Shown here: positions 1 to 64,000 of the stretch, in pieces
Layout of the letters: every line of letters begins with the position of its first letter
Numbering within the stretch: the first letter of the stretch is position 1
Assembly (NCBI RefSeq): GCF_014489635.1
Contig: NZ_CP060828.1
Span: 8,978,001 to 9,042,000, forward strand
Reading direction: 5' to 3'
DNA from: Streptomyces roseirectus
Lineage (GTDB): Bacteria; Actinomycetota; Actinomycetes; Streptomycetales; Streptomycetaceae
Length of the DNA stretch: 64,000 nucleotides
The notes under the pieces: generated by a model
Seen by the model: only the letters and a program-made list of their open reading frames with translations
Databases searched by the model: none
What the model was told of the DNA's origin: nothing
Translations under genes and position numbers: made by a program

Positions 1-465
1 GACAACGCCCGCCTGATGACCGGCGGACGCTTCACACCCGACGGCAACCGCGACGACCTCCTCGTCACCTTCAAGGACGGCCACGTCTCCCTCTTCACCG
101 CCCTCACCGCGAACGGCCTGCGCAAGCAGACACCGATCACCCCCACCAACACCGTCTGGCCCCACGCCGGCCAGCTGACCACCGGCTCCTTCACCGGCGG
201 TCCCACGGATGACGTCCTCGTCCGCTGGAGCGACGGCGAAACCACCCTCTACCCCGCCCTCACCGCCGGCAGCCTGCCTCCCGAAACCCAGCTCCGCCCC
301 GCCAACTCCCCCTGGAAGGACGCCGCTGTCGTCACGGCGGGCGCCTTCACCGCCGACACCAGCGCCGACGACGTCCTCGTCCGCTGGAGCGACGGCCGGC
401 TCAGCCTGTTCACGGACGTCGACGGCAACGGCCTTCACACCGAGACACCCCTCACCGCGAAGTGA
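1..465 (+). CDS. FG-GAP/VCBS-like repeat protein, C-terminal part
   Basis: The frame is open from the first base and ends in TGA at 463-465, so only the last 154 residues are present. Three repeats of about 50 residues are visible, each with a core like DDVLVRWSDG followed by a short hydrophobic strand (TLYPAL, LSLFTD). This is the pattern of FG-GAP or VCBS beta-propeller blades. Such tails normally sit on secreted Streptomyces hydrolases or peptidases and act as binding or structural modules. The catalytic part, signal peptide and start lie outside the window, so the enzyme activity cannot be named. The last 31 bases overlap a decayed kinase remnant on the other strand. Confidence 0.6.
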   Translation, partial: DNARLMTGGRFTPDGNRDDLLVTFKDGHVSLFTALTANGLRKQTPITPTNTVWPHAGQLTTGSFTGGPTDDVLVRWSDGETTLYPALTAGSLPPETQLRPANSPWKDAAVVTAGAFTADTSADDVLVRWSDGRLSLFTDVDGNGLHTETPLTAK

Positions 466-698
466 GGGGTGAGCACGTTGGGTTGAAGCGCGTCACACGG
501 GAGCGGGGACCCGGGGCAGGCGGAGTCGGAAGCAGGCGCCGAGGGTCTGGGGGTGAGGGTGAGGGTGCCCTGGTTGCGGTGGGCCAGGTCGCGGGCGATG
601 GCGAGGCCGAGGCCGGTGCCGCCGTCTTCGCGGGAGCGGGCGTCGTCGAGGCGGACGGCGTTGTCGAGGAGGTTGCGCAGGAGGCGTTCGTGTTCGTC
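435..698 (-). pseudogene. Histidine kinase remnant (ATPase end only)
   Basis: Read on the minus strand, this stretch gives the N-box RLLRNLLDNAV, then directly RLDDARSREDGGTGLGLAIA, then RDLAHRNQGTL. That is the N box joined almost directly to the G2 box of a sensor-kinase HATPase domain. The G1 box and the residues between the two are gone. There is no start codon and no sensor, HAMP or dimerisation region. The frame runs to a TGA at 435-437. This is a non-functional relic of a two-component kinase, truncated at its front by the deletion that also removed most of the neighbouring response regulator. Confidence 0.6.
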
Positions 699-840
699 GG
701 GCGCAGACCTTGTAGCCGTTGAGGCCGGGCAGCATCAGGTCCAGGACGACGAGGGAGTAATCGCCGGTCCGGGCCGTCCACAGATCCTGGCGTCCGTCAT
801 GGGCGAGGTCCACCTCGTCTTCGACCACGAGAATGCGCAT
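697..840 (-). pseudogene. Response regulator remnant (OmpR type), internally deleted
   Basis: It starts with MRILVVEDEVDL, the usual start of a receiver domain with its acidic pair. It then jumps to AHDGRQDLWTARTGDYSLVVLDLMLPGLNG, which contains the phosphoacceptor Asp in the LDLMLP motif. About 18-20 residues of a normal receiver (helix 1 and strand 2) are missing between the two parts. Homology stops at the KVCA segment, where the sequence runs out of frame into the histidine kinase remnant. The DNA-binding domain is absent. A deletion joining regulator to kinase is the simplest reading. Confidence 0.6.
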
Positions 841-939
841 GCGGTGCAGCCTCGCACAGCCCCGGACCGCCTCCCTGACCGTCCGGTCAGGTTGGATCAG
901 CGGCCGGTCAACGAGGTCCGGGCACGCCCGGGGGGTTCC

Positions 940-1660
940 GCCGCCGCGACCGGGGTGGTTTCCGCCGCCGTCCCCGCCCGCCGGCACGCGCCGGGCCCGG
1001 CGAAAGCCGTGGTCGTCGTCGCGCCCCTGGCGCTGACCGTCGCGGTGAGTTCCGGGGCCCAGCCGTCGAGCTCCCGCGCGATGCGCGCGGTCGCGGCGGA
1101 GGGGGCGGAGAAGTCGACGGTGGCGAACCAGTCCTCCGGTCTGGACAGTGCGACGTAGGCGTGCAGCGTGGCACCGTTCTCCCGGTGAGCGGAGATCTCC
1201 TTGCCCGGCGAGGGCGCGAGCATCGACCCGTCGCCGACCACGCGTGACGCGCCGGCGTGCCGGGTGTCGGCGTCGAACAGGTACGTCTCGACGAACGAGG
1301 TGCCGGTGTACTCGGGTGTGGCGTCGGAGAGCTGGGGACGCACCCGTGACCAGGAGCCGTCCGCGCCGACCAGCAGACTTGTCACGGCGGCGGTGCCGTC
1401 GGCGAACCGGACCTCATGCGGCCCTCGCCGAGGGCACGGGTGCCGATCACCTTGTGCCCCCATCGGAGGGTGCCGTCGTGTTCGACGAGCCGCATCGCCT
1501 GGCGGCCTTCGAGGACGATCGCGCGGAACTCGTCCATGAGACCGGCGGACTCGAGGGCGAGCTGCCCGTTGTGGTCGTGGATGTCGAGCATCCCGCCCTG
1601 CGCGGGTGCGGCCGGGGAGGAGCCGGCCTCGTAGACCGTGACCGGGATCAGGACCCCGAG
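940..1660 (-). pseudogene. Broken TetX-like FAD-dependent monooxygenase
   Basis: Two minus-strand frames together give a class A flavoprotein monooxygenase. The upstream part (about 1640-1430) reads VTVYEAGSS, then GGMLDIHDHNGQLALE. The downstream part (about 1420-940) reads VRFADGTAAVTSLLVGADGSWSRVR and then a substrate-domain stretch. The GADGSWS segment is the family's DG motif. The N-terminal dinucleotide-binding GxGxxG, a start codon and the C-terminal GD motif are all missing. At least one frameshift near 1420-1430 separates the parts. It resembles small-molecule hydroxylases of the TetX group but cannot be functional. Confidence 0.6.
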
Positions 1661-1989
1661 TGATCTCCGGCGGCCGTCGCCGAGACGGTGTCAGGACCCG
1701 CTTACAGACCGTCGACATCGGACCGACCCTCCCCGACGGACGACCGCCAGCCGGCCGACAGCGTGTCACGCCGCTTCTCCTCTTATCGCTCTCTCTGCCT
1801 ATTGCTCCTCCTCGGTGGGTCCGTCGCACGGGTCGCGTGTGCGCGCCGACCGTCATGAGGTCCCGGCCTAGGCTCCGCTCCGCGCTCGTCGTCTTCGCCT
1901 CGATGACACCCCCCGACAGCGCCGGAGCAGGCCAGGCAGCAGGGCCCGGCGGGCTTCGGACGAGCTGTCAGTACCGAGAATCCCCCCCC
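1661..1989. other. Intergenic, no gene recognised
   Basis: These 329 bases separate the broken monooxygenase from the methyltransferase. Open frames here lack family similarity and the codon bias expected of a real gene. No clear promoter or hairpin was seen. The long C run just before 1990 gives the downstream gene no obvious ribosome binding site. Confidence 0.4.
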
Positions 1990-2814
1990 GTGACGGAGTT
2001 GCCCGTGTCCCCGTACCTCTTCGACAACTCGGCCCCGCAGGGGGCTGATCGTTTCGCCGCCCTGGAGGCGGCCTACGACGCCGTCTCGCGGCGACAACTG
2101 GAACTCACCGGTCTCGCCGCCGGCTGGCGCTGCCTGGAGGTCGGCGGGGGCGGTGGCTCGCTGGGGAGTTGGCTGGGGGAGCGGGTGGGGCCGGGCGGCG
2201 AGGTGACCGTCACCGATCTGGATCTGCGCTGGGCCGTCCGGGGCGAGCGGCCGGACCAGGTGCGTCTGATGCGGCACGACATCGTCCGCGACCCGCTCCC
2301 CGAGGGCGCCTACGACCTTGTCCACGCCCGGCTGGTGCTGATGCATCTCCCGGACCGGCACCAGGTGTTGAACCGGCTCGTGACGGCCCTGCGTCCCGGT
2401 GGGTGGCTGGTGCTGGAGGACTTCGACTGCACGCCTGTGCGCGTCCTCAGCGACCCGGGTGGCGGCGCGGGACCGCTCTTCGAGAAGGTCCACGGGGCGG
2501 TGATGCGCCTCCTCGCCGGGGCCGGAACCGACCTCGGCTGGGGACGGCACGCACGCGGAGCGATGGCCAAGGTCGGCCTGACGGATCTCACGGAGTCGGA
2601 ACACACGGAGGAGTGGCACGGCGGGGGCACCGAGATCTCCCTGCACCGCCACAACGTCGCCCAGACCACCGACCGTCTGACGTCCGACGAGGGCATCTCA
2701 CCCGACGAACTGGCCCGCTTCGACACGCTGTTGGAGAATCCGTCCTTCGCCGTCAGCGCCTACCCGCTGATCAGCGTGCGAGGCCGCCGCCCACACCGGA
2801 TGCTGTGCGTCTGA
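1990..2814 (+). CDS. Class I SAM-dependent methyltransferase
   Basis: A 274-residue protein if it begins at GTG 1990; GTG 2005 is also possible. The Rossmann SAM site is visible as CLEVGGGGGSLGSWL (motif I, about residues 40-54) with the acidic TVTDLDLRW (motif II) and a motif-III-like LRPGGWLVLED. It resembles stand-alone Methyltransf_25/31 proteins, which methylate varied small molecules. No substrate can be read from the sequence. It lies alone among decayed genes, with a weak start region. The fold assignment is secure and the acceptor is unknown. Confidence 0.7.
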   Translation: MTELPVSPYLFDNSAPQGADRFAALEAAYDAVSRRQLELTGLAAGWRCLEVGGGGGSLGSWLGERVGPGGEVTVTDLDLRWAVRGERPDQVRLMRHDIVRDPLPEGAYDLVHARLVLMHLPDRHQVLNRLVTALRPGGWLVLEDFDCTPVRVLSDPGGGAGPLFEKVHGAVMRLLAGAGTDLGWGRHARGAMAKVGLTDLTESEHTEEWHGGGTEISLHRHNVAQTTDRLTSDEGISPDELARFDTLLENPSFAVSAYPLISVRGRRPHRMLCV

Positions 2815-3551
2815 TGACGCGTCCGGCCCGCTCCGGCCGGAACGAGGGGGAGCAGGCCCTCGCGGGCGGGACCCCGGCTGAGCCACGGCTCGCGGACGGG
2901 GCCAGGTGGACCTCGGGCAGGTCGAGCGGACCCTCGGCGGGGCCCCGATCGACGGCCGGCGGGCCCATGGGTGGGCCGCGTTCGAACTGGGCGCCGCGCT
3001 CACCGGCGCCGACCCGGGCACGCTGCTGCGGCTGGTCGCGCCGATGGACGAGGTCCTTGCCCGGTTCACGGACCCGGGCACCTGGCGGACACGGCCCGGC
3101 TCCCGCGCGCCGCCGACGGCGGTGCGGCCCCGGCACCGGCCGGGCGGATCGCGCTGCCTCTGGACGACACCGGCGACTACCGCACCACGGCGGAGGCGGA
3201 TCCTTGCCCAACGAGCCGGAGTTGTGCTCGGAGCGCAAAACACCCGTCGCATCCGGTGACGAGGTGCGGGGCGGTCATCAGCTCCAGACCGGTCACGGTG
3301 GTCGATCCGCGCGGCACCATCACCCGGGCCCGGTTCGACGAGGTGGCCCTGCGGCAGTGCCACCGGTTGGAGCGCGTGGAGCACGTCCACACGGCGGCGC
3401 TACTTGTGATGACACGCGTTCCGCGGACTCCTGTTCCCCGACCGCGGTAGGGGGTCTGCCCCACCCTTTCCAGGGGGCTTGTCGGAGTGCTTGGGGCCGG
3501 CGCCGCATGATCATCTGTTCCCACGTCATTCGTGTGGTGAAAGGTGGACAG
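2815..3551. other. Probable decayed coding region
   Basis: These 737 bases contain short coding-like pieces in more than one plus-strand frame. One, around 2906-3110, contains GWAAFELGAALTGADPG. Another, around 3290-3400, contains VTVVDPRGTITRARFDE. Neither is complete and I cannot assign either to a family. Stops and frame changes suggest degraded genes, matching the broken genes upstream. No promoter or RNA gene was recognised. Confidence 0.35.
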
Positions 3552-4229
3552 GTGAGAGTCCGGATCGGGTACTCGGCATGGATCGTCGGCGTGGTGCAGT
3601 TCTTCGTCATCCACCTGATCGTCGAGTCGGCGTGGGCCAGGCCGTACAGCTGGGCGCGGAACAACATCAGCGACCTGGGCAACGTGCACTGCGCTGTGCA
3701 GCCGGATCCTGAGCCGCGGTACATCTGTTCCCCCGAGCACGGCCTGATGAATGTCTCGTTCGTCGCGCTGGGAGCGCTGCTCGTCGTCGGTGCCGCCCTG
3801 ACCGGTAGTGCCCTTTGGCGCCGGGGACGGGCCGCTGCCGTGGCGCGGATGCTGCTCGCCGCTGCCGGCGTGGGATTCGTGCTGGCCGGGCTGGCACCGG
3901 CGGACGCCGACGAGAACCTGCACATCCTGGGTGCCCTCTTCGTCATGGCGGCGGGCAACATCGGCCTCGTCGTGGCGGGGTCCGGCCTGGCGGAACACCT
4001 GCCGGCCACCCTGCGGTGGGGCACCAGCCTGCTGGGAGTCACCGCGCTCACGGCCTTCGGACTGTTCCTCTCCCACCACTACCTCGGCCTGGGCATGGGA
4101 GGCATGGAACGGGTCGCCGCCCTTCCCCTCCTGGTCTGGGCGCTTGCCGTCGGCGCCCATGGCCTCGTCCGGCGGGCGGGCCGTATGCGGGAGACGGTAC
4201 CGGCGGGGCGTCTCAGCCACGCCGGTTGA
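3552..4229 (+). CDS. DUF998-type integral membrane protein
   Basis: A 225-residue protein with about six hydrophobic segments, beginning with GYSAWIVGVVQFFVIHLIVE and followed by a short loop with NNISDLGN and a CxxEHGLMN stretch typical of DUF998. The start at GTG 3552 is chosen because AAAGGTGG lies 5-8 bases upstream. A longer form from ATG 3507 would add 15 residues that do not look like part of the first helix. Members sit in the cytoplasmic membrane and have no established biochemical role. Confidence 0.7.
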   Translation: MRVRIGYSAWIVGVVQFFVIHLIVESAWARPYSWARNNISDLGNVHCAVQPDPEPRYICSPEHGLMNVSFVALGALLVVGAALTGSALWRRGRAAAVARMLLAAAGVGFVLAGLAPADADENLHILGALFVMAAGNIGLVVAGSGLAEHLPATLRWGTSLLGVTALTAFGLFLSHHYLGLGMGGMERVAALPLLVWALAVGAHGLVRRAGRMRETVPAGRLSHAG

Positions 4230-4328
4230 GAGCCCTCGGCCGCAGGGGGAGCGGAGTCTGGCCGGAAGGGGCCGTCACCGGGTGCGGGGGTCTGCCGTTC
4301 ACTTCTCGCAGGAGGGGGCGGACGAGAG

Positions 4329-4625
4329 GTGCAGCCGGTGCAGCGGTCTTCGCGGTATGTCCTGGTCGTCGCCGCGGCGGGCGTTTGTGGGCTTGCGGTG
4401 GCGGCGGTGCATGGGTTCACCTCGTTGCCGTTTGCCATGCTCGTGTACGTCGATGCGGTGGCCGGGTTCTGTTGGCTCGTCAGTGTCGTTCTGCTGATGC
4501 CGGGCCGGAGGGACAGGGAGGGGGCCGGCGAGGGGGTGGCGGGGCGCCGGCAGCAGCGTGCCGTGCGGTACGTCGACGACGGTGACGCGCTCGGCCGGTC
4601 CCGGTGGGGTCGGCACGGGCGTTGA
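4329..4625 (+). CDS. Small membrane protein of unknown function
   Basis: A 98-residue frame starting at GTG 4329, with a purine-rich GGAGGGGGCGGACGAGAG stretch just upstream as a possible ribosome site. Two hydrophobic segments (about residues 9-27 and 34-56) are followed by a basic, glycine- and arginine-rich cytoplasmic-type tail. I recognise no family. The codon bias is weaker than in confident neighbours, so it may be a relic or a genuine small two-helix protein. Confidence 0.4.
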   Translation: MQPVQRSSRYVLVVAAAGVCGLAVAAVHGFTSLPFAMLVYVDAVAGFCWLVSVVLLMPGRRDREGAGEGVAGRRQQRAVRYVDDGDALGRSRWGRHGR

Positions 4626-4725
4626 TTCGGCCAAACTCCCTTTACCGCGAGGTGAGTTGGGGTGTGCTCTGGGACGATGGCCGACGAGCAGCCCCGTCGA
4701 GGAACGTCGAGGAACGGAGTCCCGG

Positions 4726-5829
4726 GTGACGGATCGGCGTGTGAGTTCGGCCGTCATGACGCACCCCGTGCGCCTCGACCAGGCGAAGGACCTGATGGCC
4801 CGGCTGCGGCTCGACCGTCTGGCTCTCGACCCGGATCCGGAGGGCCCGCCCTCCGCCCTGCGCACCGCCCTGGTCGCCTGGTCGTCGGCGGGGAAGGGGG
4901 CCGGTCATCACCTGGTCGTGCAGGACGACATCGACGCGCCCGCCGAACTGGTGGAGATCGTCGCGCGGGCAGCCGACCGCTTCCCCGACGAGGCACTGGT
5001 CTTCTACACCAACTGGCACGCCCGCAACGGCGCGGCCTCCCGTCTCGCGGCGCTGGCCGGTGCCGCCTGGGTGCGGGCCGTCCCCGACGAGTTCACGCCC
5101 TCGCTGGCCGTGTGCCTGCCGGCCGAGACCGCCGTCGCGTTCCGCGACTTCGCCCGCGACAGCGACGAACGCCACGACGACGAACTGTTCTCCGTGTTCT
5201 TCCGGGGCCGGGGCCAGGGGCGGATGGGCCTGCTCGCCGTGCCGAACATCGTCGAGCACATCGGCACCAGCAGCATCAACGGCCACGCCACGCAGGGCAT
5301 CCGGCTCGCCGTGTGCCCGACCTCGGCCGCCGACGCCGCGCCGCTGCTCGCGCGGGGCCGTGTCCTGGAGGACCCGGGGTGGGTCCCGTACATGCGCTAC
5401 GGGGAGGGCTACATCCGGCTGGCCGGCCAGGAGCTGCGCCCTGACGGCGGACGCGGCCACCTGCGCTGGCGCGAGGCCCTGCCGGACACGGGGCTGACGG
5501 AGGAACTGGTCGACACCGCCAAGGACGCGCACCTGCCGCAGCCCCTCGCGGCGGAGGTCGCCCGCACGTTCGGCAGGCCCTTCGCCGAGGAACTGTGGAC
5601 TCACTGCCTGCTGCTCGGCCGGCAGGCCGCCCATGCGGCCCGCCGTCTCGGCGGGGCCCCGGACGATGTGCCCGCCGACGCCCTCGACCGGTTGCGGGAC
5701 TCCGCCGTCACCACCGCGGGCCCCGCCGGACTCCCGCCCGAACGCCGCCCCGAGGCGGGACCGGACGAGGTCCACGCGATGAAGGAGCTGGCCTGGAGCG
5801 CGGTCCGAGCGGGCGGACAACTCCCGTGA
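4726..5829 (+). CDS. Glycosyltransferase-like protein (paralogue of the 18.3 kb gene)
   Basis: A 367-residue protein. GTG 4726 is preferred because GGAACGGAG sits about six bases upstream, and because it places VSSAVMTHP in line with LSAVVMTHP at the start of the paralogue at 18345. Both share MTHP, a DPDPxGxPSxLRTALxAWS block, a VxQDD acidic motif (about residue 65) suggesting a GT-A type metal site, NGAA, and an IPNxxEH segment. The protein therefore looks like a nucleotide-sugar-dependent glycosyltransferase, but donor and acceptor are unknown. The two paralogues bracket the sugar cassette, which suggests a shared pathway or an old duplication. Confidence 0.55.
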   Translation: MTDRRVSSAVMTHPVRLDQAKDLMARLRLDRLALDPDPEGPPSALRTALVAWSSAGKGAGHHLVVQDDIDAPAELVEIVARAADRFPDEALVFYTNWHARNGAASRLAALAGAAWVRAVPDEFTPSLAVCLPAETAVAFRDFARDSDERHDDELFSVFFRGRGQGRMGLLAVPNIVEHIGTSSINGHATQGIRLAVCPTSAADAAPLLARGRVLEDPGWVPYMRYGEGYIRLAGQELRPDGGRGHLRWREALPDTGLTEELVDTAKDAHLPQPLAAEVARTFGRPFAEELWTHCLLLGRQAAHAARRLGGAPDDVPADALDRLRDSAVTTAGPAGLPPERRPEAGPDEVHAMKELAWSAVRAGGQLP

Positions 5830-5857
5830 ACCGACACCCGCGTACCGACCCCGCGAA

Positions 5858-6601
5858 CTAGACCTTGTGGACGATCCACACCGCCGGCTCCCAGTACGCC
5901 CCCCGGTCGAGAGAGCGGTCCACCCGCAGCGGCGCGAGGCCGCCGGGGAACACGTACTCCCCGTCCTCCGGGAACGCGAGGCCCGTCCACTCCTCCCACT
6001 CGGCGACCGTCCCCGTGATCCGCGAGGAGTGCGCGGAGGCCGCCGCGACCGCGCCGCCCGCACCGACCTGCGTGCGGATCCACGGGTCGAACGGGGTCCC
6101 GTCGTCGCGGGTCCACGCCGTGTACCGGTCGATCGGCGTCAGGGCGTAGCGGTCCTTCCAGGTGGGCCGCACCGGGACCAGGACCGCGCCGAGCCCGGCG
6201 CGGCGGGCGGTGCCTGTCATCGCGTCCAGCAGCACCTTCGACAGGCCCCGGCCCTGGTGGTCCTCGGCCACCTCGATGCCGAGGGCGACGAGCGCGCCCG
6301 GTGCGCGGCCGGCGTCGCGGTCGGCGAAGGCCCGCGCGATCGAGTCGTCGAGGCCGGGGCCCAGGTCCGGTGCGGTGCCGTCCCAGGTGCGGGGCAGGGA
6401 GCGGCCCGCGCCGGCGATCACGTCGCGTTCGTCGTCGTACAGGAGGAACTGGAACTCCGGGAAATCCGTGAACAGCCGGTTCCAGTAGTCGCCGTTGATG
6501 TCGCCGTGCAGGTTGTACTCGGGGACCACGCCGGCGAACCGCTCGGGGACGCGGTCCCACAGGCCGGGCCGCTCCGAGTGCCGGACCAGGGCCAGGGCCA
6601 T
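5858..6601 (-). CDS. GNAT-family N-acetyltransferase
   Basis: A 247-residue protein with the acetyl-CoA loop EDHQGRGLSKVLL (Q/RxxGxG/A type, near residue 120) in the GNAT core, followed by a C-terminal region ending AVWIVHKV. Its ATG at 6601-6599 overlaps the TGA of the upstream methyltransferase by one base, so the two are translationally coupled. It is longer than minimal GNATs and resembles stand-alone Streptomyces acetyltransferases with an added C-terminal substrate region. The acceptor cannot be deduced. Its coupling to a methyltransferase hints at modification of the same compound. Confidence 0.7.
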   Translation of the reverse strand: MALALVRHSERPGLWDRVPERFAGVVPEYNLHGDINGDYWNRLFTDFPEFQFLLYDDERDVIAGAGRSLPRTWDGTAPDLGPGLDDSIARAFADRDAGRAPGALVALGIEVAEDHQGRGLSKVLLDAMTGTARRAGLGAVLVPVRPTWKDRYALTPIDRYTAWTRDDGTPFDPWIRTQVGAGGAVAAASAHSSRITGTVAEWEEWTGLAFPEDGEYVFPGGLAPLRVDRSLDRGAYWEPAVWIVHKV

Positions 6602-7467
6602 CAGCGCTCCCCGGGTTCGGCGGGGACCTCGACGTCCCAGACGACGACGATCGGCAGGCCGTCCCAGGCGGCGCGGGCCGCGTCCGCGATGACCTCCTCG
6701 TAACCGCCGGGCGCGAGACGCCCGTTGAACAGCGGCTCGTGGCAGGCCCGCACCCGCAGCCCCGCCGCGTGGAACGCCGCGAGATAGCTGCTCGGCAGAT
6801 GGACGTGGTTGCGGACGAAGGCCAGCTCGGAGCCGCTGACGAAGTGGCACTGCCCCTGGAGGGCGATCACGAACGGGTGCATGTCCGTGACGACGATCCG
6901 CCCGCCCGGCCGCACCACCCGCGCCAACTCCGCGACGCCCGGGGTGAGGTCGGGCAGATGGGTCATGGCCAGCGAGCAGATCGCCAGGTCGACGCTGTCG
7001 TCGTCGAGCGGCAGCCGCTCCAGGTGCCCGGCGCGCAGCTCGGCCCGCGGGGCGTGCGCGCGGGCCTTGTCCAGCATCTGCGGGGACTGGTCCACGCCGA
7101 TGACACGGTGCCCGCGCCCGAGGAGCGCCCGGGTCTGGCGCCCGGTGCCGCAGGCGGCGTCGAGGGCGACCCCGGGCGCGATGCCGTCGAGGATCTGGGC
7201 GACGACCGGTTCCTCCACCTCGATGTACGAGCTGGGCAGCGAGTCGTACACCGCCGACCAGGCCGCGTACCCCTGCGCGGCGTCGAGTTCGCTGACGGCG
7301 GCGCCGCCGTCCGGCAGTTTCTCCTCGCCCGGCTCGGCGAGCGCGAAACGCCGGATGTCCGCGACGCGCTCCCGGACGAAGGTCTCGTCGCCGTCCACGG
7401 CGTTGCGCAGGAGCGCCAGCCCCTGGATTCCCAGCACCAGTTCCCGTACGCGGAATTCACCGCTCAT
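6601..7467 (-). CDS. Class I SAM-dependent methyltransferase (UbiE/Methyltransf_11-like)
   Basis: A 288-residue protein with the SAM motif LDAACGTGRQTRALL (about residue 105), the acidic VIGVDQSPQML, and LAICSLAMTHLPDL and VVRPGGRIVVTD in the order expected for small-molecule methyltransferases. A roughly 90-residue N-terminal extension precedes the fold. The start ATG at 7467 faces the dimethylformamidase-like gene, with an intergenic nested palindrome between them. It is the first gene of a two-gene minus-strand unit with the GNAT. The acceptor is unknown. Confidence 0.75.
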   Translation of the reverse strand: MSGEFRVRELVLGIQGLALLRNAVDGDETFVRERVADIRRFALAEPGEEKLPDGGAAVSELDAAQGYAAWSAVYDSLPSSYIEVEEPVVAQILDGIAPGVALDAACGTGRQTRALLGRGHRVIGVDQSPQMLDKARAHAPRAELRAGHLERLPLDDDSVDLAICSLAMTHLPDLTPGVAELARVVRPGGRIVVTDMHPFVIALQGQCHFVSGSELAFVRNHVHLPSSYLAAFHAAGLRVRACHEPLFNGRLAPGGYEEVIADAARAAWDGLPIVVVWDVEVPAEPGER

Positions 7468-7501
7468 GCGAACCCCTCACCGATGTCACGCCGTCACTGT
7501 C

Positions 7502-7544
7502 GGATTCCGCACTACCCACCGGGGTGGCCCGGAATACGGAATCC
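7502..7544. promoter_or_regulatory. Nested inverted repeat in a divergent promoter region
   Basis: Outer arms GGATTCCG (7502-7509) and CGGAATCC (7537-7544) are perfect complements. Inside them lies a second palindrome, CCACC-GG-GGTGG (7516-7527). The structure sits between the divergent starts at 7467 and 7630, so it is better explained as an operator or as 5'-leader structure for the minus-strand unit than as a terminator. Confidence 0.4.
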
Positions 7545-7593
7545 CGTCCCGGCGGCCGAAAAAGGGTTCCGAATGGCCGGTTGGCGGCGCCGT

Positions 7594-7623
7594 TGCCGGA
7601 CACACCGGTGACTGCCTAGCGTG
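7594..7623 (+). promoter_or_regulatory. Candidate promoter giving a leaderless transcript
   Basis: TTGCCG at 7594-7599 and TAGCGT at 7618-7623 are separated by 18 bases. The distance from TAGCGT to ATG 7630 is six bases, the spacing usually seen between a -10 element and the first base of a leaderless Streptomyces mRNA. No Shine-Dalgarno sequence precedes ATG 7630. Confidence 0.4.
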
Positions 7624-7629
7624 AACGGC

Positions 7630-9096
7630 ATGATCGAAGGATATGCGGGACGGGAAAGTGTCACCCTGGGCGGCGAGTTGACCTTGCACATATCGACCGA
7701 CGCGCCCGGATTCCGGCTCCGTTTCTACCGGCTCGGCGACACGCTGGATCTTGTCGGGGAGAGCGGCGAATTCCCGGGAACCCTTCACCCGGCGCCCGCG
7801 CATCCCGACGGCACACCCGGCCGTGCCTCGCCCTGCGACGACTGGGACTGGCCACCGCTCACCCTTCCCGTCCCGGACGGGTGGACGCCGGGAATCCACC
7901 TGGTCGAATTCGTGGAGTGCGACGAGAACATGGCCCCGCCGCCCCTGGACCTCGCGCACCTCGAAGGGCCCGCGCGGGAGTTCTTCGTCGTGCGCCCCCG
8001 CGTCCCCGGCAGCCGCTCCCGCGTCCTCTACAAGAAGTCCACCTTCACCCGGCACGCCTACAACCGCGCCGACGGCCCCGGCCCGGAGCGTGCCGCCAGC
8101 CTCTACGACCACCCCGTCCACCGGCCCGGCGGGGCGGGTGAACCCCGAGGTCACAAGGTCAGCTTCCACCGGCCCGGCGGAGTGATCGACCTCGCCTACT
8201 GGGACGCCCCGTTCATCGGCTGGCTGGAGCGGCACGGCTACCGCGTCGAGTACGCCACCGACCTCGACCTGCACGAGGACCCCGCCCTGCTCGCCTCCTA
8301 CGACCTGCTGCTCAGCGTCGGCCACGACGAGTACTGGAGCGAGCGGATGCGCGAGCACGCGCGGGCGTTCGTCCGCGCCGGCGGGAACATCATGTTCCTC
8401 AGCGCCAACACCTGCTGGTGGCGCGTGCACCTCACGGACGGCGACACCGCGTTCGTCTCCGACACGGACCACCACGTCGGCGAGGAACACCCGCACCTGC
8501 CCGCCGCCGACCAATGGTGGACGCCCGCACCCGACGGCGTGGGAAATCCCGAGAATTCCCTCACCGGAGTGAGTTTCCGGAACGGCGGAATGTGGGCGGC
8601 CACCGAATGGCCCGGCGACCGCCCTCGCACCGGATACACCGTCCAGCACGCGGACCACTGGATATACGAGGGCACCGGATTACGCGACGGAAGCGGCGGA
8701 GAAACGCCGGACCGGCTCGGTGCGGGAACTCCTCTCATCGGGTACGAGTGCGACGGCGCCGCCTATGCTCTCGACGACACCGGAATAGCCTGGGCCACCG
8801 GCGAGGACGGAACCCCGGACGATTTCCTCATCCTCGGAATTCACGTCCTCGAACCGGTGCACGAGGATTTCCACCACCCCCGGTGGGGGCACTGGAACAC
8901 GGTGGTGCGTGAACCGGGCATCACCAGCCCCCGCGCCGCCACCATGGGCCTGCACACCGCGCCGGGCCCCGTCGGCGGCACCGTCTTCACCGCCGGCACC
9001 ACCGACTGGCCCGTGGTCTGCGGCCGTGAACAGGACCCGGCCGTCGTCCGGGTCACCCGCAACCTCCTCGACCGTCTGGGCCGTCGCCGCCGATAA
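7630..9096 (+). CDS. N,N-dimethylformamidase large-subunit-like protein
   Basis: A 488-residue protein from ATG 7630 (a GTG at 7621 would add three residues). An N-terminal beta-sandwich-like region of about 130 residues, rich in aromatic strands, precedes a second domain with WLERHGYRVEYATDLDLH, LLLSVGHDEYWSERMR and GGNIMFLSANTCWWR. That second domain matches the C-terminal glutamine-amidotransferase-like domain of the dimethylformamidase beta subunit family. In true DMFase this subunit hydrolyses a formamide. Homologues in sugar-type clusters have no proven role, and the classical small subunit is absent here. Leu351 is a TTA codon (8680-8682), implying bldA dependence. The 3' end overlaps the convergent HAD gene by 44 bases. 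Confidence 0.65.
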   Translation: MIEGYAGRESVTLGGELTLHISTDAPGFRLRFYRLGDTLDLVGESGEFPGTLHPAPAHPDGTPGRASPCDDWDWPPLTLPVPDGWTPGIHLVEFVECDENMAPPPLDLAHLEGPAREFFVVRPRVPGSRSRVLYKKSTFTRHAYNRADGPGPERAASLYDHPVHRPGGAGEPRGHKVSFHRPGGVIDLAYWDAPFIGWLERHGYRVEYATDLDLHEDPALLASYDLLLSVGHDEYWSERMREHARAFVRAGGNIMFLSANTCWWRVHLTDGDTAFVSDTDHHVGEEHPHLPAADQWWTPAPDGVGNPENSLTGVSFRNGGMWAATEWPGDRPRTGYTVQHADHWIYEGTGLRDGSGGETPDRLGAGTPLIGYECDGAAYALDDTGIAWATGEDGTPDDFLILGIHVLEPVHEDFHHPRWGHWNTVVREPGITSPRAATMGLHTAPGPVGGTVFTAGTTDWPVVCGREQDPAVVRVTRNLLDRLGRRRR

Positions 9097-9793
9097 GTTC
9101 CCGCAGCCCGGCGATCCGCGCCGCCCCCCGAGGCAGGGGCGGCGCGATCCCGTCCACGGCCCGGTCCGGGCGCCACAGGTGCACCGCCCGCATGCCCGCC
9201 GCCAGCGGACCGAGCACGTCGGGCACCCACATGTCGCCGACGAACAGCACCCGTGACGCGCCCAGGCCGCACCGGTCGAGCACCGCGCGGTAGATCAGCG
9301 GATGCGGCTTGCGCGCCCCCGTCCGCGCGGACCCCACCACCACGTCGACCACGTCACCGAGGCCCACCTCGGTGAGGCGGTCCTCCAGGTCCCAGAACCA
9401 GTTGGAGCACACCCCGACGAGCAGCCCGCGCCGGCGCAGCGCCGCCAGCGACTCCCGGGCGTCCGCGAAGAGCGCGAGCCGCACCGCCTTCATCGCCCGG
9501 TCGAGGTCCGCGACGAGCGCGTCCAGCGCCTCCTCCGGCACCCCGCAGGACCGCGCCCTGCGCCGCAGCCGCTCGTGCTCCCAGGCCACGTACGCTCTCT
9601 CGTCGGCCGAGTGCGCCGTGTGCTCCTCGCCCTCGGCGGGGCCGACCGACCACTGGTCGCCCCACCGCAGGCCCTGGGCGGCGAGCCCCCGGCGCGCGAA
9701 CACCCCCTGATGGTCCGGCGGCAACGGCTCGACCATCCGCACTAGCGTCCCGTAGAAGTCGAGGACGACCGCCTCGACCCCGTCCGGCACCAC
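9053..9793 (-). CDS. HAD-superfamily hydrolase (phosphatase-like)
   Basis: A 246-residue protein with HAD motif I LDFYGTLV (nucleophile Asp with Tyr at +2, the usual acid Asp replaced), motif II VCSNW, motif III Lys in GARKPHPLIY, and motif IV FVGDMWVPDV. The cap lies between motifs I and II. The DxY pattern differs from the DxD of most phosphatases and resembles some haloacid-dehalogenase branches, so phosphatase activity is probable but not certain. The GTG start is three bases after the amidinotransferase stop, a coupled pair. It could dephosphorylate a sugar intermediate of the cassette. Confidence 0.7.
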   Translation of the reverse strand: MVPDGVEAVVLDFYGTLVRMVEPLPPDHQGVFARRGLAAQGLRWGDQWSVGPAEGEEHTAHSADERAYVAWEHERLRRRARSCGVPEEALDALVADLDRAMKAVRLALFADARESLAALRRRGLLVGVCSNWFWDLEDRLTEVGLGDVVDVVVGSARTGARKPHPLIYRAVLDRCGLGASRVLFVGDMWVPDVLGPLAAGMRAVHLWRPDRAVDGIAPPLPRGAARIAGLRELIGGDGPDGRGGCG

Positions 9794-9796
9794 CGC

Positions 9797-10984
9797 CTAG
9801 AACCGGCCGTACCGGCGCGGGAAGTAGTCCTCCAGGGTGCCGTCGCGTTCGATGTCGACGGTCGCGCAGTGCAGGCCGCCGCCGAACGGGCCCACCGCGC
9901 GGAACGGCACCGGCACGATCTCGAAGCCGTAGGAGGAGAGCTGTTCGGCGAGGCGCACCTCCTTCTCCTCCACGCACAGCGTGTTCGCGTCGAGGTTCAG
10001 CATGTTCCCGGCGAGCCAGGGACTGCAGAACGACAGCTTGGGCGGGTGGTCCCAGCTCGCGGGCTGCACGGCCTCGACGATCTCCCAGTCGTTCAGCTGG
10101 AAGAACTCCATCAGCTCGGCGTCCGCGAGTCGTTCGCCGCAGTGCAGGACCAGGCCGGGACGCAGCGGCACCCAGGTGGCGTCGATGTGCAGCGGATGGG
10201 TGTTGGTGGAGGTCACCGCGTGCACCCGGTGGTCCGGGAAGTGGCGGCGCAGCCAGTCGTAGCCGCCGCGGTTGGTCACGAACGACAACTGGACGAAGAG
10301 GTCCTTGCCGAACCGGGCGACGTCCGCCGCGTCGAACAGGGGCTCCGCCTCGGTGAGCACCAGGTCGTAGTCGCGGACCCGGGCCAGCTGGGTCTCGGTG
10401 GGCAGGTCGTTGTAGGTGTCCCAGAACCCCGCCTTGTACGAGGCGTCCGTCAGTCTCGGCTTCGGCGCGGCCTCCCAGCGCATCCGGGGGTCGGCCTCGA
10501 AGAGCCGCTGGAGCACCGGCCGGTAGCAGAGGTATTCGAACCAGCGGCTGCGGTACGACATGGTCGCTTCGAGGACTTCGTTGCCGACGGTGAGCAGCAG
10601 GTCACGCGGCGGCATGCAGCCGAACATCGACTCGTGCGTCCACTCCGGGGTGGAGACGGATCGCGTGAAGTCCACGGGCGTCGGGCGGTCGACGCGGATG
10701 CCGCGCCGGCGCAGCAGGTCCGCGAAGTCGTCGAGCTGCTGGTCGGCCTCGGCCACCATGTCCGCCGGCATCGGGCCGTAGGTGCCCAGCGGGAAGCCGT
10801 CGTCGGGATAGTCCCGGCGCACCGCGTGCTCGGGCGCCTGCACCACCGTGCCCTCGGCCCGGCCGACGATCACATGCCGCAGCGGGTCCCAGCCGTTCCA
10901 CGCGTTGACCCGCACGGGCCGCTCGGCGGCGGGGGAGTGGGGGGCGGAGCTGTCGTGTGCGGGAGCCGTCCTCTGCTCGGTCAC
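9797..10984 (-). CDS. Amidinotransferase (GATM/StrB1 family)
   Basis: A 395-residue protein, the usual length for inosamine-phosphate or glycine amidinotransferases. The family features are present: NAWNGWDPLRHVIVG at the start of the pentein fold (about residue 27), the catalytic His in THPLHIDATWVPL (about residue 285), and the nucleophilic Cys near the end in GGGLHCATVDIERDG (about residue 375). These enzymes move the amidino group of arginine to an amine acceptor, as in streptomycin and creatine precursors. The GTG start has GAAGGG seven bases upstream. With an epimerase, kinase and glycosyltransferase nearby, the acceptor may be an amino-sugar or cyclitol. The actual acceptor is unknown. 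Confidence 0.8.
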   Translation of the reverse strand: MTEQRTAPAHDSSAPHSPAAERPVRVNAWNGWDPLRHVIVGRAEGTVVQAPEHAVRRDYPDDGFPLGTYGPMPADMVAEADQQLDDFADLLRRRGIRVDRPTPVDFTRSVSTPEWTHESMFGCMPPRDLLLTVGNEVLEATMSYRSRWFEYLCYRPVLQRLFEADPRMRWEAAPKPRLTDASYKAGFWDTYNDLPTETQLARVRDYDLVLTEAEPLFDAADVARFGKDLFVQLSFVTNRGGYDWLRRHFPDHRVHAVTSTNTHPLHIDATWVPLRPGLVLHCGERLADAELMEFFQLNDWEIVEAVQPASWDHPPKLSFCSPWLAGNMLNLDANTLCVEEKEVRLAEQLSSYGFEIVPVPFRAVGPFGGGLHCATVDIERDGTLEDYFPRRYGRF

Positions 10985-11296
10985 GTACAAACCCTTCGAT
11001 GGGGGACGTGGAGTACCGCAGGGGTCAACCTGCGGTCGGAAACCCGTCACCGTCAAGAGCGACTTGGCCGCTAACCAGGTGGTTTGCGCCAGGGTGGCCA
11101 GTGCGCGGCCCCACCACCGCCGCCCCCGGCGGCAACGGCGCAGGCCGGGCCGGGAGCGTTCACCCTTGCGGGTGACACGAACCGGCGTCTTCCGGCCGAA
11201 ACCTCGCGCATCGGCGCGGATCCGCGACCGGCGGGGTAAGGACTTGACCGTCCCCGAAGGCCCGTCCACCCCGCCGCGTCCCACTCGGAGGAACCC
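10985..11296. other. Divergent intergenic region, promoter-containing by position
   Basis: These 312 bases separate the amidinotransferase (minus) from the ABC importer (plus) and must hold promoters for both. I found no convincing -35/-10 pair or sugar-regulator operator. The importer start is well defined by GGAGGAACCC immediately upstream of ATG 11297. Confidence 0.45.
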
Positions 11297-12592
11297 ATGA
11301 GACCGCGCCTGCCACGCCGTTCCGCTCTCCTGGGCGCCCTCCTGCTCGCCGTGGCCGGTTGCGGCTCGGGTACGGACGACGGGCCGGGCGGACAGACGGG
11401 CGGCGGCGGAAAGCTGACGGTGTGGCTGACCGTGGACGCCCGCGAGAGCTGGCCCGAGCTGGTCGCCTCCGCCAACAGCCGCTTCACACGGGCGCACCCC
11501 GGCGTCAAGGTCGACGTCCAGTACCAGCAGTGGACGACGAAGAACCAGAAGCTCGACGCCGTCCTCGCCGGCCGCAAGGTGCCCGACGTCGTCGAGATGG
11601 GCAACAGCGAGACCACCAACTACCTCGTCAACGGCGCCTTCGCCCCCCTGGACCCGAAGACCTTCGACCGGTCCGGGCAGTGGCTGCCCGCCCTCGCCGA
11701 CGCCTGCCGCCTCGACGGCCGGACCTACTGCGTGCCCTACTACGCCGGAGCCCGCGTCGGCATCTACCGCACCGACTACTTCCAGGACGCCGGCCTCACC
11801 CGCGCCCCCCGCACCTACCCGGAGCTGATCTCCGCCCTCGACCGGCTCAAGGCCCGCTACGCACCCGAAGACCCCGGCTTCTCCGCCCTCTACCTCCCCG
11901 GCCGCTACTGGTCCGCCGCCATGGCCTTCGTCAAGGACGCCGGCGGCGAACTCGCGGTCGAGAAGGACGGCCGCTGGCAGGGCGCGCTCTCCTCACCGAA
12001 ATCCGTCGCCGGGCTCACCACCTGGAAGAAACTCATCGACGACTACTACGTCGGCGACCGGGCGAAGGACAACGGCGACCAGCCGGCCGTCGTCGGACAG
12101 GGCAAGGTCGGCGTCTTCTACGGCAACACCTGGGAGGCGGGCGCCGCCGCCGACGCCAGGTCCGGCGGCGATCCACGCCTCAAGGACAAGTTCGCCACCT
12201 TCGCCTTCCCCGGACCGTCCGGCGAACCGCTCCCGCCCTTCCTCGGCGGGTCCACCCTGGCCGTCCCGGTGAAATCGGACCGCCAGGAACTGGCCGCCGA
12301 CTGGATCCGCGTCTTCACCGACCGCACGTCGCAGCAGCAGCTCATCGCCGCCGACACCCTCCCCAACAACACCGTCCAGCTCGCCGACGTCGCCACGGAC
12401 GGCGACAACGGACCGGCCGCCCAGGCCGCCGCCCGCGGCTGGGTCACCCCCCTCGCCCCCGGCTGGACCTCGGTGGAGAAGTCCAACATCCTGCCCGAGA
12501 CGCTGGAACGCATCGCCACCGGCAAGGCGTCCGTCGAGGAGGCCGCCCGCGAGGCGGACCGCAGGATCGACGCAGTGATCAATGAGCGGTGA
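11297..12592 (+). CDS. ABC sugar-importer substrate-binding lipoprotein
   Basis: A 431-residue extracytoplasmic family 1 binding protein. The N terminus has an RR-rich start, a hydrophobic stretch and the lipobox LAVAGC (Cys about residue 21), so it should be a membrane-anchored lipoprotein. The mature part has LTVWLTVDARESWPEL and later RVFTDRTSQQQLIAADTLPNN, typical of MalE/MsmE-like oligosaccharide binders. It overlaps the first permease gene by 11 bases. Ligand identity is not readable. A glycoside or sugar related to the cassette is the obvious candidate. Confidence 0.85.
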   Translation: MRPRLPRRSALLGALLLAVAGCGSGTDDGPGGQTGGGGKLTVWLTVDARESWPELVASANSRFTRAHPGVKVDVQYQQWTTKNQKLDAVLAGRKVPDVVEMGNSETTNYLVNGAFAPLDPKTFDRSGQWLPALADACRLDGRTYCVPYYAGARVGIYRTDYFQDAGLTRAPRTYPELISALDRLKARYAPEDPGFSALYLPGRYWSAAMAFVKDAGGELAVEKDGRWQGALSSPKSVAGLTTWKKLIDDYYVGDRAKDNGDQPAVVGQGKVGVFYGNTWEAGAAADARSGGDPRLKDKFATFAFPGPSGEPLPPFLGGSTLAVPVKSDRQELAADWIRVFTDRTSQQQLIAADTLPNNTVQLADVATDGDNGPAAQAAARGWVTPLAPGWTSVEKSNILPETLERIATGKASVEEAAREADRRIDAVINER

Positions 12593-13496
12593 TCCGGGCG
12601 CGCGCCGGCGCCGCCCCCTGCTGCCGTACCTGCTGATCGCCCCCAGCTTCCTCGCCCTCCTGGCCGTCCTCGGCTACCCCCTGGCCGACATGGTGACCCT
12701 GTCGTTCCAGGACATGACCCGCAAGGAGCTGTTCAGCGGCGAACAGCCGCCCTGGGCGGGGCTCGAACAGTTCCGCACGATTCTCAGCGACGGGTTCTTC
12801 TGGACGGTCGTCGCCCGCACCGCCGCGTTCACCGCCGTCTGCGTGACCCTCACCATGGCCTGCGGCCTGCTCGTCGCCCTGCTGATGCGGGGCACCTCGC
12901 CCTGGGTGCGGGCGGTCATCGCCGCGGTGCTCGTCGCCGTGTGGGCCATGCCGGTGATGGTCGCGGCGGCCGTCTTCCGCTGGCTCTTCGACGCCGACTA
13001 CGGCGTCGTCAACTGGCTGCTCAGCCGGCTGCCCGGCGTCGACCTCGCCCGGCACAACTGGTTCACCGACCCCTGGCAGGGCTTCGCCGTCATCACCGCC
13101 GTCGTCGTCTGGGGCGCCCTGCCGTTCGCCGCGGTCAGCCTGCACGCGGCGCTCACCCAGATCCCGCCCGAACTGGAGGAGGCCGCCCGCATCGACGGGG
13201 CCCGGCCCGCGCAGGTCTTCCGGTACGTCACCTTTCCCGCCGTCAAACCCGTCTTCGTGACGGTCACCACCCTGATGGCGATCTGGGACTTCGGTGTCTT
13301 CAACCAGATCTGGCTCATGCGCGGCGGCCAGCCCGAACGCGAGTACTACCTGCTCGGCGTGTACTCGTTCATCGAGTCGTTCGCCGTCAACCGCTACAGC
13401 ACCGGCGCCGCGATCGCCCTGGTCACCATCGTCCTGCTGCTCGGCGGGGCCGTGGTGTACCTGCGGCAGATGTTCCGGCTCGGGGAGGTGGAATGA
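12582..13496 (+). CDS. ABC sugar-importer permease (MalF/UgpA type)
   Basis: A 304-residue membrane protein with six predicted helices and the cytoplasmic coupling motif ELEEAARIDGARPAQVFRYV (EAA loop, about residues 195-215). It belongs to the MalFG-like carbohydrate uptake permeases. It starts inside the end of the binding-protein gene and overlaps the second permease by four bases (ATGA), so the three genes form one translational unit. No ATPase gene follows. In Streptomyces such importers commonly share the MsiK ATPase encoded elsewhere, which is probably the case here. Confidence 0.85.
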   Translation: MSGDPGARRRRPLLPYLLIAPSFLALLAVLGYPLADMVTLSFQDMTRKELFSGEQPPWAGLEQFRTILSDGFFWTVVARTAAFTAVCVTLTMACGLLVALLMRGTSPWVRAVIAAVLVAVWAMPVMVAAAVFRWLFDADYGVVNWLLSRLPGVDLARHNWFTDPWQGFAVITAVVVWGALPFAAVSLHAALTQIPPELEEAARIDGARPAQVFRYVTFPAVKPVFVTVTTLMAIWDFGVFNQIWLMRGGQPEREYYLLGVYSFIESFAVNRYSTGAAIALVTIVLLLGGAVVYLRQMFRLGEVE

Positions 13497-14323
13497 GGCC
13501 CCCGAAACGACGTGGCCGGCGCCTCGACGCCCTCGGCCTCCTCGTCGCCGCCGTCCTCGGCTTCCCCGTCTACTGGATGGTCCTCACCGCGTTCCGGCCG
13601 GCCACCGACATCCTCAGCCTGCCGCCCGAGTTCTGGCCGAGCGACCCCACCCTCGCGAACTTCACCCGCGCCATGGGCACCGAGACGTTCTGGGCCAACG
13701 CCCGCTCCAGCGCCGTCATCGGCCTGGGCACCGTCGCCGTCTCGCTGCTGGTCGGCACGCTCGCCGCGTTCGCCCTCGCCCGCTTCCGGTTCGCCGGGCG
13801 CAAGGCGTTCGTCGTCGTCATCCTGACCGTGCAGATGATCCCGCTCGCCGCCCTCGTCATCCCCGTCTACCTGCTCCTCAACGACGCCGGCCTCACCGAC
13901 AGCCTCGTCGGCGTGATCATCGTCTATCTCGTCTTCACGCTGCCGTTCGCCGTGTGGATGCTGCAGGGCTTCATCGCGGCGATCCCCGTCGAGCTGGAGG
14001 AGGCGGCGATGGTCGACGGCTGCGGGCGGCTCGGCGCGTTCGTCCGCGTCGTCCTGCCGCTGCTCGGCCCCGGGCTCGTCGCCACCTCCGTCTTCGCGAT
14101 GGTGCAGGCGTGGAACGAGTACGTCCTCGTCTACGTCCTGCTCTCCACCCCGGAGAAGCAGACCCTCAGCATCTGGCTGGTCTCCTTCCAGACCAGCTTC
14201 GGCACCGACTACGGCGGCCTGATGGCCGGCGCCACCCTGACCGCGCTGCCCGTCGTCGTGTTCTTCCTGGCCGTCCACCGCAAGATCGCCGCGGGGCTCG
14301 CCGTCGGAGCGGTCAAGGGCTGA
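13493..14323 (+). CDS. ABC sugar-importer permease (MalG/UgpE type)
   Basis: A 276-residue protein with six predicted helices and the EAA coupling loop IPVELEEAAMVDGCGRLGAF near residue 165. It pairs with the preceding permease to form the heterodimeric channel of a CUT1-type sugar importer. The ATG at 13493 overlaps the preceding TGA. The operon continues 45 bases later with the radical SAM gene, which has its own ribosome site. Confidence 0.85.
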   Translation: MRPPKRRGRRLDALGLLVAAVLGFPVYWMVLTAFRPATDILSLPPEFWPSDPTLANFTRAMGTETFWANARSSAVIGLGTVAVSLLVGTLAAFALARFRFAGRKAFVVVILTVQMIPLAALVIPVYLLLNDAGLTDSLVGVIIVYLVFTLPFAVWMLQGFIAAIPVELEEAAMVDGCGRLGAFVRVVLPLLGPGLVATSVFAMVQAWNEYVLVYVLLSTPEKQTLSIWLVSFQTSFGTDYGGLMAGATLTALPVVVFFLAVHRKIAAGLAVGAVKG

Positions 14324-14368
14324 CCGCCACCGGCGCGAGCCACCGCCCACCACCCACAGGAGAGCCCC

Positions 14369-15466
14369 GTGACGTACGACCGCCTCGACCTCGTCGCCAA
14401 GCTCTACCAGCCCTCCGGCTGGCCCCGGATCCTCGAAGCCGCCTCCGGCTCGCCCACCGGCGCCCCGCTCGTCGTGGACCTCGACCCCACCACCTTCTGC
14501 GACCTCGCCTGCCCCGAGTGCATCAGCGGACGCCTCCTCAACCAGGGCCGCTTCACGCCCGACCGGCTGGCCGCCCTCGCCCGGGAACTCGTCGACCTGT
14601 CCGTGCGGGCCGTCGTCCTCATCGGCGGCGGGGAACCCCTCGCCCACCGCGGCACCCGCGGCGTCTTACGCATCCTCGGCGAGGCGGGCCTGGCCGTCGG
14701 CGTCGTCACCAATGGGACGATGATCCGGCAGAACCTCGCCGAACTCGCCCGGTACGCGTCCTGGGTCCGCGTCTCCGTCGACGCCGGCACCGCCGGGACC
14801 TACGGCAGGTTCCGCCCCGACCGCAAGGGCCACAGCGTCTTCGACAAGGTCATCGCGAACATGCGGCTGCTCGCCGCCGAGAAGACCGGCGCCCTCGGCT
14901 ACTCCTTCCTCGTCATGTCCCGCGAGGAACCCGACGGCACCACCGTCACCAACCACCACGAAGTGCTGCGCGCCGCCGAACTCGCCCACGACATCGGCTG
15001 CGACTACTTCGAGACCAAGGCGATGTTCGACGACGACCACCACATCGTCCAGGTGCCCCGCGCCACCCTCGACTCCGTCGACCGGCAGCTCGCCGAGGCC
15101 GCCCGCCTGCAGAGCGACCGCTTCCACCTGGTGAACTCCTCCACCCTCACCGCGCTGCGCGGCCACACCGGACCCGTCCAGCCCAAGGCGTACCACCGCT
15201 GCCGGGTCACCGAACTGCGCACCCTCGTCACCCCGTCCGGCGTGTACGTGTGCTCCTACCACCGCGGCAACCCGCTCGCCCGGATCGGCGACGCCGTCAC
15301 CGACGACCTCGCCACCATCTGGCGCACGTCCGACCGAGGCATCGTCGACCCGAGCCGGGACTGCCGGTTCCACTGCGCGCGCCACCGCACCAACCTGGAG
15401 CTGGAGCACATCGGCGAGGGAGCCGGCGCGAGGCCGCTCACCGAGGACTACGACCCCTTCATCTGA
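14369..15466 (+). CDS. Radical SAM protein with C-terminal cysteine-rich (SPASM-like) region
   Basis: A 365-residue protein with the radical SAM cluster motif CDLACPEC (CX3CX2C, residues 44-51), LIGGGEPLAH for SAM binding, and a C-terminal set of cysteines (CRVTEL, VYVCSYH, DCRFHCARH) suggesting an auxiliary Fe-S cluster of SPASM or twitch type. GTG 14369 follows CACAGGAGAG. Leu100 is a TTA codon (14666-14668). Such enzymes catalyse radical chemistry such as dehydrogenation, epimerisation or C-C bond formation on sugars or peptides. No precursor peptide was seen, and the setting favours a sugar or cyclitol substrate. It overlaps the convergent kinase gene by eight bases. Confidence 0.75.
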   Translation: MTYDRLDLVAKLYQPSGWPRILEAASGSPTGAPLVVDLDPTTFCDLACPECISGRLLNQGRFTPDRLAALARELVDLSVRAVVLIGGGEPLAHRGTRGVLRILGEAGLAVGVVTNGTMIRQNLAELARYASWVRVSVDAGTAGTYGRFRPDRKGHSVFDKVIANMRLLAAEKTGALGYSFLVMSREEPDGTTVTNHHEVLRAAELAHDIGCDYFETKAMFDDDHHIVQVPRATLDSVDRQLAEAARLQSDRFHLVNSSTLTALRGHTGPVQPKAYHRCRVTELRTLVTPSGVYVCSYHRGNPLARIGDAVTDDLATIWRTSDRGIVDPSRDCRFHCARHRTNLELEHIGEGAGARPLTEDYDPFI

Positions 15467-16430
15467 CCTCCACCACCGGCACCGGCTCCCTCCTGACGCC
15501 GGACGCCGCCGTGGTCGGGATCACCCGGGCCGCCGGATGCGACACGCCCAGCGCCCGCGCCAGCCGCGCCACCGTCTCCCGCACCTGGGCCGCCGCGCAC
15601 ACCCCGACCAGCGAACCGCCCCCGCCCGCTCCGCTGAGCTTCAGCGGCAGACCGGCCTCGCGCAACGCGACCTCCCGCAGCTCCTCCAGGAGCGGCGTCG
15701 ACATCCGCTGGTGGTCCCGCATGGCCGCGTGCCCGTCCGCCATCGCCGCCCCGAGCGCCGCCAGATCCCGGCCGCGCAGCGCCTCCCACACCCGCCCCGA
15801 CACCTCGTCGGCCGCGGCCCGATAGGCCGCCAGCACCGGATCCCCGGCCGCGAGCTGCGCCCGCACGTCCCGGATGTGGTGCCCGGTGTCCTTGCGCGTC
15901 CCCGAGTCCACGACGACCACCGCCCACTCGCCGGGAAACTCCAGCCGCTCCCGGACGACGGGCAGCCCCGTCTCACGCCCCTCCAACAGCAGCGCCCCGC
16001 CCTGCACGACCGCCAGATGATCCATGCCGCCCCCGTGGAACACGGCGAACTCGAACTCGTACGCCCACCGCGTCAACGTGGCGTCAGAAACCCGCCGCCC
16101 CTGCACCGCGGCGTCCGTGAACGCCCGGAACAGCGCCACGATCCGCGCCGTCGACGACGACAGACCGCTCGCGGCGGGCGCCTCACTGCGCACCGTGACG
16201 GCCGGCGGACCCTCGTCCAGCGCGGGCACCCGCGCCCGCAGGAACGCCCACACCTCCTCCTCCCAACCGCCGCCTTCTCCGCCGGAAGCGGGCTCCGCCA
16301 CCACCTCCACGGTCGTCATCAGCCCCAACGCGAGACTCACCGAGCGACCCCCGCCGAGCCAGTCCAGATCCTCACCGGACAGACACGCCCGACAGGGCAC
16401 CACCGCACGTACCGGATCTATGGCGTTCAC
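15459..16430 (-). CDS. GHMP-family small-molecule kinase
   Basis: A 323-residue protein with the GHMP ATP-binding loop APAASGLSSSTA (about residue 85) and the C-terminal glycine motif KLSGAGGGGSLVG (about residue 280). The N terminus contains GEDLDWLGGGRS, similar to sugar-1-kinases such as galactokinase, heptose kinase and fucokinase. It probably phosphorylates a sugar or cyclitol. The GTG start overlaps the Nudix stop as GTGA, so both are made together. The 3' end converges on the radical SAM gene. Substrate unknown; kinase assignment firm. Confidence 0.75.
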   Translation of the reverse strand: MNAIDPVRAVVPCRACLSGEDLDWLGGGRSVSLALGLMTTVEVVAEPASGGEGGGWEEEVWAFLRARVPALDEGPPAVTVRSEAPAASGLSSSTARIVALFRAFTDAAVQGRRVSDATLTRWAYEFEFAVFHGGGMDHLAVVQGGALLLEGRETGLPVVRERLEFPGEWAVVVVDSGTRKDTGHHIRDVRAQLAAGDPVLAAYRAAADEVSGRVWEALRGRDLAALGAAMADGHAAMRDHQRMSTPLLEELREVALREAGLPLKLSGAGGGGSLVGVCAAAQVRETVARLARALGVSHPAARVIPTTAASGVRREPVPVVEVR

Positions 16431-16921
16431 CGTGCTTGGAACCTTCCTTCCGCGCGGAACCTCTCGAACAGGGACAGCACCACCGCCGTCGGCGGGTGCA
16501 GGGGGTGGGGCGGGGTGGCGAGCGGGGCGAAGCGGGCCTGGCGGACCTCGTCGGCGCCGGGGGCGAGGGTGCCGGTCCAGCGCCGGGCGACGAAGCACAG
16601 GGCGAAGCAGTGGGTGACGTCGCCGTTCGGGTACGTCAGGGTGTGCACGCCCGGGTCGGAGAGCGAGGCGAACGCCTCCAGGTCCTCGCGCGCCACCCGC
16701 AGCCCCGTCTCCTCAAGGAGTTCGCGCGCGGCGGCGTCGGCGAAGTCGCCGTCCTCCTCGCAGGCCCCGGCCGGCAGCTCCCACACGCCCGAGTCGGCGC
16801 GCTGCTGGAAGAGGCCGCGCCCCGAGCCGTCCAGCAGCAGCACCTGCGCCCCGGGCACGAGGAGTTTGCGGGAGCCGACCCGCTGCCGCAGCGACCAGAT
16901 GTAGGAACCGGCGTAACCCAT
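16427..16921 (-). CDS. Nudix hydrolase
   Basis: A 164-residue protein with a Nudix box GDFADAAARELLEETGL in which the metal-binding REXXEE core is intact, while the upstream Glu of the consensus is shifted or replaced by Asp. ATG 16921 is chosen because GAGGGTGAG precedes it. A GTG at 16984 overlapping the epimerase stop would add 21 residues. Nudix enzymes cleave nucleoside diphosphates linked to another group. Here it lies between a GHMP kinase and an epimerase, so it may act on a nucleotide-sugar pool or remove damaged nucleotides. Confidence 0.75.
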   Translation of the reverse strand: MGYAGSYIWSLRQRVGSRKLLVPGAQVLLLDGSGRGLFQQRADSGVWELPAGACEEDGDFADAAARELLEETGLRVAREDLEAFASLSDPGVHTLTYPNGDVTHCFALCFVARRWTGTLAPGADEVRQARFAPLATPPHPLHPPTAVVLSLFERFRAEGRFQAR

Positions 16922-16980
16922 CGCGTACGTCTCACCCTCGCCGTGGTCCGGCCCCGCGGGGCCCTTCGGCGCGCAGCCTG

Positions 16981-18126
16981 TCACGCCCCGTGCGTCTGCC
17001 GGGCGAACCAGCGGGGCGTGGCGTCCGGCGTCTCCAGGAGCCACCGCACGTACCGTTCGACGCCCTTCTCGACCGGGATCCGGGCCTGCCAGCGCAGCAG
17101 GTCGCGGCAGCGCTCGGTGGCGGCGTACCCGCCCAGCGGGTCCCCCTCGGGGCGTGGAGTGACGATTCTGCGCGCGCCCGGGAAGTACGGGGCGATCAGA
17201 TCGGCCACCTCGCGGACCGACGTCGGCCGGCCGGTGCCGACGTTGACCGTCCGCCCCGCCATCCGCTCCTCCGTCAGCGCGAGCGCGGTCGCCTCGGCGA
17301 TGTCGTCGACGTGCACCAGGTCACGGACCTGGACCCCGCCGCCGTTGAGCCGCATCGGCCGGCCAAGACGCGCCTGGAGCGACAGCCAGGGCACCATCCA
17401 CGAGTGGCTGTCCGGCTTGGGGATCTGCGGCTCGCCGTACACGGAGAAGTAGCGCACCACCGCGTACTCCGTCCGCGCGGACGCGCCCAGCATCAGCCGG
17501 GTCTGGTGCTCCGCCCACAGCTTCGAGTTGGCGTACACGGACATCGGGAACAGCGGCTGGTCCTCGTGGAACGCCTGCGGCCCCTCGACGCCGGGCAGCC
17601 CGTCCCCGTACACGGACGCCGAGGACACCAGCACGAGTCTTCGCACCGGGAAGCGGGCCGTCTGTTCGAGGACCACCTGGGTGCCCTCGACGTTGGAACG
17701 GAACGCGAGGTCGGGGCGCCGGGTGCAGGCGGCGACGTCCGCGTAGGCGGCGGCGTGGACGACGAAGTCCGCGTTACGCAGCAGCGGTCCGACGGTCCCG
17801 GCGTCGCGGACGTCGCCGACGACCAGCCGGGCGCCGGCGCGGGCCACCCCGAAGGTCTCGTGACCGGACTCGGGGTAGGCGTCCATACGGTCCAGGACGG
17901 TGACGGTGGCGCCGGTGGCGTGCAGCAGCGCGACGAGTCTGCTGCCGACGAGGCCGGCGCCGCCGGTGACGACGACGCGGGTGCCGCGGAGTTTGTCCAA
18001 CCGGGTGTGGACGCTGTCCTCGGTGGGCTCGGCCTCGGTCTCGACGGGGGTGGGGGCGTCCGTGGCGGGTGGGCCGGTCGTGGTGGTCCGGGCGGTGGCG
18101 GCGGTCGCGTGAGGTGGCACGGGCAT
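16981..18126 (-). CDS. NAD-dependent epimerase/dehydratase (extended SDR)
   Basis: A 381-residue protein. After a 45-residue low-complexity Thr/Pro-rich leader comes the NAD site VVVTGGAGLVGSRLV, then DVRDAG, HAAAY, SSASVYGDG and the catalytic YANSK (YxxxK), followed by VRYFSVYGEPQ and the C-terminal RDLVHVDDIAEA. This is the complete set for nucleotide-sugar 4-epimerases and dehydratases. It should alter a nucleotide-sugar in the cytoplasm. The leader is unusual, and the real start may be internal near residue 40. It begins a minus-strand run with the Nudix and kinase genes. Confidence 0.8.
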   Translation of the reverse strand: MPVPPHATAATARTTTTGPPATDAPTPVETEAEPTEDSVHTRLDKLRGTRVVVTGGAGLVGSRLVALLHATGATVTVLDRMDAYPESGHETFGVARAGARLVVGDVRDAGTVGPLLRNADFVVHAAAYADVAACTRRPDLAFRSNVEGTQVVLEQTARFPVRRLVLVSSASVYGDGLPGVEGPQAFHEDQPLFPMSVYANSKLWAEHQTRLMLGASARTEYAVVRYFSVYGEPQIPKPDSHSWMVPWLSLQARLGRPMRLNGGGVQVRDLVHVDDIAEATALALTEERMAGRTVNVGTGRPTSVREVADLIAPYFPGARRIVTPRPEGDPLGGYAATERCRDLLRWQARIPVEKGVERYVRWLLETPDATPRWFARQTHGA

Positions 18127-18240
18127 GGCTGCCTCTTTCCTGGTCCGGGGGGAGAGGAACGCGGTGTACGGGCCCTGGCGCGCCGGCCCTCAGCATCCAC
18201 GGACCCCTCACCGGCCTGCCAGAGGGCCATTTCGGCACTC

Positions 18241-18269
18241 TTGCGGGGCTACACCACCACCCGTACTGT
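18241..18269 (+). promoter_or_regulatory. Candidate sigma-70-type promoter for the glycosyltransferase-SDR gene
   Basis: TTGCGG (18241-18246) and TACTGT (18264-18269) are spaced by 17 bases in the 218-base region between the divergent epimerase and glycosyltransferase genes. They would give a leader of about 70 bases before ATG 18345. Confidence 0.3.
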
Positions 18270-18344
18270 CCAAAACCGGCTGGCGGACACGGGTGCCCGA
18301 CGCCGTCCGGGACGGCTCGGAGCACGTCGGGGCGAGGAGGATGA

Positions 18345-19991
18345 ATGGCGCGGCAGCGGCTGAGCGCGGTGGTCATGACCCATCCCCGACGCCGCGAGGC
18401 GGCCGAGAAGCTGGCCCTGAGCGCGCCCGACGGCCTCTTACGGGTCGTCATGGACCCCGATCCCACCGGCACTCCGTCGGTTCTGCGCACCGCGCTCGCC
18501 GCGTGGTCGGCCGTCGAGGACGGCGCCACACATCAACTCGTCATCCAGGACGACATGGTGTTGTCCGAATCCTTCTACGAGAGGGTGCGGTCCGCGATCG
18601 AGGCCCGGCCGGACGCGGCCCTCGCCCTCTTCGCCCTCTGGGACTCCAGGAACGGAGCCGCCGTCAGGATGGGCGCCCTCGCGGGCGCGCGCTGGGCCGG
18701 CGCCGTCAACGAGTACTTCCCGTGCGTGGCCATCGTGCTGCCCCGCGCCCACGCCGAGGGCTTCGCCGCCTACGGCCGCACCCGGCTCGGCGGCTGGCCC
18801 GACGACATCCTGATGCACCGCTACCTGCGCGACCACGGCGTGCCCCGCTACGTCGCGATCCCCAACCTCACCGAGCACGAGGACCGCGGCTCGATCTCCG
18901 GCAACGCCTTCCGCGGCCCGCGCCGCTCGGTCTGCTTCCTCCCGGACGACCTGCCCGGCGACGAGGCACGGACCCTCACCGGCCTGACCGTGCTGCCGTT
19001 CTTCAAACACGGCGTCGCGCAGTGTGCTGTCCGCGTACCCGGTCCCGGCCCCGAGCACTGGTTGCACCTCGACACCGAGCAGTACCTCGAGGGTGCCGGG
19101 CTGCCGCGTGCCTTGCTGCGCCCACCCGGCAGTGGCCCGGCGGAGCCGGATGTGCGAGGGACGTGGCTGACGGCGCTGGCCATGGGGTACGAGGCGGCTC
19201 GCATCGGCCTCATGGCGCCGCCTTCGGCGTCCGGCGCGTACGCCGAGGCTCTGGCGACGATCGGGCCGGGCGGCATCAGCAACACCGCCACCGAGGAGCA
19301 CATCGCACGCCGCCGCGAACCCCTCGTCGAGGTGGCGCGCCGCGCGCTCGACGCCGGACGCGAAGTCGCTGGGCGACGCCCCCGTCCCCACCCCCGCCGG
19401 CCCGGCGGTCTCGTATGGCGGGGCGCGGACACCCCCCTCGGCGAACACCTCGCCCGCCGCCTGGCCGACCTGCACGAACCGTCGGACGCCGTGATCGACC
19501 TGACCCCCCTCCGCTCCGCCGCCCCCTCGCTGACCATCCGGCCGCACGGCTCACCCACCCCGTACACCCTGAACGTCGGCGAGGTCTACGGCCCCGGCTG
19601 CTCGCACCTCACCCCCATCGGCCGCCTGGTCTGGGACGCCCTGCGCAGCCATCCCCTCACCGTCGAGGGCGACCCCGACTCCGAGGTGCACGCCGTCCAC
19701 GTCCACGACCTGGCCGACGCCATCGCCGCCGTGCTCCACACCCGGCCGGACACCCACACCCTCACCGCCGGCCCCGGCAAACCGTCCACGGCAGCCGACC
19801 TCGCCCGGTCCGTCCACGACGCCGTCCGCCCCGTCCCGATCCTGACCGCCCCCCGATCCCACCCCGGTTGGCACACCCCACCCGACCACCCACGCCCTCC
19901 CGGCTGGACCCCGTCGACCGGCCTGGCCCGCGGACTCCACGCCTTCGCCCAGTGGCTCGCCTACGAGGGAATCCTGCTCGCCCCGAACTGA
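18345..19991 (+). CDS. Glycosyltransferase-like protein fused to a partial SDR domain
   Basis: A 548-residue protein. Residues 1-330 match the 4726 gene: LSAVVMTHP at the start, DPDPTGTPSVLRTALAAWS, and VIQDDMVL with the acidic pair expected of a GT-A site. Residues about 345-548 resemble the substrate-binding half of an extended SDR (TLNVGEVYGPGCSH, VHAVHVHDLADAIAAVL), with no NAD-binding GxxGxxG and no YxxxK. The second part cannot be an active epimerase and may bind a nucleotide-sugar. Leu32 is TTA (18438-18440). The 3' end overlaps the convergent flavin oxidase by 31 bases. It is the last gene of the sugar cassette. Confidence 0.6.
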   Translation: MARQRLSAVVMTHPRRREAAEKLALSAPDGLLRVVMDPDPTGTPSVLRTALAAWSAVEDGATHQLVIQDDMVLSESFYERVRSAIEARPDAALALFALWDSRNGAAVRMGALAGARWAGAVNEYFPCVAIVLPRAHAEGFAAYGRTRLGGWPDDILMHRYLRDHGVPRYVAIPNLTEHEDRGSISGNAFRGPRRSVCFLPDDLPGDEARTLTGLTVLPFFKHGVAQCAVRVPGPGPEHWLHLDTEQYLEGAGLPRALLRPPGSGPAEPDVRGTWLTALAMGYEAARIGLMAPPSASGAYAEALATIGPGGISNTATEEHIARRREPLVEVARRALDAGREVAGRRPRPHPRRPGGLVWRGADTPLGEHLARRLADLHEPSDAVIDLTPLRSAAPSLTIRPHGSPTPYTLNVGEVYGPGCSHLTPIGRLVWDALRSHPLTVEGDPDSEVHAVHVHDLADAIAAVLHTRPDTHTLTAGPGKPSTAADLARSVHDAVRPVPILTAPRSHPGWHTPPDHPRPPGWTPSTGLARGLHAFAQWLAYEGILLAPN

Positions 19992-21565
19992 CCACCTGGC
20001 GACGGCGGCAACGGTTCGATGCTCATCCGGTGGCGGAAGAAATTGTGCGGGTCCCAGTGGGTCTTCACCCGTCGGAGCCGGTCGTAGTTGTCCTTGTAGT
20101 AGAGGGTCGACCACGGCACACCGGACCGGTTGAGCCGGGGGTCGAGCATGTCGGAGTCGGCGTAGTTGACGTAGCAGCCGTCGGTGGAGTCGTCGGGGAC
20201 GGGCGCGCCGCCGGTCCTCGCGAACAGCTGGGTGAAGATGTCCCGGCCCCAGGCCATGTTCGCGTCGTCGGTGCGGGGGTCGACCCACCAGTTCTCGATG
20301 CGCATCTTCATCACGGAGTCGCGCTGCGCCGAGGCGGTCTCGTCGGAGCCCACGGCGTTGATCCGGCCGCCGAACGGCATCAGCATGACGATCGCGCCGG
20401 GGCTGTGGGTGTCGGGTCTGGTCAGGTTGCGGTACAGGGCGGTCCGCTGGTCGGAGGTGAAACCCCGGCGGAGGTACGCGGACTTCGTGATGCCTCGCAC
20501 GGACGGGATCGGCTGGTTGCCGATCACGGTGGTCACGTGCCGGGTGGCCTGGAGCCACGCCAGTTCCTCGACGGCGTCGAGCACCTGGGGCGAACCGGCG
20601 AGCGCGGTGCCCTCGAAGACGTCGGACAGGAATCCTCGCAGCAGCCCGGCCGCGTCGGGCAGCGCGGCGTCGACCTGGCTGAGCAGGGCCACGGGGCCGC
20701 TGGCGCGGTGGTTGAGCACCAGGATGCTGGACAGCTCCGCGCCGCGTGAGCCCGGCCGGCTGTTCGCCTCGTTCCAGGCACCGTAGTTGGCGACGAGCCG
20801 GTCGAAGTCGGCCTCGGTGAGCTGGTCCCAGGGCACGGCGCACTGGCCGAGCAGCACCCTGCTGGGCGGGGCCACCAGCAGCTTCGACGGGTCGGTGCCG
20901 CCGCGGCCCGGTGTCCGGAACCAGTAGCGCGTGACGACACCGAAGTTGCCGCCGCCCCCACCGGTGTGCGCCCACCACAGATCCCGGTGCGGGTCGTCGG
21001 GCTCGCGGGTGGCGACGACCGCGGCCACCTCGCCGTCCGCGGCGACGTGGACGACCTCGACGGCGTACAGGTGGTCGACGGTCAGCCCGAGGGTGCGGGA
21101 GAGCATGCCGTAACCGCCGCCGCACACGTGTCCGCCGACGCCGACGGAGTAGCAGATACCACCGGGGATCGTCACGCCCCAGTGCCGGTAGAGCCGTTCG
21201 TAGACGTTGAGGAGCAGGGCGCCGCTCGACACCATGAACGCCTGCCGGTCCGCGTCGAACGCGATCTCGTCCAGTTGTGAGAGGTCCAGGACCACCTCGA
21301 CCTCGGGGTTGTAGACGAAGTCCTCGACGCAGTGGCCGCCGCTGCGCAGGGAGACCCGCTTTCCGGCTGCGAAGGCGTCGCGGACGGCGGCCACCGCGTC
21401 CTCGGTGGAGGTGATCAGCCGGATCATTTCCGGTTTGCCGACGAACCGCTGGTTCGTGCCGGACGTCAGGTCCGGGTAGCGAGGGTCGTCCGGGGTGACG
21501 ATCACCGCGCGGTCCGTGGAGTCGCTGTGCATGATGGCGAACAGTCCTTGTCGGGTAGTGGTCAT
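19961..21565 (-). CDS. Bicovalent flavin oxidase (berberine-bridge-enzyme family)
   Basis: A 534-residue FAD-linked oxidase of the PCMH type. Both FAD attachment residues are visible: His78 in RSGGHCVEDF and Cys138 in GGICYSVGVGGHVCGGGYG. The C-terminal BBE motif is present around NYADSDM and YYKDNYDRLRRVKTHWDPHNFF. Relatives such as AknOx, GilR and TrdL oxidise alcohols or lactols late in polyketide pathways, passing electrons to oxygen. The ATG overlaps the upstream methyltransferase stop (ATGA), so it is in the tailoring operon. In a flavanone-type pathway it could oxidise the C2-C3 bond or an alcohol, but the substrate is an inference. Confidence 0.8.
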   Translation of the reverse strand: MTTTRQGLFAIMHSDSTDRAVIVTPDDPRYPDLTSGTNQRFVGKPEMIRLITSTEDAVAAVRDAFAAGKRVSLRSGGHCVEDFVYNPEVEVVLDLSQLDEIAFDADRQAFMVSSGALLLNVYERLYRHWGVTIPGGICYSVGVGGHVCGGGYGMLSRTLGLTVDHLYAVEVVHVAADGEVAAVVATREPDDPHRDLWWAHTGGGGGNFGVVTRYWFRTPGRGGTDPSKLLVAPPSRVLLGQCAVPWDQLTEADFDRLVANYGAWNEANSRPGSRGAELSSILVLNHRASGPVALLSQVDAALPDAAGLLRGFLSDVFEGTALAGSPQVLDAVEELAWLQATRHVTTVIGNQPIPSVRGITKSAYLRRGFTSDQRTALYRNLTRPDTHSPGAIVMLMPFGGRINAVGSDETASAQRDSVMKMRIENWWVDPRTDDANMAWGRDIFTQLFARTGGAPVPDDSTDGCYVNYADSDMLDPRLNRSGVPWSTLYYKDNYDRLRRVKTHWDPHNFFRHRMSIEPLPPSPGGQFGASRIPS

Positions 21566-22587
21566 TTCCGGCCGGTGATCATGGACACCGAGCCGGCCAG
21601 GTGCTCGACCCGCAGGTCGTGGAAGCCGGCGTCGGCAAGCCAGCGCCGGCCGTCCGCGCCGGTGTAGTCGGAGCCGCCCGGGGTCTCGATGAGCATGTGC
21701 AGGCTCACCAGCAGCGGCAGTGGGTCGCCGCTGCGGTCGTCGTCGATCAGCGCCTCCCGCAGGATCACCGTGCCGCCCGTGGGCAGCGCCTCGTGGGCCT
21801 TGCGCAGCAGCATCCGGCGGGTGGGCACGTCCCAGTCGTGCAGGACATGGCCGAAGGACAGCACGTCCGCCCGGGGCAGCGGGTCGGTGAAGAAGTCGCC
21901 CTCGGTGAACGCGATCCGGTCGGTGAGACCGGCGGCGCCGACCGCGTCCGTGAACCGCGGTCCGACCTGCGGCAGATCGAAGCCGACGGCGGTGAGGTGG
22001 GGGTGGCGTCCGAGCAGCCGGATCAGGAAGGCGCCTTCCGAGCAGCCGATGTCGGCGACGGTGGTGTGCCGCGCCCACGGGAAGCGCTCGGCCAGGGCGA
22101 GCGTGGGCCCGAGCGACATGCTCGACTGCATCTGCTGGAACCGTCGTACCCGGTCCGGGTCGTCGTAGATCGCCTCGAACGGGTCGGTGGTGGAGTCCTT
22201 GCCGTTGTTCTGCGGCTTGCCGGTGCGCAGCGCGTCCGTGAGCGTCTGCCAGGCGGGATACCACTCGGTGCCGGCGAACTCGAAGAAGTGCCCGAGGTAG
22301 CTGTCCGGGCGGGCGCGGTCCAGGTGCAGCGCGGCGATCGGCGTGTTGTCGTAGACGCCGTCCTCGCGCGCCAGCACCCCGAGGGCCACCAGGGCGTCGA
22401 GGAAGTCCAGCGAGCCCCGGCCGTGCAGGCCGAGACGGGACGCCAGTTCGCCGGCCGGGGCCGGCCCGCGTGCGGCCAGGTCGGTGCTGACGCCCAGCTC
22501 GACCGCCGAGAAGAGCACTTTGGACGCCCAGAACCCCATGCCGAGGCGGATCAGTGCGGGGGCGTCCAGGCCGGTCGTGTCGCCCAT
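21562..22587 (-). CDS. O-methyltransferase (Methyltransf_2 family)
   Basis: A 341-residue protein from ATG 22587, chosen because AGGAGAGGAACCACC lies directly upstream. The N-terminal dimerisation domain (ASKVLFSAVELGVSTDLA) is followed by the SAM fold. Motif I reads DIGCSEGAFLIRLLG rather than the usual DVGGGxG. It also has GDFFTDPLPRADVLSFGHVLHDW, the family signature with the catalytic His in LHDWD. These enzymes methylate phenolic hydroxyls in polyketides and flavonoids. Its stop overlaps the flavin oxidase start. A phenol of the aryl polyketide is the likely target. Confidence 0.8.
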   Translation of the reverse strand: MGDTTGLDAPALIRLGMGFWASKVLFSAVELGVSTDLAARGPAPAGELASRLGLHGRGSLDFLDALVALGVLAREDGVYDNTPIAALHLDRARPDSYLGHFFEFAGTEWYPAWQTLTDALRTGKPQNNGKDSTTDPFEAIYDDPDRVRRFQQMQSSMSLGPTLALAERFPWARHTTVADIGCSEGAFLIRLLGRHPHLTAVGFDLPQVGPRFTDAVGAAGLTDRIAFTEGDFFTDPLPRADVLSFGHVLHDWDVPTRRMLLRKAHEALPTGGTVILREALIDDDRSGDPLPLLVSLHMLIETPGGSDYTGADGRRWLADAGFHDLRVEHLAGSVSMITGRK

Positions 22588-22613
22588 GGTGGTTCCTCTC
22601 CTGTCGGCGGTGG

Positions 22614-23291
22614 TCACTTGGCCGTGCCGCTGAACAGCGCCATGCAGCCGCGGACCTCGAGGGTGAAGTCGGCGAAGATCTCCGACAGGAGCCCGGCCAG
22701 GTCGGTCAGGCTGTCCTGCTGGTTGTGGAAGATCCCGTCCTGGTTCAGCCGGCGGAGCTTGTACCGCGCCTGCGGCCGGTGCGGGACGCCCTGGCCGAGC
22801 ACCGTGCAGCCGACGGCCCTGCCACCGGGACGCAGCGCGTACGCGGCGTTGTCCAGCACGCCGCGCTTGGCCGGCAGGTCACCCGGGACGCAGTGCAGCA
22901 CGAGGTTCAGCCCGACCGAGTCGGCCGAGTTCTCCTCGATGCCGGCGTCCGCGAGCGGGTCGAGCGCGTTGGCCAGCACGGTCCGCGGCGCGTACCTGGC
23001 GAGCCGGTGCGCGCTGAACCTGAGCGTGTTCTCGTTGAGGTCGAGCAGGGTCAGCTCCGGCCGCGGGACCGGGAAGGCGGCCCGGTCGGGGCAGTGGCCG
23101 GAGCCGACGCCGATCTCCAGGTGGCGCGGGCCGAGCGCGGCCTGGTACCGGCGCAGGATCTCGTCGTGGTGACAGCCCCACACCCAGCGGGTGTTCGCGG
23201 GTATCAGCCGGTCGTACTTGCGCAGCAAGCGGTCGTCGTACCGCGCCGCGCCCGCCGCGACATCGTCCGCCACGGCCGTCGGATCGGACAT
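22614..23291 (-). CDS. Class I SAM-dependent methyltransferase (short type)
   Basis: A 225-residue protein with motif I HLEIGVGSGHCPDRA (about residue 57), the acidic TLLDLNENTL and a motif-III-like ALRPGGRAVGCTVLG. It lacks the dimerisation domain of the flanking O-methyltransferases and resembles small enzymes found beside polyketide genes. It lies 21 bases after the preceding gene and 26 bases before the next, so it is co-transcribed with them. The acceptor atom is not readable; O- or C-methylation of the aryl polyketide is possible. Confidence 0.75.
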   Translation of the reverse strand: MSDPTAVADDVAAGAARYDDRLLRKYDRLIPANTRWVWGCHHDEILRRYQAALGPRHLEIGVGSGHCPDRAAFPVPRPELTLLDLNENTLRFSAHRLARYAPRTVLANALDPLADAGIEENSADSVGLNLVLHCVPGDLPAKRGVLDNAAYALRPGGRAVGCTVLGQGVPHRPQARYKLRRLNQDGIFHNQQDSLTDLAGLLSEIFADFTLEVRGCMALFSGTAK

Positions 23292-23312
23292 CGGTGATCC
23301 CTCCAGTGGTGT

Positions 23313-24350
23313 TCAGACCGCGGTGGCGTGCACGGCGAAGAACCCGGCCGCCCCGGGGAGTTCCTGGAAGCCGGTGACGGTGAAGCCGCCGTCCGACAGC
23401 AGGCTCCGGTACTCGGCCCGGGTGCGCTCGCGCCCGCCCAGGTTGACGAGCATCGTGAGGTCGTTCAGGTACGAGGCGGTGGCGGCGCCCGCAGTGGCCC
23501 GGTCGGGCAGCACCGGAGCGATGATCATCAGCCGGTTGCCGGGCCGCATCGCGGCCCGGCAGCGGGCCACGATCCGCGCACAGTGCGCGTCGTCCCAGTC
23601 GTGCAGGATGTTCTTGAGCAGATAGAGGTCGCCGGTGGCGGGCACCTCTTCGAAGAAGTCGCCGTGCCGCACGCTCGCCCGGTCGGCGACGCCCGCGGCC
23701 CGCAGGGTCCGCTCCGCTTCGGTGGCGCCCTGGGCGGTGTCGAAGACCGTGCCGCGCAGGTGCGGGTGACGGCCCAGTACCGCCGCCACCAGCGTGCCGT
23801 CACCGCCGCCGACGTCGACCACTTCGGTGGCCGAACCGAAGTCGACGTGCGCGAGCAGCGCGGGCACCAGCGTCCGGCTGGCCTGGCCCATCGCCGCGTT
23901 GAACCGGGCGTGGTCCTCGGGGTGCCGCTCCAGGTAGCCGAAGAGTCCGGTGCCCATGAACGCGTCGAAGGCCGGCGCACCCGTCCGCACGCTGTGTGTC
24001 ATGCCCCGGGAGCCTTGCCACAGGCCCTCGTCGCCGAAGACCGCCGCGGCCTGGCCGTAGGAGTCGGGTGCGTCGTCCCGCAGCAGTGCCCCCGCCTCGG
24101 TCAGCGCGAAGCAGTCCTGTTTGTTCTCGGTCAGCAGGCTCAGCGACACCAGGGCCCGCAGCAGTCGCCGGGTGGCGGCCGGGTCGGTGCCGGCCGCCTC
24201 CGCTATCTCCTCGCAGGGCCGTGGTACGTCGGTGATGTGGTCGGCGATTTTGAGCTTCGCCGTGGCGGTCACCGCGGCGGAAATGGTGTTCCCCCACACC
24301 ATGCCGAGCAAGAGGTGCATCGGTGCTGAGTTCTCGTGTTCCGTGGACAC
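23313..24350 (-). CDS. O-methyltransferase (Methyltransf_2 family)
   Basis: A 345-residue protein starting at GTG 24350. It has the dimerisation region (LLLGMVWGNTISAAVTATAKL), motif I VVDVGGGDGTLVAAVLG, and GDFFEEVPATGDLYLLKNILHDWDD with the catalytic His. This is the complete signature of phenol O-methyltransferases such as DnrK and caffeate O-methyltransferase. It is the first gene of a four-gene unit (three methyltransferases and the flavin oxidase). An inverted repeat lies 60-80 bases upstream. It probably methylates one phenol of the cluster product. Confidence 0.85.
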   Translation of the reverse strand: MSTEHENSAPMHLLLGMVWGNTISAAVTATAKLKIADHITDVPRPCEEIAEAAGTDPAATRRLLRALVSLSLLTENKQDCFALTEAGALLRDDAPDSYGQAAAVFGDEGLWQGSRGMTHSVRTGAPAFDAFMGTGLFGYLERHPEDHARFNAAMGQASRTLVPALLAHVDFGSATEVVDVGGGDGTLVAAVLGRHPHLRGTVFDTAQGATEAERTLRAAGVADRASVRHGDFFEEVPATGDLYLLKNILHDWDDAHCARIVARCRAAMRPGNRLMIIAPVLPDRATAGAATASYLNDLTMLVNLGGRERTRAEYRSLLSDGGFTVTGFQELPGAAGFFAVHATAV

Positions 24351-24409
24351 CGCCGGTCTCCCGCTTGTCTGTCGGTCGGTTGGTGTCGTGCCAGACGAAA
24401 CTACAATCC

Positions 24410-24431
24410 GGGGTGCGGTGTTCCGTACCCC
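24410..24431. promoter_or_regulatory. Inverted repeat upstream of the tailoring operon
   Basis: Arms GGGGTGCGG (24410-24418) and CCGTACCCC (24423-24431) are complementary with one mismatch around a four-base spacer. The element lies 60-80 bases upstream of the GTG start at 24350 and touches the stop of the LuxR-type gene. Position fits an operator for the methyltransferase operon. A weak terminator for the regulator is the alternative. Confidence 0.35.
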
Positions 24432-26536
24432 TATACGAGATCCGCCACCCCAGTAATTTCGGTCGGCAGTTCATCGCGGCGGCTTATTCCGAGTTTGCGA
24501 TAAGCATGGGTCAGATGCTGTTCCACCGTGCTACGGGTGATGTGCAGTTTGCGTGCGATTTCCGGATTGGTGTAGTCCTGTGCGGCGAGCGCGACGACGC
24601 GTCGTTCTCCGGTCGTGAGGGTGGCCATGGCGGGATGCGCGACCGGGGCGGGGACGACCGTGCGCGGAGTGCTCGTCAACTTCTCGTAGAGCCCCGTCGC
24701 CCCGCAGTCCCGAGCCAGCTTCGCCGCTTTGTGATGGAGCGCCCAGGACCGGCGGTGCCTGCGCAGCTGCGATTCGACCAGGCTCAGATCGGCGATCGCG
24801 TAGGCCAGTTCCAACCGGTCACCGCACTGCTCCAGAAGCTCGATGGCCTCGTGCAGGATCTGCCGGCGCTGCTCCGGCCGGCTCACCGCGGCGAGTTGCC
24901 GCAGCGCCGCGCCCCGGGTGCGCGCGTCGCTGTTGCCGAGCCTGGTCAGCTGGTCGGCGACCAGCCGGCGGGCCGCCGTCACGTTGCCCTTCCGCAGCCA
25001 GGCCCGCGCCGCGCCCAGCCGCCACGCCTCCAGCCCCGGCACGTCCATGCCCCACGCGGCCATCAGCTCACCGCAGAGCAGATAGTCGGCCAGCGCCTCG
25101 TCCGCGCGGCCCACGGCGAGCAGATGTCCGCCGCGCGCGGCGAGGTAGTGCACGCCGTACCGGGTCTCGAACAGGGCGTCCGGCACGGGCTGGGCGAGGT
25201 GGTAGGCGGCGGCGGTGTGGTCGCCGACGGCCGTGGCGGCCGCCACCCGGACGCTGAGCGGCGCGCCGATCAGCGCGCCCCACCCCGCCGGCGAAAGCCC
25301 CTCGAAAGACCGTTCCGCCAGGTCGGCGGCGGTGGCCAGCTCGCCCCGCCGCAACGCGAGCAGCGCCGCCGACGACTGGAGCAGGGCGCGGAGCGTGGCG
25401 CACTCGGACGCCGCCACCGCCTCCAGCAGCCGGCCCGACCACACCGTGGCGCGGGACAGCTCGTCGCTGTAGGTGAGCACGTCCAGCGCCACCAGCGCCG
25501 TACCGAACGCGGTGCGGTTGCGCAGCCGCGGGTGGATCGTCTCCAGCAGTTGTCCGGCCTCCGTCACGGCCCTGTCGTGCCCGCCGCGGGTGAGCACCTC
25601 GGCCAGCGTGCGGGCGCCGCTCACCATCCGGCCCGCGGTGCCGAGCGGCGGGGCGGCCGACGGCAGGCCCGCGGGGCGGATCACGCCCGGGTAGGTGGTG
25701 GCGATCCAGGACATGGCGAAGCGCTGGTAGTCGCTGCCGTCGTCGGCCGTGGACCGCAAGCGGACCGTCAGTTCGGTCGCCTCGGCGGTGCGGCCGTGCC
25801 AGAGCAGCTGCTTGACCAGCATCGTCAGCCCGAGCGGGGCGATGTCGCCCTGGCGGGCACGGTCCATCAGCTCGGGCAGGTGACGCAGCGTGCGCTCCGG
25901 GTTCCGGGACCACTCGGTGTCCGCGAGTTTGGCCCGTAGCCTGGATTTCGGCACCGCGTCCAGGTGGAACATCTGCGCCCGGCGCAGGTATGCCACGGCG
26001 AGTTCGAGATCGTCCTCGCCCAGTGCGGCCTCGGCGGCGCGCTCCAGCACCGCCGCGGCCCACGGTAAGTCCGTGTCGTCGCCGCCACCGGCGCGCAGCA
26101 GATGCGCCGCGACGACACCGTCGGGCTCGCCCCGCTCGTAAAGGGCCTCGGCCACGCGCAACCGCAGCACGCGGTACCAGACGGAGTGCAGGGAGGCCAG
26201 CACGGCGGAGCGGGCCGCCGGGTCGTCGAACCGGCCGTGCCTGATGAGGCCGTCGTGGGTCAGCAGGGTCAGTGTGCTGTTCACGAACTCCGGCGCGAGC
26301 CGCGTGACCTCGGCGATCAGCTCCACGGAGGTGTCCTCGTCGTCGAGCAGCGCCACCACGCCGGCCACGGCCGCCCGGTCGGGATCGACCAGCCAGACGG
26401 TTGGCCGGTCGGAGGGGGGCGGCGGCCCGGAGTCCTGGCCGACACAGGTCAGGTGCCGGCCTCTGGTCGTCTGCTCGATATTTTCGCTACCGACTTCAAT
26501 TTCCGCCCGAACTGATGACACACGGGAATTAAGCAT
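24431..26536 (-). CDS. LuxR/LAL-type pathway regulator lacking the ATPase domain
   Basis: A 701-residue protein. The C terminus has a LuxR helix-turn-helix (LTTGERRVVALAAQDYTNPE, then IARKLHITRSTVEQHLTHAY). The middle is helical and TPR-like, as in LAL regulators (PikD, RapH). The first 80 residues lack Walker A and B motifs, and the protein is about 200-300 residues shorter than a full LAL, so ATP control is probably lost. Leu157 is a TTA codon (26066-26068), placing it under bldA tRNA and hence developmental timing. It is the only regulator in the polyketide region and is the likely activator of its operons. Confidence 0.8.
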   Translation of the reverse strand: MLNSRVSSVRAEIEVGSENIEQTTRGRHLTCVGQDSGPPPPSDRPTVWLVDPDRAAVAGVVALLDDEDTSVELIAEVTRLAPEFVNSTLTLLTHDGLIRHGRFDDPAARSAVLASLHSVWYRVLRLRVAEALYERGEPDGVVAAHLLRAGGGDDTDLPWAAAVLERAAEAALGEDDLELAVAYLRRAQMFHLDAVPKSRLRAKLADTEWSRNPERTLRHLPELMDRARQGDIAPLGLTMLVKQLLWHGRTAEATELTVRLRSTADDGSDYQRFAMSWIATTYPGVIRPAGLPSAAPPLGTAGRMVSGARTLAEVLTRGGHDRAVTEAGQLLETIHPRLRNRTAFGTALVALDVLTYSDELSRATVWSGRLLEAVAASECATLRALLQSSAALLALRRGELATAADLAERSFEGLSPAGWGALIGAPLSVRVAAATAVGDHTAAAYHLAQPVPDALFETRYGVHYLAARGGHLLAVGRADEALADYLLCGELMAAWGMDVPGLEAWRLGAARAWLRKGNVTAARRLVADQLTRLGNSDARTRGAALRQLAAVSRPEQRRQILHEAIELLEQCGDRLELAYAIADLSLVESQLRRHRRSWALHHKAAKLARDCGATGLYEKLTSTPRTVVPAPVAHPAMATLTTGERRVVALAAQDYTNPEIARKLHITRSTVEQHLTHAYRKLGISRRDELPTEITGVADLV

Positions 26537-26625
26537 GTGACTCCGAACCTGTTTGCACAGTTTTCTTCGGAAGGCCGGTGAAAAGGCCGTATGGCGCGAA
26601 AGGCACTACCCGAAACTATCCCCCG

Positions 26626-26642
26626 TGTCATATAGATTGACA
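26626..26642. promoter_or_regulatory. Inverted repeat in the regulator promoter region
   Basis: TGTCA (26626-26630) and TGACA (26638-26642) are perfect complements around seven A/T-rich bases. The element lies about 90 bases upstream of the regulator start within a short AT-rich gap (26537-26709), which is unusual in this DNA. An operator or promoter-proximal site is likely. Confidence 0.4.
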
Positions 26643-26709
26643 TAGAAATGATTGGAAAGGGAAGCGGATCCCGAAAGGGCATCGACGACTGCCCGAGAGG
26701 GCCCTCCCC

Positions 26710-27888
26710 TCACCACGCGACGGGCAGGCTGTTCAGCCCGCGCAGCCGCATGCCGGTGTTCCACCGCAGTTCCCCGGGCGCCGCCGCGATCCGCAAGCCG
26801 GGCAGCCGGTCCAGCAGCACCGTCAGCCCCACCTCGAGCTCCATCTGCGCCAGCGGCGCGCCGAGACAGCGGTGGATGCCGTGGCTGAAGCCGAGGTGGG
26901 TGGCCTCGTCGCGGTGGAAGTTCAGCTCATGGGGATCCGTGAACACCCGCGGGTCCAGGTTGGCCGCCGCCAGCACCGGAATCACCCGCTCTCCGGCCCG
27001 CACCAGCACCCCGGACAGTTCGACGTCCTCGGTGGCGTAGCGGGGGAACTGCGCGAACGCGGCCAGCGGGACCACCCGCAGCAGTTCCTCGACCGCGCCC
27101 CGCACCAGCGACCGGTCGGCCAGCAGGTCGGCCCACCGGTCCCGGGTGAGCAGGGTGTAGACGAAGTTGGCGAGCTGCCGCGCGGTCGTCTCGTAGCCGG
27201 CGATCACCAGGAACACCGCCATGCGCACCAGTTCCGGCTCGGTGAGCCGGCCGTCGGCCTGCGCGGCCACCATCATGCCGAGCAGGTCGTCGGCCGGATG
27301 CCGCCTGCGGTGGTCGAGCAGTTCGGCCATCTGCCGCTTGATGTCGGCGAAGTGCCGCCGGCCCCGCTCCGGAGAGAGCGCGGTGTCGGACATGAAGGCG
27401 TCGGCGTTGACCTGGAACGCCGGCCGCTCACCGGCCGGCACCCCCAGCAACTCGCCGATCACCTCGATCGGCAGCGGCTTGCCGAAGTCCGACAGCAGGT
27501 CGGCGGGCGCGCCACGGTCCACGAACTCGGTCACCAGCCGGTCGGCGATCTTACGGGTCCGCTCGCGCAGTTCCTCGGCACGCCGGATGGTGAAGGCGCC
27601 GGCCACCACCCGGCGGACACGTGTGTGGTCGGGCGGGTCCATGCTGAGAATGCCGTCGTCGATCACCTCCGGCGTGCGGCGCGGCTCGTCCTCGCCGCTG
27701 GCGAGCCTCCGGCTGAACCGGGGGTCGGCCAGCACCAGCTTCACGTCCTCGTAGCGGGTGAGCAGCCAGGCGGGGCTGCCGTAGGGCATGCGGACCCGGG
27801 TCACCGGATCGTCGCTCTGCAACGCGAGGTAGCGCGGGTCCAGGTCCAGCCGCTCGGGTTCGCCGAACGGGTACGGGGTTTCCGTCAT
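26710..27888 (-). CDS. Cytochrome P450 (CYP105/107-like)
   Basis: A 392-residue soluble P450. The oxygen-activating I-helix motif AGYETT (about residue 235), the ExxR motif and the haem-binding loop FSHGIHRCLGAPLA with its Cys ligand are all intact. ATG 27888 is preferred over GTG 27894 because GAGGAG then has a nine-base spacing. It lies 24 bases after the second P450 gene, at the end of the PKS operon. It should hydroxylate or couple the released polyketide, with electrons from a ferredoxin not encoded in this operon. Site of oxidation unknown. Confidence 0.85.
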   Translation of the reverse strand: MTETPYPFGEPERLDLDPRYLALQSDDPVTRVRMPYGSPAWLLTRYEDVKLVLADPRFSRRLASGEDEPRRTPEVIDDGILSMDPPDHTRVRRVVAGAFTIRRAEELRERTRKIADRLVTEFVDRGAPADLLSDFGKPLPIEVIGELLGVPAGERPAFQVNADAFMSDTALSPERGRRHFADIKRQMAELLDHRRRHPADDLLGMMVAAQADGRLTEPELVRMAVFLVIAGYETTARQLANFVYTLLTRDRWADLLADRSLVRGAVEELLRVVPLAAFAQFPRYATEDVELSGVLVRAGERVIPVLAAANLDPRVFTDPHELNFHRDEATHLGFSHGIHRCLGAPLAQMELEVGLTVLLDRLPGLRIAAAPGELRWNTGMRLRGLNSLPVAW

Positions 27889-27912
27889 GGTCACTGCTCC
27901 TCGGTGGAGTCG

Positions 27913-29139
27913 TTACGGGATCTCGCAGCGCAGCGAGGTGATGCCGTGCAGGAAGTTGCTGCGCAGATAGACCGGATCGCCGACCCGGATGCCGGGCACC
28001 CGGCGCAGCAGCTCACCGAACAGCGCCGTGAGCTGGATACGGGCGACCATGGCGCCGAAGCAGTGGTGGGGCCCTCCGCCGCCGAACCCCACATGCGGGT
28101 TGGGGGAGCGGCTGAGGTCGAACGCCGTCGCGTCGGCGAACACCCGCTCGTCCCGGTTGCCCGACAGATAGAACATGACCACCTTGTCCCCGGCCGGGAT
28201 CTTCGCGCCGCCCAGCTCGACGTCACGGGTGGCGGTCCTGCGGAACGTCAGCACGGGGGAGGCCCAGCGGACGAACTCCTCGACGGCCGTCCTGGCCCGG
28301 TTCCCGAAGTCCGCCGCCAGCCACTCGCGTTGGGCCGGGAACTCGGTGAGCGCCAGCATGGCGTGGCTGATGGTGTTGCGGGTGGTGTCGAAACCCGCGG
28401 TCACCACCAGGCTGAAGAACGCGCCGATCTCCGCGTCGGTCAGCCGCTCGCCGTCGATCTCGGCCTGCACCAGGCTCGTCATCAGGTCGTCCTCGGGACG
28501 GGCGCGGCGCGCCGCGGCCAGCTCCCGGCCGGTCCCGACGACGAAGTCGACCGCCTCCGCCACCACCGCCATCGGGTCGCGGCCCTGGGACACCGAGGGT
28601 TCGTGCACCGAGAGCGGCACGTCGGCGGCGGTGGCCAGGGCGTCGTGGAGTTCCTGGGGGACGCCCATCATCTCGGCGACGGTCCAGACCGGCAGTACGC
28701 GCGAGACCTCGGCGACGAAGTCGCAGTCCCCCGTCCGGATCAGGTCGTCCACGATGCGCCGGGCCTGGTTCTCGATCTGGCCCTGGACGAGGGCGAGCCG
28801 CCTGGGGGTGAAGGCGGCGAGCACCAGCCGGCGCAGCTGGGCGTGGCGCGGGTCGTCCATCGCGATGAACGACTGGTTGGCCCGCAGGATCTCCGGTGGG
28901 AAGTCGTCGAGCAGCATGCCCTGGCCGGAGCAGAAGGTGGCCGGGTCCCGGCTGACGGTGAGGATGTCCTCGTGCCGGACGACCGCCCAGAAGCCGTCCC
29001 CCACCCGGTCGGACAGGACGCCGGCCTCGGGCAGGACCGGGTGCCGGCGCACCGGCTGCCGCCGCAGTTCACGGAACGTCTCCTCCTGCCGGGCCGCGGT
29101 GCCGGCCCAGAACTCGCCGGTGAACGGTGTGTCGGTCAT
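27913..29139 (-). CDS. Cytochrome P450 (CYP125/142-like)
   Basis: A 408-residue P450 with the I-helix TAGFDTTRN, the ExxR helix VEEFVRWASPV, and the haem loop FGGGGPHHCFGAMVAR with the Cys ligand. The region TFRRTATRDVELGG resembles the P450 at 55888, though the two are not close copies. Its ATG at 29139 overlaps the stop of the terminal ketosynthase gene (ATGA), so it is translated together with the assembly line. A post-PKS hydroxylation or phenol coupling is likely. The substrate cannot be read. Confidence 0.85.
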   Translation of the reverse strand: MTDTPFTGEFWAGTAARQEETFRELRRQPVRRHPVLPEAGVLSDRVGDGFWAVVRHEDILTVSRDPATFCSGQGMLLDDFPPEILRANQSFIAMDDPRHAQLRRLVLAAFTPRRLALVQGQIENQARRIVDDLIRTGDCDFVAEVSRVLPVWTVAEMMGVPQELHDALATAADVPLSVHEPSVSQGRDPMAVVAEAVDFVVGTGRELAAARRARPEDDLMTSLVQAEIDGERLTDAEIGAFFSLVVTAGFDTTRNTISHAMLALTEFPAQREWLAADFGNRARTAVEEFVRWASPVLTFRRTATRDVELGGAKIPAGDKVVMFYLSGNRDERVFADATAFDLSRSPNPHVGFGGGGPHHCFGAMVARIQLTALFGELLRRVPGIRVGDPVYLRSNFLHGITSLRCEIP

Positions 29140-31247
29140 ACCGGCACCTCGTCTTCCCGCCCGAGCCAGAACGCCTGCCGTTCGAACGCGTAGGTGGGCA
29201 GCGAGACCGTCCGGGCGTCGAGACCAGCGAACGCCGCGCGCCAGTCCACCTCGACCCCGTGGGTGTGGGCCACGGCGAGCGCGTCGAGCACGCGGCCGTG
29301 CCGGTGGGCCGAAACGACGACGGTGTCGGTGTCGGCGTCGGTGTCGGCGAGCGCACCGACGACCGGGTCGGGGCCGAACTCCACGACGAGGCAGTCGCCC
29401 AGCCCGGCCGACTCCCGCAGCCAGCGTTCGGGGTCGAACGCGTCCGGTGGGATCGACCCGTCGTCGGCCATGCGGTGGCCGATCACGGCGGCCGGCCTGA
29501 CCCCGCAGGCGAGCCAGGACCGGGCGAGGTCCGCCATCCGCGTCACCTCGGCGTCCGGAAAGGCGAAGACGACCTTGCGCCGGGCCGCCCGCGCCCACAC
29601 CGCTCCGGGCCGGCCGTCGGCCAGCGCCGCCAGCCCGCGGCGCAGCTCCTCGGCCGTGTCGCCGAGCACGGCCGCCCGTACCGGGAACACCGTGCGGGTC
29701 GTCGCCAGCGACCACCCGACGTCCTTGGCGGTGTGCCGGTCCGTCAGATGCTCCAGCAGACGGCGGGCCTGGCGCCGCAGCGCCCGAGGCGTACGGGCCG
29801 ACAGCACCCAGGGCACCGGGTGGTCGGCTCCCGCGGGCGGCTCCTGCACCGGCGGGGCCTGCTCGAGGATCGTGTGGACGTTGGTGCCGCTCACCCCGAA
29901 CGCGGACACCCCGGCGCGACGGGGCCGCCCGGTCTCCGGCCAGGGCGCCGCCTCCGCGACCAGACGCACGGCGCCGTCGCCCCAGTCCACCTGGTCGGTC
30001 GGCCGGTCCGCGTACCGGGTCGGCGGCAGGGTGGCGTGCCGCAGCGCGAGGACGGTCTTCATCAGCCCGGCCATACCGGCCGCGACCTGCGGATGGCCGA
30101 TGTTGGCCTTCACGGACCCGAGCCACAGCGGCCGTTCACGCCGCGCGCCGTAGGCGGCGACGAGCGCCCCCGCCTCGATGGTGTCGCCGAGCGGTGTGCC
30201 GGTGCCGTGCCCCTCGACGAGGTCGACCTGCGCGGGCGACAGCCTCGCGTCGGCCAGCGCCTTGCGGATCATGCGGCGCTGCGACGAGCCGTTCGGCGAG
30301 GTCAGGCCGTTGCTGGCGCCGTCGTGGTTGACCGCGCTGCCCCGCACCACGGCCAGCACCTCATGTCCGTGGCGCAGCGCGTCGGACAGCCGCTCCACGA
30401 CGAACACCCCGACCCCGTCGGCCCAGCCCGCCCCGTCGGCCACGGCGGAGAAGGACTTGCAGCGGCCGTCCGGGGCCATCGCGCCGTGCCGGCTGTACTC
30501 GAGGAAGATCGCCGCGTCGGCCATCACGGTCGCCGCGCCGACCAGCGCCAGCGAGCAGTCCCGCTGCCACAACGACTGCCGGGCCATGTGCAGCGCGACC
30601 GGCCCGGAGGCACAGGCCGCGTCGAGAGCGAGGCTCGGTCCCTCAAGGCCGAGGGTGTACGAGACACGGCCGGCGGCGACGCTGGTGATCGCCCCGGTCA
30701 TCCGGTGGTCGGCGCCGCCGTCGGGAAACGCCTCGGCGGCGCTGCCGTACGGCTGGTGGGCCACCCCGAGGAAGACACCGGTGTCGGTGCCCCGCAGCGA
30801 CGTCGGATCGATGCGGGCGTTCTCCACCGCCTCCCAGCAGGTTTCCAGCAGCAACCGCTGCTGCGGGTCGATCATCTCCGCCTCGGCCGGCCCGATGCCG
30901 AAGAACTCGGCGTCGAACAGGTCGGCGTCGGGCAGGAAACCACCGGCCCGCACATAGGTACGTCCCTCGACGCCGGGCGTCGGGTCGTGCAGGCCGTCGA
31001 TGTCCCAGCCGCGATTGCGCGGGAACTCCGTGAGCGCGTCCCCCCTTTCCATGATCAGTCGCCACAGCTCGTCCGGGGTGGACACCCCGCCGGGCCAGCG
31101 GCAGCCCATACCGATGATCGCCACCGGCTCGCGTGCCTCCGACTCCAGCTCGCGCATCCTCGCGGTGGCGGCCTGAAGGTCGCCGGTCACCCGCTTCAGA
31201 TACGCCCGGAGCCGGTCCTCCGTGCTTGCCGCGCTTGTGCTCTCCAT
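29136..31247 (-). CDS. Orphan terminal ketosynthase with collapsed AT and no ACP
   Basis: A 703-residue protein. Residues 8-38 form a docking helix (DRLRAYLKRVTGDLQAATAR), and 40-465 a full ketosynthase with Cys212 (LDAACASG instead of DTACSSS), His347 (EGHGTGT) and Lys380/His385 (VKANIGH). Residues about 466-703 are a deleted acyltransferase: VVFAFPDAEVTRMA replaces the usual start, GHRMADDG replaces GHSxGE so the serine is lost, and the post-AT linker SLPTYAFERQAFWLG ends the protein. There is no ACP or thioesterase. It can receive a chain from the preceding ACP but cannot load an extender. It probably condenses the chain on itself and releases it; see findings. Confidence 0.85.
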   Translation of the reverse strand: MESTSAASTEDRLRAYLKRVTGDLQAATARMRELESEAREPVAIIGMGCRWPGGVSTPDELWRLIMERGDALTEFPRNRGWDIDGLHDPTPGVEGRTYVRAGGFLPDADLFDAEFFGIGPAEAEMIDPQQRLLLETCWEAVENARIDPTSLRGTDTGVFLGVAHQPYGSAAEAFPDGGADHRMTGAITSVAAGRVSYTLGLEGPSLALDAACASGPVALHMARQSLWQRDCSLALVGAATVMADAAIFLEYSRHGAMAPDGRCKSFSAVADGAGWADGVGVFVVERLSDALRHGHEVLAVVRGSAVNHDGASNGLTSPNGSSQRRMIRKALADARLSPAQVDLVEGHGTGTPLGDTIEAGALVAAYGARRERPLWLGSVKANIGHPQVAAGMAGLMKTVLALRHATLPPTRYADRPTDQVDWGDGAVRLVAEAAPWPETGRPRRAGVSAFGVSGTNVHTILEQAPPVQEPPAGADHPVPWVLSARTPRALRRQARRLLEHLTDRHTAKDVGWSLATTRTVFPVRAAVLGDTAEELRRGLAALADGRPGAVWARAARRKVVFAFPDAEVTRMADLARSWLACGVRPAAVIGHRMADDGSIPPDAFDPERWLRESAGLGDCLVVEFGPDPVVGALADTDADTDTVVVSAHRHGRVLDALAVAHTHGVEVDWRAAFAGLDARTVSLPTYAFERQAFWLGREDEVPV

Positions 31248-31262
31248 GGGCTTACCTCCCGG

Positions 31263-34200
31263 TCACAGTTCCGCGTCGAAGCCGTCGATGAGGGTGAACA
31301 GCTCCTCGTCGGTGGCCGCCTGCACGTCGGCCCGGTCCACCGCCGTCGGGGCGGCCAGGGCGGACGCGAGCGTGCGCAGACGGTCGACCACGCCGGGCCG
31401 TTCGGCGTCGTCGAGCTCCGCCAACAGGGCGTCGAGCCGGTCCAGTTCGGCGTACACCGAGTCGGCCGGCCGGTGCGGTGGCGGGGCGAGTTCCGCGTGC
31501 AGGTACTCGGCGAGGGCGACGACGTTCGGCTGGTCGAAAACCACGCTGACGGGCAGCGTCAGGCCGGTGGCCGCGTTCAGCCGGTTGCGCAGCTCGACCG
31601 CGAGCAGTGAGTCGAGCCCCAGCTCCCGGAAGGCCCGCGCGGGGTCGACCTCGACCGTCGAGGTGTGTCCGAGCACGGCGGCGATCCTCGTCTGGACCAG
31701 CTCGATCAACGCCTGCCGCGCGTCGGCGTCGCTGAGCCCGGCCAGCAGTTCCTTCCCGTCCTCGCCCGGGGTGACCCGCGCGCGGATCAGCCCCGTCAGC
31801 AGCGCGGGTACGCGCTCGGGCGTGGCGGTCCGGTCGACCGCCAGCAGGACGGCCTCGGGGCCGGCGCTCCCCAGCAGCTCGGCCTTGCGTTCCGTGCTCA
31901 GCGGGACCGTGCCGGACCGGCCGTCGTCCCCGAAGATCACCACCCGCGCGGGCAGGCCGTCCGCCGCCCGGTGTCCCGCGAGCGCCGTGAGGAAGGCCGC
32001 GCCGCTCGCCGTCGCGGCCTCCCCGATGCCCGGCAGCAGCGCGGAGAGCGGGCAGGCGAGCAGGAACAGCGCCGGTTCGAGGCCGAGGGTCAGTTCGTGC
32101 AGGCGCCAGGCGGGCTCGATCGCCGCGCGAACGGCCTCGCCGAACCCCTCGGCGGTGAGAGCGCTGAGGACCCCGTCGGACACCCGCCCCATCGTGTACA
32201 CGACGCCGGTCAACGGCCGGGACAGCCCCGCGACGGTCTCCGCCAGCCGCTCGACGTCGGTCACCTCGGTGAGGTGCCGCGCGCCGCGCGCCCGCACATG
32301 GTCAAGGAGCGCCGGCTCCGGCGTGCCGACCACGAGGACGGTGCCGGCCGGGTCGAGCACCGTGTCGTCGGCGGTGCCCGGGGCCACCGGTTCGAGGCGG
32401 GGCACCAGCACCTTCCCGTCGCGGACGGTCACCTCCGGCTCGCCGCAGGCGATCGCCGCTCGCGCCGCCTCGGCGACGTCGTCGCCGTCCACCCCGTCCA
32501 GCAGCACGATCCGGTCCGGATTCTCCTCCTGCGCCGCGCGTACCAGGCCCCGCACGGCGGCGGACGCCGGGTCGGTGCCACCGGTGGTGGCCACGACGAG
32601 GCGGGCGCCGTCCCGTGGCCGGCCGGTGAGCCATTCCTGTACGCCGGCGAGGACCCGGCCGGCCATGGCGCAGGCGCGGTCGACCGGCTCGCCCGGTTCG
32701 GTGCGGGCCGTCAGCACGGTGACGTCGTCCGGCCCCGGGGCGCCGCGACGAGCCGGTACCCACCGGAGCGCGAAGGCCGATTCGAGCACCGGGGCGGCGG
32801 CGGTGAGCACCGGAGAGTCGAGCCAGTAGTGCTCGCGCTGGAAGGCGTAGGTCGGGACGGGCACCGCGCTCGCCCCCGGCAGCGTGCCGCCCCAGTCGAC
32901 GGCGACACCGCTCACGTACAGTTCCGCGGCCGAGGTGAGCAGCCGCCTCATGGACCCGTCGTCGCGGCGGAGCGTCCCGGTCATGGTCACGTCGTGGGCG
33001 GCCGCCGTCACCGGGGTCAGCACCGGGTGGGTCGAGACCTCGACGAGGACCCGGTGGCCGGACGCGACCAGGCGGTCCGCCGCCTCGGCGAAACGGACCG
33101 GCTCGCGCAGGTTGCGGTACCAGTACTTCTCCGTCAGCTCCGGCCCGTGGAGCCATTCGCCGGTCACCGTGGACAGCATCGGCACCTCGGCGTCCTGGGC
33201 CGCCACCTCGCCCAGCTCGACCATGAGCCGGTCCCGTATCTCCTCGATCTGCGGTGAGTGGGAGGCGTAGCGGACGGGCAACACCGTGGCCTGGACGTCG
33301 CGTTCCTTGTAGTGGGCCACGACGCCCTCCACCGCGTCCGTCGGCCCGGCGATCGTCACCACCGCCGGCCCGTTGACCGCCGCCACCGTCACCCCGGGCG
33401 GCAGCGACGCCTCGACCTCCTCGGCCGGCAGGCGGACCGACGCCATCGACGCGCTCCCGGCCAGCGTGCTCAGGACCCGGCTGCGTACGGCGACGATCCG
33501 CGCCGCGTCCGCCAGCGTCAGAGCCCCGGCCACGCACGCCGCCGCGATCTCCCCCTGGGAGTGCCCCACCACAGCCGTCGGTGTGACGCCGAGAGCGCGC
33601 CACACCTGCGTCAGCGACACCATCATCGCGAACAGCGCGGGCTGCACCACGTCGTCCCGGTCCAGCGACGGCGCCCCTTCGGCGCCCCTGACCACGTCCA
33701 GGACCGACCAGCCGCACCAGGGCGCCAGCGCCTCGTCGCAGCGGGACATCCACTCGGCGAACACCTCGGACGTCGCCAGCAACTCCCGGCCCATACCCGC
33801 CCACTGGCCGCCCTGGCCGGGATACACGAACACGACGCCCGCCCCGGCCGGACCTGCCTTGCCCCGCACCACGTTCGGCGACTCGTCGAACCAGGCCGTC
33901 GGCGGCTCGGCCGTACCGATCACCACCGCGCGGTGTTCGAACGCCGTGCGGGACATCAGTGAGTAGGCGACGTCGCTGGGCCGTAGTTCATGATGCTCGG
34001 TCAGGAAGTCCGTGAGTTTCGATGCCTGTGCGCGTAGTGCCTCGGGTGTTTTCGCGGACAGCAGCCAGGGCACGACGGCCGGTTCGGCGCCCTCCCTGTC
34101 GTGCTGTGGTGAGGGTGGTGGTTCTTCGATGATGACGTGGGCGTTGGTGCCGCTGACTCCGAACGAGGACACTCCGGCCCGGCGTGGTCGTCCGGTCGTC

Positions 34201-35489
34201 GGCCAGGGGATGTTCTCGGTGAGCAGTTCCACCGAGCCTTGTGACCAGTCCACGTGGGGGGATGGTTCGTCGATGTGCAGTGTGCGGGGGAGGACCTGGT
34301 GGGTGAATGCCATCAGCATCTTGACCACTCCGGCGACTCCGGCCGCCGCTTGGGTGTGCCCGATGTTCGACTTCACGGACCCCAGACGCAATGGCGTCGA
34401 ACGGCCCTGCCCGTAGGTGGCCAGCAGTGCTTGGGCCTCGATCGGATCGCCCAGGGTCGTCCCCGTGCCGTGGGCCTCCACTACGTCGATCTCGTCCGGC
34501 TTGAGTCCGGCGTCGGCCAACGCCTCCCAGATCACCCGCTGTTGGGCGGGGCCACTCGGTGCGGTCAGTCCGTTGGAGGCGCCGTCCTGGTTGATCGCCG
34601 TTCCCCGGACCACCCCGAGGATCCTGCGGCCGGCCCGGACCGCGTCCGACAACCGCTCCACCAGCAGCACACCGACGCCCTCGGCCCAGCCGACACCGTC
34701 CGCGCCCGCGCCGAACGCCTTGCACCGGCCGTCGGGGGACAGACCGCGCTGGCGGCTGAACTCGACGAACGTCATCGGTGTCGACATCACCGCCGCACCG
34801 CCGACCAGGGCCATGTCGCACTCGCCGGACCGCAGGGAGCGCACGGCCAGGTGCAGCGCCACCAGGGAGGAGGAGCAGGCCGTGTCCACGGTCAGCGCCG
34901 GGCCCTCAAGACCCAGCAGGTAGGCCACCCGCCCCGATGCCACGCTGCCCGCACCGCCCGCGGCGAGCAGACCCTCGACGTCCTCGGGGGTGGGCGAGAG
35001 ACGGGTGACGTGGTCCAGGTACATCAGCCCCGTGTAGGTGCCGGTGCGGCTGCCGCGCAGCGAGAGCGGGTCGATGCCCGCGGATTCGACCGCCTCCCAC
35101 GACACCTCAAGCAACAACCGCTGCTGCGGATCCATCCCCAACGCCTCACGCGGACCGACCCCGAAGAACCCCGCGTCGAAGAAACCCGCCTCATGCAGGA
35201 ACCCCCCTTCCCGCGCATACGACCGACCACGGCGATCCGGATCCTCGTCGAACAGACCGGCCAGATCCCAGCCACGGTCCACCGGGAACCCCGACACCAC
35301 GTCCCGGCCCTCCGACACCACCCCCCACAACCCCTCCGCGCTCTCCACCCCGCCCGGATAACGGCACCCCACCCCCACGATCGCCACCGGCTCGTGCCGG
35401 TCGGCTTCGGCCCTGGCGAGGCGTTGTCGGGTCTCGTGCAGATCGGCGGTGACCTTCTTCAAGTACTGCAAGGTTTTGTTGTCCGTCAT
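31263..35489 (-). CDS. Type I PKS, module 4: KS-AT(methylmalonyl)-inactive KR-ACP
   Basis: A 1408-residue protein from ATG 35489 (GGAGGAACAGTCCC upstream). Docking helix [20 protein letters not shown] about 32-460 with TACSSS, EAHGTG and KSNIGH; AT about 550-850 with GHSQGE and YASH, the methylmalonyl-CoA signature. A KR-like region about 930-1200 has [14 protein letters not shown] in place of the NADPH loop and no catalytic Tyr, so it should be dead. ACP Ser lies in [13 protein letters not shown]-terminal docking region follows (about 1320-1408). The module adds a propionate unit and leaves the beta-keto group. The next gene is the orphan KS, 15 bases on. Confidence 0.9.
35022..35396. repeat. 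Near-identical 375-bp copy shared by two KS domains (copy A)
   Basis: This stretch, encoding the first third of the module 4 KS, matches 47761-48135 in the module 1 KS at all but one base (offset 12,739). The flanking KS sequence is also similar but diverges more. Silent sites are identical, which points to recent gene conversion or duplication. Confidence 0.85.
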
Positions 35490-35515
35490 GGGACTGTTCC
35501 TCCGGCTCAAGCGGA

Positions 35516-38500
35516 TCAGGCTGAGGGGCTACCGAACTCCGCGTCGATGAACGCGAACACCTCCTGCTCGTCGGCGTCCGCGAGTCCGTCTCGCACGTCG
35601 CCGGTCGCGGTGCCGGCGTGCTCGCCCTGCCACCGGGCGAGCAGCGCCTGGAGGTGGGCGGTGACCCGGGTCCGCGCCGCCGCGCTCACATCGAGGGCGT
35701 CCAGCACCCGCCCCAGGTCCTCGATGCCGTCGAGCACCACCTCGGCGGGGGCGTCGGCGCTCGGTTCCAGTTCCGCGGCGACGAACTCGGCGATCCGCGC
35801 CACGCTCGGGTGGTCGAAGGCGAGCGTGGCCGGCAGCCGCAGGCCCGTCGCCGTGCCGAGCCGGTTGCGCAGCTCGACCGCCGTCAGCGAGTCCAGGCCG
35901 AGCTCGTTCAGCTCGCGCTCGTCGGAGTCGGGCAGTTCGTCGTAGCCGAGGACGAACGCCACGTGCCGACGGACCTCGGCGGCGATCATCCGGTGGCGCT
36001 CGGGCGGCGCCGCCGTCGCGAGCGACCGCCGCAGCGGGAGGGCGTCCGGGGGCTGCGCACCGGCCGTCCGGCGCGTCGGCGCGCCGACCAGTTCGCGCAG
36101 CACCGACGCGTCGAAGCCGCTCCTGCGGGCCGCGCCGGCGTCGAACCGCATCGGCGCCAGGACCGGCCGCCGACTCGACAACGCCTGGCCGAACAGCCGC
36201 AGCGCCGCGTCCGTGTCCAGCGTCAGCATGCCGGACCTGGCCATGCGGGCGAGGTCGCCCTCGGTCACATGGGCGGTGACGCCGGTCCGCTGCTCCCAGG
36301 TGCCCCAGGCCAACGACTGCGCGGGCAGGCCCAGGGCGGCCCGGTGCCGCGCCAGTGCGTCCAGGAACGCGTTGGCCGCCGCGTAGTTGGCCTGGCCCGG
36401 CGACCCGAACACCCCCGCGCTCGACGAGAACAGCACGAACAGGTCCGGCCGGTCCGCCAGCGTCAACTCGTGGAGCCACCAGGCCGCGTCGGCCTTCGGG
36501 CGCATCACCTCCCGCAGCCGCTCCGGGTTCAGCGACCCGATCACCCCGTCCGCCGACACCCCGGCCGCGTGCACCACGCCGCTCACCCGCCGGCCCAACC
36601 CGCCGATCACGGTGGCCAGTCGCTCCCGGTCGCCCACGTCGCAGGCCAGCACCCGCACCCTCGGTCCCAGCCCCAGGTCCGTCGCCCGACGGGCCAGCAC
36701 GGTGATGTGCGGGACGCCCCATTCGAGGAGCCGTCCGACGATCACGGAGCCGATGCCGCCCGTGCCTCCGGTCACCAGGACCGTGCCGTCCCCCGGGAGG
36801 TCCGGCGGGGTGGGTCCGGGATCCGGGGCCACCGTCCGCAGCCTCGGCGCGAACAGCCGGCCGGCCCGGACGGCGAGCTGAGGTTCGCCGGTGGCGAGCG
36901 CCGTGGCCAGGATCCCGGTGACGTCGCCGTCGGTGTCCACCAGGACGAAGCGGCCCGGCTGTTCGGTCTGGGCGGAGCGGACCAGGCCCCACACGGAAGC
37001 GGCCGCGACATCGGTGATCTCCTCACCCTCGACGCTCAGGGCGCCGCGCGTGACGATCACCAGCGGGGCGTCACCGGGGCCCGGGTCCTGGAGAGCGGCG
37101 AGGACGAGCTCGGTCGCGGTGCGCGCGGCGTCCACGACGGACGGCCCGGAGGGGACGGCGAGCACGGTGACACCGTCGGTGGACACGGCCGGGGCGGCGG
37201 ACACGGGGGCCCAGCCGACCTCGTACAACGCGCCGGGGACCGCGTCGGCCGGTGCGGGTGGCAGGGCGCGCAGGGTGAGCGCGTCGACGGACAGCAGGAC
37301 GGCGCCGGACTCGTCCCACACGGTGAGCGTGACCGTGTCGTCGGAGACCCGGGCCACCCGGACCCGGGCGCGGCCGGCCTCGCGGTGGGCGGCCGAGACC
37401 CCGTGCCAGGAGAAGGGGACCCGGCCGTCGGTCCCGGAATCGTCGAGCAGGGCGAGGGCGTGCTGGGCAGCGTCGACCATGGCCGGGTGGAGGCCACCAC
37501 CGGGCGCGGTGCCCGCGACCCCCGGCAGGGTGAGTTCGGCGAACACCTCGTCGCCACGGCGCCACGCGGCGGTCAGTCCACGAAACGCCGGGCCGTAGTC
37601 GAACCCCCGCTCGGCCAGCAGGTCGTAGAGGCCGCCGGTGTCGAGGGCGGCGGCGCCGGGCGGCGGCCAGACCGTGGCGGGCGCGGCTGTGGGGGCGACG
37701 TCGTGGAGCAGTCCGGTCGCGTGGCGTACCCAGTCGGCGTCCGGCGCTTCGGGACGGGCGTGCACCTCGATCGGCCGGCGGCCTGCCTCGTCGGGGGCGG
37801 TCACGACGATCCGCAGCTCGGCCGGGACCGTCAGGGGCGCCTCGACGGTCAGTTCCTCGACGGCCGGGCAGCCGACGGCCCTGCCCGCGGTGAGCGCGAG
37901 GTCCAGGACCGCCGCGCCCGGCACCACGACGCCGCCGAACACGACGTGGTCGTCGAGCCAGGCGGTGGCGGAGGTCAGCCTGCCGGTGAGGACCAGGCTT
38001 TCCGGCATGTCGATCGCGGCGGTGAGCAGCGCGTGCCCCACTGCGCTCTGCTCGGTCTGCTCGGTCCGCCGGCCGGGGGCCAGCCAGTACCTCCGGCGCT
38101 GGAACGGATACGGCGGCAGGTCGACCGTGCGGCCGCCGGGCGTGACGGCCGTCCAGTCCACCGGCCGGCCGTGGACGTACAGGTGCGCCAGTGCCGTCAG
38201 CAGCGTGCGCACCTCGGGCCGGCCGCGTCGTGCCACGGCCACGACCGGCACGTCGGCGGGGCCGGCCGGGTCGTCGTCGGTGGCGAGGCAGTCCGCCGCC
38301 GACGCCGCCAGCACCGTGTCGGGACCGAGTTCGAGGAAGGCGTCCACGCCCTCGGCCCGCAGGGTGCGTACGGCGTCGTGGAACCGGACCGCCGCGCGCA
38401 GTTGCCCGACCCAGTAGTCGGGTGTGCAGAGGTCCGCGGGGTCGGCGAGCGTGCCGGTCACCCCGGACACCAGGGGCAGCCTCGGCACCTGGTAGTCGAT

Positions 38501-41500
38501 CCGCTCGGCCACCGCCCGGAACTCGTCGAGCACGGCGTCCACATGGGGGGAGTGGAAGGCGTGGCTCACCCGCAGCGGGCGCGTGCGCCGGCTGCGGGCC
38601 CGCAGCTCCGCCACGAGGGGGGCCAGCACGGTGCCGGTGCCGGACAGCACCACGGCGTCCGGCCCGTTGACGGCGGCGACCGACACCTGGTCCTCGTGCC
38701 CGGCCAGCAGCGCGCGCACCTCGTCCTCGGTCGCCCGCACCGCCACCATGGCGCCGCCGTCCGGCATGGCGGCCATCAGCCGTCCGCGCTCGCCGACCAG
38801 CAGGCAGGCGTCAGCCAGCGACAGCACACCGGCGACGTGGGCCGCCGCCACCTCGCCGATGGAATGGCCGGCCAGATGCGTCGGCCGGACGCCCCAGGAC
38901 GACAGCAGCCGAAACAGCGCGACCTCGACGGCGAACAGCGCCGGCTGGGCGATGGCGGTGTCGTCCACCGGTGTCGTGTCGGTGAGCAGGGCCTCGCGCA
39001 GACCGAGGTGCGGGAAGTGCGAGCAGATCTCGTCCAGCGCGCGGGCGAACACCGGATACGCCTCGTACCACCGCCCGGCCATGCCGGCCCGCTGCGCGCC
39101 CTGCCCGGTGAACAGGAACGCCAGTCCGCCGGGCCTGGCGGCGCCGCCGTGGATCACGTCCTCGGTCGGGGTGCCGTCCGCCAACGCGACGAGGCCGTCC
39201 CGCGCGCCGGTCACCACGACCGCGCGGTGCGGCAGGCTCGTACGGGTCGCCGCCAGGGTGTGGGCGAGCTCGGCGGGCGCGAAGTCGTCCCAGCGCGCGG
39301 CGAGTTGCCGGGCCTGTTCGGTCAGGGCGGCCGCCGAGTGGGCGGACAGCACCAACGGCGACACGGCGTCGGGCCCGGTGCGCGCGGCCCCGTCCGGGCG
39401 GGGCGGCGCTTCGAGGATGACGTGGGCGTTGGTGCCGCTCACCCCGAAGGACGACACCCCGGCCCGCCACGGCCTGCCCGCCCGCGGCCACACCGTGTTC
39501 TCCGTCAGCAGTTCCACCGAGCCCCGTGCCCAGTCCACGTGGGGCGACGGAACCTCCGCGTGCAGCGTCCGGGGCAGGACGCCGTGCGCGAAGGCCATCA
39601 GCGTCTTCACCACTCCGGCGACACCGGCCGCCGCCTGGGTGTGCCCGATGTTCGACTTCACGGAGCCGAGGTACAGCGGCGTCGAGCGGCCCTGCCCGTA
39701 GGTGGCCAGCAGTGCCTGGGCCTCGATGGGATCGCCCAGGGTGGTGCCGGTGCCGTGGGCCTCCACCGCGTCGACGTCGCCCGGCTCCAGCCCGGCGTCG
39801 GCCAACGCGTCCCGGATCACCCGTTGTTGGGCGGGGCCGCTGGGCGCGGTCAGCCCGTTGGAGGCGCCGTCCTGGTTGACGGCCGAGCCCCGGACGATCC
39901 CGAAGATCCGGCGGCCGTGCCGCCGGGCGTCCGACAACCGCTCCACCGCCAGCACTCCGGCACCCTCGCCCCAGCCGACGCCGTCCGCGCCGGCCCCGAA
40001 CGCCTTGCACCGGCCGTCCGGCGCCAGCCCCCGCTGTCGGCTGAACTCGATGAACGCCTTGGGACTGCACATGACCGTCGCCCCGCCGACCAGCGCCAGG
40101 TCGCATTCGCCGCCGCGCAGGGCCTGCCCGGCGAGGTGCAGCGCCACCAGCGAGGACGAACACGCCGTGTCCACCGTCAGGGCCGGACCTTCGAGGCCCA
40201 GCGCGTACGCGACCCGGCCGGAGGCGACGCTCGCCGCGCCACCGGTCGTCGCGTAGCCCTGGAGTTCGTCGGGCACGGCGGCCGGGTCGTCGGCGTAGTC
40301 CAGCAACGCGATGCCCGTGTAGACGCCGGTGCGGCTGCCGCGCAGCGAGGCCGGGTCGATACCGGCGGATTCGACCGCCTCCCACGACACCTCGAGCAGC
40401 AACCGCTGCTGCGGGTCCATCCCCAACGCCTCACGGGGGCCGATCCCGAAGAACCCCGGGTCGAACAGGCCGGGGCCGTCGAGGAAGCCGCCTTCCCTGG
40501 CGTAGGTCCGGCCGGGCCGGTCGGGGTCGTCGTCGAACAGGTCCGCCAGGTCCCAGCCACGGTCGCGGGGGAACCCGCCGATGACGTCCCGGCCCTCGGA
40601 CACGACGTCCCACAACTGCCCGGGGGTCGCCACCCCACCGGGGAAGCGGCAGCCGATCCCGACGATCGCCAGCGGCTCGTCGCTCGGCACACCCCTGGCC
40701 GGCAGCCCGGCCCGCGCCTCTCCCGCACCGGCCGGTCCGCCTTCGAGGAAGCGCGCGAGCGCGGCCGGAGTGGGGTGATCGAACACGAGCGACGCGTCCA
40801 GGCGCAGGCCCGTCGCGGCGGCGAGCCGGTTGCGCAGTTCGACCGCGCCCATCGAGGTCAGCCCGGCCTCGCTGAAGGCCCGGTCCGGGTCGACCGAGCC
40901 GTCGTCCGTGCCCGTCAGCACGGCGGCACAGTGCCGCAGCACCATCCCGAGCAGGTCGGCCGGTTCCCGGGCCGCCGGCTCCCGCGCCGATGGCGTCGAC
41001 GGCGCTGCGGGTGACGTCGGTGACCCGCCGCCCAGCCAGTACCGGCGACGCCGGAACGCGTACGTCGGCAGCTCCGCCCGGGGCGCCGGCGGCAGCAGCG
41101 CGGCCCAGTCGACATGACCGCCCCGCACATGCACCTGGGCGACGCCGGTGAGGAACGCCGACTCCTCGGGCCGGCCCCGGCGCAGCAGCGGCACCCCCAG
41201 CACATCGTCGCGCCGGGCCGACTCCTGCGCCATCGCGGCGAGCACGGCGTCCGGGCCCAGCTCCAGGAAGGTCCGCACGCCGAGCCCTTCCAGCGTCCCC
41301 ACGGCATCGAGGAACCTGACCGGCGCGGTCACATGCCGCAGCCAGTGATCGGGGGAGCCGAAGCTGTCCGGATCGGCGACGTCGCCGGTGAGCGTGGAGA
41401 CGACCGGGACGGCGGCCCGGCCGACGGTGAGAGAGACGAGCGCCGACCTGAACGGCGCCAGCATCGGGACCATCAGCGGCGAGTGGAAGGCGTGGCTCAC

Positions 41501-43702
41501 CCGCAGTCGCCGGGTCCGCCGCCCCGACGCGGCGAAGGCGCCCGCGGCGGCCAGGACGGCCCGCTCGTCACCGGACAGGACCACGGACCGGGGACCGTTC
41601 ACGGCCGCCAGCGCGACCCGGTCGTCGAGGACGGCCAGCGCCTCGGCCTCGGTCGCCTCCACCGCCACCATCGCACCGGCCTCGGGCAGCGCCCCCATGG
41701 CCGACGCCCGTGCGGTGACCAGCCGCGCCGCGTCGGGCAGCGACAGCACCCCGGCCACGTGGGCGGCCGCGATCTCGCCGACGGAGTGCCCGGCCACCGC
41801 GTCGGGAGCCATGCCCCAGGACTCCAGCAGCCGCGCCATCGCCACCTGAAGCGCGAACACCGCGGGCTGCGCGTGCTCGGTACGGTCCAGGGCGCCCGGC
41901 GCCCCGGTGAGCATGCGCGCGTACGGATCGCCGTCCATGTGCGGGGCCAGCTCGGCGCACACCTCGCGCAGCGACGACGCGAACAGGGGGAAACGCGCGG
42001 CGAGTTCGCGGCCGGCACCGGGGCGCTGCGCGCCCTGCCCGGTGAACAGCCAGCAGGTGTCGCCGGGCACCGGCCGGCCCACGACGGCGGCGCCGTCGCG
42101 CAGGCCGCGGACCAGGTCGCCGGTCGAGGCGCCCAGCACCACCGCGCGATCCCGCAGCAGCGCCCGGTCGGTCACCAGCGCCCGGGCGACGGCGGCCGGT
42201 GAGACCGGGTCCCTTGAGGACACCCAGTCCGCCAGCGCGTCGGCCTGGCCACGCAGGGCCGCCTCGCCCTCGGCGGACAGGATCCACGGCAACACCCCCG
42301 GTACGGGGGCGGGTTCCGCCGTCGCGGCCGGCTCGGCCGGCTCGGGCGCGGCTTCCAGGATCACGTGCGCGTTGGTGCCACTGACCCCGAACGAGGACAC
42401 GCCCGCCCGGCGCGGCGCGCCGGTCACCGGCCACGGCACGTGCTCGGTCAGCAGCTCCACCGCGCCCGACGACCAGTCCACATGCGGCGACGGCTCGTCG
42501 GCGTGCAGGGTCCTGGGCAGTTCCCCGTGCTCCAGCGCCATGACCATCTTGATCACACCGGCCACCCCGGCGGCGGCCAGGGTGTGCCCGATGTTCGACT
42601 TCACGGAGCCGAGGTACAGCGGCGTCGAGCGGCCCTGCCCGTAGGCCGCCAGCAGTGCCTGCGCCTCGATGGGGTCGCCGAGGGCGGTGCCGGTGCCGTG
42701 CGCCTCCACCACGTCGACGTCCTGCGCGGTCAGGTCCGCGTCGGACAGCGCGTCCCTGATCATGCGCTGCTGCGCGGGCCCGCTCGGCGCGGTCAGGCCG
42801 TTGGACGCGCCGTCCTGGTTCAGCGCGGAGCCACGGATCACCGCCCACACCCGGTGGCCGGCCCGCATCGCGTCCGACAGCCGCTCCAGCACCAGCACGC
42901 CGACGCCCTCGCCGAAGCCGGTGCCGTCCGCGCCGGCCCCGAACGCCTTGCACCGGCCGTCGGGGGCGAGGCCCCGCTGGCGGCTGAACTCGACGAACGT
43001 CGTCGGCGACGACATCACCGTCGCGCCACCGGCCAGCGCCACATCGCACTCGCCGGACCGCAGCGAGCGCACCGCCAGGTGCAGCGCCACCAGCGAGGAG
43101 GAACACGCCGTGTCCACCGTCACCGCGGGGCCCTCGGTGCCGAGCACGTACGCGACCCTCCCGGAAGCCAGGCTGCCCGAGCTGCCCAGGCCCAGGAAGC
43201 CGTCGAGGGCGGCCGGGGCGTCGAACAGGGAGGTGCCGTGGTCATGGACCAGGCCGGTGAACACGCCTGCCCGCCGTCCGGCCAGCGTCGAGGGATTCAC
43301 GCCGGCCCGCTCGACCGCCTCCCAGGACACCTCGAGGAGCAGCCGGTGCTGCGGGTCCATGGCCAGCGCCTCGCGGTCGGAGACGCCGAAGAACCCGGCG
43401 TCGAACTCCGTCGCGGTGGACAGGAATCCGCCGCGTTCGGCGAAGGGCGGGCCGCCCGCCTCCGCGTCGGCGAGGCGTAACCGGTCCAGGTTCCAGCCCC
43501 GGTCGTCGGGGAAGCCGCCCAGGGTCTCGCCGCCCGTGGCGACGAGGCGCCACAGGTCTTCCGGCGAGCCGATGCCGCCGGGGAACCGGCAGCCGATGCC
43601 GACGATCGCGACGGGCTCGCGGATCTTGCGCAGCTCGTCCCTGGCCGAGCGCAGCTCTCCCGTCACCTGGTTGAGGAGGCGGCGGATCTGGTCGTGGCTC
43701 AT
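35516..43702 (-). CDS. Type I PKS, modules 2 and 3: KS-AT-ACP / KS-AT-DH-KR-ACP
   Basis: A 2728-residue protein from ATG 43702. Module 2: KS about 29-455 (TACSSS), AT with GHSVGE and HAFH (malonyl), then directly an ACP ([11 protein letters not shown]), so no reduction. Module 3: KS about 1000-1430, AT with GHSIGE and HAFH (malonyl), DH with [10 protein letters not shown] and MVDAAQHAL (His/Asp pair intact), KR with TGGTGGIGS and a complete Ser/Tyr pair ([14 protein letters not shown]) and a B-type Asp (VSADGV), ACP ([11 protein letters not shown]), then C-terminal docking helices. The protein makes a 3-keto group followed by a trans-type enoyl unit. Leu75 is TTA (43478-43480), a second bldA checkpoint. 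Confidence 0.92.
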
Positions 43703-43719
43703 CTGGTGCCCCCTACTGG

Positions 43720-46700
43720 TCACGAGATGCCGAACTCTCGGCTGAGCAGTTCGGCGACTTCCCTGTCGTCGAGCGCGTCGAGACCGTCCGACGCGGACGG
43801 CTGAGGGGCGAACAGGGCGGACCACAGGTGGTCGGCGAGCCGCGCGGGATCGCGGTGCTCGAACACGATGGTGGTCGGGAGGTTCAGTCCTGTCGCCCGG
43901 TTCAGACGGTTGCGCAGGTCCACCGCGCCCAGTGAGTCGAAGCCCTGGTCACGGAAGCTGCGCGCGTCGTCCACGGCGTCGGCGGACCGATGGCCGAGCG
44001 ACGCGGCGACACAGTCCCGGACCAGGGTCCCCACCGCCCGGCGCTGGGCCTTCTCCGGCGCGTCCGCCCACCGCGCCAGCGGATTCTCCGGTGGTCCGGC
44101 GGCTTCGGCCGTCGGCGAGAGGCCGGCGAGCAGCGGCGTGGGCCCGAGCGCGGACCAGTCCGCGTCGACCACCGCGATCCGGGTCTCCGCACGGTCGAGG
44201 GAGGCGGCGAGGGCCCGGATCGCGGGTCCGACGGGCAGCGGGACCAGACCGGCCCGGCGCAGCTCCCGCTCGGCACGCGGTGCGACGATGCCGTCGCCGG
44301 TCCACTGTCCCCACTCGATCGCGGTCGCCGGCAGACCGAGGGAGCGGCGGTACTCGGCGAACGCGCTGAGGAAGGCGTTGCCGGGCGCGTAGTTGGCCTG
44401 CCCCGGCAGTCCGCAGACCGCCGCGATCGAGGAGAACATCACGAAGGCCGACAGGTCGTGGTCCCGGGTGAGTTCGTGCAGATGGACCGCGCCCAGCGCC
44501 TTCGCCCTGAGCGCGCGGGCGATACGGTCGCGGGTCAGCCGGCCGAGCGTGGTGTCGTCCAGCTCCGCCGCCGTGTGGACGACGGCGTCGAGCCGGTGCC
44601 CGCGCAGCGCCGCCGCCAGGTCGTCGCGGTCGCCGATGTCGCAGGCGGCCACGGAGACCCTGGTGCCGGTGGCGGTCAGCTCCGCGACCAGGCCGGCCGC
44701 TCCTGGCGCCGCCTCACCGCGACGGCTCAGCAGCAGCAGGTGCTCCGCGCCCGTCGCGGCGAGCCACCGGGCCACATGGCCGCCCAGCGCACCGGTACCA
44801 CCGGTGATCGCGACGGTGCCCCGGGGACGCCAGGACCGCACCACCGGCGTCGCGGACAGCGGGGCGCGCCGCAGCCTTCTGGTGGTCACGGCACCGCCGC
44901 GCACGGCGAACTCGTTCTCCCCGGCCGGGTCGCTGATCGCGTCGACCAGGGCGAGGTGGTCGGCGGCGGTCGGAGCCGTCGGCATGTCGACGACGCCGCC
45001 CCACACCTCCGGGTGCTCGGCCGCCGCCACCCGTCCAAGTCCCCAGAGCAACGCCTGTGCGGGGGAGACCGTGTCGTCCACGGCACCGGCCGTGACACAC
45101 CACAGTTCGGTGCCGCCGAGGGCCTGTACCAGTTCGACGGTCGCGGCGAAGCCGGGCGGCGGCTGCTCGGAGTCGAGTCCGTCGCCGAGGGCCAGCAGGG
45201 ACAGCACCTTCCCCGCGCCGTCGGCGGGCAGGGCGCGGAAATCCGGCCGGCGTGGATCCACCTCCAGCACGGTCGCGGTGCCGCCACGACGGGAGACGGC
45301 GTCGGTGAGGCCGGTGAGCGGGCCGTGACCGGGCGGCACCAGCACCGTCCAGTGCCCGGTCCGGCCCGGCGTGCCGGTCGCCGGGACCCATGCGATCCGG
45401 TGCCGCCACGCGTCGACGGTGGACTCGGCCGCCCACTCGTCGCGCCACGCCCGCAGCCTCGGCGCGAGCAGTTCGAAGGCGTCCCGCTCGGGCCCGGACA
45501 GCCGGCCGCCCCGCTCCCGCACCAGTTCCCAGAACCGGCCGTCGTCGGCGGCCGGGGCGGGGTCGAGCCAGTAGTGCTCGCGCTGGAACGCGTAGGTCGG
45601 AACGGGCACCTTCACCGCGCCGGGCAAGGCAGCGGCCCAGTCGATGTCCACGCCGCCCACGTGCAGTTCCGCCGCCGCGGTGAGCAGACGCGCGAGCCCC
45701 GCGTCCCCCCGGCGCAGGGTGGCGACCGCCGTCACGTCGTGCGCGGCGACGATGGCTCCCGACAGCACGGGACGGGCGGACACCTCGAGAAAGAACCGGT
45801 GCCCGGACTCGGCCAGGGCGGTCACGGCCGGGGCGAACAGGACGGGCTCGCGCAGGTTGCGGTACCAGTACTGTTCGGTCAGCTCGCCGCCGGACACCCA
45901 GTCGCCCGTTACCGTGGACAGCATCGGCACGTCGGTGTCGCGTGCTCGCACCGGGCCCAGTTCCGCCAGCAGCCGGTCGCGGATCTCCTCGATCTGCGGG
46001 GAGTGCGAGGCGTAGTCGATGGGCACGGTCTTCGCCGGCACGCCGCGCTCCTCGCACCGCGCGAGCACCGTGTCGAGGTCGGAGAGGGTACCGGCCACGG
46101 TCACCATCGAGGGGCCGTTGACCGCCGCGACCGTCACCGTGGACGGCAGCACCTCGGCGGCCTCCTCGACGGACAGCCCGACCGAGGCCAGGGAGGACCG
46201 GCCCGCGAGGGTACGCAGGACCCGGCTGCGGACCGCGACGATCCGCGCGGCCTCGGACAGCGTCAGCGCCCCCGACGCGTAGGCGGCCGTGATCTCCCCC
46301 TGGGAGTGCCCCACCACCGCGGCCGGTGTGACGCCGAGACCGCGCCATACCTGCGTCAGCGACGCCATGACCGCGAAGAGCACCGGCTGCACCACGTCGT
46401 CCCGGTCCAGCGACGGGGCGCCGTCGGCGCGGCGGATCACATCGAGCAACGACCAGCCGCACCAGGGCGCCAGCGCCTCGTCGCAGCGGGACATCCACTC
46501 GGCGAACACCTCGGACGTCGCCAGCAGTTCCTCGCCCATGCCGATCCACTGGCTTCCCTGGCCGGGATAGACGAACACCACCCGGGGAGCCACCGGGGCG
46601 GCGACACCGCGCACCACGTCGGGCCCGTCGAGTCCGGCCGGTGGTTTCGCGCCGCCGATCACCACCGCGCGGTGCTCGAACGCCGTGCGGGACATCAGTG

Positions 46701-49700
46701 AGTAGGCGATGTCGCTGGGCCGTAGTTCCTCGTGTGCGGTCAGGAAGGCGGTGAGTTTCGATGCCTGTGCGTGCAGTGCTTCGGGTGTTTTCGCGGACAG
46801 CAGCCAGGGCACGACGGCCGGTTCGGCGCCCTCCCTGTCGTGCTGCGGTGAGGGTGGTGGTTCTTCGATGATGACGTGGGCGTTGGTGCCGCTGACTCCG
46901 AACGAGGACACTCCGGCCCGGCGTGGTCGTCCGGTCGTCGGCCAGGGGGTGTTCTCGGTGAGCAGTTCCACCGAGCCCTGTGACCAGTCCACGTGGGGGG
47001 ATGGTTCGTCGATGTGCAGTGTTCGGGGGAGGATGTTGTGGGTGAATGCCATCAGCATCTTGACCACTCCGGCGACGCCGGCCGCCGCCTGGGTGTGGCC
47101 GATGTTCGACTTCACGGACCCCAGACGGAGTGGTTGGGAGCGGCCTTGTCCGTAGGTGGCCAGCAACGCCTGGGCCTCGATGGGGTCGCCCAGGGTGGTG
47201 CCGGTGCCGTGGGCCTCCACCGCGTCGATCTCGTCCGGCTTGAGTCCGGCGTCGGACAGTGCCTCCCAGATCACCCGTTGTTGGGCGGGGCCGCTGGGTG
47301 CGGTCAGTCCGTTGGAGGCGCCGTCCTGGTTGATCGCTGTTCCCCGGATCACCCCGAGGATCCTGCGGCCGGCCTGGACCGCGTCCGACAACCGCTCCAG
47401 CACCAGTACGCCGACGCCCTCGCCGAAGGCGGTGCCGTCGGCGCCCGCCGCGAACGGTTTGCACCGGCCGTCGGGGGACAGGCCGCGCTGGCGGCTGAAC
47501 TCGACGAACGTCATCGGTGTCGACATCACCGTCGCGCCGCCGACCAGGGCCATGTCGCACTCGCCGGACCGCAGGGAGCGCACGGCCAGGTGCAGCGCCA
47601 CCAGGGAGGAGGAGCAGGCCGTGTCCACGGTCAGCGCCGGGCCCTCGAGACCGAGCGTGTACGCCACGCGGCCGGAGGCGACGCTGCCGGCCGAACCGGT
47701 CTCCAGCATCCCTTCGACCTCGTTCGTCGCCGGGCTCGGCAGGCGTCCGTAGTCGTTGCGCATCAGCCCCGTGTAGGTGCCGGTGCGGCTGCCGCGCAGC
47801 GAGAGCGGGTCGATGCCCGCGGATTCGACCGCCTCCCACGACACCTCAAGCAACAACCGCTGCTGCGGATCCATCCCCAACGCCTCACGCGGACCGACCC
47901 CGAAGAACCCCGCGTCGAAGAAACCCGCCTCATGCAGGAACCCCCCTTCCCGCGCATACGACCGACCACGGCGATCCGGATCCTCGTCGAACAGACCGGC
48001 CAGATCCCAGCCACGGTCCACCGGGAACCCCGACACCACGTCCCGGCCCTCCGACACCACCCCCCACAACCCCTCCGCGCTCTCCACCCCGCCCGGATAA
48101 CGACACCCCACCCCCACGATCGCCACCGGCTCGTGTGTCGATGCCGTCGGGCCTGACGGCACGGCGGGTCCGTCGCCGGCCAGCCGCCGGTCGAGGAAGG
48201 CCGCCAGCGCACCGGGTGTCGGATGGTCGAAGACCAGTGACGACGCCAGCGACAGGCCGGTCTCGGCGGCGAGCCGGTCGCGCAGTGCGACGGCGCCCAC
48301 CGAGGTCAGACCGGCCTCGCGCAGTGCCCGGTCGGGTCGGCACGGGTCGGCGAGTACCGCGGCGCACTGGGCGAGCACCATGTCCAGCACCAGGCTCGGG
48401 CGCTGTCCGGGCGGCGTGTCACGCAGCCGCGCCGCGAAGTCGCCCCGCCGCGGCGGTTCCACGGCCCAGTCGCCGGACCCGGCGACCAGGACCGGTTCCT
48501 CGTGGCCCAGCGCGAGATCGAAGGCGTCGGTGGTCCGGCGGTCCGACAGCCGGGCCGCCGGCAGGTTCAGGAAGAGGGCCGGCAGCCCGGACGCGCGCCG
48601 CTCCCGGGCCAGCGCGGCCGGCACATCACCGTCGGTGCCTTGCCCGATGAGCACGAAGTGCCGTACGGCGGCGGTGCGCGCGAACTCGTCCAGGGCGAAC
48701 ACCGTGTCGATGTCGTCCCCTGCATCCCCTTCGCCGAGGTGGACGACGGCGGACACCTCGGGCGCCTGGTCCAGGTCGGGTACGACCACCGCCCGCGCGC
48801 CGAGCCGCCGTATCTCCGTGGCCAGGCCGTGGTCCCCGGCCACCAGCACGAACTGACGGACCCGGTGTGCCTCGACCAGGTGCCGGGTCAACAACCGGCT
48901 CAGCGGGGTGTCCACGGCGGACAGCAGGACCACGGGCCCGAGTGCGGTTCCCGGCGTCGCCAGCACGGTGATGGCCCGCGGCGCCGACAGGGCGCCCTGG
49001 TGCACCACCAGCTCCGGCTCGCCCGCGCCGAGGGCTTCCGCCAGCGGCTCGGGGTCGCCGGGCTCGACCCCGAGTACCGTCACCTGGGGCGAGCCGGCCG
49101 ACCGGAGCGCCGCGCGCGCCGCGGCGGCGTCGACCCGGGACCCCCGTACCACCACCAGGAGCCGTGCCGCGTCCTGCCGCCACGCGCGCACATCGGCGGC
49201 GACGGAGCCGGCCAGCCGTCGCAGAGCGGCGGCCCGGCTCTCGCCGGTACGGGCACCGCCCTCGGCGACCAGCACCACGGCGTCGTGCGGCGTGCCGTCC
49301 GGTTCCCCGGCGCCGACGGTCCTGATCTCGCCCGGCACGGCGGCGGGCACCTCCGGCAGTGCCCGCAGGCCGATTCCGCGCAGTCCGCGGTGGGTCGCGG
49401 CGTTCACCGCCCACAGCCGGGCCGGTGCCGTGAGCAGCCGGTGGCGCATGATCTTGCCGGACGGCGTCCGGGGCACCGCCGCCACCTCGTACAGTTCCTC
49501 CGGCACCTTCGCCCCGGACAGCCGCTCCCTGCACCGCCCCAGCATGGCGTCGGGGTCCGGCCGGTCGGCGGCCGGCACGACGAACGCCACCGGCACCTCG
49601 CCGAGCGCGTCGTCGGGCCTGCCGACCACCGCGACGTCCGCGACGCCCGGCACCGTGCGCAGCACCGCCTCCGTCTCCGACGGGTGAATGTTCTCGCCGC

Positions 49701-50949
49701 CCCGGATGATCAGCTCCGAGATACGGCCGGTGACGCGCAGATAGCCGGCCTCGTCGCGGCGGGCCAGGTCGTCGGTGTGGTACCAGCCGTTCCGCATCGC
49801 CTGGGCGGTCTCCTCGGGCCGGCCGTGGTATCCGGCGAACAGGCTGGGGCCGCGCACCCACACCTCGCCCTCGGCCCCGACCTCGACGTCCGCACCGGTC
49901 CTGGGATCCACGACGCGCAGGTCGAGGCCCGGCACCGGCAGTCCGCACGAGCCGGGCACCGGGTCGCCGTCCGGCCAGTTCACGGCCATCAGACCGCAGG
50001 TCTCGGTGCTGCCGTAGCCGTCGAGCAGGCGCTGCCCGAAGGTCTCCTCGAACGCCGTCCGCAACTCGGCCGAACTCACCGACCCGGCGACGAGACACCG
50101 CCGCAGCCCCCAGTCCCGGGCCGGCATGTCCCGTGCGGCGGCCACCAGTTGGTGATAGGTGGCCGGCACCCCGGCGAGAAAGGTGTACGGCCGGGCCGTC
50201 AGCTCGTCGAGCACGTCGGCCGCCGTCAGTCCGTCCAGGACATGCGCGCTCGCGCCGACCGCGGTCACCCCGATCACGCAGAACACATGGGCGAGGCTGT
50301 GGAACAGCGGCGTCGGCCACAGCACCTCGTCGTCCGCCGACAGCCCGAGAATGGCCGCGTAGCACGCCGCCACCGACCACAGGCAGTTGCGCTGGGTGGA
50401 CAGCACGCCCTTGGGCCGGCCCGTCGTACCGGACGTGTACAGCATCCACGCCACGTCGTCGAGGCCGAGATCGTCCCTCGCGGGCGTCTCGGGATCGGTG
50501 GCGCACAGCGTCTCGAAGGACAGCAGACCCGCGTACGGCCGGTCCCCGGTGACGATCACCCGCAGGTGCCGGCGGCCGGCCAGCAGCGGGCGCACCTGGT
50601 CCACGTGTGCCGGATCCGTGATCAGCACCGTCGCCCCGGAGTCGTCGAGCAGGTAGGCCAGCTCCGCCCCGCCGCACAGCGGGTTGAGCGGCACGCCGAC
50701 GCCGGCGGCGCGCACGATCGCGAGATAGCTCTCGACGTTCTCCACCCGGTTGCCGAGCAGGATGGCCACCCGGTCGCCGGGCCGCACCCGCAGCCGGGTG
50801 AGATGCCCGGCGAGCACCCCGGTCCTGCGGTCCAGCTCCGCGTAGGTGACCGCGCGCCAGGCGTCCCTGAACGCGACCTTGCCGCCCTGCCGGGCCGCAT
50901 GCCCCGCGAGCAGCACCGGCAGTGGCTTGACCAGTTCGGTACGGAACAC
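43720..50949 (-). CDS. Type I PKS, loading module and module 1: CoL-KR0-ACP / KS-AT(methylmalonyl)-KR-ACP
   Basis: A 2409-residue protein from GTG 50949 (AAAGGA nine bases upstream). Residues 1-510 are an AMP-forming carboxylate ligase: [11 protein letters not shown] (171-181), [17 protein letters not shown] and Lys499 in TPSGK. A decayed KR-like stretch (about 550-830) follows, then an ACP with Ser883 (AGLTSVGAV). Module 1: KS about 940-1365 (TACSSS), AT with GHSQGE and YASH (methylmalonyl), KR with [12 protein letters not shown] (B-type), FSSIAAV and NYAPGNAF, and ACP (QGFDSLGAV). No DH, so the first hydroxyl is kept. The chorismatase next door indicates a 3-hydroxybenzoate starter. The downstream start is 17 bases away. 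Confidence 0.9.
47761..48135. repeat. Near-identical 375-bp copy shared by two KS domains (copy B)
   Basis: Partner of the copy at 35022-35396, with a single base difference (ACGACACC here, ACGGCACC there). Lower-level similarity continues from 48135 back to about 46694. The copies are in direct orientation, so recombination between them would delete 12.7 kb containing modules 2 and 3. Confidence 0.85.
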
Positions 50950-51147
50950 CTCATCACGTCCTTTACGCTGCGCACCCGATACGGTCCATCTAACAATGAA
51001 TCCGCAGCTCCATCTCCCCAGTACCTCCCCTATCCCACCCCTAATGATCGGCTCAGACTCGCAGGCGGCCGTCGGGCGCCGAGTGGGCGTGTAGCGTTTC
51101 GATGCGAGAAGCCGGCTTGGAATGCTGGTTTCGGTAGCGCTTGAAGG
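50950..51147. promoter_or_regulatory. Divergent promoter region of the PKS and starter-unit operons
   Basis: These 198 bases lie between the first PKS gene (minus) and the chorismatase (plus) and must drive both operons. The segment is less GC-rich than its flanks. It holds CCCCTATCCCACCCCTAA (51027-51044), with two CCCCTA cores. A related TACCCCTAT lies at 24426-24434 upstream of the methyltransferase operon. This could be the binding sequence of the LuxR-type regulator. No clear -35/-10 pair was assigned. Confidence 0.4.
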
Positions 51148-52146
51148 GTGACCGCATTCATGCACGATTCCTTGGAGATCGCTTTCCGAAAGTCCGGGGA
51201 CACACCGACAGAACGTCCGGGCAGACATGTACTCGCGGCGATCGGATACGGCGAAACGCCGGTCGCGCCCTTCGTCGCCGATCACGGCGGCATCGAGCTG
51301 GAGCTGCCCATGGTCGCCGCCGGCGACGGCTTCACCGAGTTCTGGACCACGAACAAGCAGGTCAAGGCCGGTCGGATGGGCGAGGTGTGGTACGCCCACG
51401 ACGGCGAGCACCTGCTGTGCGCCGGTCGCATACCGCCCGCGCCGCGCTACGCCGACCAGACGGAACACGCCTATCTCGGCGTCCTGCGCACGATTCGCGA
51501 ACTCGGCTATCCGCACCTGAACCGAATATGGAACTTCATCGGCCGGATCAACGAGGAAAACGCCGAGGGAATGGAGACGTACCGAGATTTCTGCCTGGGT
51601 AGAGCGCGGGCCTTCGAGCGTTCGGGAATACCGGACGAGAAACTGTGCGCGGCAACAGGAGTGGGGGCCACGAAGGACGGCGTGTCATTCTATTCGCTGA
51701 GCCGCAGGGAAAACGTCCACACCCATCTCGAAAATCCGCGGCAAGTAGCCGCCTACCGTTACCCGGCGCGCTACGGTCCGAAATCCCCCAGCTTCTCGCG
51801 GGCCACCCATGTGCGCGACGCCGGCCACCTGTACGTGTCGGGCACGGCGAGCATCATCGGGCACGAGACCGTGCACCACGGCCTGATCGAGCGGCAGTGC
51901 GAAACCGCGCTGGGCAATATCGCCCAGGTCATCGGCGACGCGAACACCGCACGGCACGGCCTGTCCCGCGGTTACCGGCTGACCGACCTGGACCTGATCA
52001 AGGTGTACGTACGGCACGAGGAACACGTGGAGCTCGTGCGCGAGCTGTGCGGCGCCGCGTTCTCTCCCGACGCCGAGATCGCGTTCTTCACCGTGGACAT
52101 CTGCCGGTCCGACCTGCTGGTGGAGATCGAGGGTATTGTCCGATGA
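51148..52146 (+). CDS. Chorismatase, probably 3-hydroxybenzoate-forming (Hyg5/FkbO family)
   Basis: A 332-residue protein (GTG 51148; ATG 51160 is equally plausible, as AAGGG lies 11 bases before it). It matches the chorismatase family along its length: ELPMVAAGDGFTEFW, HLNRIWNFIGRINEE, DAGHLYVSGTASIIGH, YVRHEEH and the C-terminal VDICRSDLLVEIEGI with the conserved glutamates (326, 328). The family splits chorismate into pyruvate plus either a dihydroxycyclohexadiene acid (FkbO) or 3-hydroxybenzoate (Hyg5). Cys319 in VDIC is, as I recall, typical of the Hyg5 branch. The aryl-CoA-ligase-like loading domain divergently encoded next door supports the 3-hydroxybenzoate product. Its stop overlaps the DAHP synthase start. 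Confidence 0.85.
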   Translation: MTAFMHDSLEIAFRKSGDTPTERPGRHVLAAIGYGETPVAPFVADHGGIELELPMVAAGDGFTEFWTTNKQVKAGRMGEVWYAHDGEHLLCAGRIPPAPRYADQTEHAYLGVLRTIRELGYPHLNRIWNFIGRINEENAEGMETYRDFCLGRARAFERSGIPDEKLCAATGVGATKDGVSFYSLSRRENVHTHLENPRQVAAYRYPARYGPKSPSFSRATHVRDAGHLYVSGTASIIGHETVHHGLIERQCETALGNIAQVIGDANTARHGLSRGYRLTDLDLIKVYVRHEEHVELVRELCGAAFSPDAEIAFFTVDICRSDLLVEIEGIVR

Positions 52147-53300
52147 CCGATGTCGCCCTCTCCCCGCCCTGGACGCGGCTGCCCGCCGCGCAGCAGCCCG
52201 GCTGGGCCGATCACCCGTCGCTGCCCGGCGTCCGGGACCGGCTGGCCGAGGCCCGGCCGCTCGTCGGCCTGGACACGGCCCTGCGACTCGCCGACGAACT
52301 GGCCGCGGTGGCGGCGGGCGAGGCGCTGGTGCTCCAGGCCGGCGACTGCGCGGAGAGCTTCGACGAGCTGTCGCCGGCCCATACCGAGGCCAAACTGGAC
52401 GTGCTCGACGCCGTCGCGGACCGGATGGCCGAGCTGGCCGGGAGACCGGTCGTGCGGATCGGGCGCCTCGGCGGCCAGTTCGCCAAGCCCCGGTCCGCCC
52501 CCACCGAGGTCGTGGACGGCCGGGTGCTGCCGGCGTTCCGGGGCCACGCGGTCAACTCCGCCGGCCCCGACCCCGCCGAACGGCGGCCGGACCCGAGGCG
52601 GCTGCTGTGCGCGTACACCGCGAGCGATCTCGTGCTCTCCCGGCTGACGCGGCGCCCGCATCCCCTGTGGGCGAGCCACGAGGCGCTTCTGCTGGACTAC
52701 GAGGCACCGCTGGTCCGGTTCGAGAACGGCCGCCGCTATCTGTCCTCGGCCCATCTGCCGTGGCTCGGCTACCGGACCAGCCAACCGGACCACGCCCACG
52801 TCGCGCTGCTGGCCGGGATGGCGAACCCCGTCGCGGTCAAGATCGGGCCGAGCACGACGCCCGAGCAGGCGGTGCGGCTGTGCGCCGTGCTCGACCCGGA
52901 CCGGCGTCCTGGCCGGCTGACGCTGATCGCCCGACTGGGCCGCGCGCAGGTGCGGACCAGGCTGGCGCCGGTCGTCACGGCCGTCCTGGCCGCAGGCCAT
53001 CCCGCCGTGTGGCTGTGCGATCCGTCGCACGGCAACACCTTCAGCCTCGACAACGGTGTCAAGACGCGGCGGCTGGCCGACATGGTGGCCGAGGCCCGGA
53101 CCTTCCACGACCTGCTCACCGAGTGCGGCGCCCGTCCGGGCGGCCTGCATCTGGAGCTGGCCGCCGACGACGTGACCGAGTGCGTCGGCGGCGGGATCGA
53201 GGAGGCCGATCTCCGGCTGCGCTACCGCTCCCTGTGCGACCCCCGGCTCAATCCCGGCCAAGCCCTGCTGCTGCTCGACCGGCTCTTCCACGAGAGGTGA
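52143..53300 (+). CDS. Class II (plant-type) DAHP synthase
   Basis: A 385-residue protein condensing phosphoenolpyruvate and erythrose-4-phosphate, the first shikimate step. Visible motifs: LVLQAGDCAESFDE (metal Cys), RIGRLGGQFAKPRS, NSAGPDP, DYEAPLVR, VKIGPSTTP and WLCDPSHGNTF. It is shorter than the housekeeping mycobacterial enzyme (about 460 residues), lacking the extra N-terminal regulatory part, as seen in antibiotic clusters where it escapes feedback. The ATG overlaps the chorismatase TGA (ATGA), so both are made together to push carbon to chorismate and then to the aromatic starter. Confidence 0.92.
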   Translation: MTDVALSPPWTRLPAAQQPGWADHPSLPGVRDRLAEARPLVGLDTALRLADELAAVAAGEALVLQAGDCAESFDELSPAHTEAKLDVLDAVADRMAELAGRPVVRIGRLGGQFAKPRSAPTEVVDGRVLPAFRGHAVNSAGPDPAERRPDPRRLLCAYTASDLVLSRLTRRPHPLWASHEALLLDYEAPLVRFENGRRYLSSAHLPWLGYRTSQPDHAHVALLAGMANPVAVKIGPSTTPEQAVRLCAVLDPDRRPGRLTLIARLGRAQVRTRLAPVVTAVLAAGHPAVWLCDPSHGNTFSLDNGVKTRRLADMVAEARTFHDLLTECGARPGGLHLELAADDVTECVGGGIEEADLRLRYRSLCDPRLNPGQALLLLDRLFHER

Positions 53301-53305
53301 GGACC

Positions 53306-54859
53306 ATGACCGACATCGATGTGGTGGTGGTCGGCTGCGGGCCCACCGGTCTCACCACGGCCATCCTGCTCGCGCAGCGCGGCCGGCGGGTCGTGGCCCT
53401 CGACCGGCACCGTGAGCCGTATCCGTTCCCCCGCGTCGTGCACATCGACGGCGAGACCGCGCGGCTGTTCGCCGCCGCGGGGCTCGGGGACGCCCTGCCG
53501 AAGATCTGCGACGCCGCCGAGGAGTACGAGTTCCACAACGCCGCCGGTGAGGTACTGCTGCGGTACGAGGCGCCGAACGTGCCCGCCGAGTCCGGCTGGC
53601 CCCGGTCGCTGATGATCCATCAGCCCACCCTCGAAGCCACCCTGGCCGACCGGGCCGCGCGACTGGAGACCCTGCGGGTGAGCCGCGGCCACGCGGTGAC
53701 GGGAATCGAGGACCGCGGGGATCACCTGCTGGTGTCGGTGGAGGGCCGGGAACCGCTCACCACGCGCTGGGTGATCGGCGCCGACGGGGCGAACAGCTTC
53801 GTCCGCGAGCACATCGGCGCCACGACGACCGACCTCGGCCCCGACGGCGACTGGCTCCTGTGCGACGTCGTCCCGCGCACGCCGCGCACGTTCGTGCCGA
53901 ACAACCTCCAGATCTGCGACCCGGCCCGGCCGACGACTCTCGTCGCGGGCGGGCAGGGGCACCGCCGGTGGGAGTTCATGCGGATGCCGGGCGAGGACCG
54001 GGAACTGCTGGGCCGTGCCGAGACCGCGTGGCGGCTGATGGCCCCGTTCGGCATCACGCCGGACAACGCGGACCTGGTGCGGCACATGGTGTACACGTTC
54101 CGGGCACGCTGCGCCGACCGGTGGCGCGGGGGGCGTCTGCTGCTCGTCGGGGACGCCGCGCACCTCATGCCGCCGTTCGCCGGACAGGGCATGTGCTCCG
54201 GCATCCGGGACGCCGCGAACCTGGCCTGGAAACTCGACCTCGTGCTCGGCGGACAGGCCCCCGACGACCTGCTCGACAGCTATCAGGGCGAACGCGAGCC
54301 CCACGTCCGGCACATGACCGGCCTGTCGATGGCGATGGGCGAGGCCATCACCCTCACCGACCCCGAAGAGGCCGCCCGCCGCGACGCCGCCCTGCTCTCC
54401 GGCGAGCGGACGATGCCCCGGATGTTCTTCAACCCCCTCGACTCCGGCCTGATCCGCCGCGGCCCCGACGGCACCGCCGTCGCCCCGGCCGGCGAACTCA
54501 TGCCCCAGGGCCGGGTCACCGCCGGCCGCACCGGTCGCTTCGACGACGTCGTCGGCCGCGGCTTCGTCCTGCTCTGCGCCGCCGACCCCCACCGTTTCCT
54601 CTCCGCCGCCGCCACACGGTTCCTGCGCCGCGTCGGCTGTCATGTCGTCCAGCTCCTCCCGCCCTCCGCCACCCCACGCGAGGACGCGGTCCTGGACACC
54701 GACGACGTCTACCTCCCCTACCTGGCACGCAACGGCGCCGCCGCCGTCCTCGTCCGCCCCGACTTCTACGTCTACGGCGCCTGCGCCGCTCTCCCGGACC
54801 TGTCCGCCCTGGTGACGGAGTTGCGAGACCGACTGGGAGCGATGACGGCCGAGGAGTGA
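53306..54859 (+). CDS. FAD-dependent aromatic hydroxylase (MhpA/PheA family)
   Basis: A 517-residue class A flavoprotein monooxygenase: GxGxxG-type VVGCGPTGLTTA at the N terminus, DG motif VIGADGANSFVR, GD motif LLVGDAAHLMPPFAGQG, and a C-terminal thioredoxin-like domain of about 130 residues. It is closest in layout to 3-(3-hydroxyphenyl)propionate hydroxylase, which puts a hydroxyl ortho to a phenol using NADH and oxygen. A ring bearing a meta-hydroxyl, as expected from 3-hydroxybenzoate, would be a natural substrate, before or after chain assembly. It is the last gene of the starter operon, five bases after the DAHP synthase. Confidence 0.8.
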   Translation: MTDIDVVVVGCGPTGLTTAILLAQRGRRVVALDRHREPYPFPRVVHIDGETARLFAAAGLGDALPKICDAAEEYEFHNAAGEVLLRYEAPNVPAESGWPRSLMIHQPTLEATLADRAARLETLRVSRGHAVTGIEDRGDHLLVSVEGREPLTTRWVIGADGANSFVREHIGATTTDLGPDGDWLLCDVVPRTPRTFVPNNLQICDPARPTTLVAGGQGHRRWEFMRMPGEDRELLGRAETAWRLMAPFGITPDNADLVRHMVYTFRARCADRWRGGRLLLVGDAAHLMPPFAGQGMCSGIRDAANLAWKLDLVLGGQAPDDLLDSYQGEREPHVRHMTGLSMAMGEAITLTDPEEAARRDAALLSGERTMPRMFFNPLDSGLIRRGPDGTAVAPAGELMPQGRVTAGRTGRFDDVVGRGFVLLCAADPHRFLSAAATRFLRRVGCHVVQLLPPSATPREDAVLDTDDVYLPYLARNGAAAVLVRPDFYVYGACAALPDLSALVTELRDRLGAMTAEE

Positions 54860-54903
54860 CATCGAGCCGTCCGGGCCGCGACGCGGGACCTCGGCCGGCG
54901 CCG

Positions 54904-55842
54904 TCAGGCGGTCAGGGACTCCACGCGGCGCATCACCTCGCGGCAGAACGCGCCCACCCCGTTCGGGTCGTCGGTGAACTGCGAGGGCTTGACGCAGAAG
55001 GTGGTGAACCCCTGGGCCATCTGCTCGGGGACGGTTTCGAGGGCCTGCGCGAGGTCGGCGCAGGAGGTGTCGTCGGGGAAGACGGCGCGGGTGCTCCCGA
55101 TCATCTCCAGGTCGGCGATGTCGCGGCCCGCGGCGGCCAGGGCGGTCGCCAGCGTCCGCATCTGCTCGGGCGTCACCTTGCCCAGCGGGTTGAAGGCGTG
55201 GCCGTACCGGACGATCCTGCGGACCATCGCGTCGTGCATGCCCGCGCCGCCGAAGCACAGCCGGGGGCCGTCCGGCCGGTGTGCCTTGGGCTCGAAGTAG
55301 ACGTCCTGGAAGCGGTAGTGCTCGCTCTCGTGGGACACGGGGGAGGGGCCCCACAACTTCGCCCAGATCTCCAGGTGTTCGTCGAGGAGCCTGCCGCGCC
55401 GGGAGAACGGGACGCCGAGTGCCGCGTACTCGTCCCGGCTCCAGCTGACGTTGGGCAGCACGGTCAGCCGGCCCTCGGAGAGGAGGTCGAGGGTGCCGAG
55501 CTCACGGGCCAGGAGCAGGGGGTGCCGCAGGGGAGCGATGACCGCCGACGCGGCGAGCCGCAGGCGATCCGTGACCGCGGCGATCGCGCTGAGCAGCACG
55601 AGCGAGTGGGGCCACGGGGTGCGGGGGTCCTGGTTGCCCGGCAGGGCGTAGTCGCGGGGGTTGCCCATCACGCCGGCCGCGCCCGCGTCGGGGCCGAGCA
55701 CGATGTGTTCGCTGATCATGACGGAGTCGAATCCGGCGTCCTCGGCCTCGCGGGCCCAGCGGATCACGGCCGGCAGGTCCGCGCGGCCTGCGGTCATGGT
55801 CCAGTTCTCGCTCAGGACGAGCTGCATGCGGGGAGCGGTCAT
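54904..55842 (-). CDS. Luciferase-like flavin monooxygenase
   Basis: A 312-residue LLM-fold protein with AREAEDAGFDSVMISEHIVL near the start, the TIM-barrel strand LRLAASAVIAPLRHPLLLARE, and LTVLPNVSWSRDEYAALGV in the insertion. Such enzymes use FMNH2 or F420 and oxidise or reduce varied small molecules. It follows the P450 and glutamine-synthetase-like genes on the same strand with 45 bases between. It converges on the aromatic hydroxylase of the polyketide cluster and marks the boundary between the two regions. Role in catabolism is inferred from the operon only. Confidence 0.7.
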   Translation of the reverse strand: MTAPRMQLVLSENWTMTAGRADLPAVIRWAREAEDAGFDSVMISEHIVLGPDAGAAGVMGNPRDYALPGNQDPRTPWPHSLVLLSAIAAVTDRLRLAASAVIAPLRHPLLLARELGTLDLLSEGRLTVLPNVSWSRDEYAALGVPFSRRGRLLDEHLEIWAKLWGPSPVSHESEHYRFQDVYFEPKAHRPDGPRLCFGGAGMHDAMVRRIVRYGHAFNPLGKVTPEQMRTLATALAAAGRDIADLEMIGSTRAVFPDDTSCADLAQALETVPEQMAQGFTTFCVKPSQFTDDPNGVGAFCREVMRRVESLTA

Positions 55843-55887
55843 CGTGGTGATCCTCCAGGGGGCGGGAGCGGTGCTGTTCGTCCGGGG

Positions 55888-57174
55888 TCAGGCGAGCGTG
55901 ACCTCGACCGGCAGTTTCTTGATGCCGTTGACGAAGTTGGAGCGCACGCGCGGGACGTCGCCGGTCAGCCGGATGCCGGCGACGCGCGGGATGAACTCCT
56001 CGAACATGATGCGGATCTCGGTGCGGGCGAGGAGGTTGCCCAGGCACAGGTGGGGGCTGCCCTTGCCGAAGGTGACGTGGTCGTTGGCGGCGCGGGTGAC
56101 GTCGAAGTCGTACGGATCGCCGAAGACGTCCTCGTCGCGGTTGCCGGAGGCGTACCACATGACGACCTTGTCGCCCTCCTTGACCTGCTTGCCGCCCAGT
56201 TCGACGTCGCGGGTCGCGGTGCGGCGGAAGTGGTAGACGGGGGAGGCCCAGCGCAGGAACTCCTCCACCGCGCCGGGGATCAGGGACGGGTCCTCCTGGA
56301 GGCGGGCCAACTGCTCGGGGTGCTGGAGGAGGGCCAGCAGGGAGTGGGAGATCGTGTGGCGGGTGGTCTCGTTGCCGGCCACGACGAGGAGCAGGAAGTA
56401 GTTGTCGAAGTCCTGCGGCGAGAGCGGCACACCGTCCTTCGGGACGGTGTTCACCAGCTTCGACACCAGGTCGGTGCCGTCGCCGCCGCGCCGCTGCCGG
56501 GCCAGCTCACGGCCGTACTCGAAGACCTCCAGCGAGGCGGGGGAGCGGAAGGGCAGGTGCCGGTACTGCTCGCTCTCCGCGCTGTCCAGCAGGACGTCGG
56601 CGTAGTCGGGGTCGGTGTTGCCGATGATGCGGTTGCCCCAGTCGATGAGCTGCTGGTTGTCCTGCGGCGGTACGCCGAGGAGGCGGGCGAGGACGTTGAT
56701 GGGGAAGTCGGCGGAGACCTCCTTGACGAAGTCGAAGCTCCCCTTGGCGAGCGCCGCGTCCAGCGTGGTGGCGGTCAGGCCGCGCAGGAAGTCGGTGTAG
56801 CCGCCGATGACGCTCGCGCCGAACTGGCGCTGGAGCAGGCCGCGCAGGGCGCGGTGGCGGACGCCGTCCAGCTCCAGGATGGAGGCGCGGGTCCTGATCT
56901 GGTCGTCGTCGACCTCTTCGAGGTTGACGAACCTCGTGGAGGTGAAGGTCTCGGCGTCGCGGTCGACGCGGGCGATGTCGGCGTGCCGGGTCACCGCCCA
57001 GAAGCCGGAGTTGGGGGCCTGTTCGGGCTGCCAGTGCACCGGGTCCTGGTGGCGCAGGGTGTGGAACATGCGCCACGGGGTGATCCCGTCGGTGAAGTTG
57101 TCCAGGTCGGCGAGGTCGATGTCCGCCAGCGGCATCGGCTCGGTCACGGCGGCGGTCGGGGTCTCGGTCGTCAT
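55888..57174 (-). CDS. Cytochrome P450 (CYP125/linalool-hydroxylase-like)
   Basis: A 428-residue P450 with I-helix VVAGNETTRHTISH, VEEFLRWASPVYHFRRTATR in the K-helix region and the haem loop FGKGSPHLCLGNLLARTE with its Cys. It sits between a glutamine-synthetase-like ligase and a luciferase-like monooxygenase. A ferredoxin and ferredoxin reductase begin just across the divergent promoter, so a complete electron chain is encoded locally. I assign it to the catabolic region, not the polyketide cluster, because of strand, operon and partner genes. Substrate unknown; hydroxylation of an aromatic or amine-linked compound is likely. Confidence 0.85.
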   Translation of the reverse strand: MTTETPTAAVTEPMPLADIDLADLDNFTDGITPWRMFHTLRHQDPVHWQPEQAPNSGFWAVTRHADIARVDRDAETFTSTRFVNLEEVDDDQIRTRASILELDGVRHRALRGLLQRQFGASVIGGYTDFLRGLTATTLDAALAKGSFDFVKEVSADFPINVLARLLGVPPQDNQQLIDWGNRIIGNTDPDYADVLLDSAESEQYRHLPFRSPASLEVFEYGRELARQRRGGDGTDLVSKLVNTVPKDGVPLSPQDFDNYFLLLVVAGNETTRHTISHSLLALLQHPEQLARLQEDPSLIPGAVEEFLRWASPVYHFRRTATRDVELGGKQVKEGDKVVMWYASGNRDEDVFGDPYDFDVTRAANDHVTFGKGSPHLCLGNLLARTEIRIMFEEFIPRVAGIRLTGDVPRVRSNFVNGIKKLPVEVTLA

Positions 57175-57191
57175 CGCGGGGCTCCCAGTCG

Positions 57192-58547
57192 TCACAGGTG
57201 GTAGGCGTACTCGGTGAACTCCCAGTCGGTGACGTGCCGCCCGAAGCGTTCGGTCTCGTCGCGCTTGTAGGAGAGGTAGGAGGCGGTGAAGTCCTTGCCG
57301 AGGACGTCGGTCAGGTCGGTGTCGGCTTCCAGGGCGTCCAGCGCGGCCGGCAGGCTCATGGGCAGCACGGCCGACCTGGCGGTGTCGTAGCCGTACCCCT
57401 CCAAGGGGGCGGGGGGCTCCTCGCCGGCCAGCACCCCGAGCAGCGCGGCGGCGATCGTGCCCGCGATCAGCAGGTACGGGTTGGCGCCGGCGTCGCCGAG
57501 GCGCAGTTCGAAGCGGGCACCGGGGCCGCGTTCGGGCGGGATGCGGACCATGGCGCTGCGGTTGTCCAGGCCCCAGTCGATCAGCCAGGGCGCGAGGGTG
57601 TCCGGGCCGAAACGCTTGTAGGAGTTCACGGTCGGGTTGGCCAGGGCGGCCAGGGCCGGGGCGTGGGCGAGGACGCCGGCGACGGCGTGGCGGGCGGTGG
57701 CGGACAGCCCGTACGGCCCGGCGGGGTCGTCGAAGGCGTTGCCGCCTTCCTCGGTGTCGCAGGACAGGTGGAGATGGAAACCGGAGCCGCCGGCGTCGTT
57801 GAACGGCTTGGCCATGAAGGTGGCGAGTCTGCCTTCCTTGCGGGCCAGTTCCTTGATCGCGGACTTGAAGCGGAAGGCGCGGTCCGCGGCCGACAGGGCG
57901 TCGGAGTGGGTGAGGTTGATCTCGAACTGGCCGCCGTCGTACTCGTGGTTGCCGCCGGTCACGCCGATGTTCATGTCCCGCAGCAGGCGCAGGGTGCGCA
58001 GCAGGTGGTTGTCGCCGTCGGCGCGCAGACCGGCGGTGTAGACGACTCCGGCGGCGCCCGAGTAACGCTTCCAGCCGCTCGGGGAGGCCGGGTCCTCCTC
58101 GCAGAGGAAGTACTCGAGTTCGGGGCCGGCCACCGGACGCAGGCCGTGCTCGGCGCACCGGTCGAGGACGGTGCGCAGCAGATCGCGGGGTGACTCGGGC
58201 GCGAAGAGGCCGGTGGCCGGGTCGGTGACGTCGGCGAGGCAGGAGGCGACGCCGGGTTCCCAGGGGAGGGGGAGCAGGCTGTCCAGGTCCGGCCGCACGG
58301 TGATGTCGGGCAGGCCGGCGTCGAGACCGCCGGGGACGGGGACCGTGTCGCCCTGGGGGGTGGTGTGGTAGACGGCCCGGCAGAAGGCCAGGCCGTGAGC
58401 GCACGCCGACGGCAGGTGGTCCAGCAGGATGTCCCGTGCGCGGTCGGTGCCGATGAGGTCGGGATAGGTCACGCGCACCACGTCGATGCCCTCGGCGGCG
58501 AGCCGTTGCATGTGCTGACGGAGGTTGGGGTCTGGGGCTGCGCTCAC
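57192..58547 (-). CDS. Glutamine-synthetase-like gamma-glutamyl-amine ligase
   Basis: A 451-residue GlnA-fold protein starting at GTG 58547 with CGAGGAG eight bases upstream. Recognisable elements: ELEYFL, HEYDGGQFEINL, ATFMAKPFNDAGGSGFHLHLS, and FELRLGDAGANPYLL with the arginine and metal residues. Divergence from housekeeping enzymes and the lack of a nitrogen-gene setting place it with ligases such as GlnA2/GlnA4, IpuC and PuuA, which join glutamate to an amine to start its breakdown. It heads an operon with a P450 and a luciferase-like enzyme. The amine is not known. Confidence 0.75.
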   Translation of the reverse strand: MSAAPDPNLRQHMQRLAAEGIDVVRVTYPDLIGTDRARDILLDHLPSACAHGLAFCRAVYHTTPQGDTVPVPGGLDAGLPDITVRPDLDSLLPLPWEPGVASCLADVTDPATGLFAPESPRDLLRTVLDRCAEHGLRPVAGPELEYFLCEEDPASPSGWKRYSGAAGVVYTAGLRADGDNHLLRTLRLLRDMNIGVTGGNHEYDGGQFEINLTHSDALSAADRAFRFKSAIKELARKEGRLATFMAKPFNDAGGSGFHLHLSCDTEEGGNAFDDPAGPYGLSATARHAVAGVLAHAPALAALANPTVNSYKRFGPDTLAPWLIDWGLDNRSAMVRIPPERGPGARFELRLGDAGANPYLLIAGTIAAALLGVLAGEEPPAPLEGYGYDTARSAVLPMSLPAALDALEADTDLTDVLGKDFTASYLSYKRDETERFGRHVTDWEFTEYAYHL

Positions 58548-58568
58548 CGATGTCTCCTCGGATGGCTT

Positions 58569-58582
58569 GTTTGGTGCCAAAC
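58569..58582. promoter_or_regulatory. Perfect palindrome GTTTGG-TG-CCAAAC, operator candidate 1
   Basis: A perfect six-base inverted repeat, 22 bases upstream of the GTG start of the glutamine-synthetase-like gene. A near copy lies at 58676-58689 by the ferredoxin start. Placement at both ends of the divergent promoter region is what one expects for a single repressor controlling both operons. Confidence 0.6.
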
Positions 58583-58675
58583 GGTATGAGGACCCGGGGT
58601 GCCCGGCAAGAGGGGTGCGGAAAAAAATTATCCACATGGATAGGTATTGACCGGAGGGGAGCGGCTTCCTACGTT

Positions 58676-58689
58676 GTTTGAAGCCAAAC
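58676..58689. promoter_or_regulatory. Near-palindrome GTTTGA-AG-CCAAAC, operator candidate 2
   Basis: This is the second copy of the 14-bp element, with one arm mismatch, 17 bases before the ferredoxin ATG at 58707 and just ahead of its AGGAGGG ribosome site. Centre-to-centre distance to the other copy is 107 bases. Confidence 0.6.
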
Positions 58690-58706
58690 GAATAGGAGGG
58701 CCGGTC

Positions 58707-58895
58707 ATGAAGGTCGTCGTCGACATGAACAAGTGCCAGGACCACGGCCAGTGCGTCTTCGCCGCCCCCGAGGTCTTCTCCATGGACGACAGCGGCCGCC
58801 TGGCCTACGTCGCCGACCCCGACGACGCGCTGCGCGACGAGGTCGAGGAAGCCGCCGACGTGTGTCCGCTCCAGGCCATCCGCATCGAGGACTGA
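58707..58895 (+). CDS. Small ferredoxin ([3Fe-4S] type with His in the cluster motif)
   Basis: A 62-residue P450-type ferredoxin with ATG 58707 preceded by AGGAGGG. The cluster residues are Cys10, His13 and Cys16 in KCQDHGQC and Cys53 in DVCPLQA. The second of four usual positions is His, so the cluster is either [3Fe-4S] or an atypical His-ligated [4Fe-4S], a class known in actinobacteria beside P450 genes. It should carry electrons from the adjacent reductase to the P450 at 55888. Two bases separate its stop from the reductase start. Confidence 0.9.
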   Translation: MKVVVDMNKCQDHGQCVFAAPEVFSMDDSGRLAYVADPDDALRDEVEEAADVCPLQAIRIED

Positions 58896-58897
58896 CC

Positions 58898-60115
58898 GTG
58901 ACGCCGAGAAGCGCACGCGTCGTCGTGGCCGGCGCCTCCATGGCCGGCCTGCGCGCGGCCGAGCAACTGCGGGCCGCCGGCTGGACCGGGGCCATCACGC
59001 TCGTCGGCGACGAGCCGCACATGCCCTACAACCGGCCGCCCCTGTCCAAGGAGGTCCTGGCCGGCAAGGCCGCCTTCACGTCGCTCTCCTTCCGCCCCCG
59101 GGCGAGCGTGGCCGACGTGCAGTGGCGGCTGGGCACCAAGGCCGTCGCCGCACGGCTCGCGCGGAACACCGTCGAACTCGACGACGGCGAGACGCTTTCG
59201 TACGACGGTCTGGTCGTGGCCACCGGAATGCGGCCCCGGCGCCTGAGCTGCCCCGGCCCGCTCGTCGGCCGGCACACGGTCCGCACCATCGACGACGCAC
59301 AGAGCTTGCGGCAGGCCCTGACCAGGCCCGCAGTCCGGGTGGTCGTCGTCGGAGGCGGCTTCATCGGCTGCGAGGTCGCCGCCACCGCCGTCGCCCTGGG
59401 CGCACGGCAGGTGACGGTCGTCGACCCGCTGCCCCTGCCGATGGCCGGCCCCCTCGGTGAACTCCTCGCCGGGGCCCTGCTGAAGCGCCACGAAGAGCGC
59501 GGCGTGCGCTTCGCCCTCGACGCGGGCGTGACCGGCTTCACCGGCGACGACCACGTCACCGGCGTCGCTCTCGGCGACGGCACCGTCCTGCCCGCCGACG
59601 TGGTGGTCGAGTCGGTCGGCTCGGTCGCCAACACCGAGTGGCTGGACGGCAACGGCCTCGACCTGAGCGACGGCGTCCTCACCGACGAGCACCTGCGCGT
59701 CGGCGGACGGCCCGAGGTGGTGGCCGTCGGCGACGTCGCCCGCTTCCCCAACGCCCGCTACGACGGCGTACCGCGCCGCGTGGAGCACTGGTGCATCCCC
59801 ACGGACACCGCCAAGCACGCCGCGAAGACCCTCGTCGCCCATCTCACCGGCTCGACCGCCGGCCTGCCCCCGTTCGCGCCGCTGCCCACCTTCTGGAGCG
59901 ACCAGCACGACTTCCGCCTCCAGTCCTTCGGGGCCCCGGCGCTCGGCAAGGAGGACGTGCGCGTCCTCGAAGGCGTCCTCGACGGCGACGTCGTCGTCGG
60001 CTACCACACCGGCGGCCGGCTGACCGGCGTCGTCGCCCTCGGCGGCCAGGCCGCGGCGGTCGCCGCCTCCCGCTACCGCGCCGAACTGCTCAAGCAACCC
60101 GCTCCCACCGCCTGA
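58898..60115 (+). CDS. NAD(P)H-dependent ferredoxin reductase (FAD, PdR-like)
   Basis: A 405-residue flavoprotein. Two dinucleotide sites are visible: VVVAGASMAGLRAAEQL for FAD and VVVVGGGFIGCEVAA for NAD(P)H, with VPRRVEHW and the VAVGDVA motif in between and a C-terminal dimer region. It belongs to the putidaredoxin-reductase type used with bacterial P450s. It starts at GTG 58898 right after the ferredoxin stop. Together with the ferredoxin it completes an electron chain for the divergent P450 gene. Confidence 0.9.
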   Translation: MTPRSARVVVAGASMAGLRAAEQLRAAGWTGAITLVGDEPHMPYNRPPLSKEVLAGKAAFTSLSFRPRASVADVQWRLGTKAVAARLARNTVELDDGETLSYDGLVVATGMRPRRLSCPGPLVGRHTVRTIDDAQSLRQALTRPAVRVVVVGGGFIGCEVAATAVALGARQVTVVDPLPLPMAGPLGELLAGALLKRHEERGVRFALDAGVTGFTGDDHVTGVALGDGTVLPADVVVESVGSVANTEWLDGNGLDLSDGVLTDEHLRVGGRPEVVAVGDVARFPNARYDGVPRRVEHWCIPTDTAKHAAKTLVAHLTGSTAGLPPFAPLPTFWSDQHDFRLQSFGAPALGKEDVRVLEGVLDGDVVVGYHTGGRLTGVVALGGQAAAVAASRYRAELLKQPAPTA

Positions 60116-60129
60116 GGACCTTGCTGATC

Positions 60130-60942
60130 ATGACCACCGTCCGTGGATTCCTCTTCCCCAAGACGGCGAGCGGAGCCTCGTCGCTGATCCCCGCGCCGCC
60201 CTGGCGGTACTCCGGCGACCTGCTCACCGTCGAGTACCGCACCGATCCCGCGCGAGTGCGTGAACTGCTGCCCGAACCACTGGAGTTGGCCGAGGAGGAC
60301 CCAGGCGCGGTCGCGCTGATCTGGGCCGACTGGCAGTCCTGCTCGGCGTCCGGCGCGGAACTGCTCGATCCCGTGCTCTCGCAGTACAAGGAGGCGTTCG
60401 CGGTCGTCCGCTGCCGGTACCGGGGACGGACCTACTCCCGCTGCGTCCACATCTGGGTCGACAAGGACTTCGCGATCGCGCGCGGCCTGCACCAGGGCTA
60501 CCCGAAGAAGCTCGGCTCGATCCACCAGACCCGCCCGCACCCCTACGGGCCCGCCCCGCGCATCGAGGCGGGGGCCCGCTTCGGCGCCACGCTCGCCGCC
60601 GCCGACCGGCGCCTCGCCCAGGCGGTGGTGACGCTGCGGGAGCCCGCCGAGACGAACGGGTTCGTGAACGGGCACCCGATGGCCCATCACCGCTGGCTGC
60701 CCTCCATCGAGAAGGGCAAGGGGCTGGCGCTCGACGAGCTGATCGAGTCCGGTGCCGCCTCCTTCGAAGGAGGCCAACCGTGGGTGGGGGACGCGGAGTT
60801 GGAGCTGTTCGAGGCGCCCACCGAGGAACTGGCCCGGCTGGAGATCCGGGAACCGATCGCCGCGTACTACCGGCAGGTCGGCGTGGTGTGGGACGGCGGA
60901 CGACTGCTGGAGTCCGGAATGTCGACGGAGGTCGGATCATGA
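60130..60942 (+). CDS. Acetoacetate decarboxylase-family protein
   Basis: A 270-residue protein of the ADC fold. The Lys pair expected at the Schiff-base site is seen in QGYPKKLGSIHQT (about residue 122-123), with strands EYRTDPARVRELLPEPLE near the start and CRYRGRTYSRCVHIWVDKD ahead of it. Many family members outside clostridia are not acetoacetate decarboxylases but act as lyases, hydratases or decarboxylases on other keto acids. Its gene overlaps the aldehyde dehydrogenase start by ATGA, so it probably acts on an open-chain intermediate of ring cleavage. Confidence 0.8.
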   Translation: MTTVRGFLFPKTASGASSLIPAPPWRYSGDLLTVEYRTDPARVRELLPEPLELAEEDPGAVALIWADWQSCSASGAELLDPVLSQYKEAFAVVRCRYRGRTYSRCVHIWVDKDFAIARGLHQGYPKKLGSIHQTRPHPYGPAPRIEAGARFGATLAAADRRLAQAVVTLREPAETNGFVNGHPMAHHRWLPSIEKGKGLALDELIESGAASFEGGQPWVGDAELELFEAPTEELARLEIREPIAAYYRQVGVVWDGGRLLESGMSTEVGS

Positions 60943-62399
60943 GCAGCGCCATCACAGTCGCCGGCGTCCGGGTCGACACCCGGCACTGGATCGGCGGCGA
61001 ACGCGTCGCCTCCGCCGGGACGTTCACCGACCACTCGCCCATCGACGGCGGTGTCCTCGGCGAGATCGCCCGGGGCGGCCCCGCCGAGGCCGAGGCCGCG
61101 GTCGCCGCCGCCCGCGCCGCCTTCCCCGCCTGGGCCGCCACCCCGCGCGCCGAACGCGCCCGCATCCTGCACGCGATCGCCGACGGGGTCGACAAGCGCG
61201 TCGAAGAGCTCGCCATCGTCGAGACGACCGACAACGGGGCGCTCCTCAGGTCGCACCGGCACGGTGTCATGCCGCGCGTGGCCCACAACTTCCGCTTCTT
61301 CGCCGACTGGCTGCTGAAGCTGGACCACGAGGACTTCGAGACGCGCGGCCACACCAACCACGTCACCTGGGACCCGGCCGGGCCCTGCGTCCTGATCACC
61401 CCGTGGAACGCCCCTTTGATGCTGGCCACCTGGAAGGTCGCCCCCGCGCTCGCCGCCGGGAACACCGTCGTCCTCAAGCCCGCCGAATGGTCCCCGCTGA
61501 CCGCCTCCCTCCTCGCCGACATCGCCGCCGAGGCCGGCCTGCCCGCCGGGGTCCTGAACGTCGTCCAGGGCTACGGCTCCGAGATCGGCGACGCGCTGAC
61601 CTCGCATCCGGACGTGCGCCGCATCAGCTTCACCGGTTCGGTCCCCACGGCGAAGCGCATCGCGGCGTCGGCGGCGGCCAACCTGACCCCCCTCAGCCTC
61701 GAACTCGGCGGCAAGTCACCCCTGTTGGTGTTCGCGGACGCCGACCTCGACCTGGCGGTGGACCTCGCGGTGGAGCAGTTCGACAACGCCGGTCAGGTGT
61801 GTCTCGCGGCGACGCGCATCCTCGTCGAGGAGACGGTCGCCGAGGAGTTCACCCGGCGGTTCACCGAGAAGGCGGGCACGCTGAAGCAGGGGGACCCGCG
61901 CGACGAGGCCACCGACATCGGGCCCAACATCCATCCCCGCCAACTGGAGAAGATCGACGGCTTCGTGCAGCGGGCCGTGGCGGCCGGCGCCCGCACGGTC
62001 GTCGGCGGCCACCGGCGGGACGGCCAGTACTACGCGCCGACCCTCCTCACCGACGTCGACCAGGACGCCGAGATCGTCCAGGAGGAGGTCTTCGGCCCGG
62101 TCCTCACGCTCCAGACCTTCGCCGACGAGGAGGAGGCGGTGCGCCTCGCCAACGGCACCCGCTTCGCTCTGGCCGCCACCGTCGCCACCGGCGACCCGGA
62201 GCGCGCCGAACGCGTCACCGGGCGGCTCGTCGCGGGCACGGTCTGGGTCAACTGCTTCTTCGTCCGCGATCTGCGGGCCCCCTTCGGCGGCTCCCGGCTC
62301 TCCGGCGTCGGCCGCGAGGGCGGCACCTGGAGCTTCGACTTCTACTGCGACGTCAAGAACACCGTGACCGCCCCCGGCGGCTGGAGGGACCATGGGTGA
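60939..62399 (+). CDS. Aldehyde dehydrogenase (HpaE/semialdehyde dehydrogenase type)
   Basis: A 486-residue NAD-linked aldehyde dehydrogenase. The residues expected are present: ITPWNAPLMLATWKVAPALAA (oxyanion Asn), VVLKPAEWSP, ELGGKSPLL (general-base Glu) and NAGQVCLAATR (nucleophilic Cys), with EVFGPVLT near the end. In the homoprotocatechuate meta route HpaE oxidises the ring-opened semialdehyde to the dicarboxylic acid, the reaction expected here given the adjacent dioxygenase and hydrolase genes. The last eight bases overlap the dioxygenase start. Confidence 0.8.
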   Translation: MSSAITVAGVRVDTRHWIGGERVASAGTFTDHSPIDGGVLGEIARGGPAEAEAAVAAARAAFPAWAATPRAERARILHAIADGVDKRVEELAIVETTDNGALLRSHRHGVMPRVAHNFRFFADWLLKLDHEDFETRGHTNHVTWDPAGPCVLITPWNAPLMLATWKVAPALAAGNTVVLKPAEWSPLTASLLADIAAEAGLPAGVLNVVQGYGSEIGDALTSHPDVRRISFTGSVPTAKRIAASAAANLTPLSLELGGKSPLLVFADADLDLAVDLAVEQFDNAGQVCLAATRILVEETVAEEFTRRFTEKAGTLKQGDPRDEATDIGPNIHPRQLEKIDGFVQRAVAAGARTVVGGHRRDGQYYAPTLLTDVDQDAEIVQEEVFGPVLTLQTFADEEEAVRLANGTRFALAATVATGDPERAERVTGRLVAGTVWVNCFFVRDLRAPFGGSRLSGVGREGGTWSFDFYCDVKNTVTAPGGWRDHG

Positions 62400-63312
62400 G
62401 ATCGTCGGGGCGGGCCTCCTCGCCCACGTCCCCACCATCGTGCTGCCCGAGGAGACCCGGCTGGAGCTGAACGAGGGCAAGGAGATCACCCTCGTCACCG
62501 GCCTGCGGCAACTCCGCGAGGACGTCTTCGAGCGCGACGACTACGACACCGTCGTCGTCCTGGACTCCCACTGGGCCACCACCGTCGAGTTCGTCGTCAC
62601 CGCCCAGCAGCGCCGGGCGGGCCTGTTCACCTCGGAGGAACTGCCGCGCGGGATGTGCAGGATGCCGTACGACTTCCCCGGTGACCCCGAACTCGCCCAC
62701 AGCATCGAGAAGTTCGCGGACAAGCACGGCACCTGGATCACCGCGATCGACGACGAGTACCTGCCGATCTACTACGCGACCATCAACCTCTGGAAGTTCC
62801 TCGGCGAGGGCCTGCCCGACAAGCGGTGGGTGACCATCGGCGTGTGCCAGACCGGTGACATGGAGGACCACCTGCGGCTCGGCCGGGCCCTGGCGGACGG
62901 GATCGCCGCCACCCCGGGGCGGCGCGTGCTGCTGATCGCCTCCGGAGCCCTCTCGCACACGTTCTGGCCGCTCAGGGAACTGCGCGACCACGAGGCCAGC
63001 GACCCGGCGCACATCTTCACCCCCGAGGCGCGCGAGGCCGACCACGAGCGGATCGCCTGGTTCAAGGCGGGCCGCCACGACCGCGTCCTGGACACCATGG
63101 ACGCGTTCTGGAAGCACAAGCCGGAGGCGAAGTTCTTCCACTACCTGATGATGGCCGGCGCCCTCGGCGAACGTGCCTGTGCGGCGAGGGCCCGTCAGTA
63201 CGGCGCGTACGAGAACTCGATCGGCACCGGTCAGGCACACCTCTGGTTCGACCGCCCCGAGGGCGGCTGGACCGCGTCCCCCACCCCCGTACAGGAGTCC
63301 GCCCATGCCTGA
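62392..63312 (+). CDS. hpaD: 3,4-dihydroxyphenylacetate 2,3-dioxygenase-type extradiol enzyme (LigB fold)
   Basis: A 306-residue class III extradiol dioxygenase. Metal and acid-base histidines lie in GLLAHVPTIVLP and VLDSHWATTVEF, and a further conserved His in IASGALSHTFWP. Length and motifs fit HpaD of the homoprotocatechuate path, which opens a catechol beside the side-chain-bearing carbon using Fe(II) and oxygen. The position between HpaE-like and HpaG-like genes supports that path. Start overlaps the dehydrogenase stop by eight bases, and its own stop overlaps the next start by eight. Confidence 0.8.
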   Translation: MGEIVGAGLLAHVPTIVLPEETRLELNEGKEITLVTGLRQLREDVFERDDYDTVVVLDSHWATTVEFVVTAQQRRAGLFTSEELPRGMCRMPYDFPGDPELAHSIEKFADKHGTWITAIDDEYLPIYYATINLWKFLGEGLPDKRWVTIGVCQTGDMEDHLRLGRALADGIAATPGRRVLLIASGALSHTFWPLRELRDHEASDPAHIFTPEAREADHERIAWFKAGRHDRVLDTMDAFWKHKPEAKFFHYLMMAGALGERACAARARQYGAYENSIGTGQAHLWFDRPEGGWTASPTPVQESAHA

Positions 63313-64000
63313 GTACCGCCGCATCCTGCTCGACGGCGCCGCAGTCCAGGTCACCGTCGACGGTGACGAACTGGTCGCCGGTGACGGCCGCCGCGTCAAG
63401 ACCGAGGAGGCGCGGCACCTGCCCCCGGTCGTCCCCTCCAAGGTGATCGCCGTCCACCTCAACCACCGCAGCCGGGTCGACGAGTTCCGGATCGATCTCC
63501 CCGGCACGCCCACCTACTTCCACAAGCCGACCTCGGCCCTCAACTCCCACGGGGGCGCCGTCGTCCGTCCCGAGGGCTGCAAGTGGCTCAACTACGAGGG
63601 CGAGGTCGCCATCGTCATCGGGAGGACCGCGCGCAACATCTCCCCGGCCGAGGCGGGCGAGTACATCGCGGGCTACACGATCGCCAACGACTACGGCCTG
63701 CACGACTTCCGTGACACCGATGCCGGTTCGATGCTCCGGGTCAAGGGCTCCGACACCCTCTGCCCCCTCGGCCCCGGCCTGGTCACCGACTGGGACTTCC
63801 ACGGCAAGCGCCTGCGCACCTATGTCAACGGCGAGGTCGTCCAGGACGGTTCGACCGACGAGATGCAGTGGGACATGCACTACCTCGTCGCCGACATCGC
63901 CCGCACCATCACCCTCTTCCCGGGTGACGTCCTGTTGTCCGGCACCCCTGCGGGCTCCCGCCCCGTCCAGCCCGGCGACATCGTCGAGGTCGAGGTCGAG
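63305..64000 (+). CDS. Fumarylacetoacetate-hydrolase-family enzyme (HpaG-like), 3' end outside the window
   Basis: 232 residues are visible, open to the last base. The FAH fold appears as VIAVHLNHRSR, FHKPTSALNSHGG, YEGEVAIVIGRTARNI, YTIANDYGLHDFRD (metal carboxylates) and LSGTPAGSRPVQPGD. Members of this family decarboxylate, isomerise or hydrate the keto-diacids made after meta cleavage. HpaG acts on 5-carboxymethyl-2-oxohex-3-ene-dioate. It is the last visible gene of the catabolic operon and the only one cut by the window edge on this side. Further hydratase and aldolase genes are expected beyond it. Confidence 0.85.
   Translation, partial: MPEYRRILLDGAAVQVTVDGDELVAGDGRRVKTEEARHLPPVVPSKVIAVHLNHRSRVDEFRIDLPGTPTYFHKPTSALNSHGGAVVRPEGCKWLNYEGEVAIVIGRTARNISPAEAGEYIAGYTIANDYGLHDFRDTDAGSMLRVKGSDTLCPLGPGLVTDWDFHGKRLRTYVNGEVVQDGSTDEMQWDMHYLVADIARTITLFPGDVLLSGTPAGSRPVQPGDIVEVEVE

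Follow-up and report, generated by a model that had tools for sequence, protein, structure and literature searches.

Streptomyces roseirectus carries a short modular PKS that seems to start from an aromatic acid, and we may wonder how its finished chain is released and into what it folds. We analysed a window of 64,000 nucleotides containing this locus, and all coordinates given below are positions in that window. Four consecutive genes on the reverse strand encode the assembly line. PKS1 (43720..50949), delimited by Pfam matches, motifs and the choice of start, opens with a ligase-type loading region, followed by about 340 degenerate, KR-like residues between the ligase and the loading ACP, and ends with module 1, KS-AT(methylmalonyl)-KR-ACP, in which Pfam recognizes a KR without a DH. 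PKS2 (35516..43702) contains module 2, KS-AT(malonyl)-ACP, and module 3, KS-AT(malonyl)-DH-KR-ACP, and PKS3 (31263..35489) contains a docking region and module 4, KS-AT(methylmalonyl)-KR(dead)-ACP, both on the basis of Pfam and motifs. The last gene, PKS4 (29136..31247), consists of a docking domain, an intact KS and a truncated AT, with neither an ACP nor a TE (Pfam and KS residues).

The AT motifs read GHSQGE/YASH in modules 1 and 4, GHSVGE/HAFH in module 2 and GHSIGE/HAFH in module 3, which we take, following textbook motifs, to select methylmalonyl in modules 1 and 4 and malonyl in modules 2 and 3. The Lys, Ser and Tyr residues of the KRs are kept in modules 1 and 3 and are all lost in module 4; by its motifs the module 1 KR is active and of B type, and the module 3 DH carries HxxxGxxxxP. 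In total, the window encodes five KSs and five ACPs (PF00550), and the PF00550 search revealed no hidden discrete ACP. No PF00975 thioesterase, the only TE family searched for, was found in the window, the nearest match lying about 33 kb to its left. Four gene models (897-1343, 3552-4229, 13493-14323 and 63305-64000) stand outside the family scan. This is not a chance pattern, since catalytic motifs occur in the expected order across four consecutive genes: the cluster is a 3-hydroxybenzoate-primed, four-module cis-AT PKS. An earlier, sequence-only reading of this DNA had placed the same genes and domains, without a TE, and had proposed the same order of extension and reduction (methylmalonyl with KR, malonyl unreduced, malonyl with KR and DH, methylmalonyl with a dead KR); the Pfam matches and the AT, KR and DH motifs agree with it on all of these points.

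The starter unit is the best supported part of this scheme. A chorismatase gene of the FkbO/Hyg5 family (51148..52146, forward strand) matches NCBIfam TIGR04444 with 410 bits, for a cut-off of 325. Once aligned with Hyg5 (PDB entries 5ag3 and 5a3k) and FkbO (PDB entry 4bps), its product keeps Gly240, Cys327 and Glu334 of Hyg5, whereas FkbO has an alanine at the first two of these positions; the equivalent glycine and cysteine have been published as the signature of the CH-Hyg5/CH-II type. These aligned residues place the enzyme in the Hyg5 (3-hydroxybenzoate synthase) subtype. It is also a divergent member of its family. The next gene (52143..53300, forward strand), the start of which overlaps the chorismatase stop, encodes a class II DAHP synthase (PF01474) that could supply the shikimate pathway. 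The loading region of PKS1 matches PF00501, PF13193 and PF00550. Chorismatase matches occur in 29 other genomes, and in 21 of these we examined the gene neighbourhoods (about 20 kb on each side); seven of the 21 contain, no more than about 20 kb away from the chorismatase, a ligase 51-64% identical to the PKS1 ligase domain. Judging from its residues, the Hyg5-type chorismatase would thus provide 3-hydroxybenzoate, which the ligase-type domain would load. Because the chorismatase carries the Hyg5 residues, 3-hydroxybenzoate, already proposed as the starter together with its ligase-type loading, is very probably the unit that primes the line.

Such priming has precedents. The PKSs of BC325 and of the cuevaenes are likewise primed with 3-hydroxybenzoate made by a chorismatase, and a PKS cluster with a related chorismatase gene has been described, its first protein starting with a carboxylic acid ligase. 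However, BC325 is a rapamycin analogue and the cuevaenes are triene acids, whereas the present line stops at four modules and ends in a KS without an ACP. Another close system is venemycin synthase (VemG/VemH), which is also short, uses a hydroxybenzoate starter (3-hydroxybenzoate is accepted as well), contains one inactive KR and makes an aromatic product; it differs in having three modules, in using malonyl only and in cyclizing its chain with a TE domain. From the domains, the chain that reaches the end of the present line is likely to be Ar-CH(OH)-CH(Me)-CO-CH2-CH=CH-CO-CH(Me)-CO-S, and its benzylic hydroxyl would be free, as module 1 contains no DH.

How, then, is this chain released? It would pass from the ACP of module 4 to the terminal KS of PKS4, in which the cysteine, both histidines and the lysine are kept. 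The sequence-only reading had described an orphan KS; the terminal position and the missing ACP stand, but the KS is not bare, as a docking domain and an internally deleted AT are attached to it. About 200 residues of this AT are missing and its GHS motif has become GHR, with loss of the catalytic serine. A published parallel exists in CalA3 of the calcimycin pathway, a terminal ACP-less module with a dead AT, the KS of which releases the chain in vitro; the same paper cites the KS of TAS1 for cyclizing release. PKS4 and CalA3 share the lack of an ACP and of a releasing TE (PF00975), an inactive AT and an intact Cys-His-His site with its lysine, as matched by motif. By analogy, PKS4 could release its chain as CalA3 does, through a Cys-His-His site acting on a noncanonical nucleophile, and we consider release by the terminal KS to be reasonably likely. 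CalA3 makes a C-N bond, and in layout the two proteins are not identical: PKS4 ends after the AT remnant, whereas in CalA3 dead DH and KR domains follow, believed to be required for its structure. The absence from PKS4 of these further dead domains speaks against a release of the CalA3 type.

The same features could be read as decay, PKS4 being the remnant of a lost fifth module and release being spontaneous or due to a TE encoded elsewhere. The AT core is indeed deleted, the four remaining KSs of the window share 70-92% identity among themselves but only 55-59% with that of PKS4, and PF00975 matches are present elsewhere in the genome. Yet the KS catalytic residues and the docking domain are intact, the third-position GC content of the AT remnant (0.93) is the same as that of the KS, and the PKS4 stop overlaps the start of the downstream P450 gene (ATGA), which together make decay improbable. 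The resemblance to CalA3 also brings to mind an intermolecular release, in which an amine or alcohol would be joined to the chain by the PKS4 KS, in the way that 3-hydroxyanthranilate is joined to the calcimycin chain by CalA3. PKS4 has a similar terminal architecture, and the genes nearby (54904-64000) include aromatic ones and one resembling glutamine synthetase; but these genes look catabolic and no gene for an amino-aryl partner was recognized among those scanned, and we regard this coupling as quite unlikely.

Of the nucleophiles that the terminal KS might use, the likeliest would be C6 of the chain itself, which could attack C1 in a Claisen condensation like that of chalcone synthase and give a 2,4-dihydroxy-3-methylphenyl ketone. 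Counted from the domain order, the chain stands at the level required for a resorcinol without any oxidation, in agreement with the arithmetic of the sequence-only reading. We found no separate cyclase among the Pfam matches of the scanned genes, and since none is recognizable, it is by analogy that we attribute closure to the terminal KS; to our knowledge, no sequence signature separates a cyclizing from a hydrolysing KS. The C6-to-C1 resorcinol closure is possible, albeit tentative, and the complete proposal, namely that the terminal ACP-less KS closes the chain from C6 to C1 and thereby builds the skeleton of a C-methylated 5-deoxy flavonoid or dihydrochalcone along a path not related to the type III PKSs of plants or bacteria, is more tentative still. 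Around its active cysteine the PKS4 KS reads ACASG, compared with ACSSS in the other four KSs; this difference and the 55-59% identity mentioned above weigh against the main proposal.

The module 3 alkene bears directly on this point, as the C6-to-C1 ring requires a Z C4=C5 bond. KR type and alkene geometry are tied by a general rule, and we sought support for a Z alkene from an A-type module 3 KR, both in an alignment and in a tree, and found none. This KR has Phe141 and no A-type tryptophan, and its LDD motif reads SAD. The alignment comprised 60 KR-like domains. Three are the window's own; the others form a convenience sample, with some partial or dead domains, taken from the remaining PKS loci of the genome and from the surroundings of other chorismatases. 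Trp141 without DD in the LDD motif occurs in 12 of the 60, DD in 26, both in one and neither in 21, among which is the module 3 KR; Phe141 is also found in five of the 26 DD-type KRs. In the tree, which is small, none of its eight nearest neighbours has Trp141; it sits on a long branch, in a clade that includes degenerate KRs. The lack of the A-type tryptophan in this KR and in its nearest relatives thus suggests E geometry, but the typing is weak since neither marker is present: E is the better guess, short of a firm call. This E-looking KR, weak as it is, runs against the Z bond needed for Claisen closure. The earlier statement that each reductive domain is exactly what the ring needs is not supported in this respect, nor in module 1, where there is no DH.

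Two other fates would tolerate an E alkene. In the first, hydrolysis of the thioester, by the terminal KS or by water, yields an alpha-methyl beta-keto acid; this loses CO2, the benzylic C9 hydroxyl adds to C5 of the enone in an oxa-Michael reaction, and the product is a 2-aryl-3-methyl-tetrahydropyran-4-one bearing an ethyl ketone as its side chain. The CalA3 KS has likewise been reported to hydrolyse its own substrate, the benzylic hydroxyl stays free for the addition, and the tetrahydropyranone ring is indifferent to the geometry towards which the module 3 KR points. However, such a product would leave the PF00891-type O-methyltransferases of the cluster with only the aryl ring as a phenol substrate, and the retention of a dedicated PKS4 would be unexplained if water suffices, so that we hold this outcome to be unlikely. 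In the second, the benzylic C9 hydroxyl attacks C1 to close a ten-membered macrolactone, as in the phenyl-substituted saccharothriolides, the structural details of which we assume here. The chain length, with the aryl carbinol at C9 and the acyl group at C1, suits such a ring, and phenyl-substituted ten-membered macrolides are on record in the accessible parts of the literature, which give no biosynthetic cluster for the saccharothriolides. The lack of any PF00975 match in the window counts against lactonization, which we judge quite improbable. A third closure, resembling that of stilbene synthase, faces the same obstacle as the Claisen reaction, a Z alkene being needed in its ring too: C2 would attack the C7 ketone and C1 would be lost as CO2, leaving a 3-substituted 2-methylphenol on CH(Me)-CH(OH)-aryl (expected mass 258.1256). 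The domain order lets this ring also become aromatic from the same chain without oxidation, but no separate cyclase appears among the Pfam matches of the scanned genes, and we give this closure little credence.

Returning to the Claisen product, its further closure into a flavanone, the skeleton that had been predicted, would be most straightforward if module 1 had a DH; with a KR and no DH, this module does not provide a double bond of the cinnamoyl type beside the aryl ring. The oxidation level fits, as predicted, but formation of the flavanone ring is unlikely on the present evidence. It is one of several possible closures, and a phenol resembling flavonoids is a possible product. Chalcone and stilbene synthases perform the same C6-to-C1 closure chemistry but, as type III PKSs, belong to a different enzyme class from this modular line. 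A type III enzyme as the ring maker was considered and rejected because the window contains no PF02797 match, the two in the genome lying outside it, at 7.95 and 9.44 Mb. Among modular systems, stigmatellin synthase (StiJ) also ends in an aromatic, C3-methylated chromone, which it releases without a TE; it probably uses a cyclization domain in its last module, whereas no Pfam domain follows the ACP of PKS3, which ends 78 residues short of the end of the protein. The fungal naringenin synthase FnsA resembles the present line in being a type I PKS that has an aryl-acid activating domain and makes a flavanone from a hydroxybenzoate, and differs in being a single NRPS-PKS with a TE that uses four malonates and no methylmalonate. 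The actinoflavosides, previously suggested as possible relatives, are excluded by their skeleton: their aglycone is 5-hydroxymethyl-7,8-dihydroxy, without C3 or C8 methyl groups and with a plain phenyl (A-C) or alkyl (D) group at C2, so that both the predicted methylation and the starter differ. They also carry an aminosugar, and no glycosyltransferase family is found among the Pfam matches of the scanned genes.

Any of these skeletons would presumably be modified further, and the predicted flavanone is incomplete in omitting the clustered tailoring genes. After the DAHP synthase gene lies that of an FAD aromatic hydroxylase (53306..54859, forward strand) resembling 3-(3-hydroxyphenyl)propionate hydroxylase (NCBIfam NF004829, 608 bits, cut-off 390), which probably acts on the 3-hydroxyphenyl ring; relatives with 50-53% identity adjoin four of the 21 other chorismatase genes examined. 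Downstream of PKS4 and in the same direction (reverse strand) follow two cytochromes P450 (27913..29139, the start of which overlaps the PKS4 stop, and 26710..27894; both PF00067), a LuxR-type regulator (24431..26368; PF00196), two O-methyltransferases of the PF00891 type (23313..24320 and 21562..22617) with a SAM-dependent methyltransferase between them (22614..23273), and an FAD oxidase with a berberine-bridge-like C-terminus (19961..21532; PF01565 and PF08031). The hydroxylase would hydroxylate the aryl ring, and the P450s, the oxidase and the methyltransferases would then oxidize and methylate the product.

No orthologous cluster was found in the genomes sampled. PKS4 has no other match at an E-value of 1e-205 in 392 genomes of the genus, with two candidates scored per genome, and its AT remnant has none at 1e-20 in 391 genomes of the order, with nine scored per genome; in both searches a diverged relative could escape. 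The 19 PKS loci obtained in a contig scan, at 32-42% identity, are uninformative. So is the berberine-bridge-type oxidase with regard to relatives, because the family is large: it has matches in 139 of 391 genomes at 1e-60, its own genome included, the best other being 57% identical. Relatives of the methyltransferases and of the FAD oxidase occur in none of the 21 other chorismatase neighbourhoods as far as these are covered, with one flank missing in G233 and G359, a short flank in G295 and one of two matches covered in G360; tailoring genes located farther away would escape. The literature searched, in the parts accessible, contains no on-topic publication on a flavonoid or flavanone from a Streptomyces modular PKS.

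The mode of closure lends itself directly to testing, because the candidate products differ in mass or NMR pattern: the expected masses are 284.105 for the flavanone (C17H16O4), 302.115 for the acyl resorcinol or the macrolactone (C17H18O5), 258.126 for the stilbene-like product (C16H18O3) and 276.136 for the decarboxylated ethyl ketone (C16H20O4). The four-module line is short enough to be rebuilt in vitro, as has been done for venemycin. If only hydrolysis or lactonization takes place, the idea drawn from CalA3, that a worn-out extension module is reused for release, would extend to a line of four modules primed with an aryl unit. Should the terminal KS close the ring, release of a modular polyketide would be coupled to the formation of an aromatic ring by a separate ketosynthase; such an enzyme would be a small part, tractable for engineering, and would give bacteria an independent way to a flavonoid-like skeleton.

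The modular polyketide synthase (PKS) cluster described in the sequence-only reading is confirmed, with its genes and domain census as found in the window (8,978,001–9,042,000 of a one-contig genome of 9.95 Mb). Four consecutive minus-strand genes encode PKS1 (50949–43720), PKS2 (43702–35516), PKS3 (35489–31263) and the terminal PKS4 (31247–29136). Beyond PKS4, on the same strand, lie two P450 genes, a LuxR regulator, three methyltransferases and then an FAD oxidase (19961–21532) whose C-terminus is berberine-bridge-like. On the PKS1 side, a 198-base gap leads to a divergent plus-strand set of consecutive genes for a chorismatase, a class II DAHP synthase and an FAD aromatic hydroxylase, the first two of which overlap. 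Whole-genome family searches placed five KS and five ACP domains within the window and no PF00975 thioesterase (TE) there, so that the line comprises one loading module, four extension modules (module 1 on PKS1, 2 and 3 on PKS2, and 4 on PKS3) and one extra KS. A 548-residue ORF with coding bias (18345–19991, plus strand), matched by no Pfam family, overlaps at its end the end of the opposite-strand FAD oxidase gene. To the left of the cluster (11420–18126) are a sugar-type ABC transporter solute-binding protein and permease and a radical SAM protein, with a GHMP kinase, a NUDIX protein and an NAD-dependent epimerase on the opposite strand. On the other side (54904–63312) are an F420-type luciferase-like oxidoreductase, a P450, a type III glutamine-synthetase-like gene, an HcaD-like ferredoxin reductase, an MppR-like ADC-family protein, an HpaE-like aldehyde dehydrogenase and an HpaD-like extradiol (LigB) dioxygenase; these named-family matches fall mostly below the curated cut-offs of their models, and the group looks like an aromatic ring-cleavage set adjoining a hydroxylated-aryl pathway.

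Judged from the encoded proteins, the starter unit is close to settled as 3-hydroxybenzoate (3-HBA). The chorismatase scores 410 bits against a cut-off of 325 for the FkbO/Hyg5 model and, aligned with the solved Hyg5 (5ag3, 5a3k) and FkbO (4bps), carries the Hyg5-type Gly 240, Cys 327 and Glu 334; FkbO has Ala at positions 240 and 327, and 5a3k has Ser at 327. The equivalent Gly and Cys belong to the signature of the 3-HBA-forming subfamily as presented in the Nat-hyg5 paper (PMC7170507). Between the ligase and the loading ACP, about 340 residues (48400–49434) matched the KR profile weakly and piecemeal; venemycin synthase likewise has one inactive KR (PMC6941969). The ligase loading domain is 51–64% identical to a ligase in seven of 21 other chorismatase neighbourhoods in the sampled genomes, and no other match listed from two overlapping samples (392 and 391 genomes) exceeds 51% identity to the chorismatase itself.

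By textbook assignment, the AT motifs of modules 1 to 4 read as methylmalonyl, malonyl, malonyl and methylmalonyl. The module-1 KR is intact (LDD, Pro144/Gly152) and would be B2-like in the usual KR typing scheme; module 2 has no reductive domains, module 3 has a DH and an intact KR, and the module-4 KR has lost its Lys, Ser and Tyr. The chain predicted from these features is Ar-CH(OH)-CH(Me)-CO-CH2-CH=CH-CO-CH(Me)-CO-S (Ar, 3-hydroxyphenyl), the same as that of the earlier reading. The KSs of modules 1 and 4 (43720–50949 and 31263–35489), each followed by a methylmalonyl-type AT, share 92% identity, pointing to a recent duplication within the cluster or to gene conversion.

The oxidation level of this chain suits two aromatic closures, neither needing oxidation. 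Counting from the thioester (C1, acyl; C9, aryl carbinol), C6 would attack C1 in a chalcone-like closure, as proposed in the sequence-only reading on the way to a 3,8-dimethyl-5-deoxyflavanone; alternatively, C2 would attack C7 with CO2 loss in a stilbene-like closure. Since C4=C5 lies inside the ring in both, either would need a Z alkene. The module-3 KR lacks Trp141 and has an incomplete LDD (SAD). The eight KRs closest to it in a small tree all lack Trp141 as well; the tree covers a convenience set, and the module-3 KR sits on a long branch in it. The rule relating KR type to alkene geometry would give E, weakly so because of that long branch and sampling. Enolisation of the doubly activated system could isomerise C4=C5, so that an E alkene would weaken the case for aromatic closure without defeating it. 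Furthermore, module 1 yields a benzylic alcohol and no enone, and a flavanone would therefore require a dehydration or displacement as an extra step, whereas the alcohol could enter lactonisation or an oxa-Michael addition directly. Given the E-leaning KR and the benzylic alcohol, we consider a resorcinol closure less likely than not and a flavanone product unlikely. The biochemical reasoning of the earlier proposal is supported in part: its 3-HBA starter and its chain stand, as does the oxidation level that its ring closure requires.

Known systems offer partial parallels. FnsA, a fungal NRPS-PKS, converts hydroxybenzoate to naringenin (PMC9606254); for a bacterial modular flavanone synthase, a search of open-licence literature gave no on-topic match among the papers listed. 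The modular PKS of stigmatellin ends in a 3-methyl chromone, probably formed by a cyclisation domain that its final module carries (PMC9317276), whereas no domain of this type was found in the present line. The actinoflavosides had been suggested as relatives, but the aglycone described is 5-hydroxymethyl-7,8-dihydroxy with a plain phenyl (A–C) or alkyl (D) group, with C3 and C8 methyls absent from the structures given (PMC9503743), a different skeleton from the one proposed here.

The proposed flavanone also leaves out the clustered FAD hydroxylase, P450s, three methyltransferases and FAD oxidase. The hydroxylase belongs to the 3-(3-hydroxyphenyl)propionate hydroxylase subfamily (608 bits, cut-off 390), and relatives at 50–53% identity lie near the chorismatase in four of the 21 neighbourhoods (G233, G272, G359 and G592), together with relatives of the LuxR regulator (40–42%) and P450 (36–38%). 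P450 relatives (32–40%) also occur in three further neighbourhoods (G162, G439 and G464), and the P450 by itself is therefore uninformative. At E 1e-25 and within about 20 kb of the chorismatase, none of the 21 showed a relative of any of the three methyltransferases or of the FAD oxidase. As we read the NMR table for cuevaene (PMC3999817), its ring derived from 3-HBA apparently bears two oxygens in para relation, so by analogy hydroxylation may also take place on the aryl ring here.

As for chain release, venemycin synthase is a three-module hydroxybenzoate line in which a TE cyclises the chain (PMC6941969); the present window has no PF00975 TE. PKS4 (703 residues) consists of a docking domain, a KS, a KS–AT linker and an AT remnant missing about 200 residues, in which Arg replaces the nucleophilic Ser. 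Its KS keeps the Cys, two His and Lys, with ACASG around the Cys compared with ACSSS in the other four KSs of the window. Third-position GC is 0.93, held through the AT remnant, and the stop codon overlaps the start of the neighbouring P450 gene; PKS4 is therefore probably expressed and under selection. The closest precedent found is CalA3 of calcimycin. This terminal module has no ACP and a dead AT, and its KS frees the chain either by forming an amide or by hydrolysis; for cyclising release, the paper points to the TAS1 KS domain (PMC10006239). PKS4 shares with CalA3 its terminal position, missing ACP, dead AT and retained KS residues, but has none of the dead DH and KR domains that are structurally needed in CalA3 in its authors' view (PMC10006239). 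PKS4 is therefore probably a release enzyme, CalA3-like in that respect, and we read the cluster as a modular PKS that is primed with 3-HBA and ends in a CalA3-like KS.
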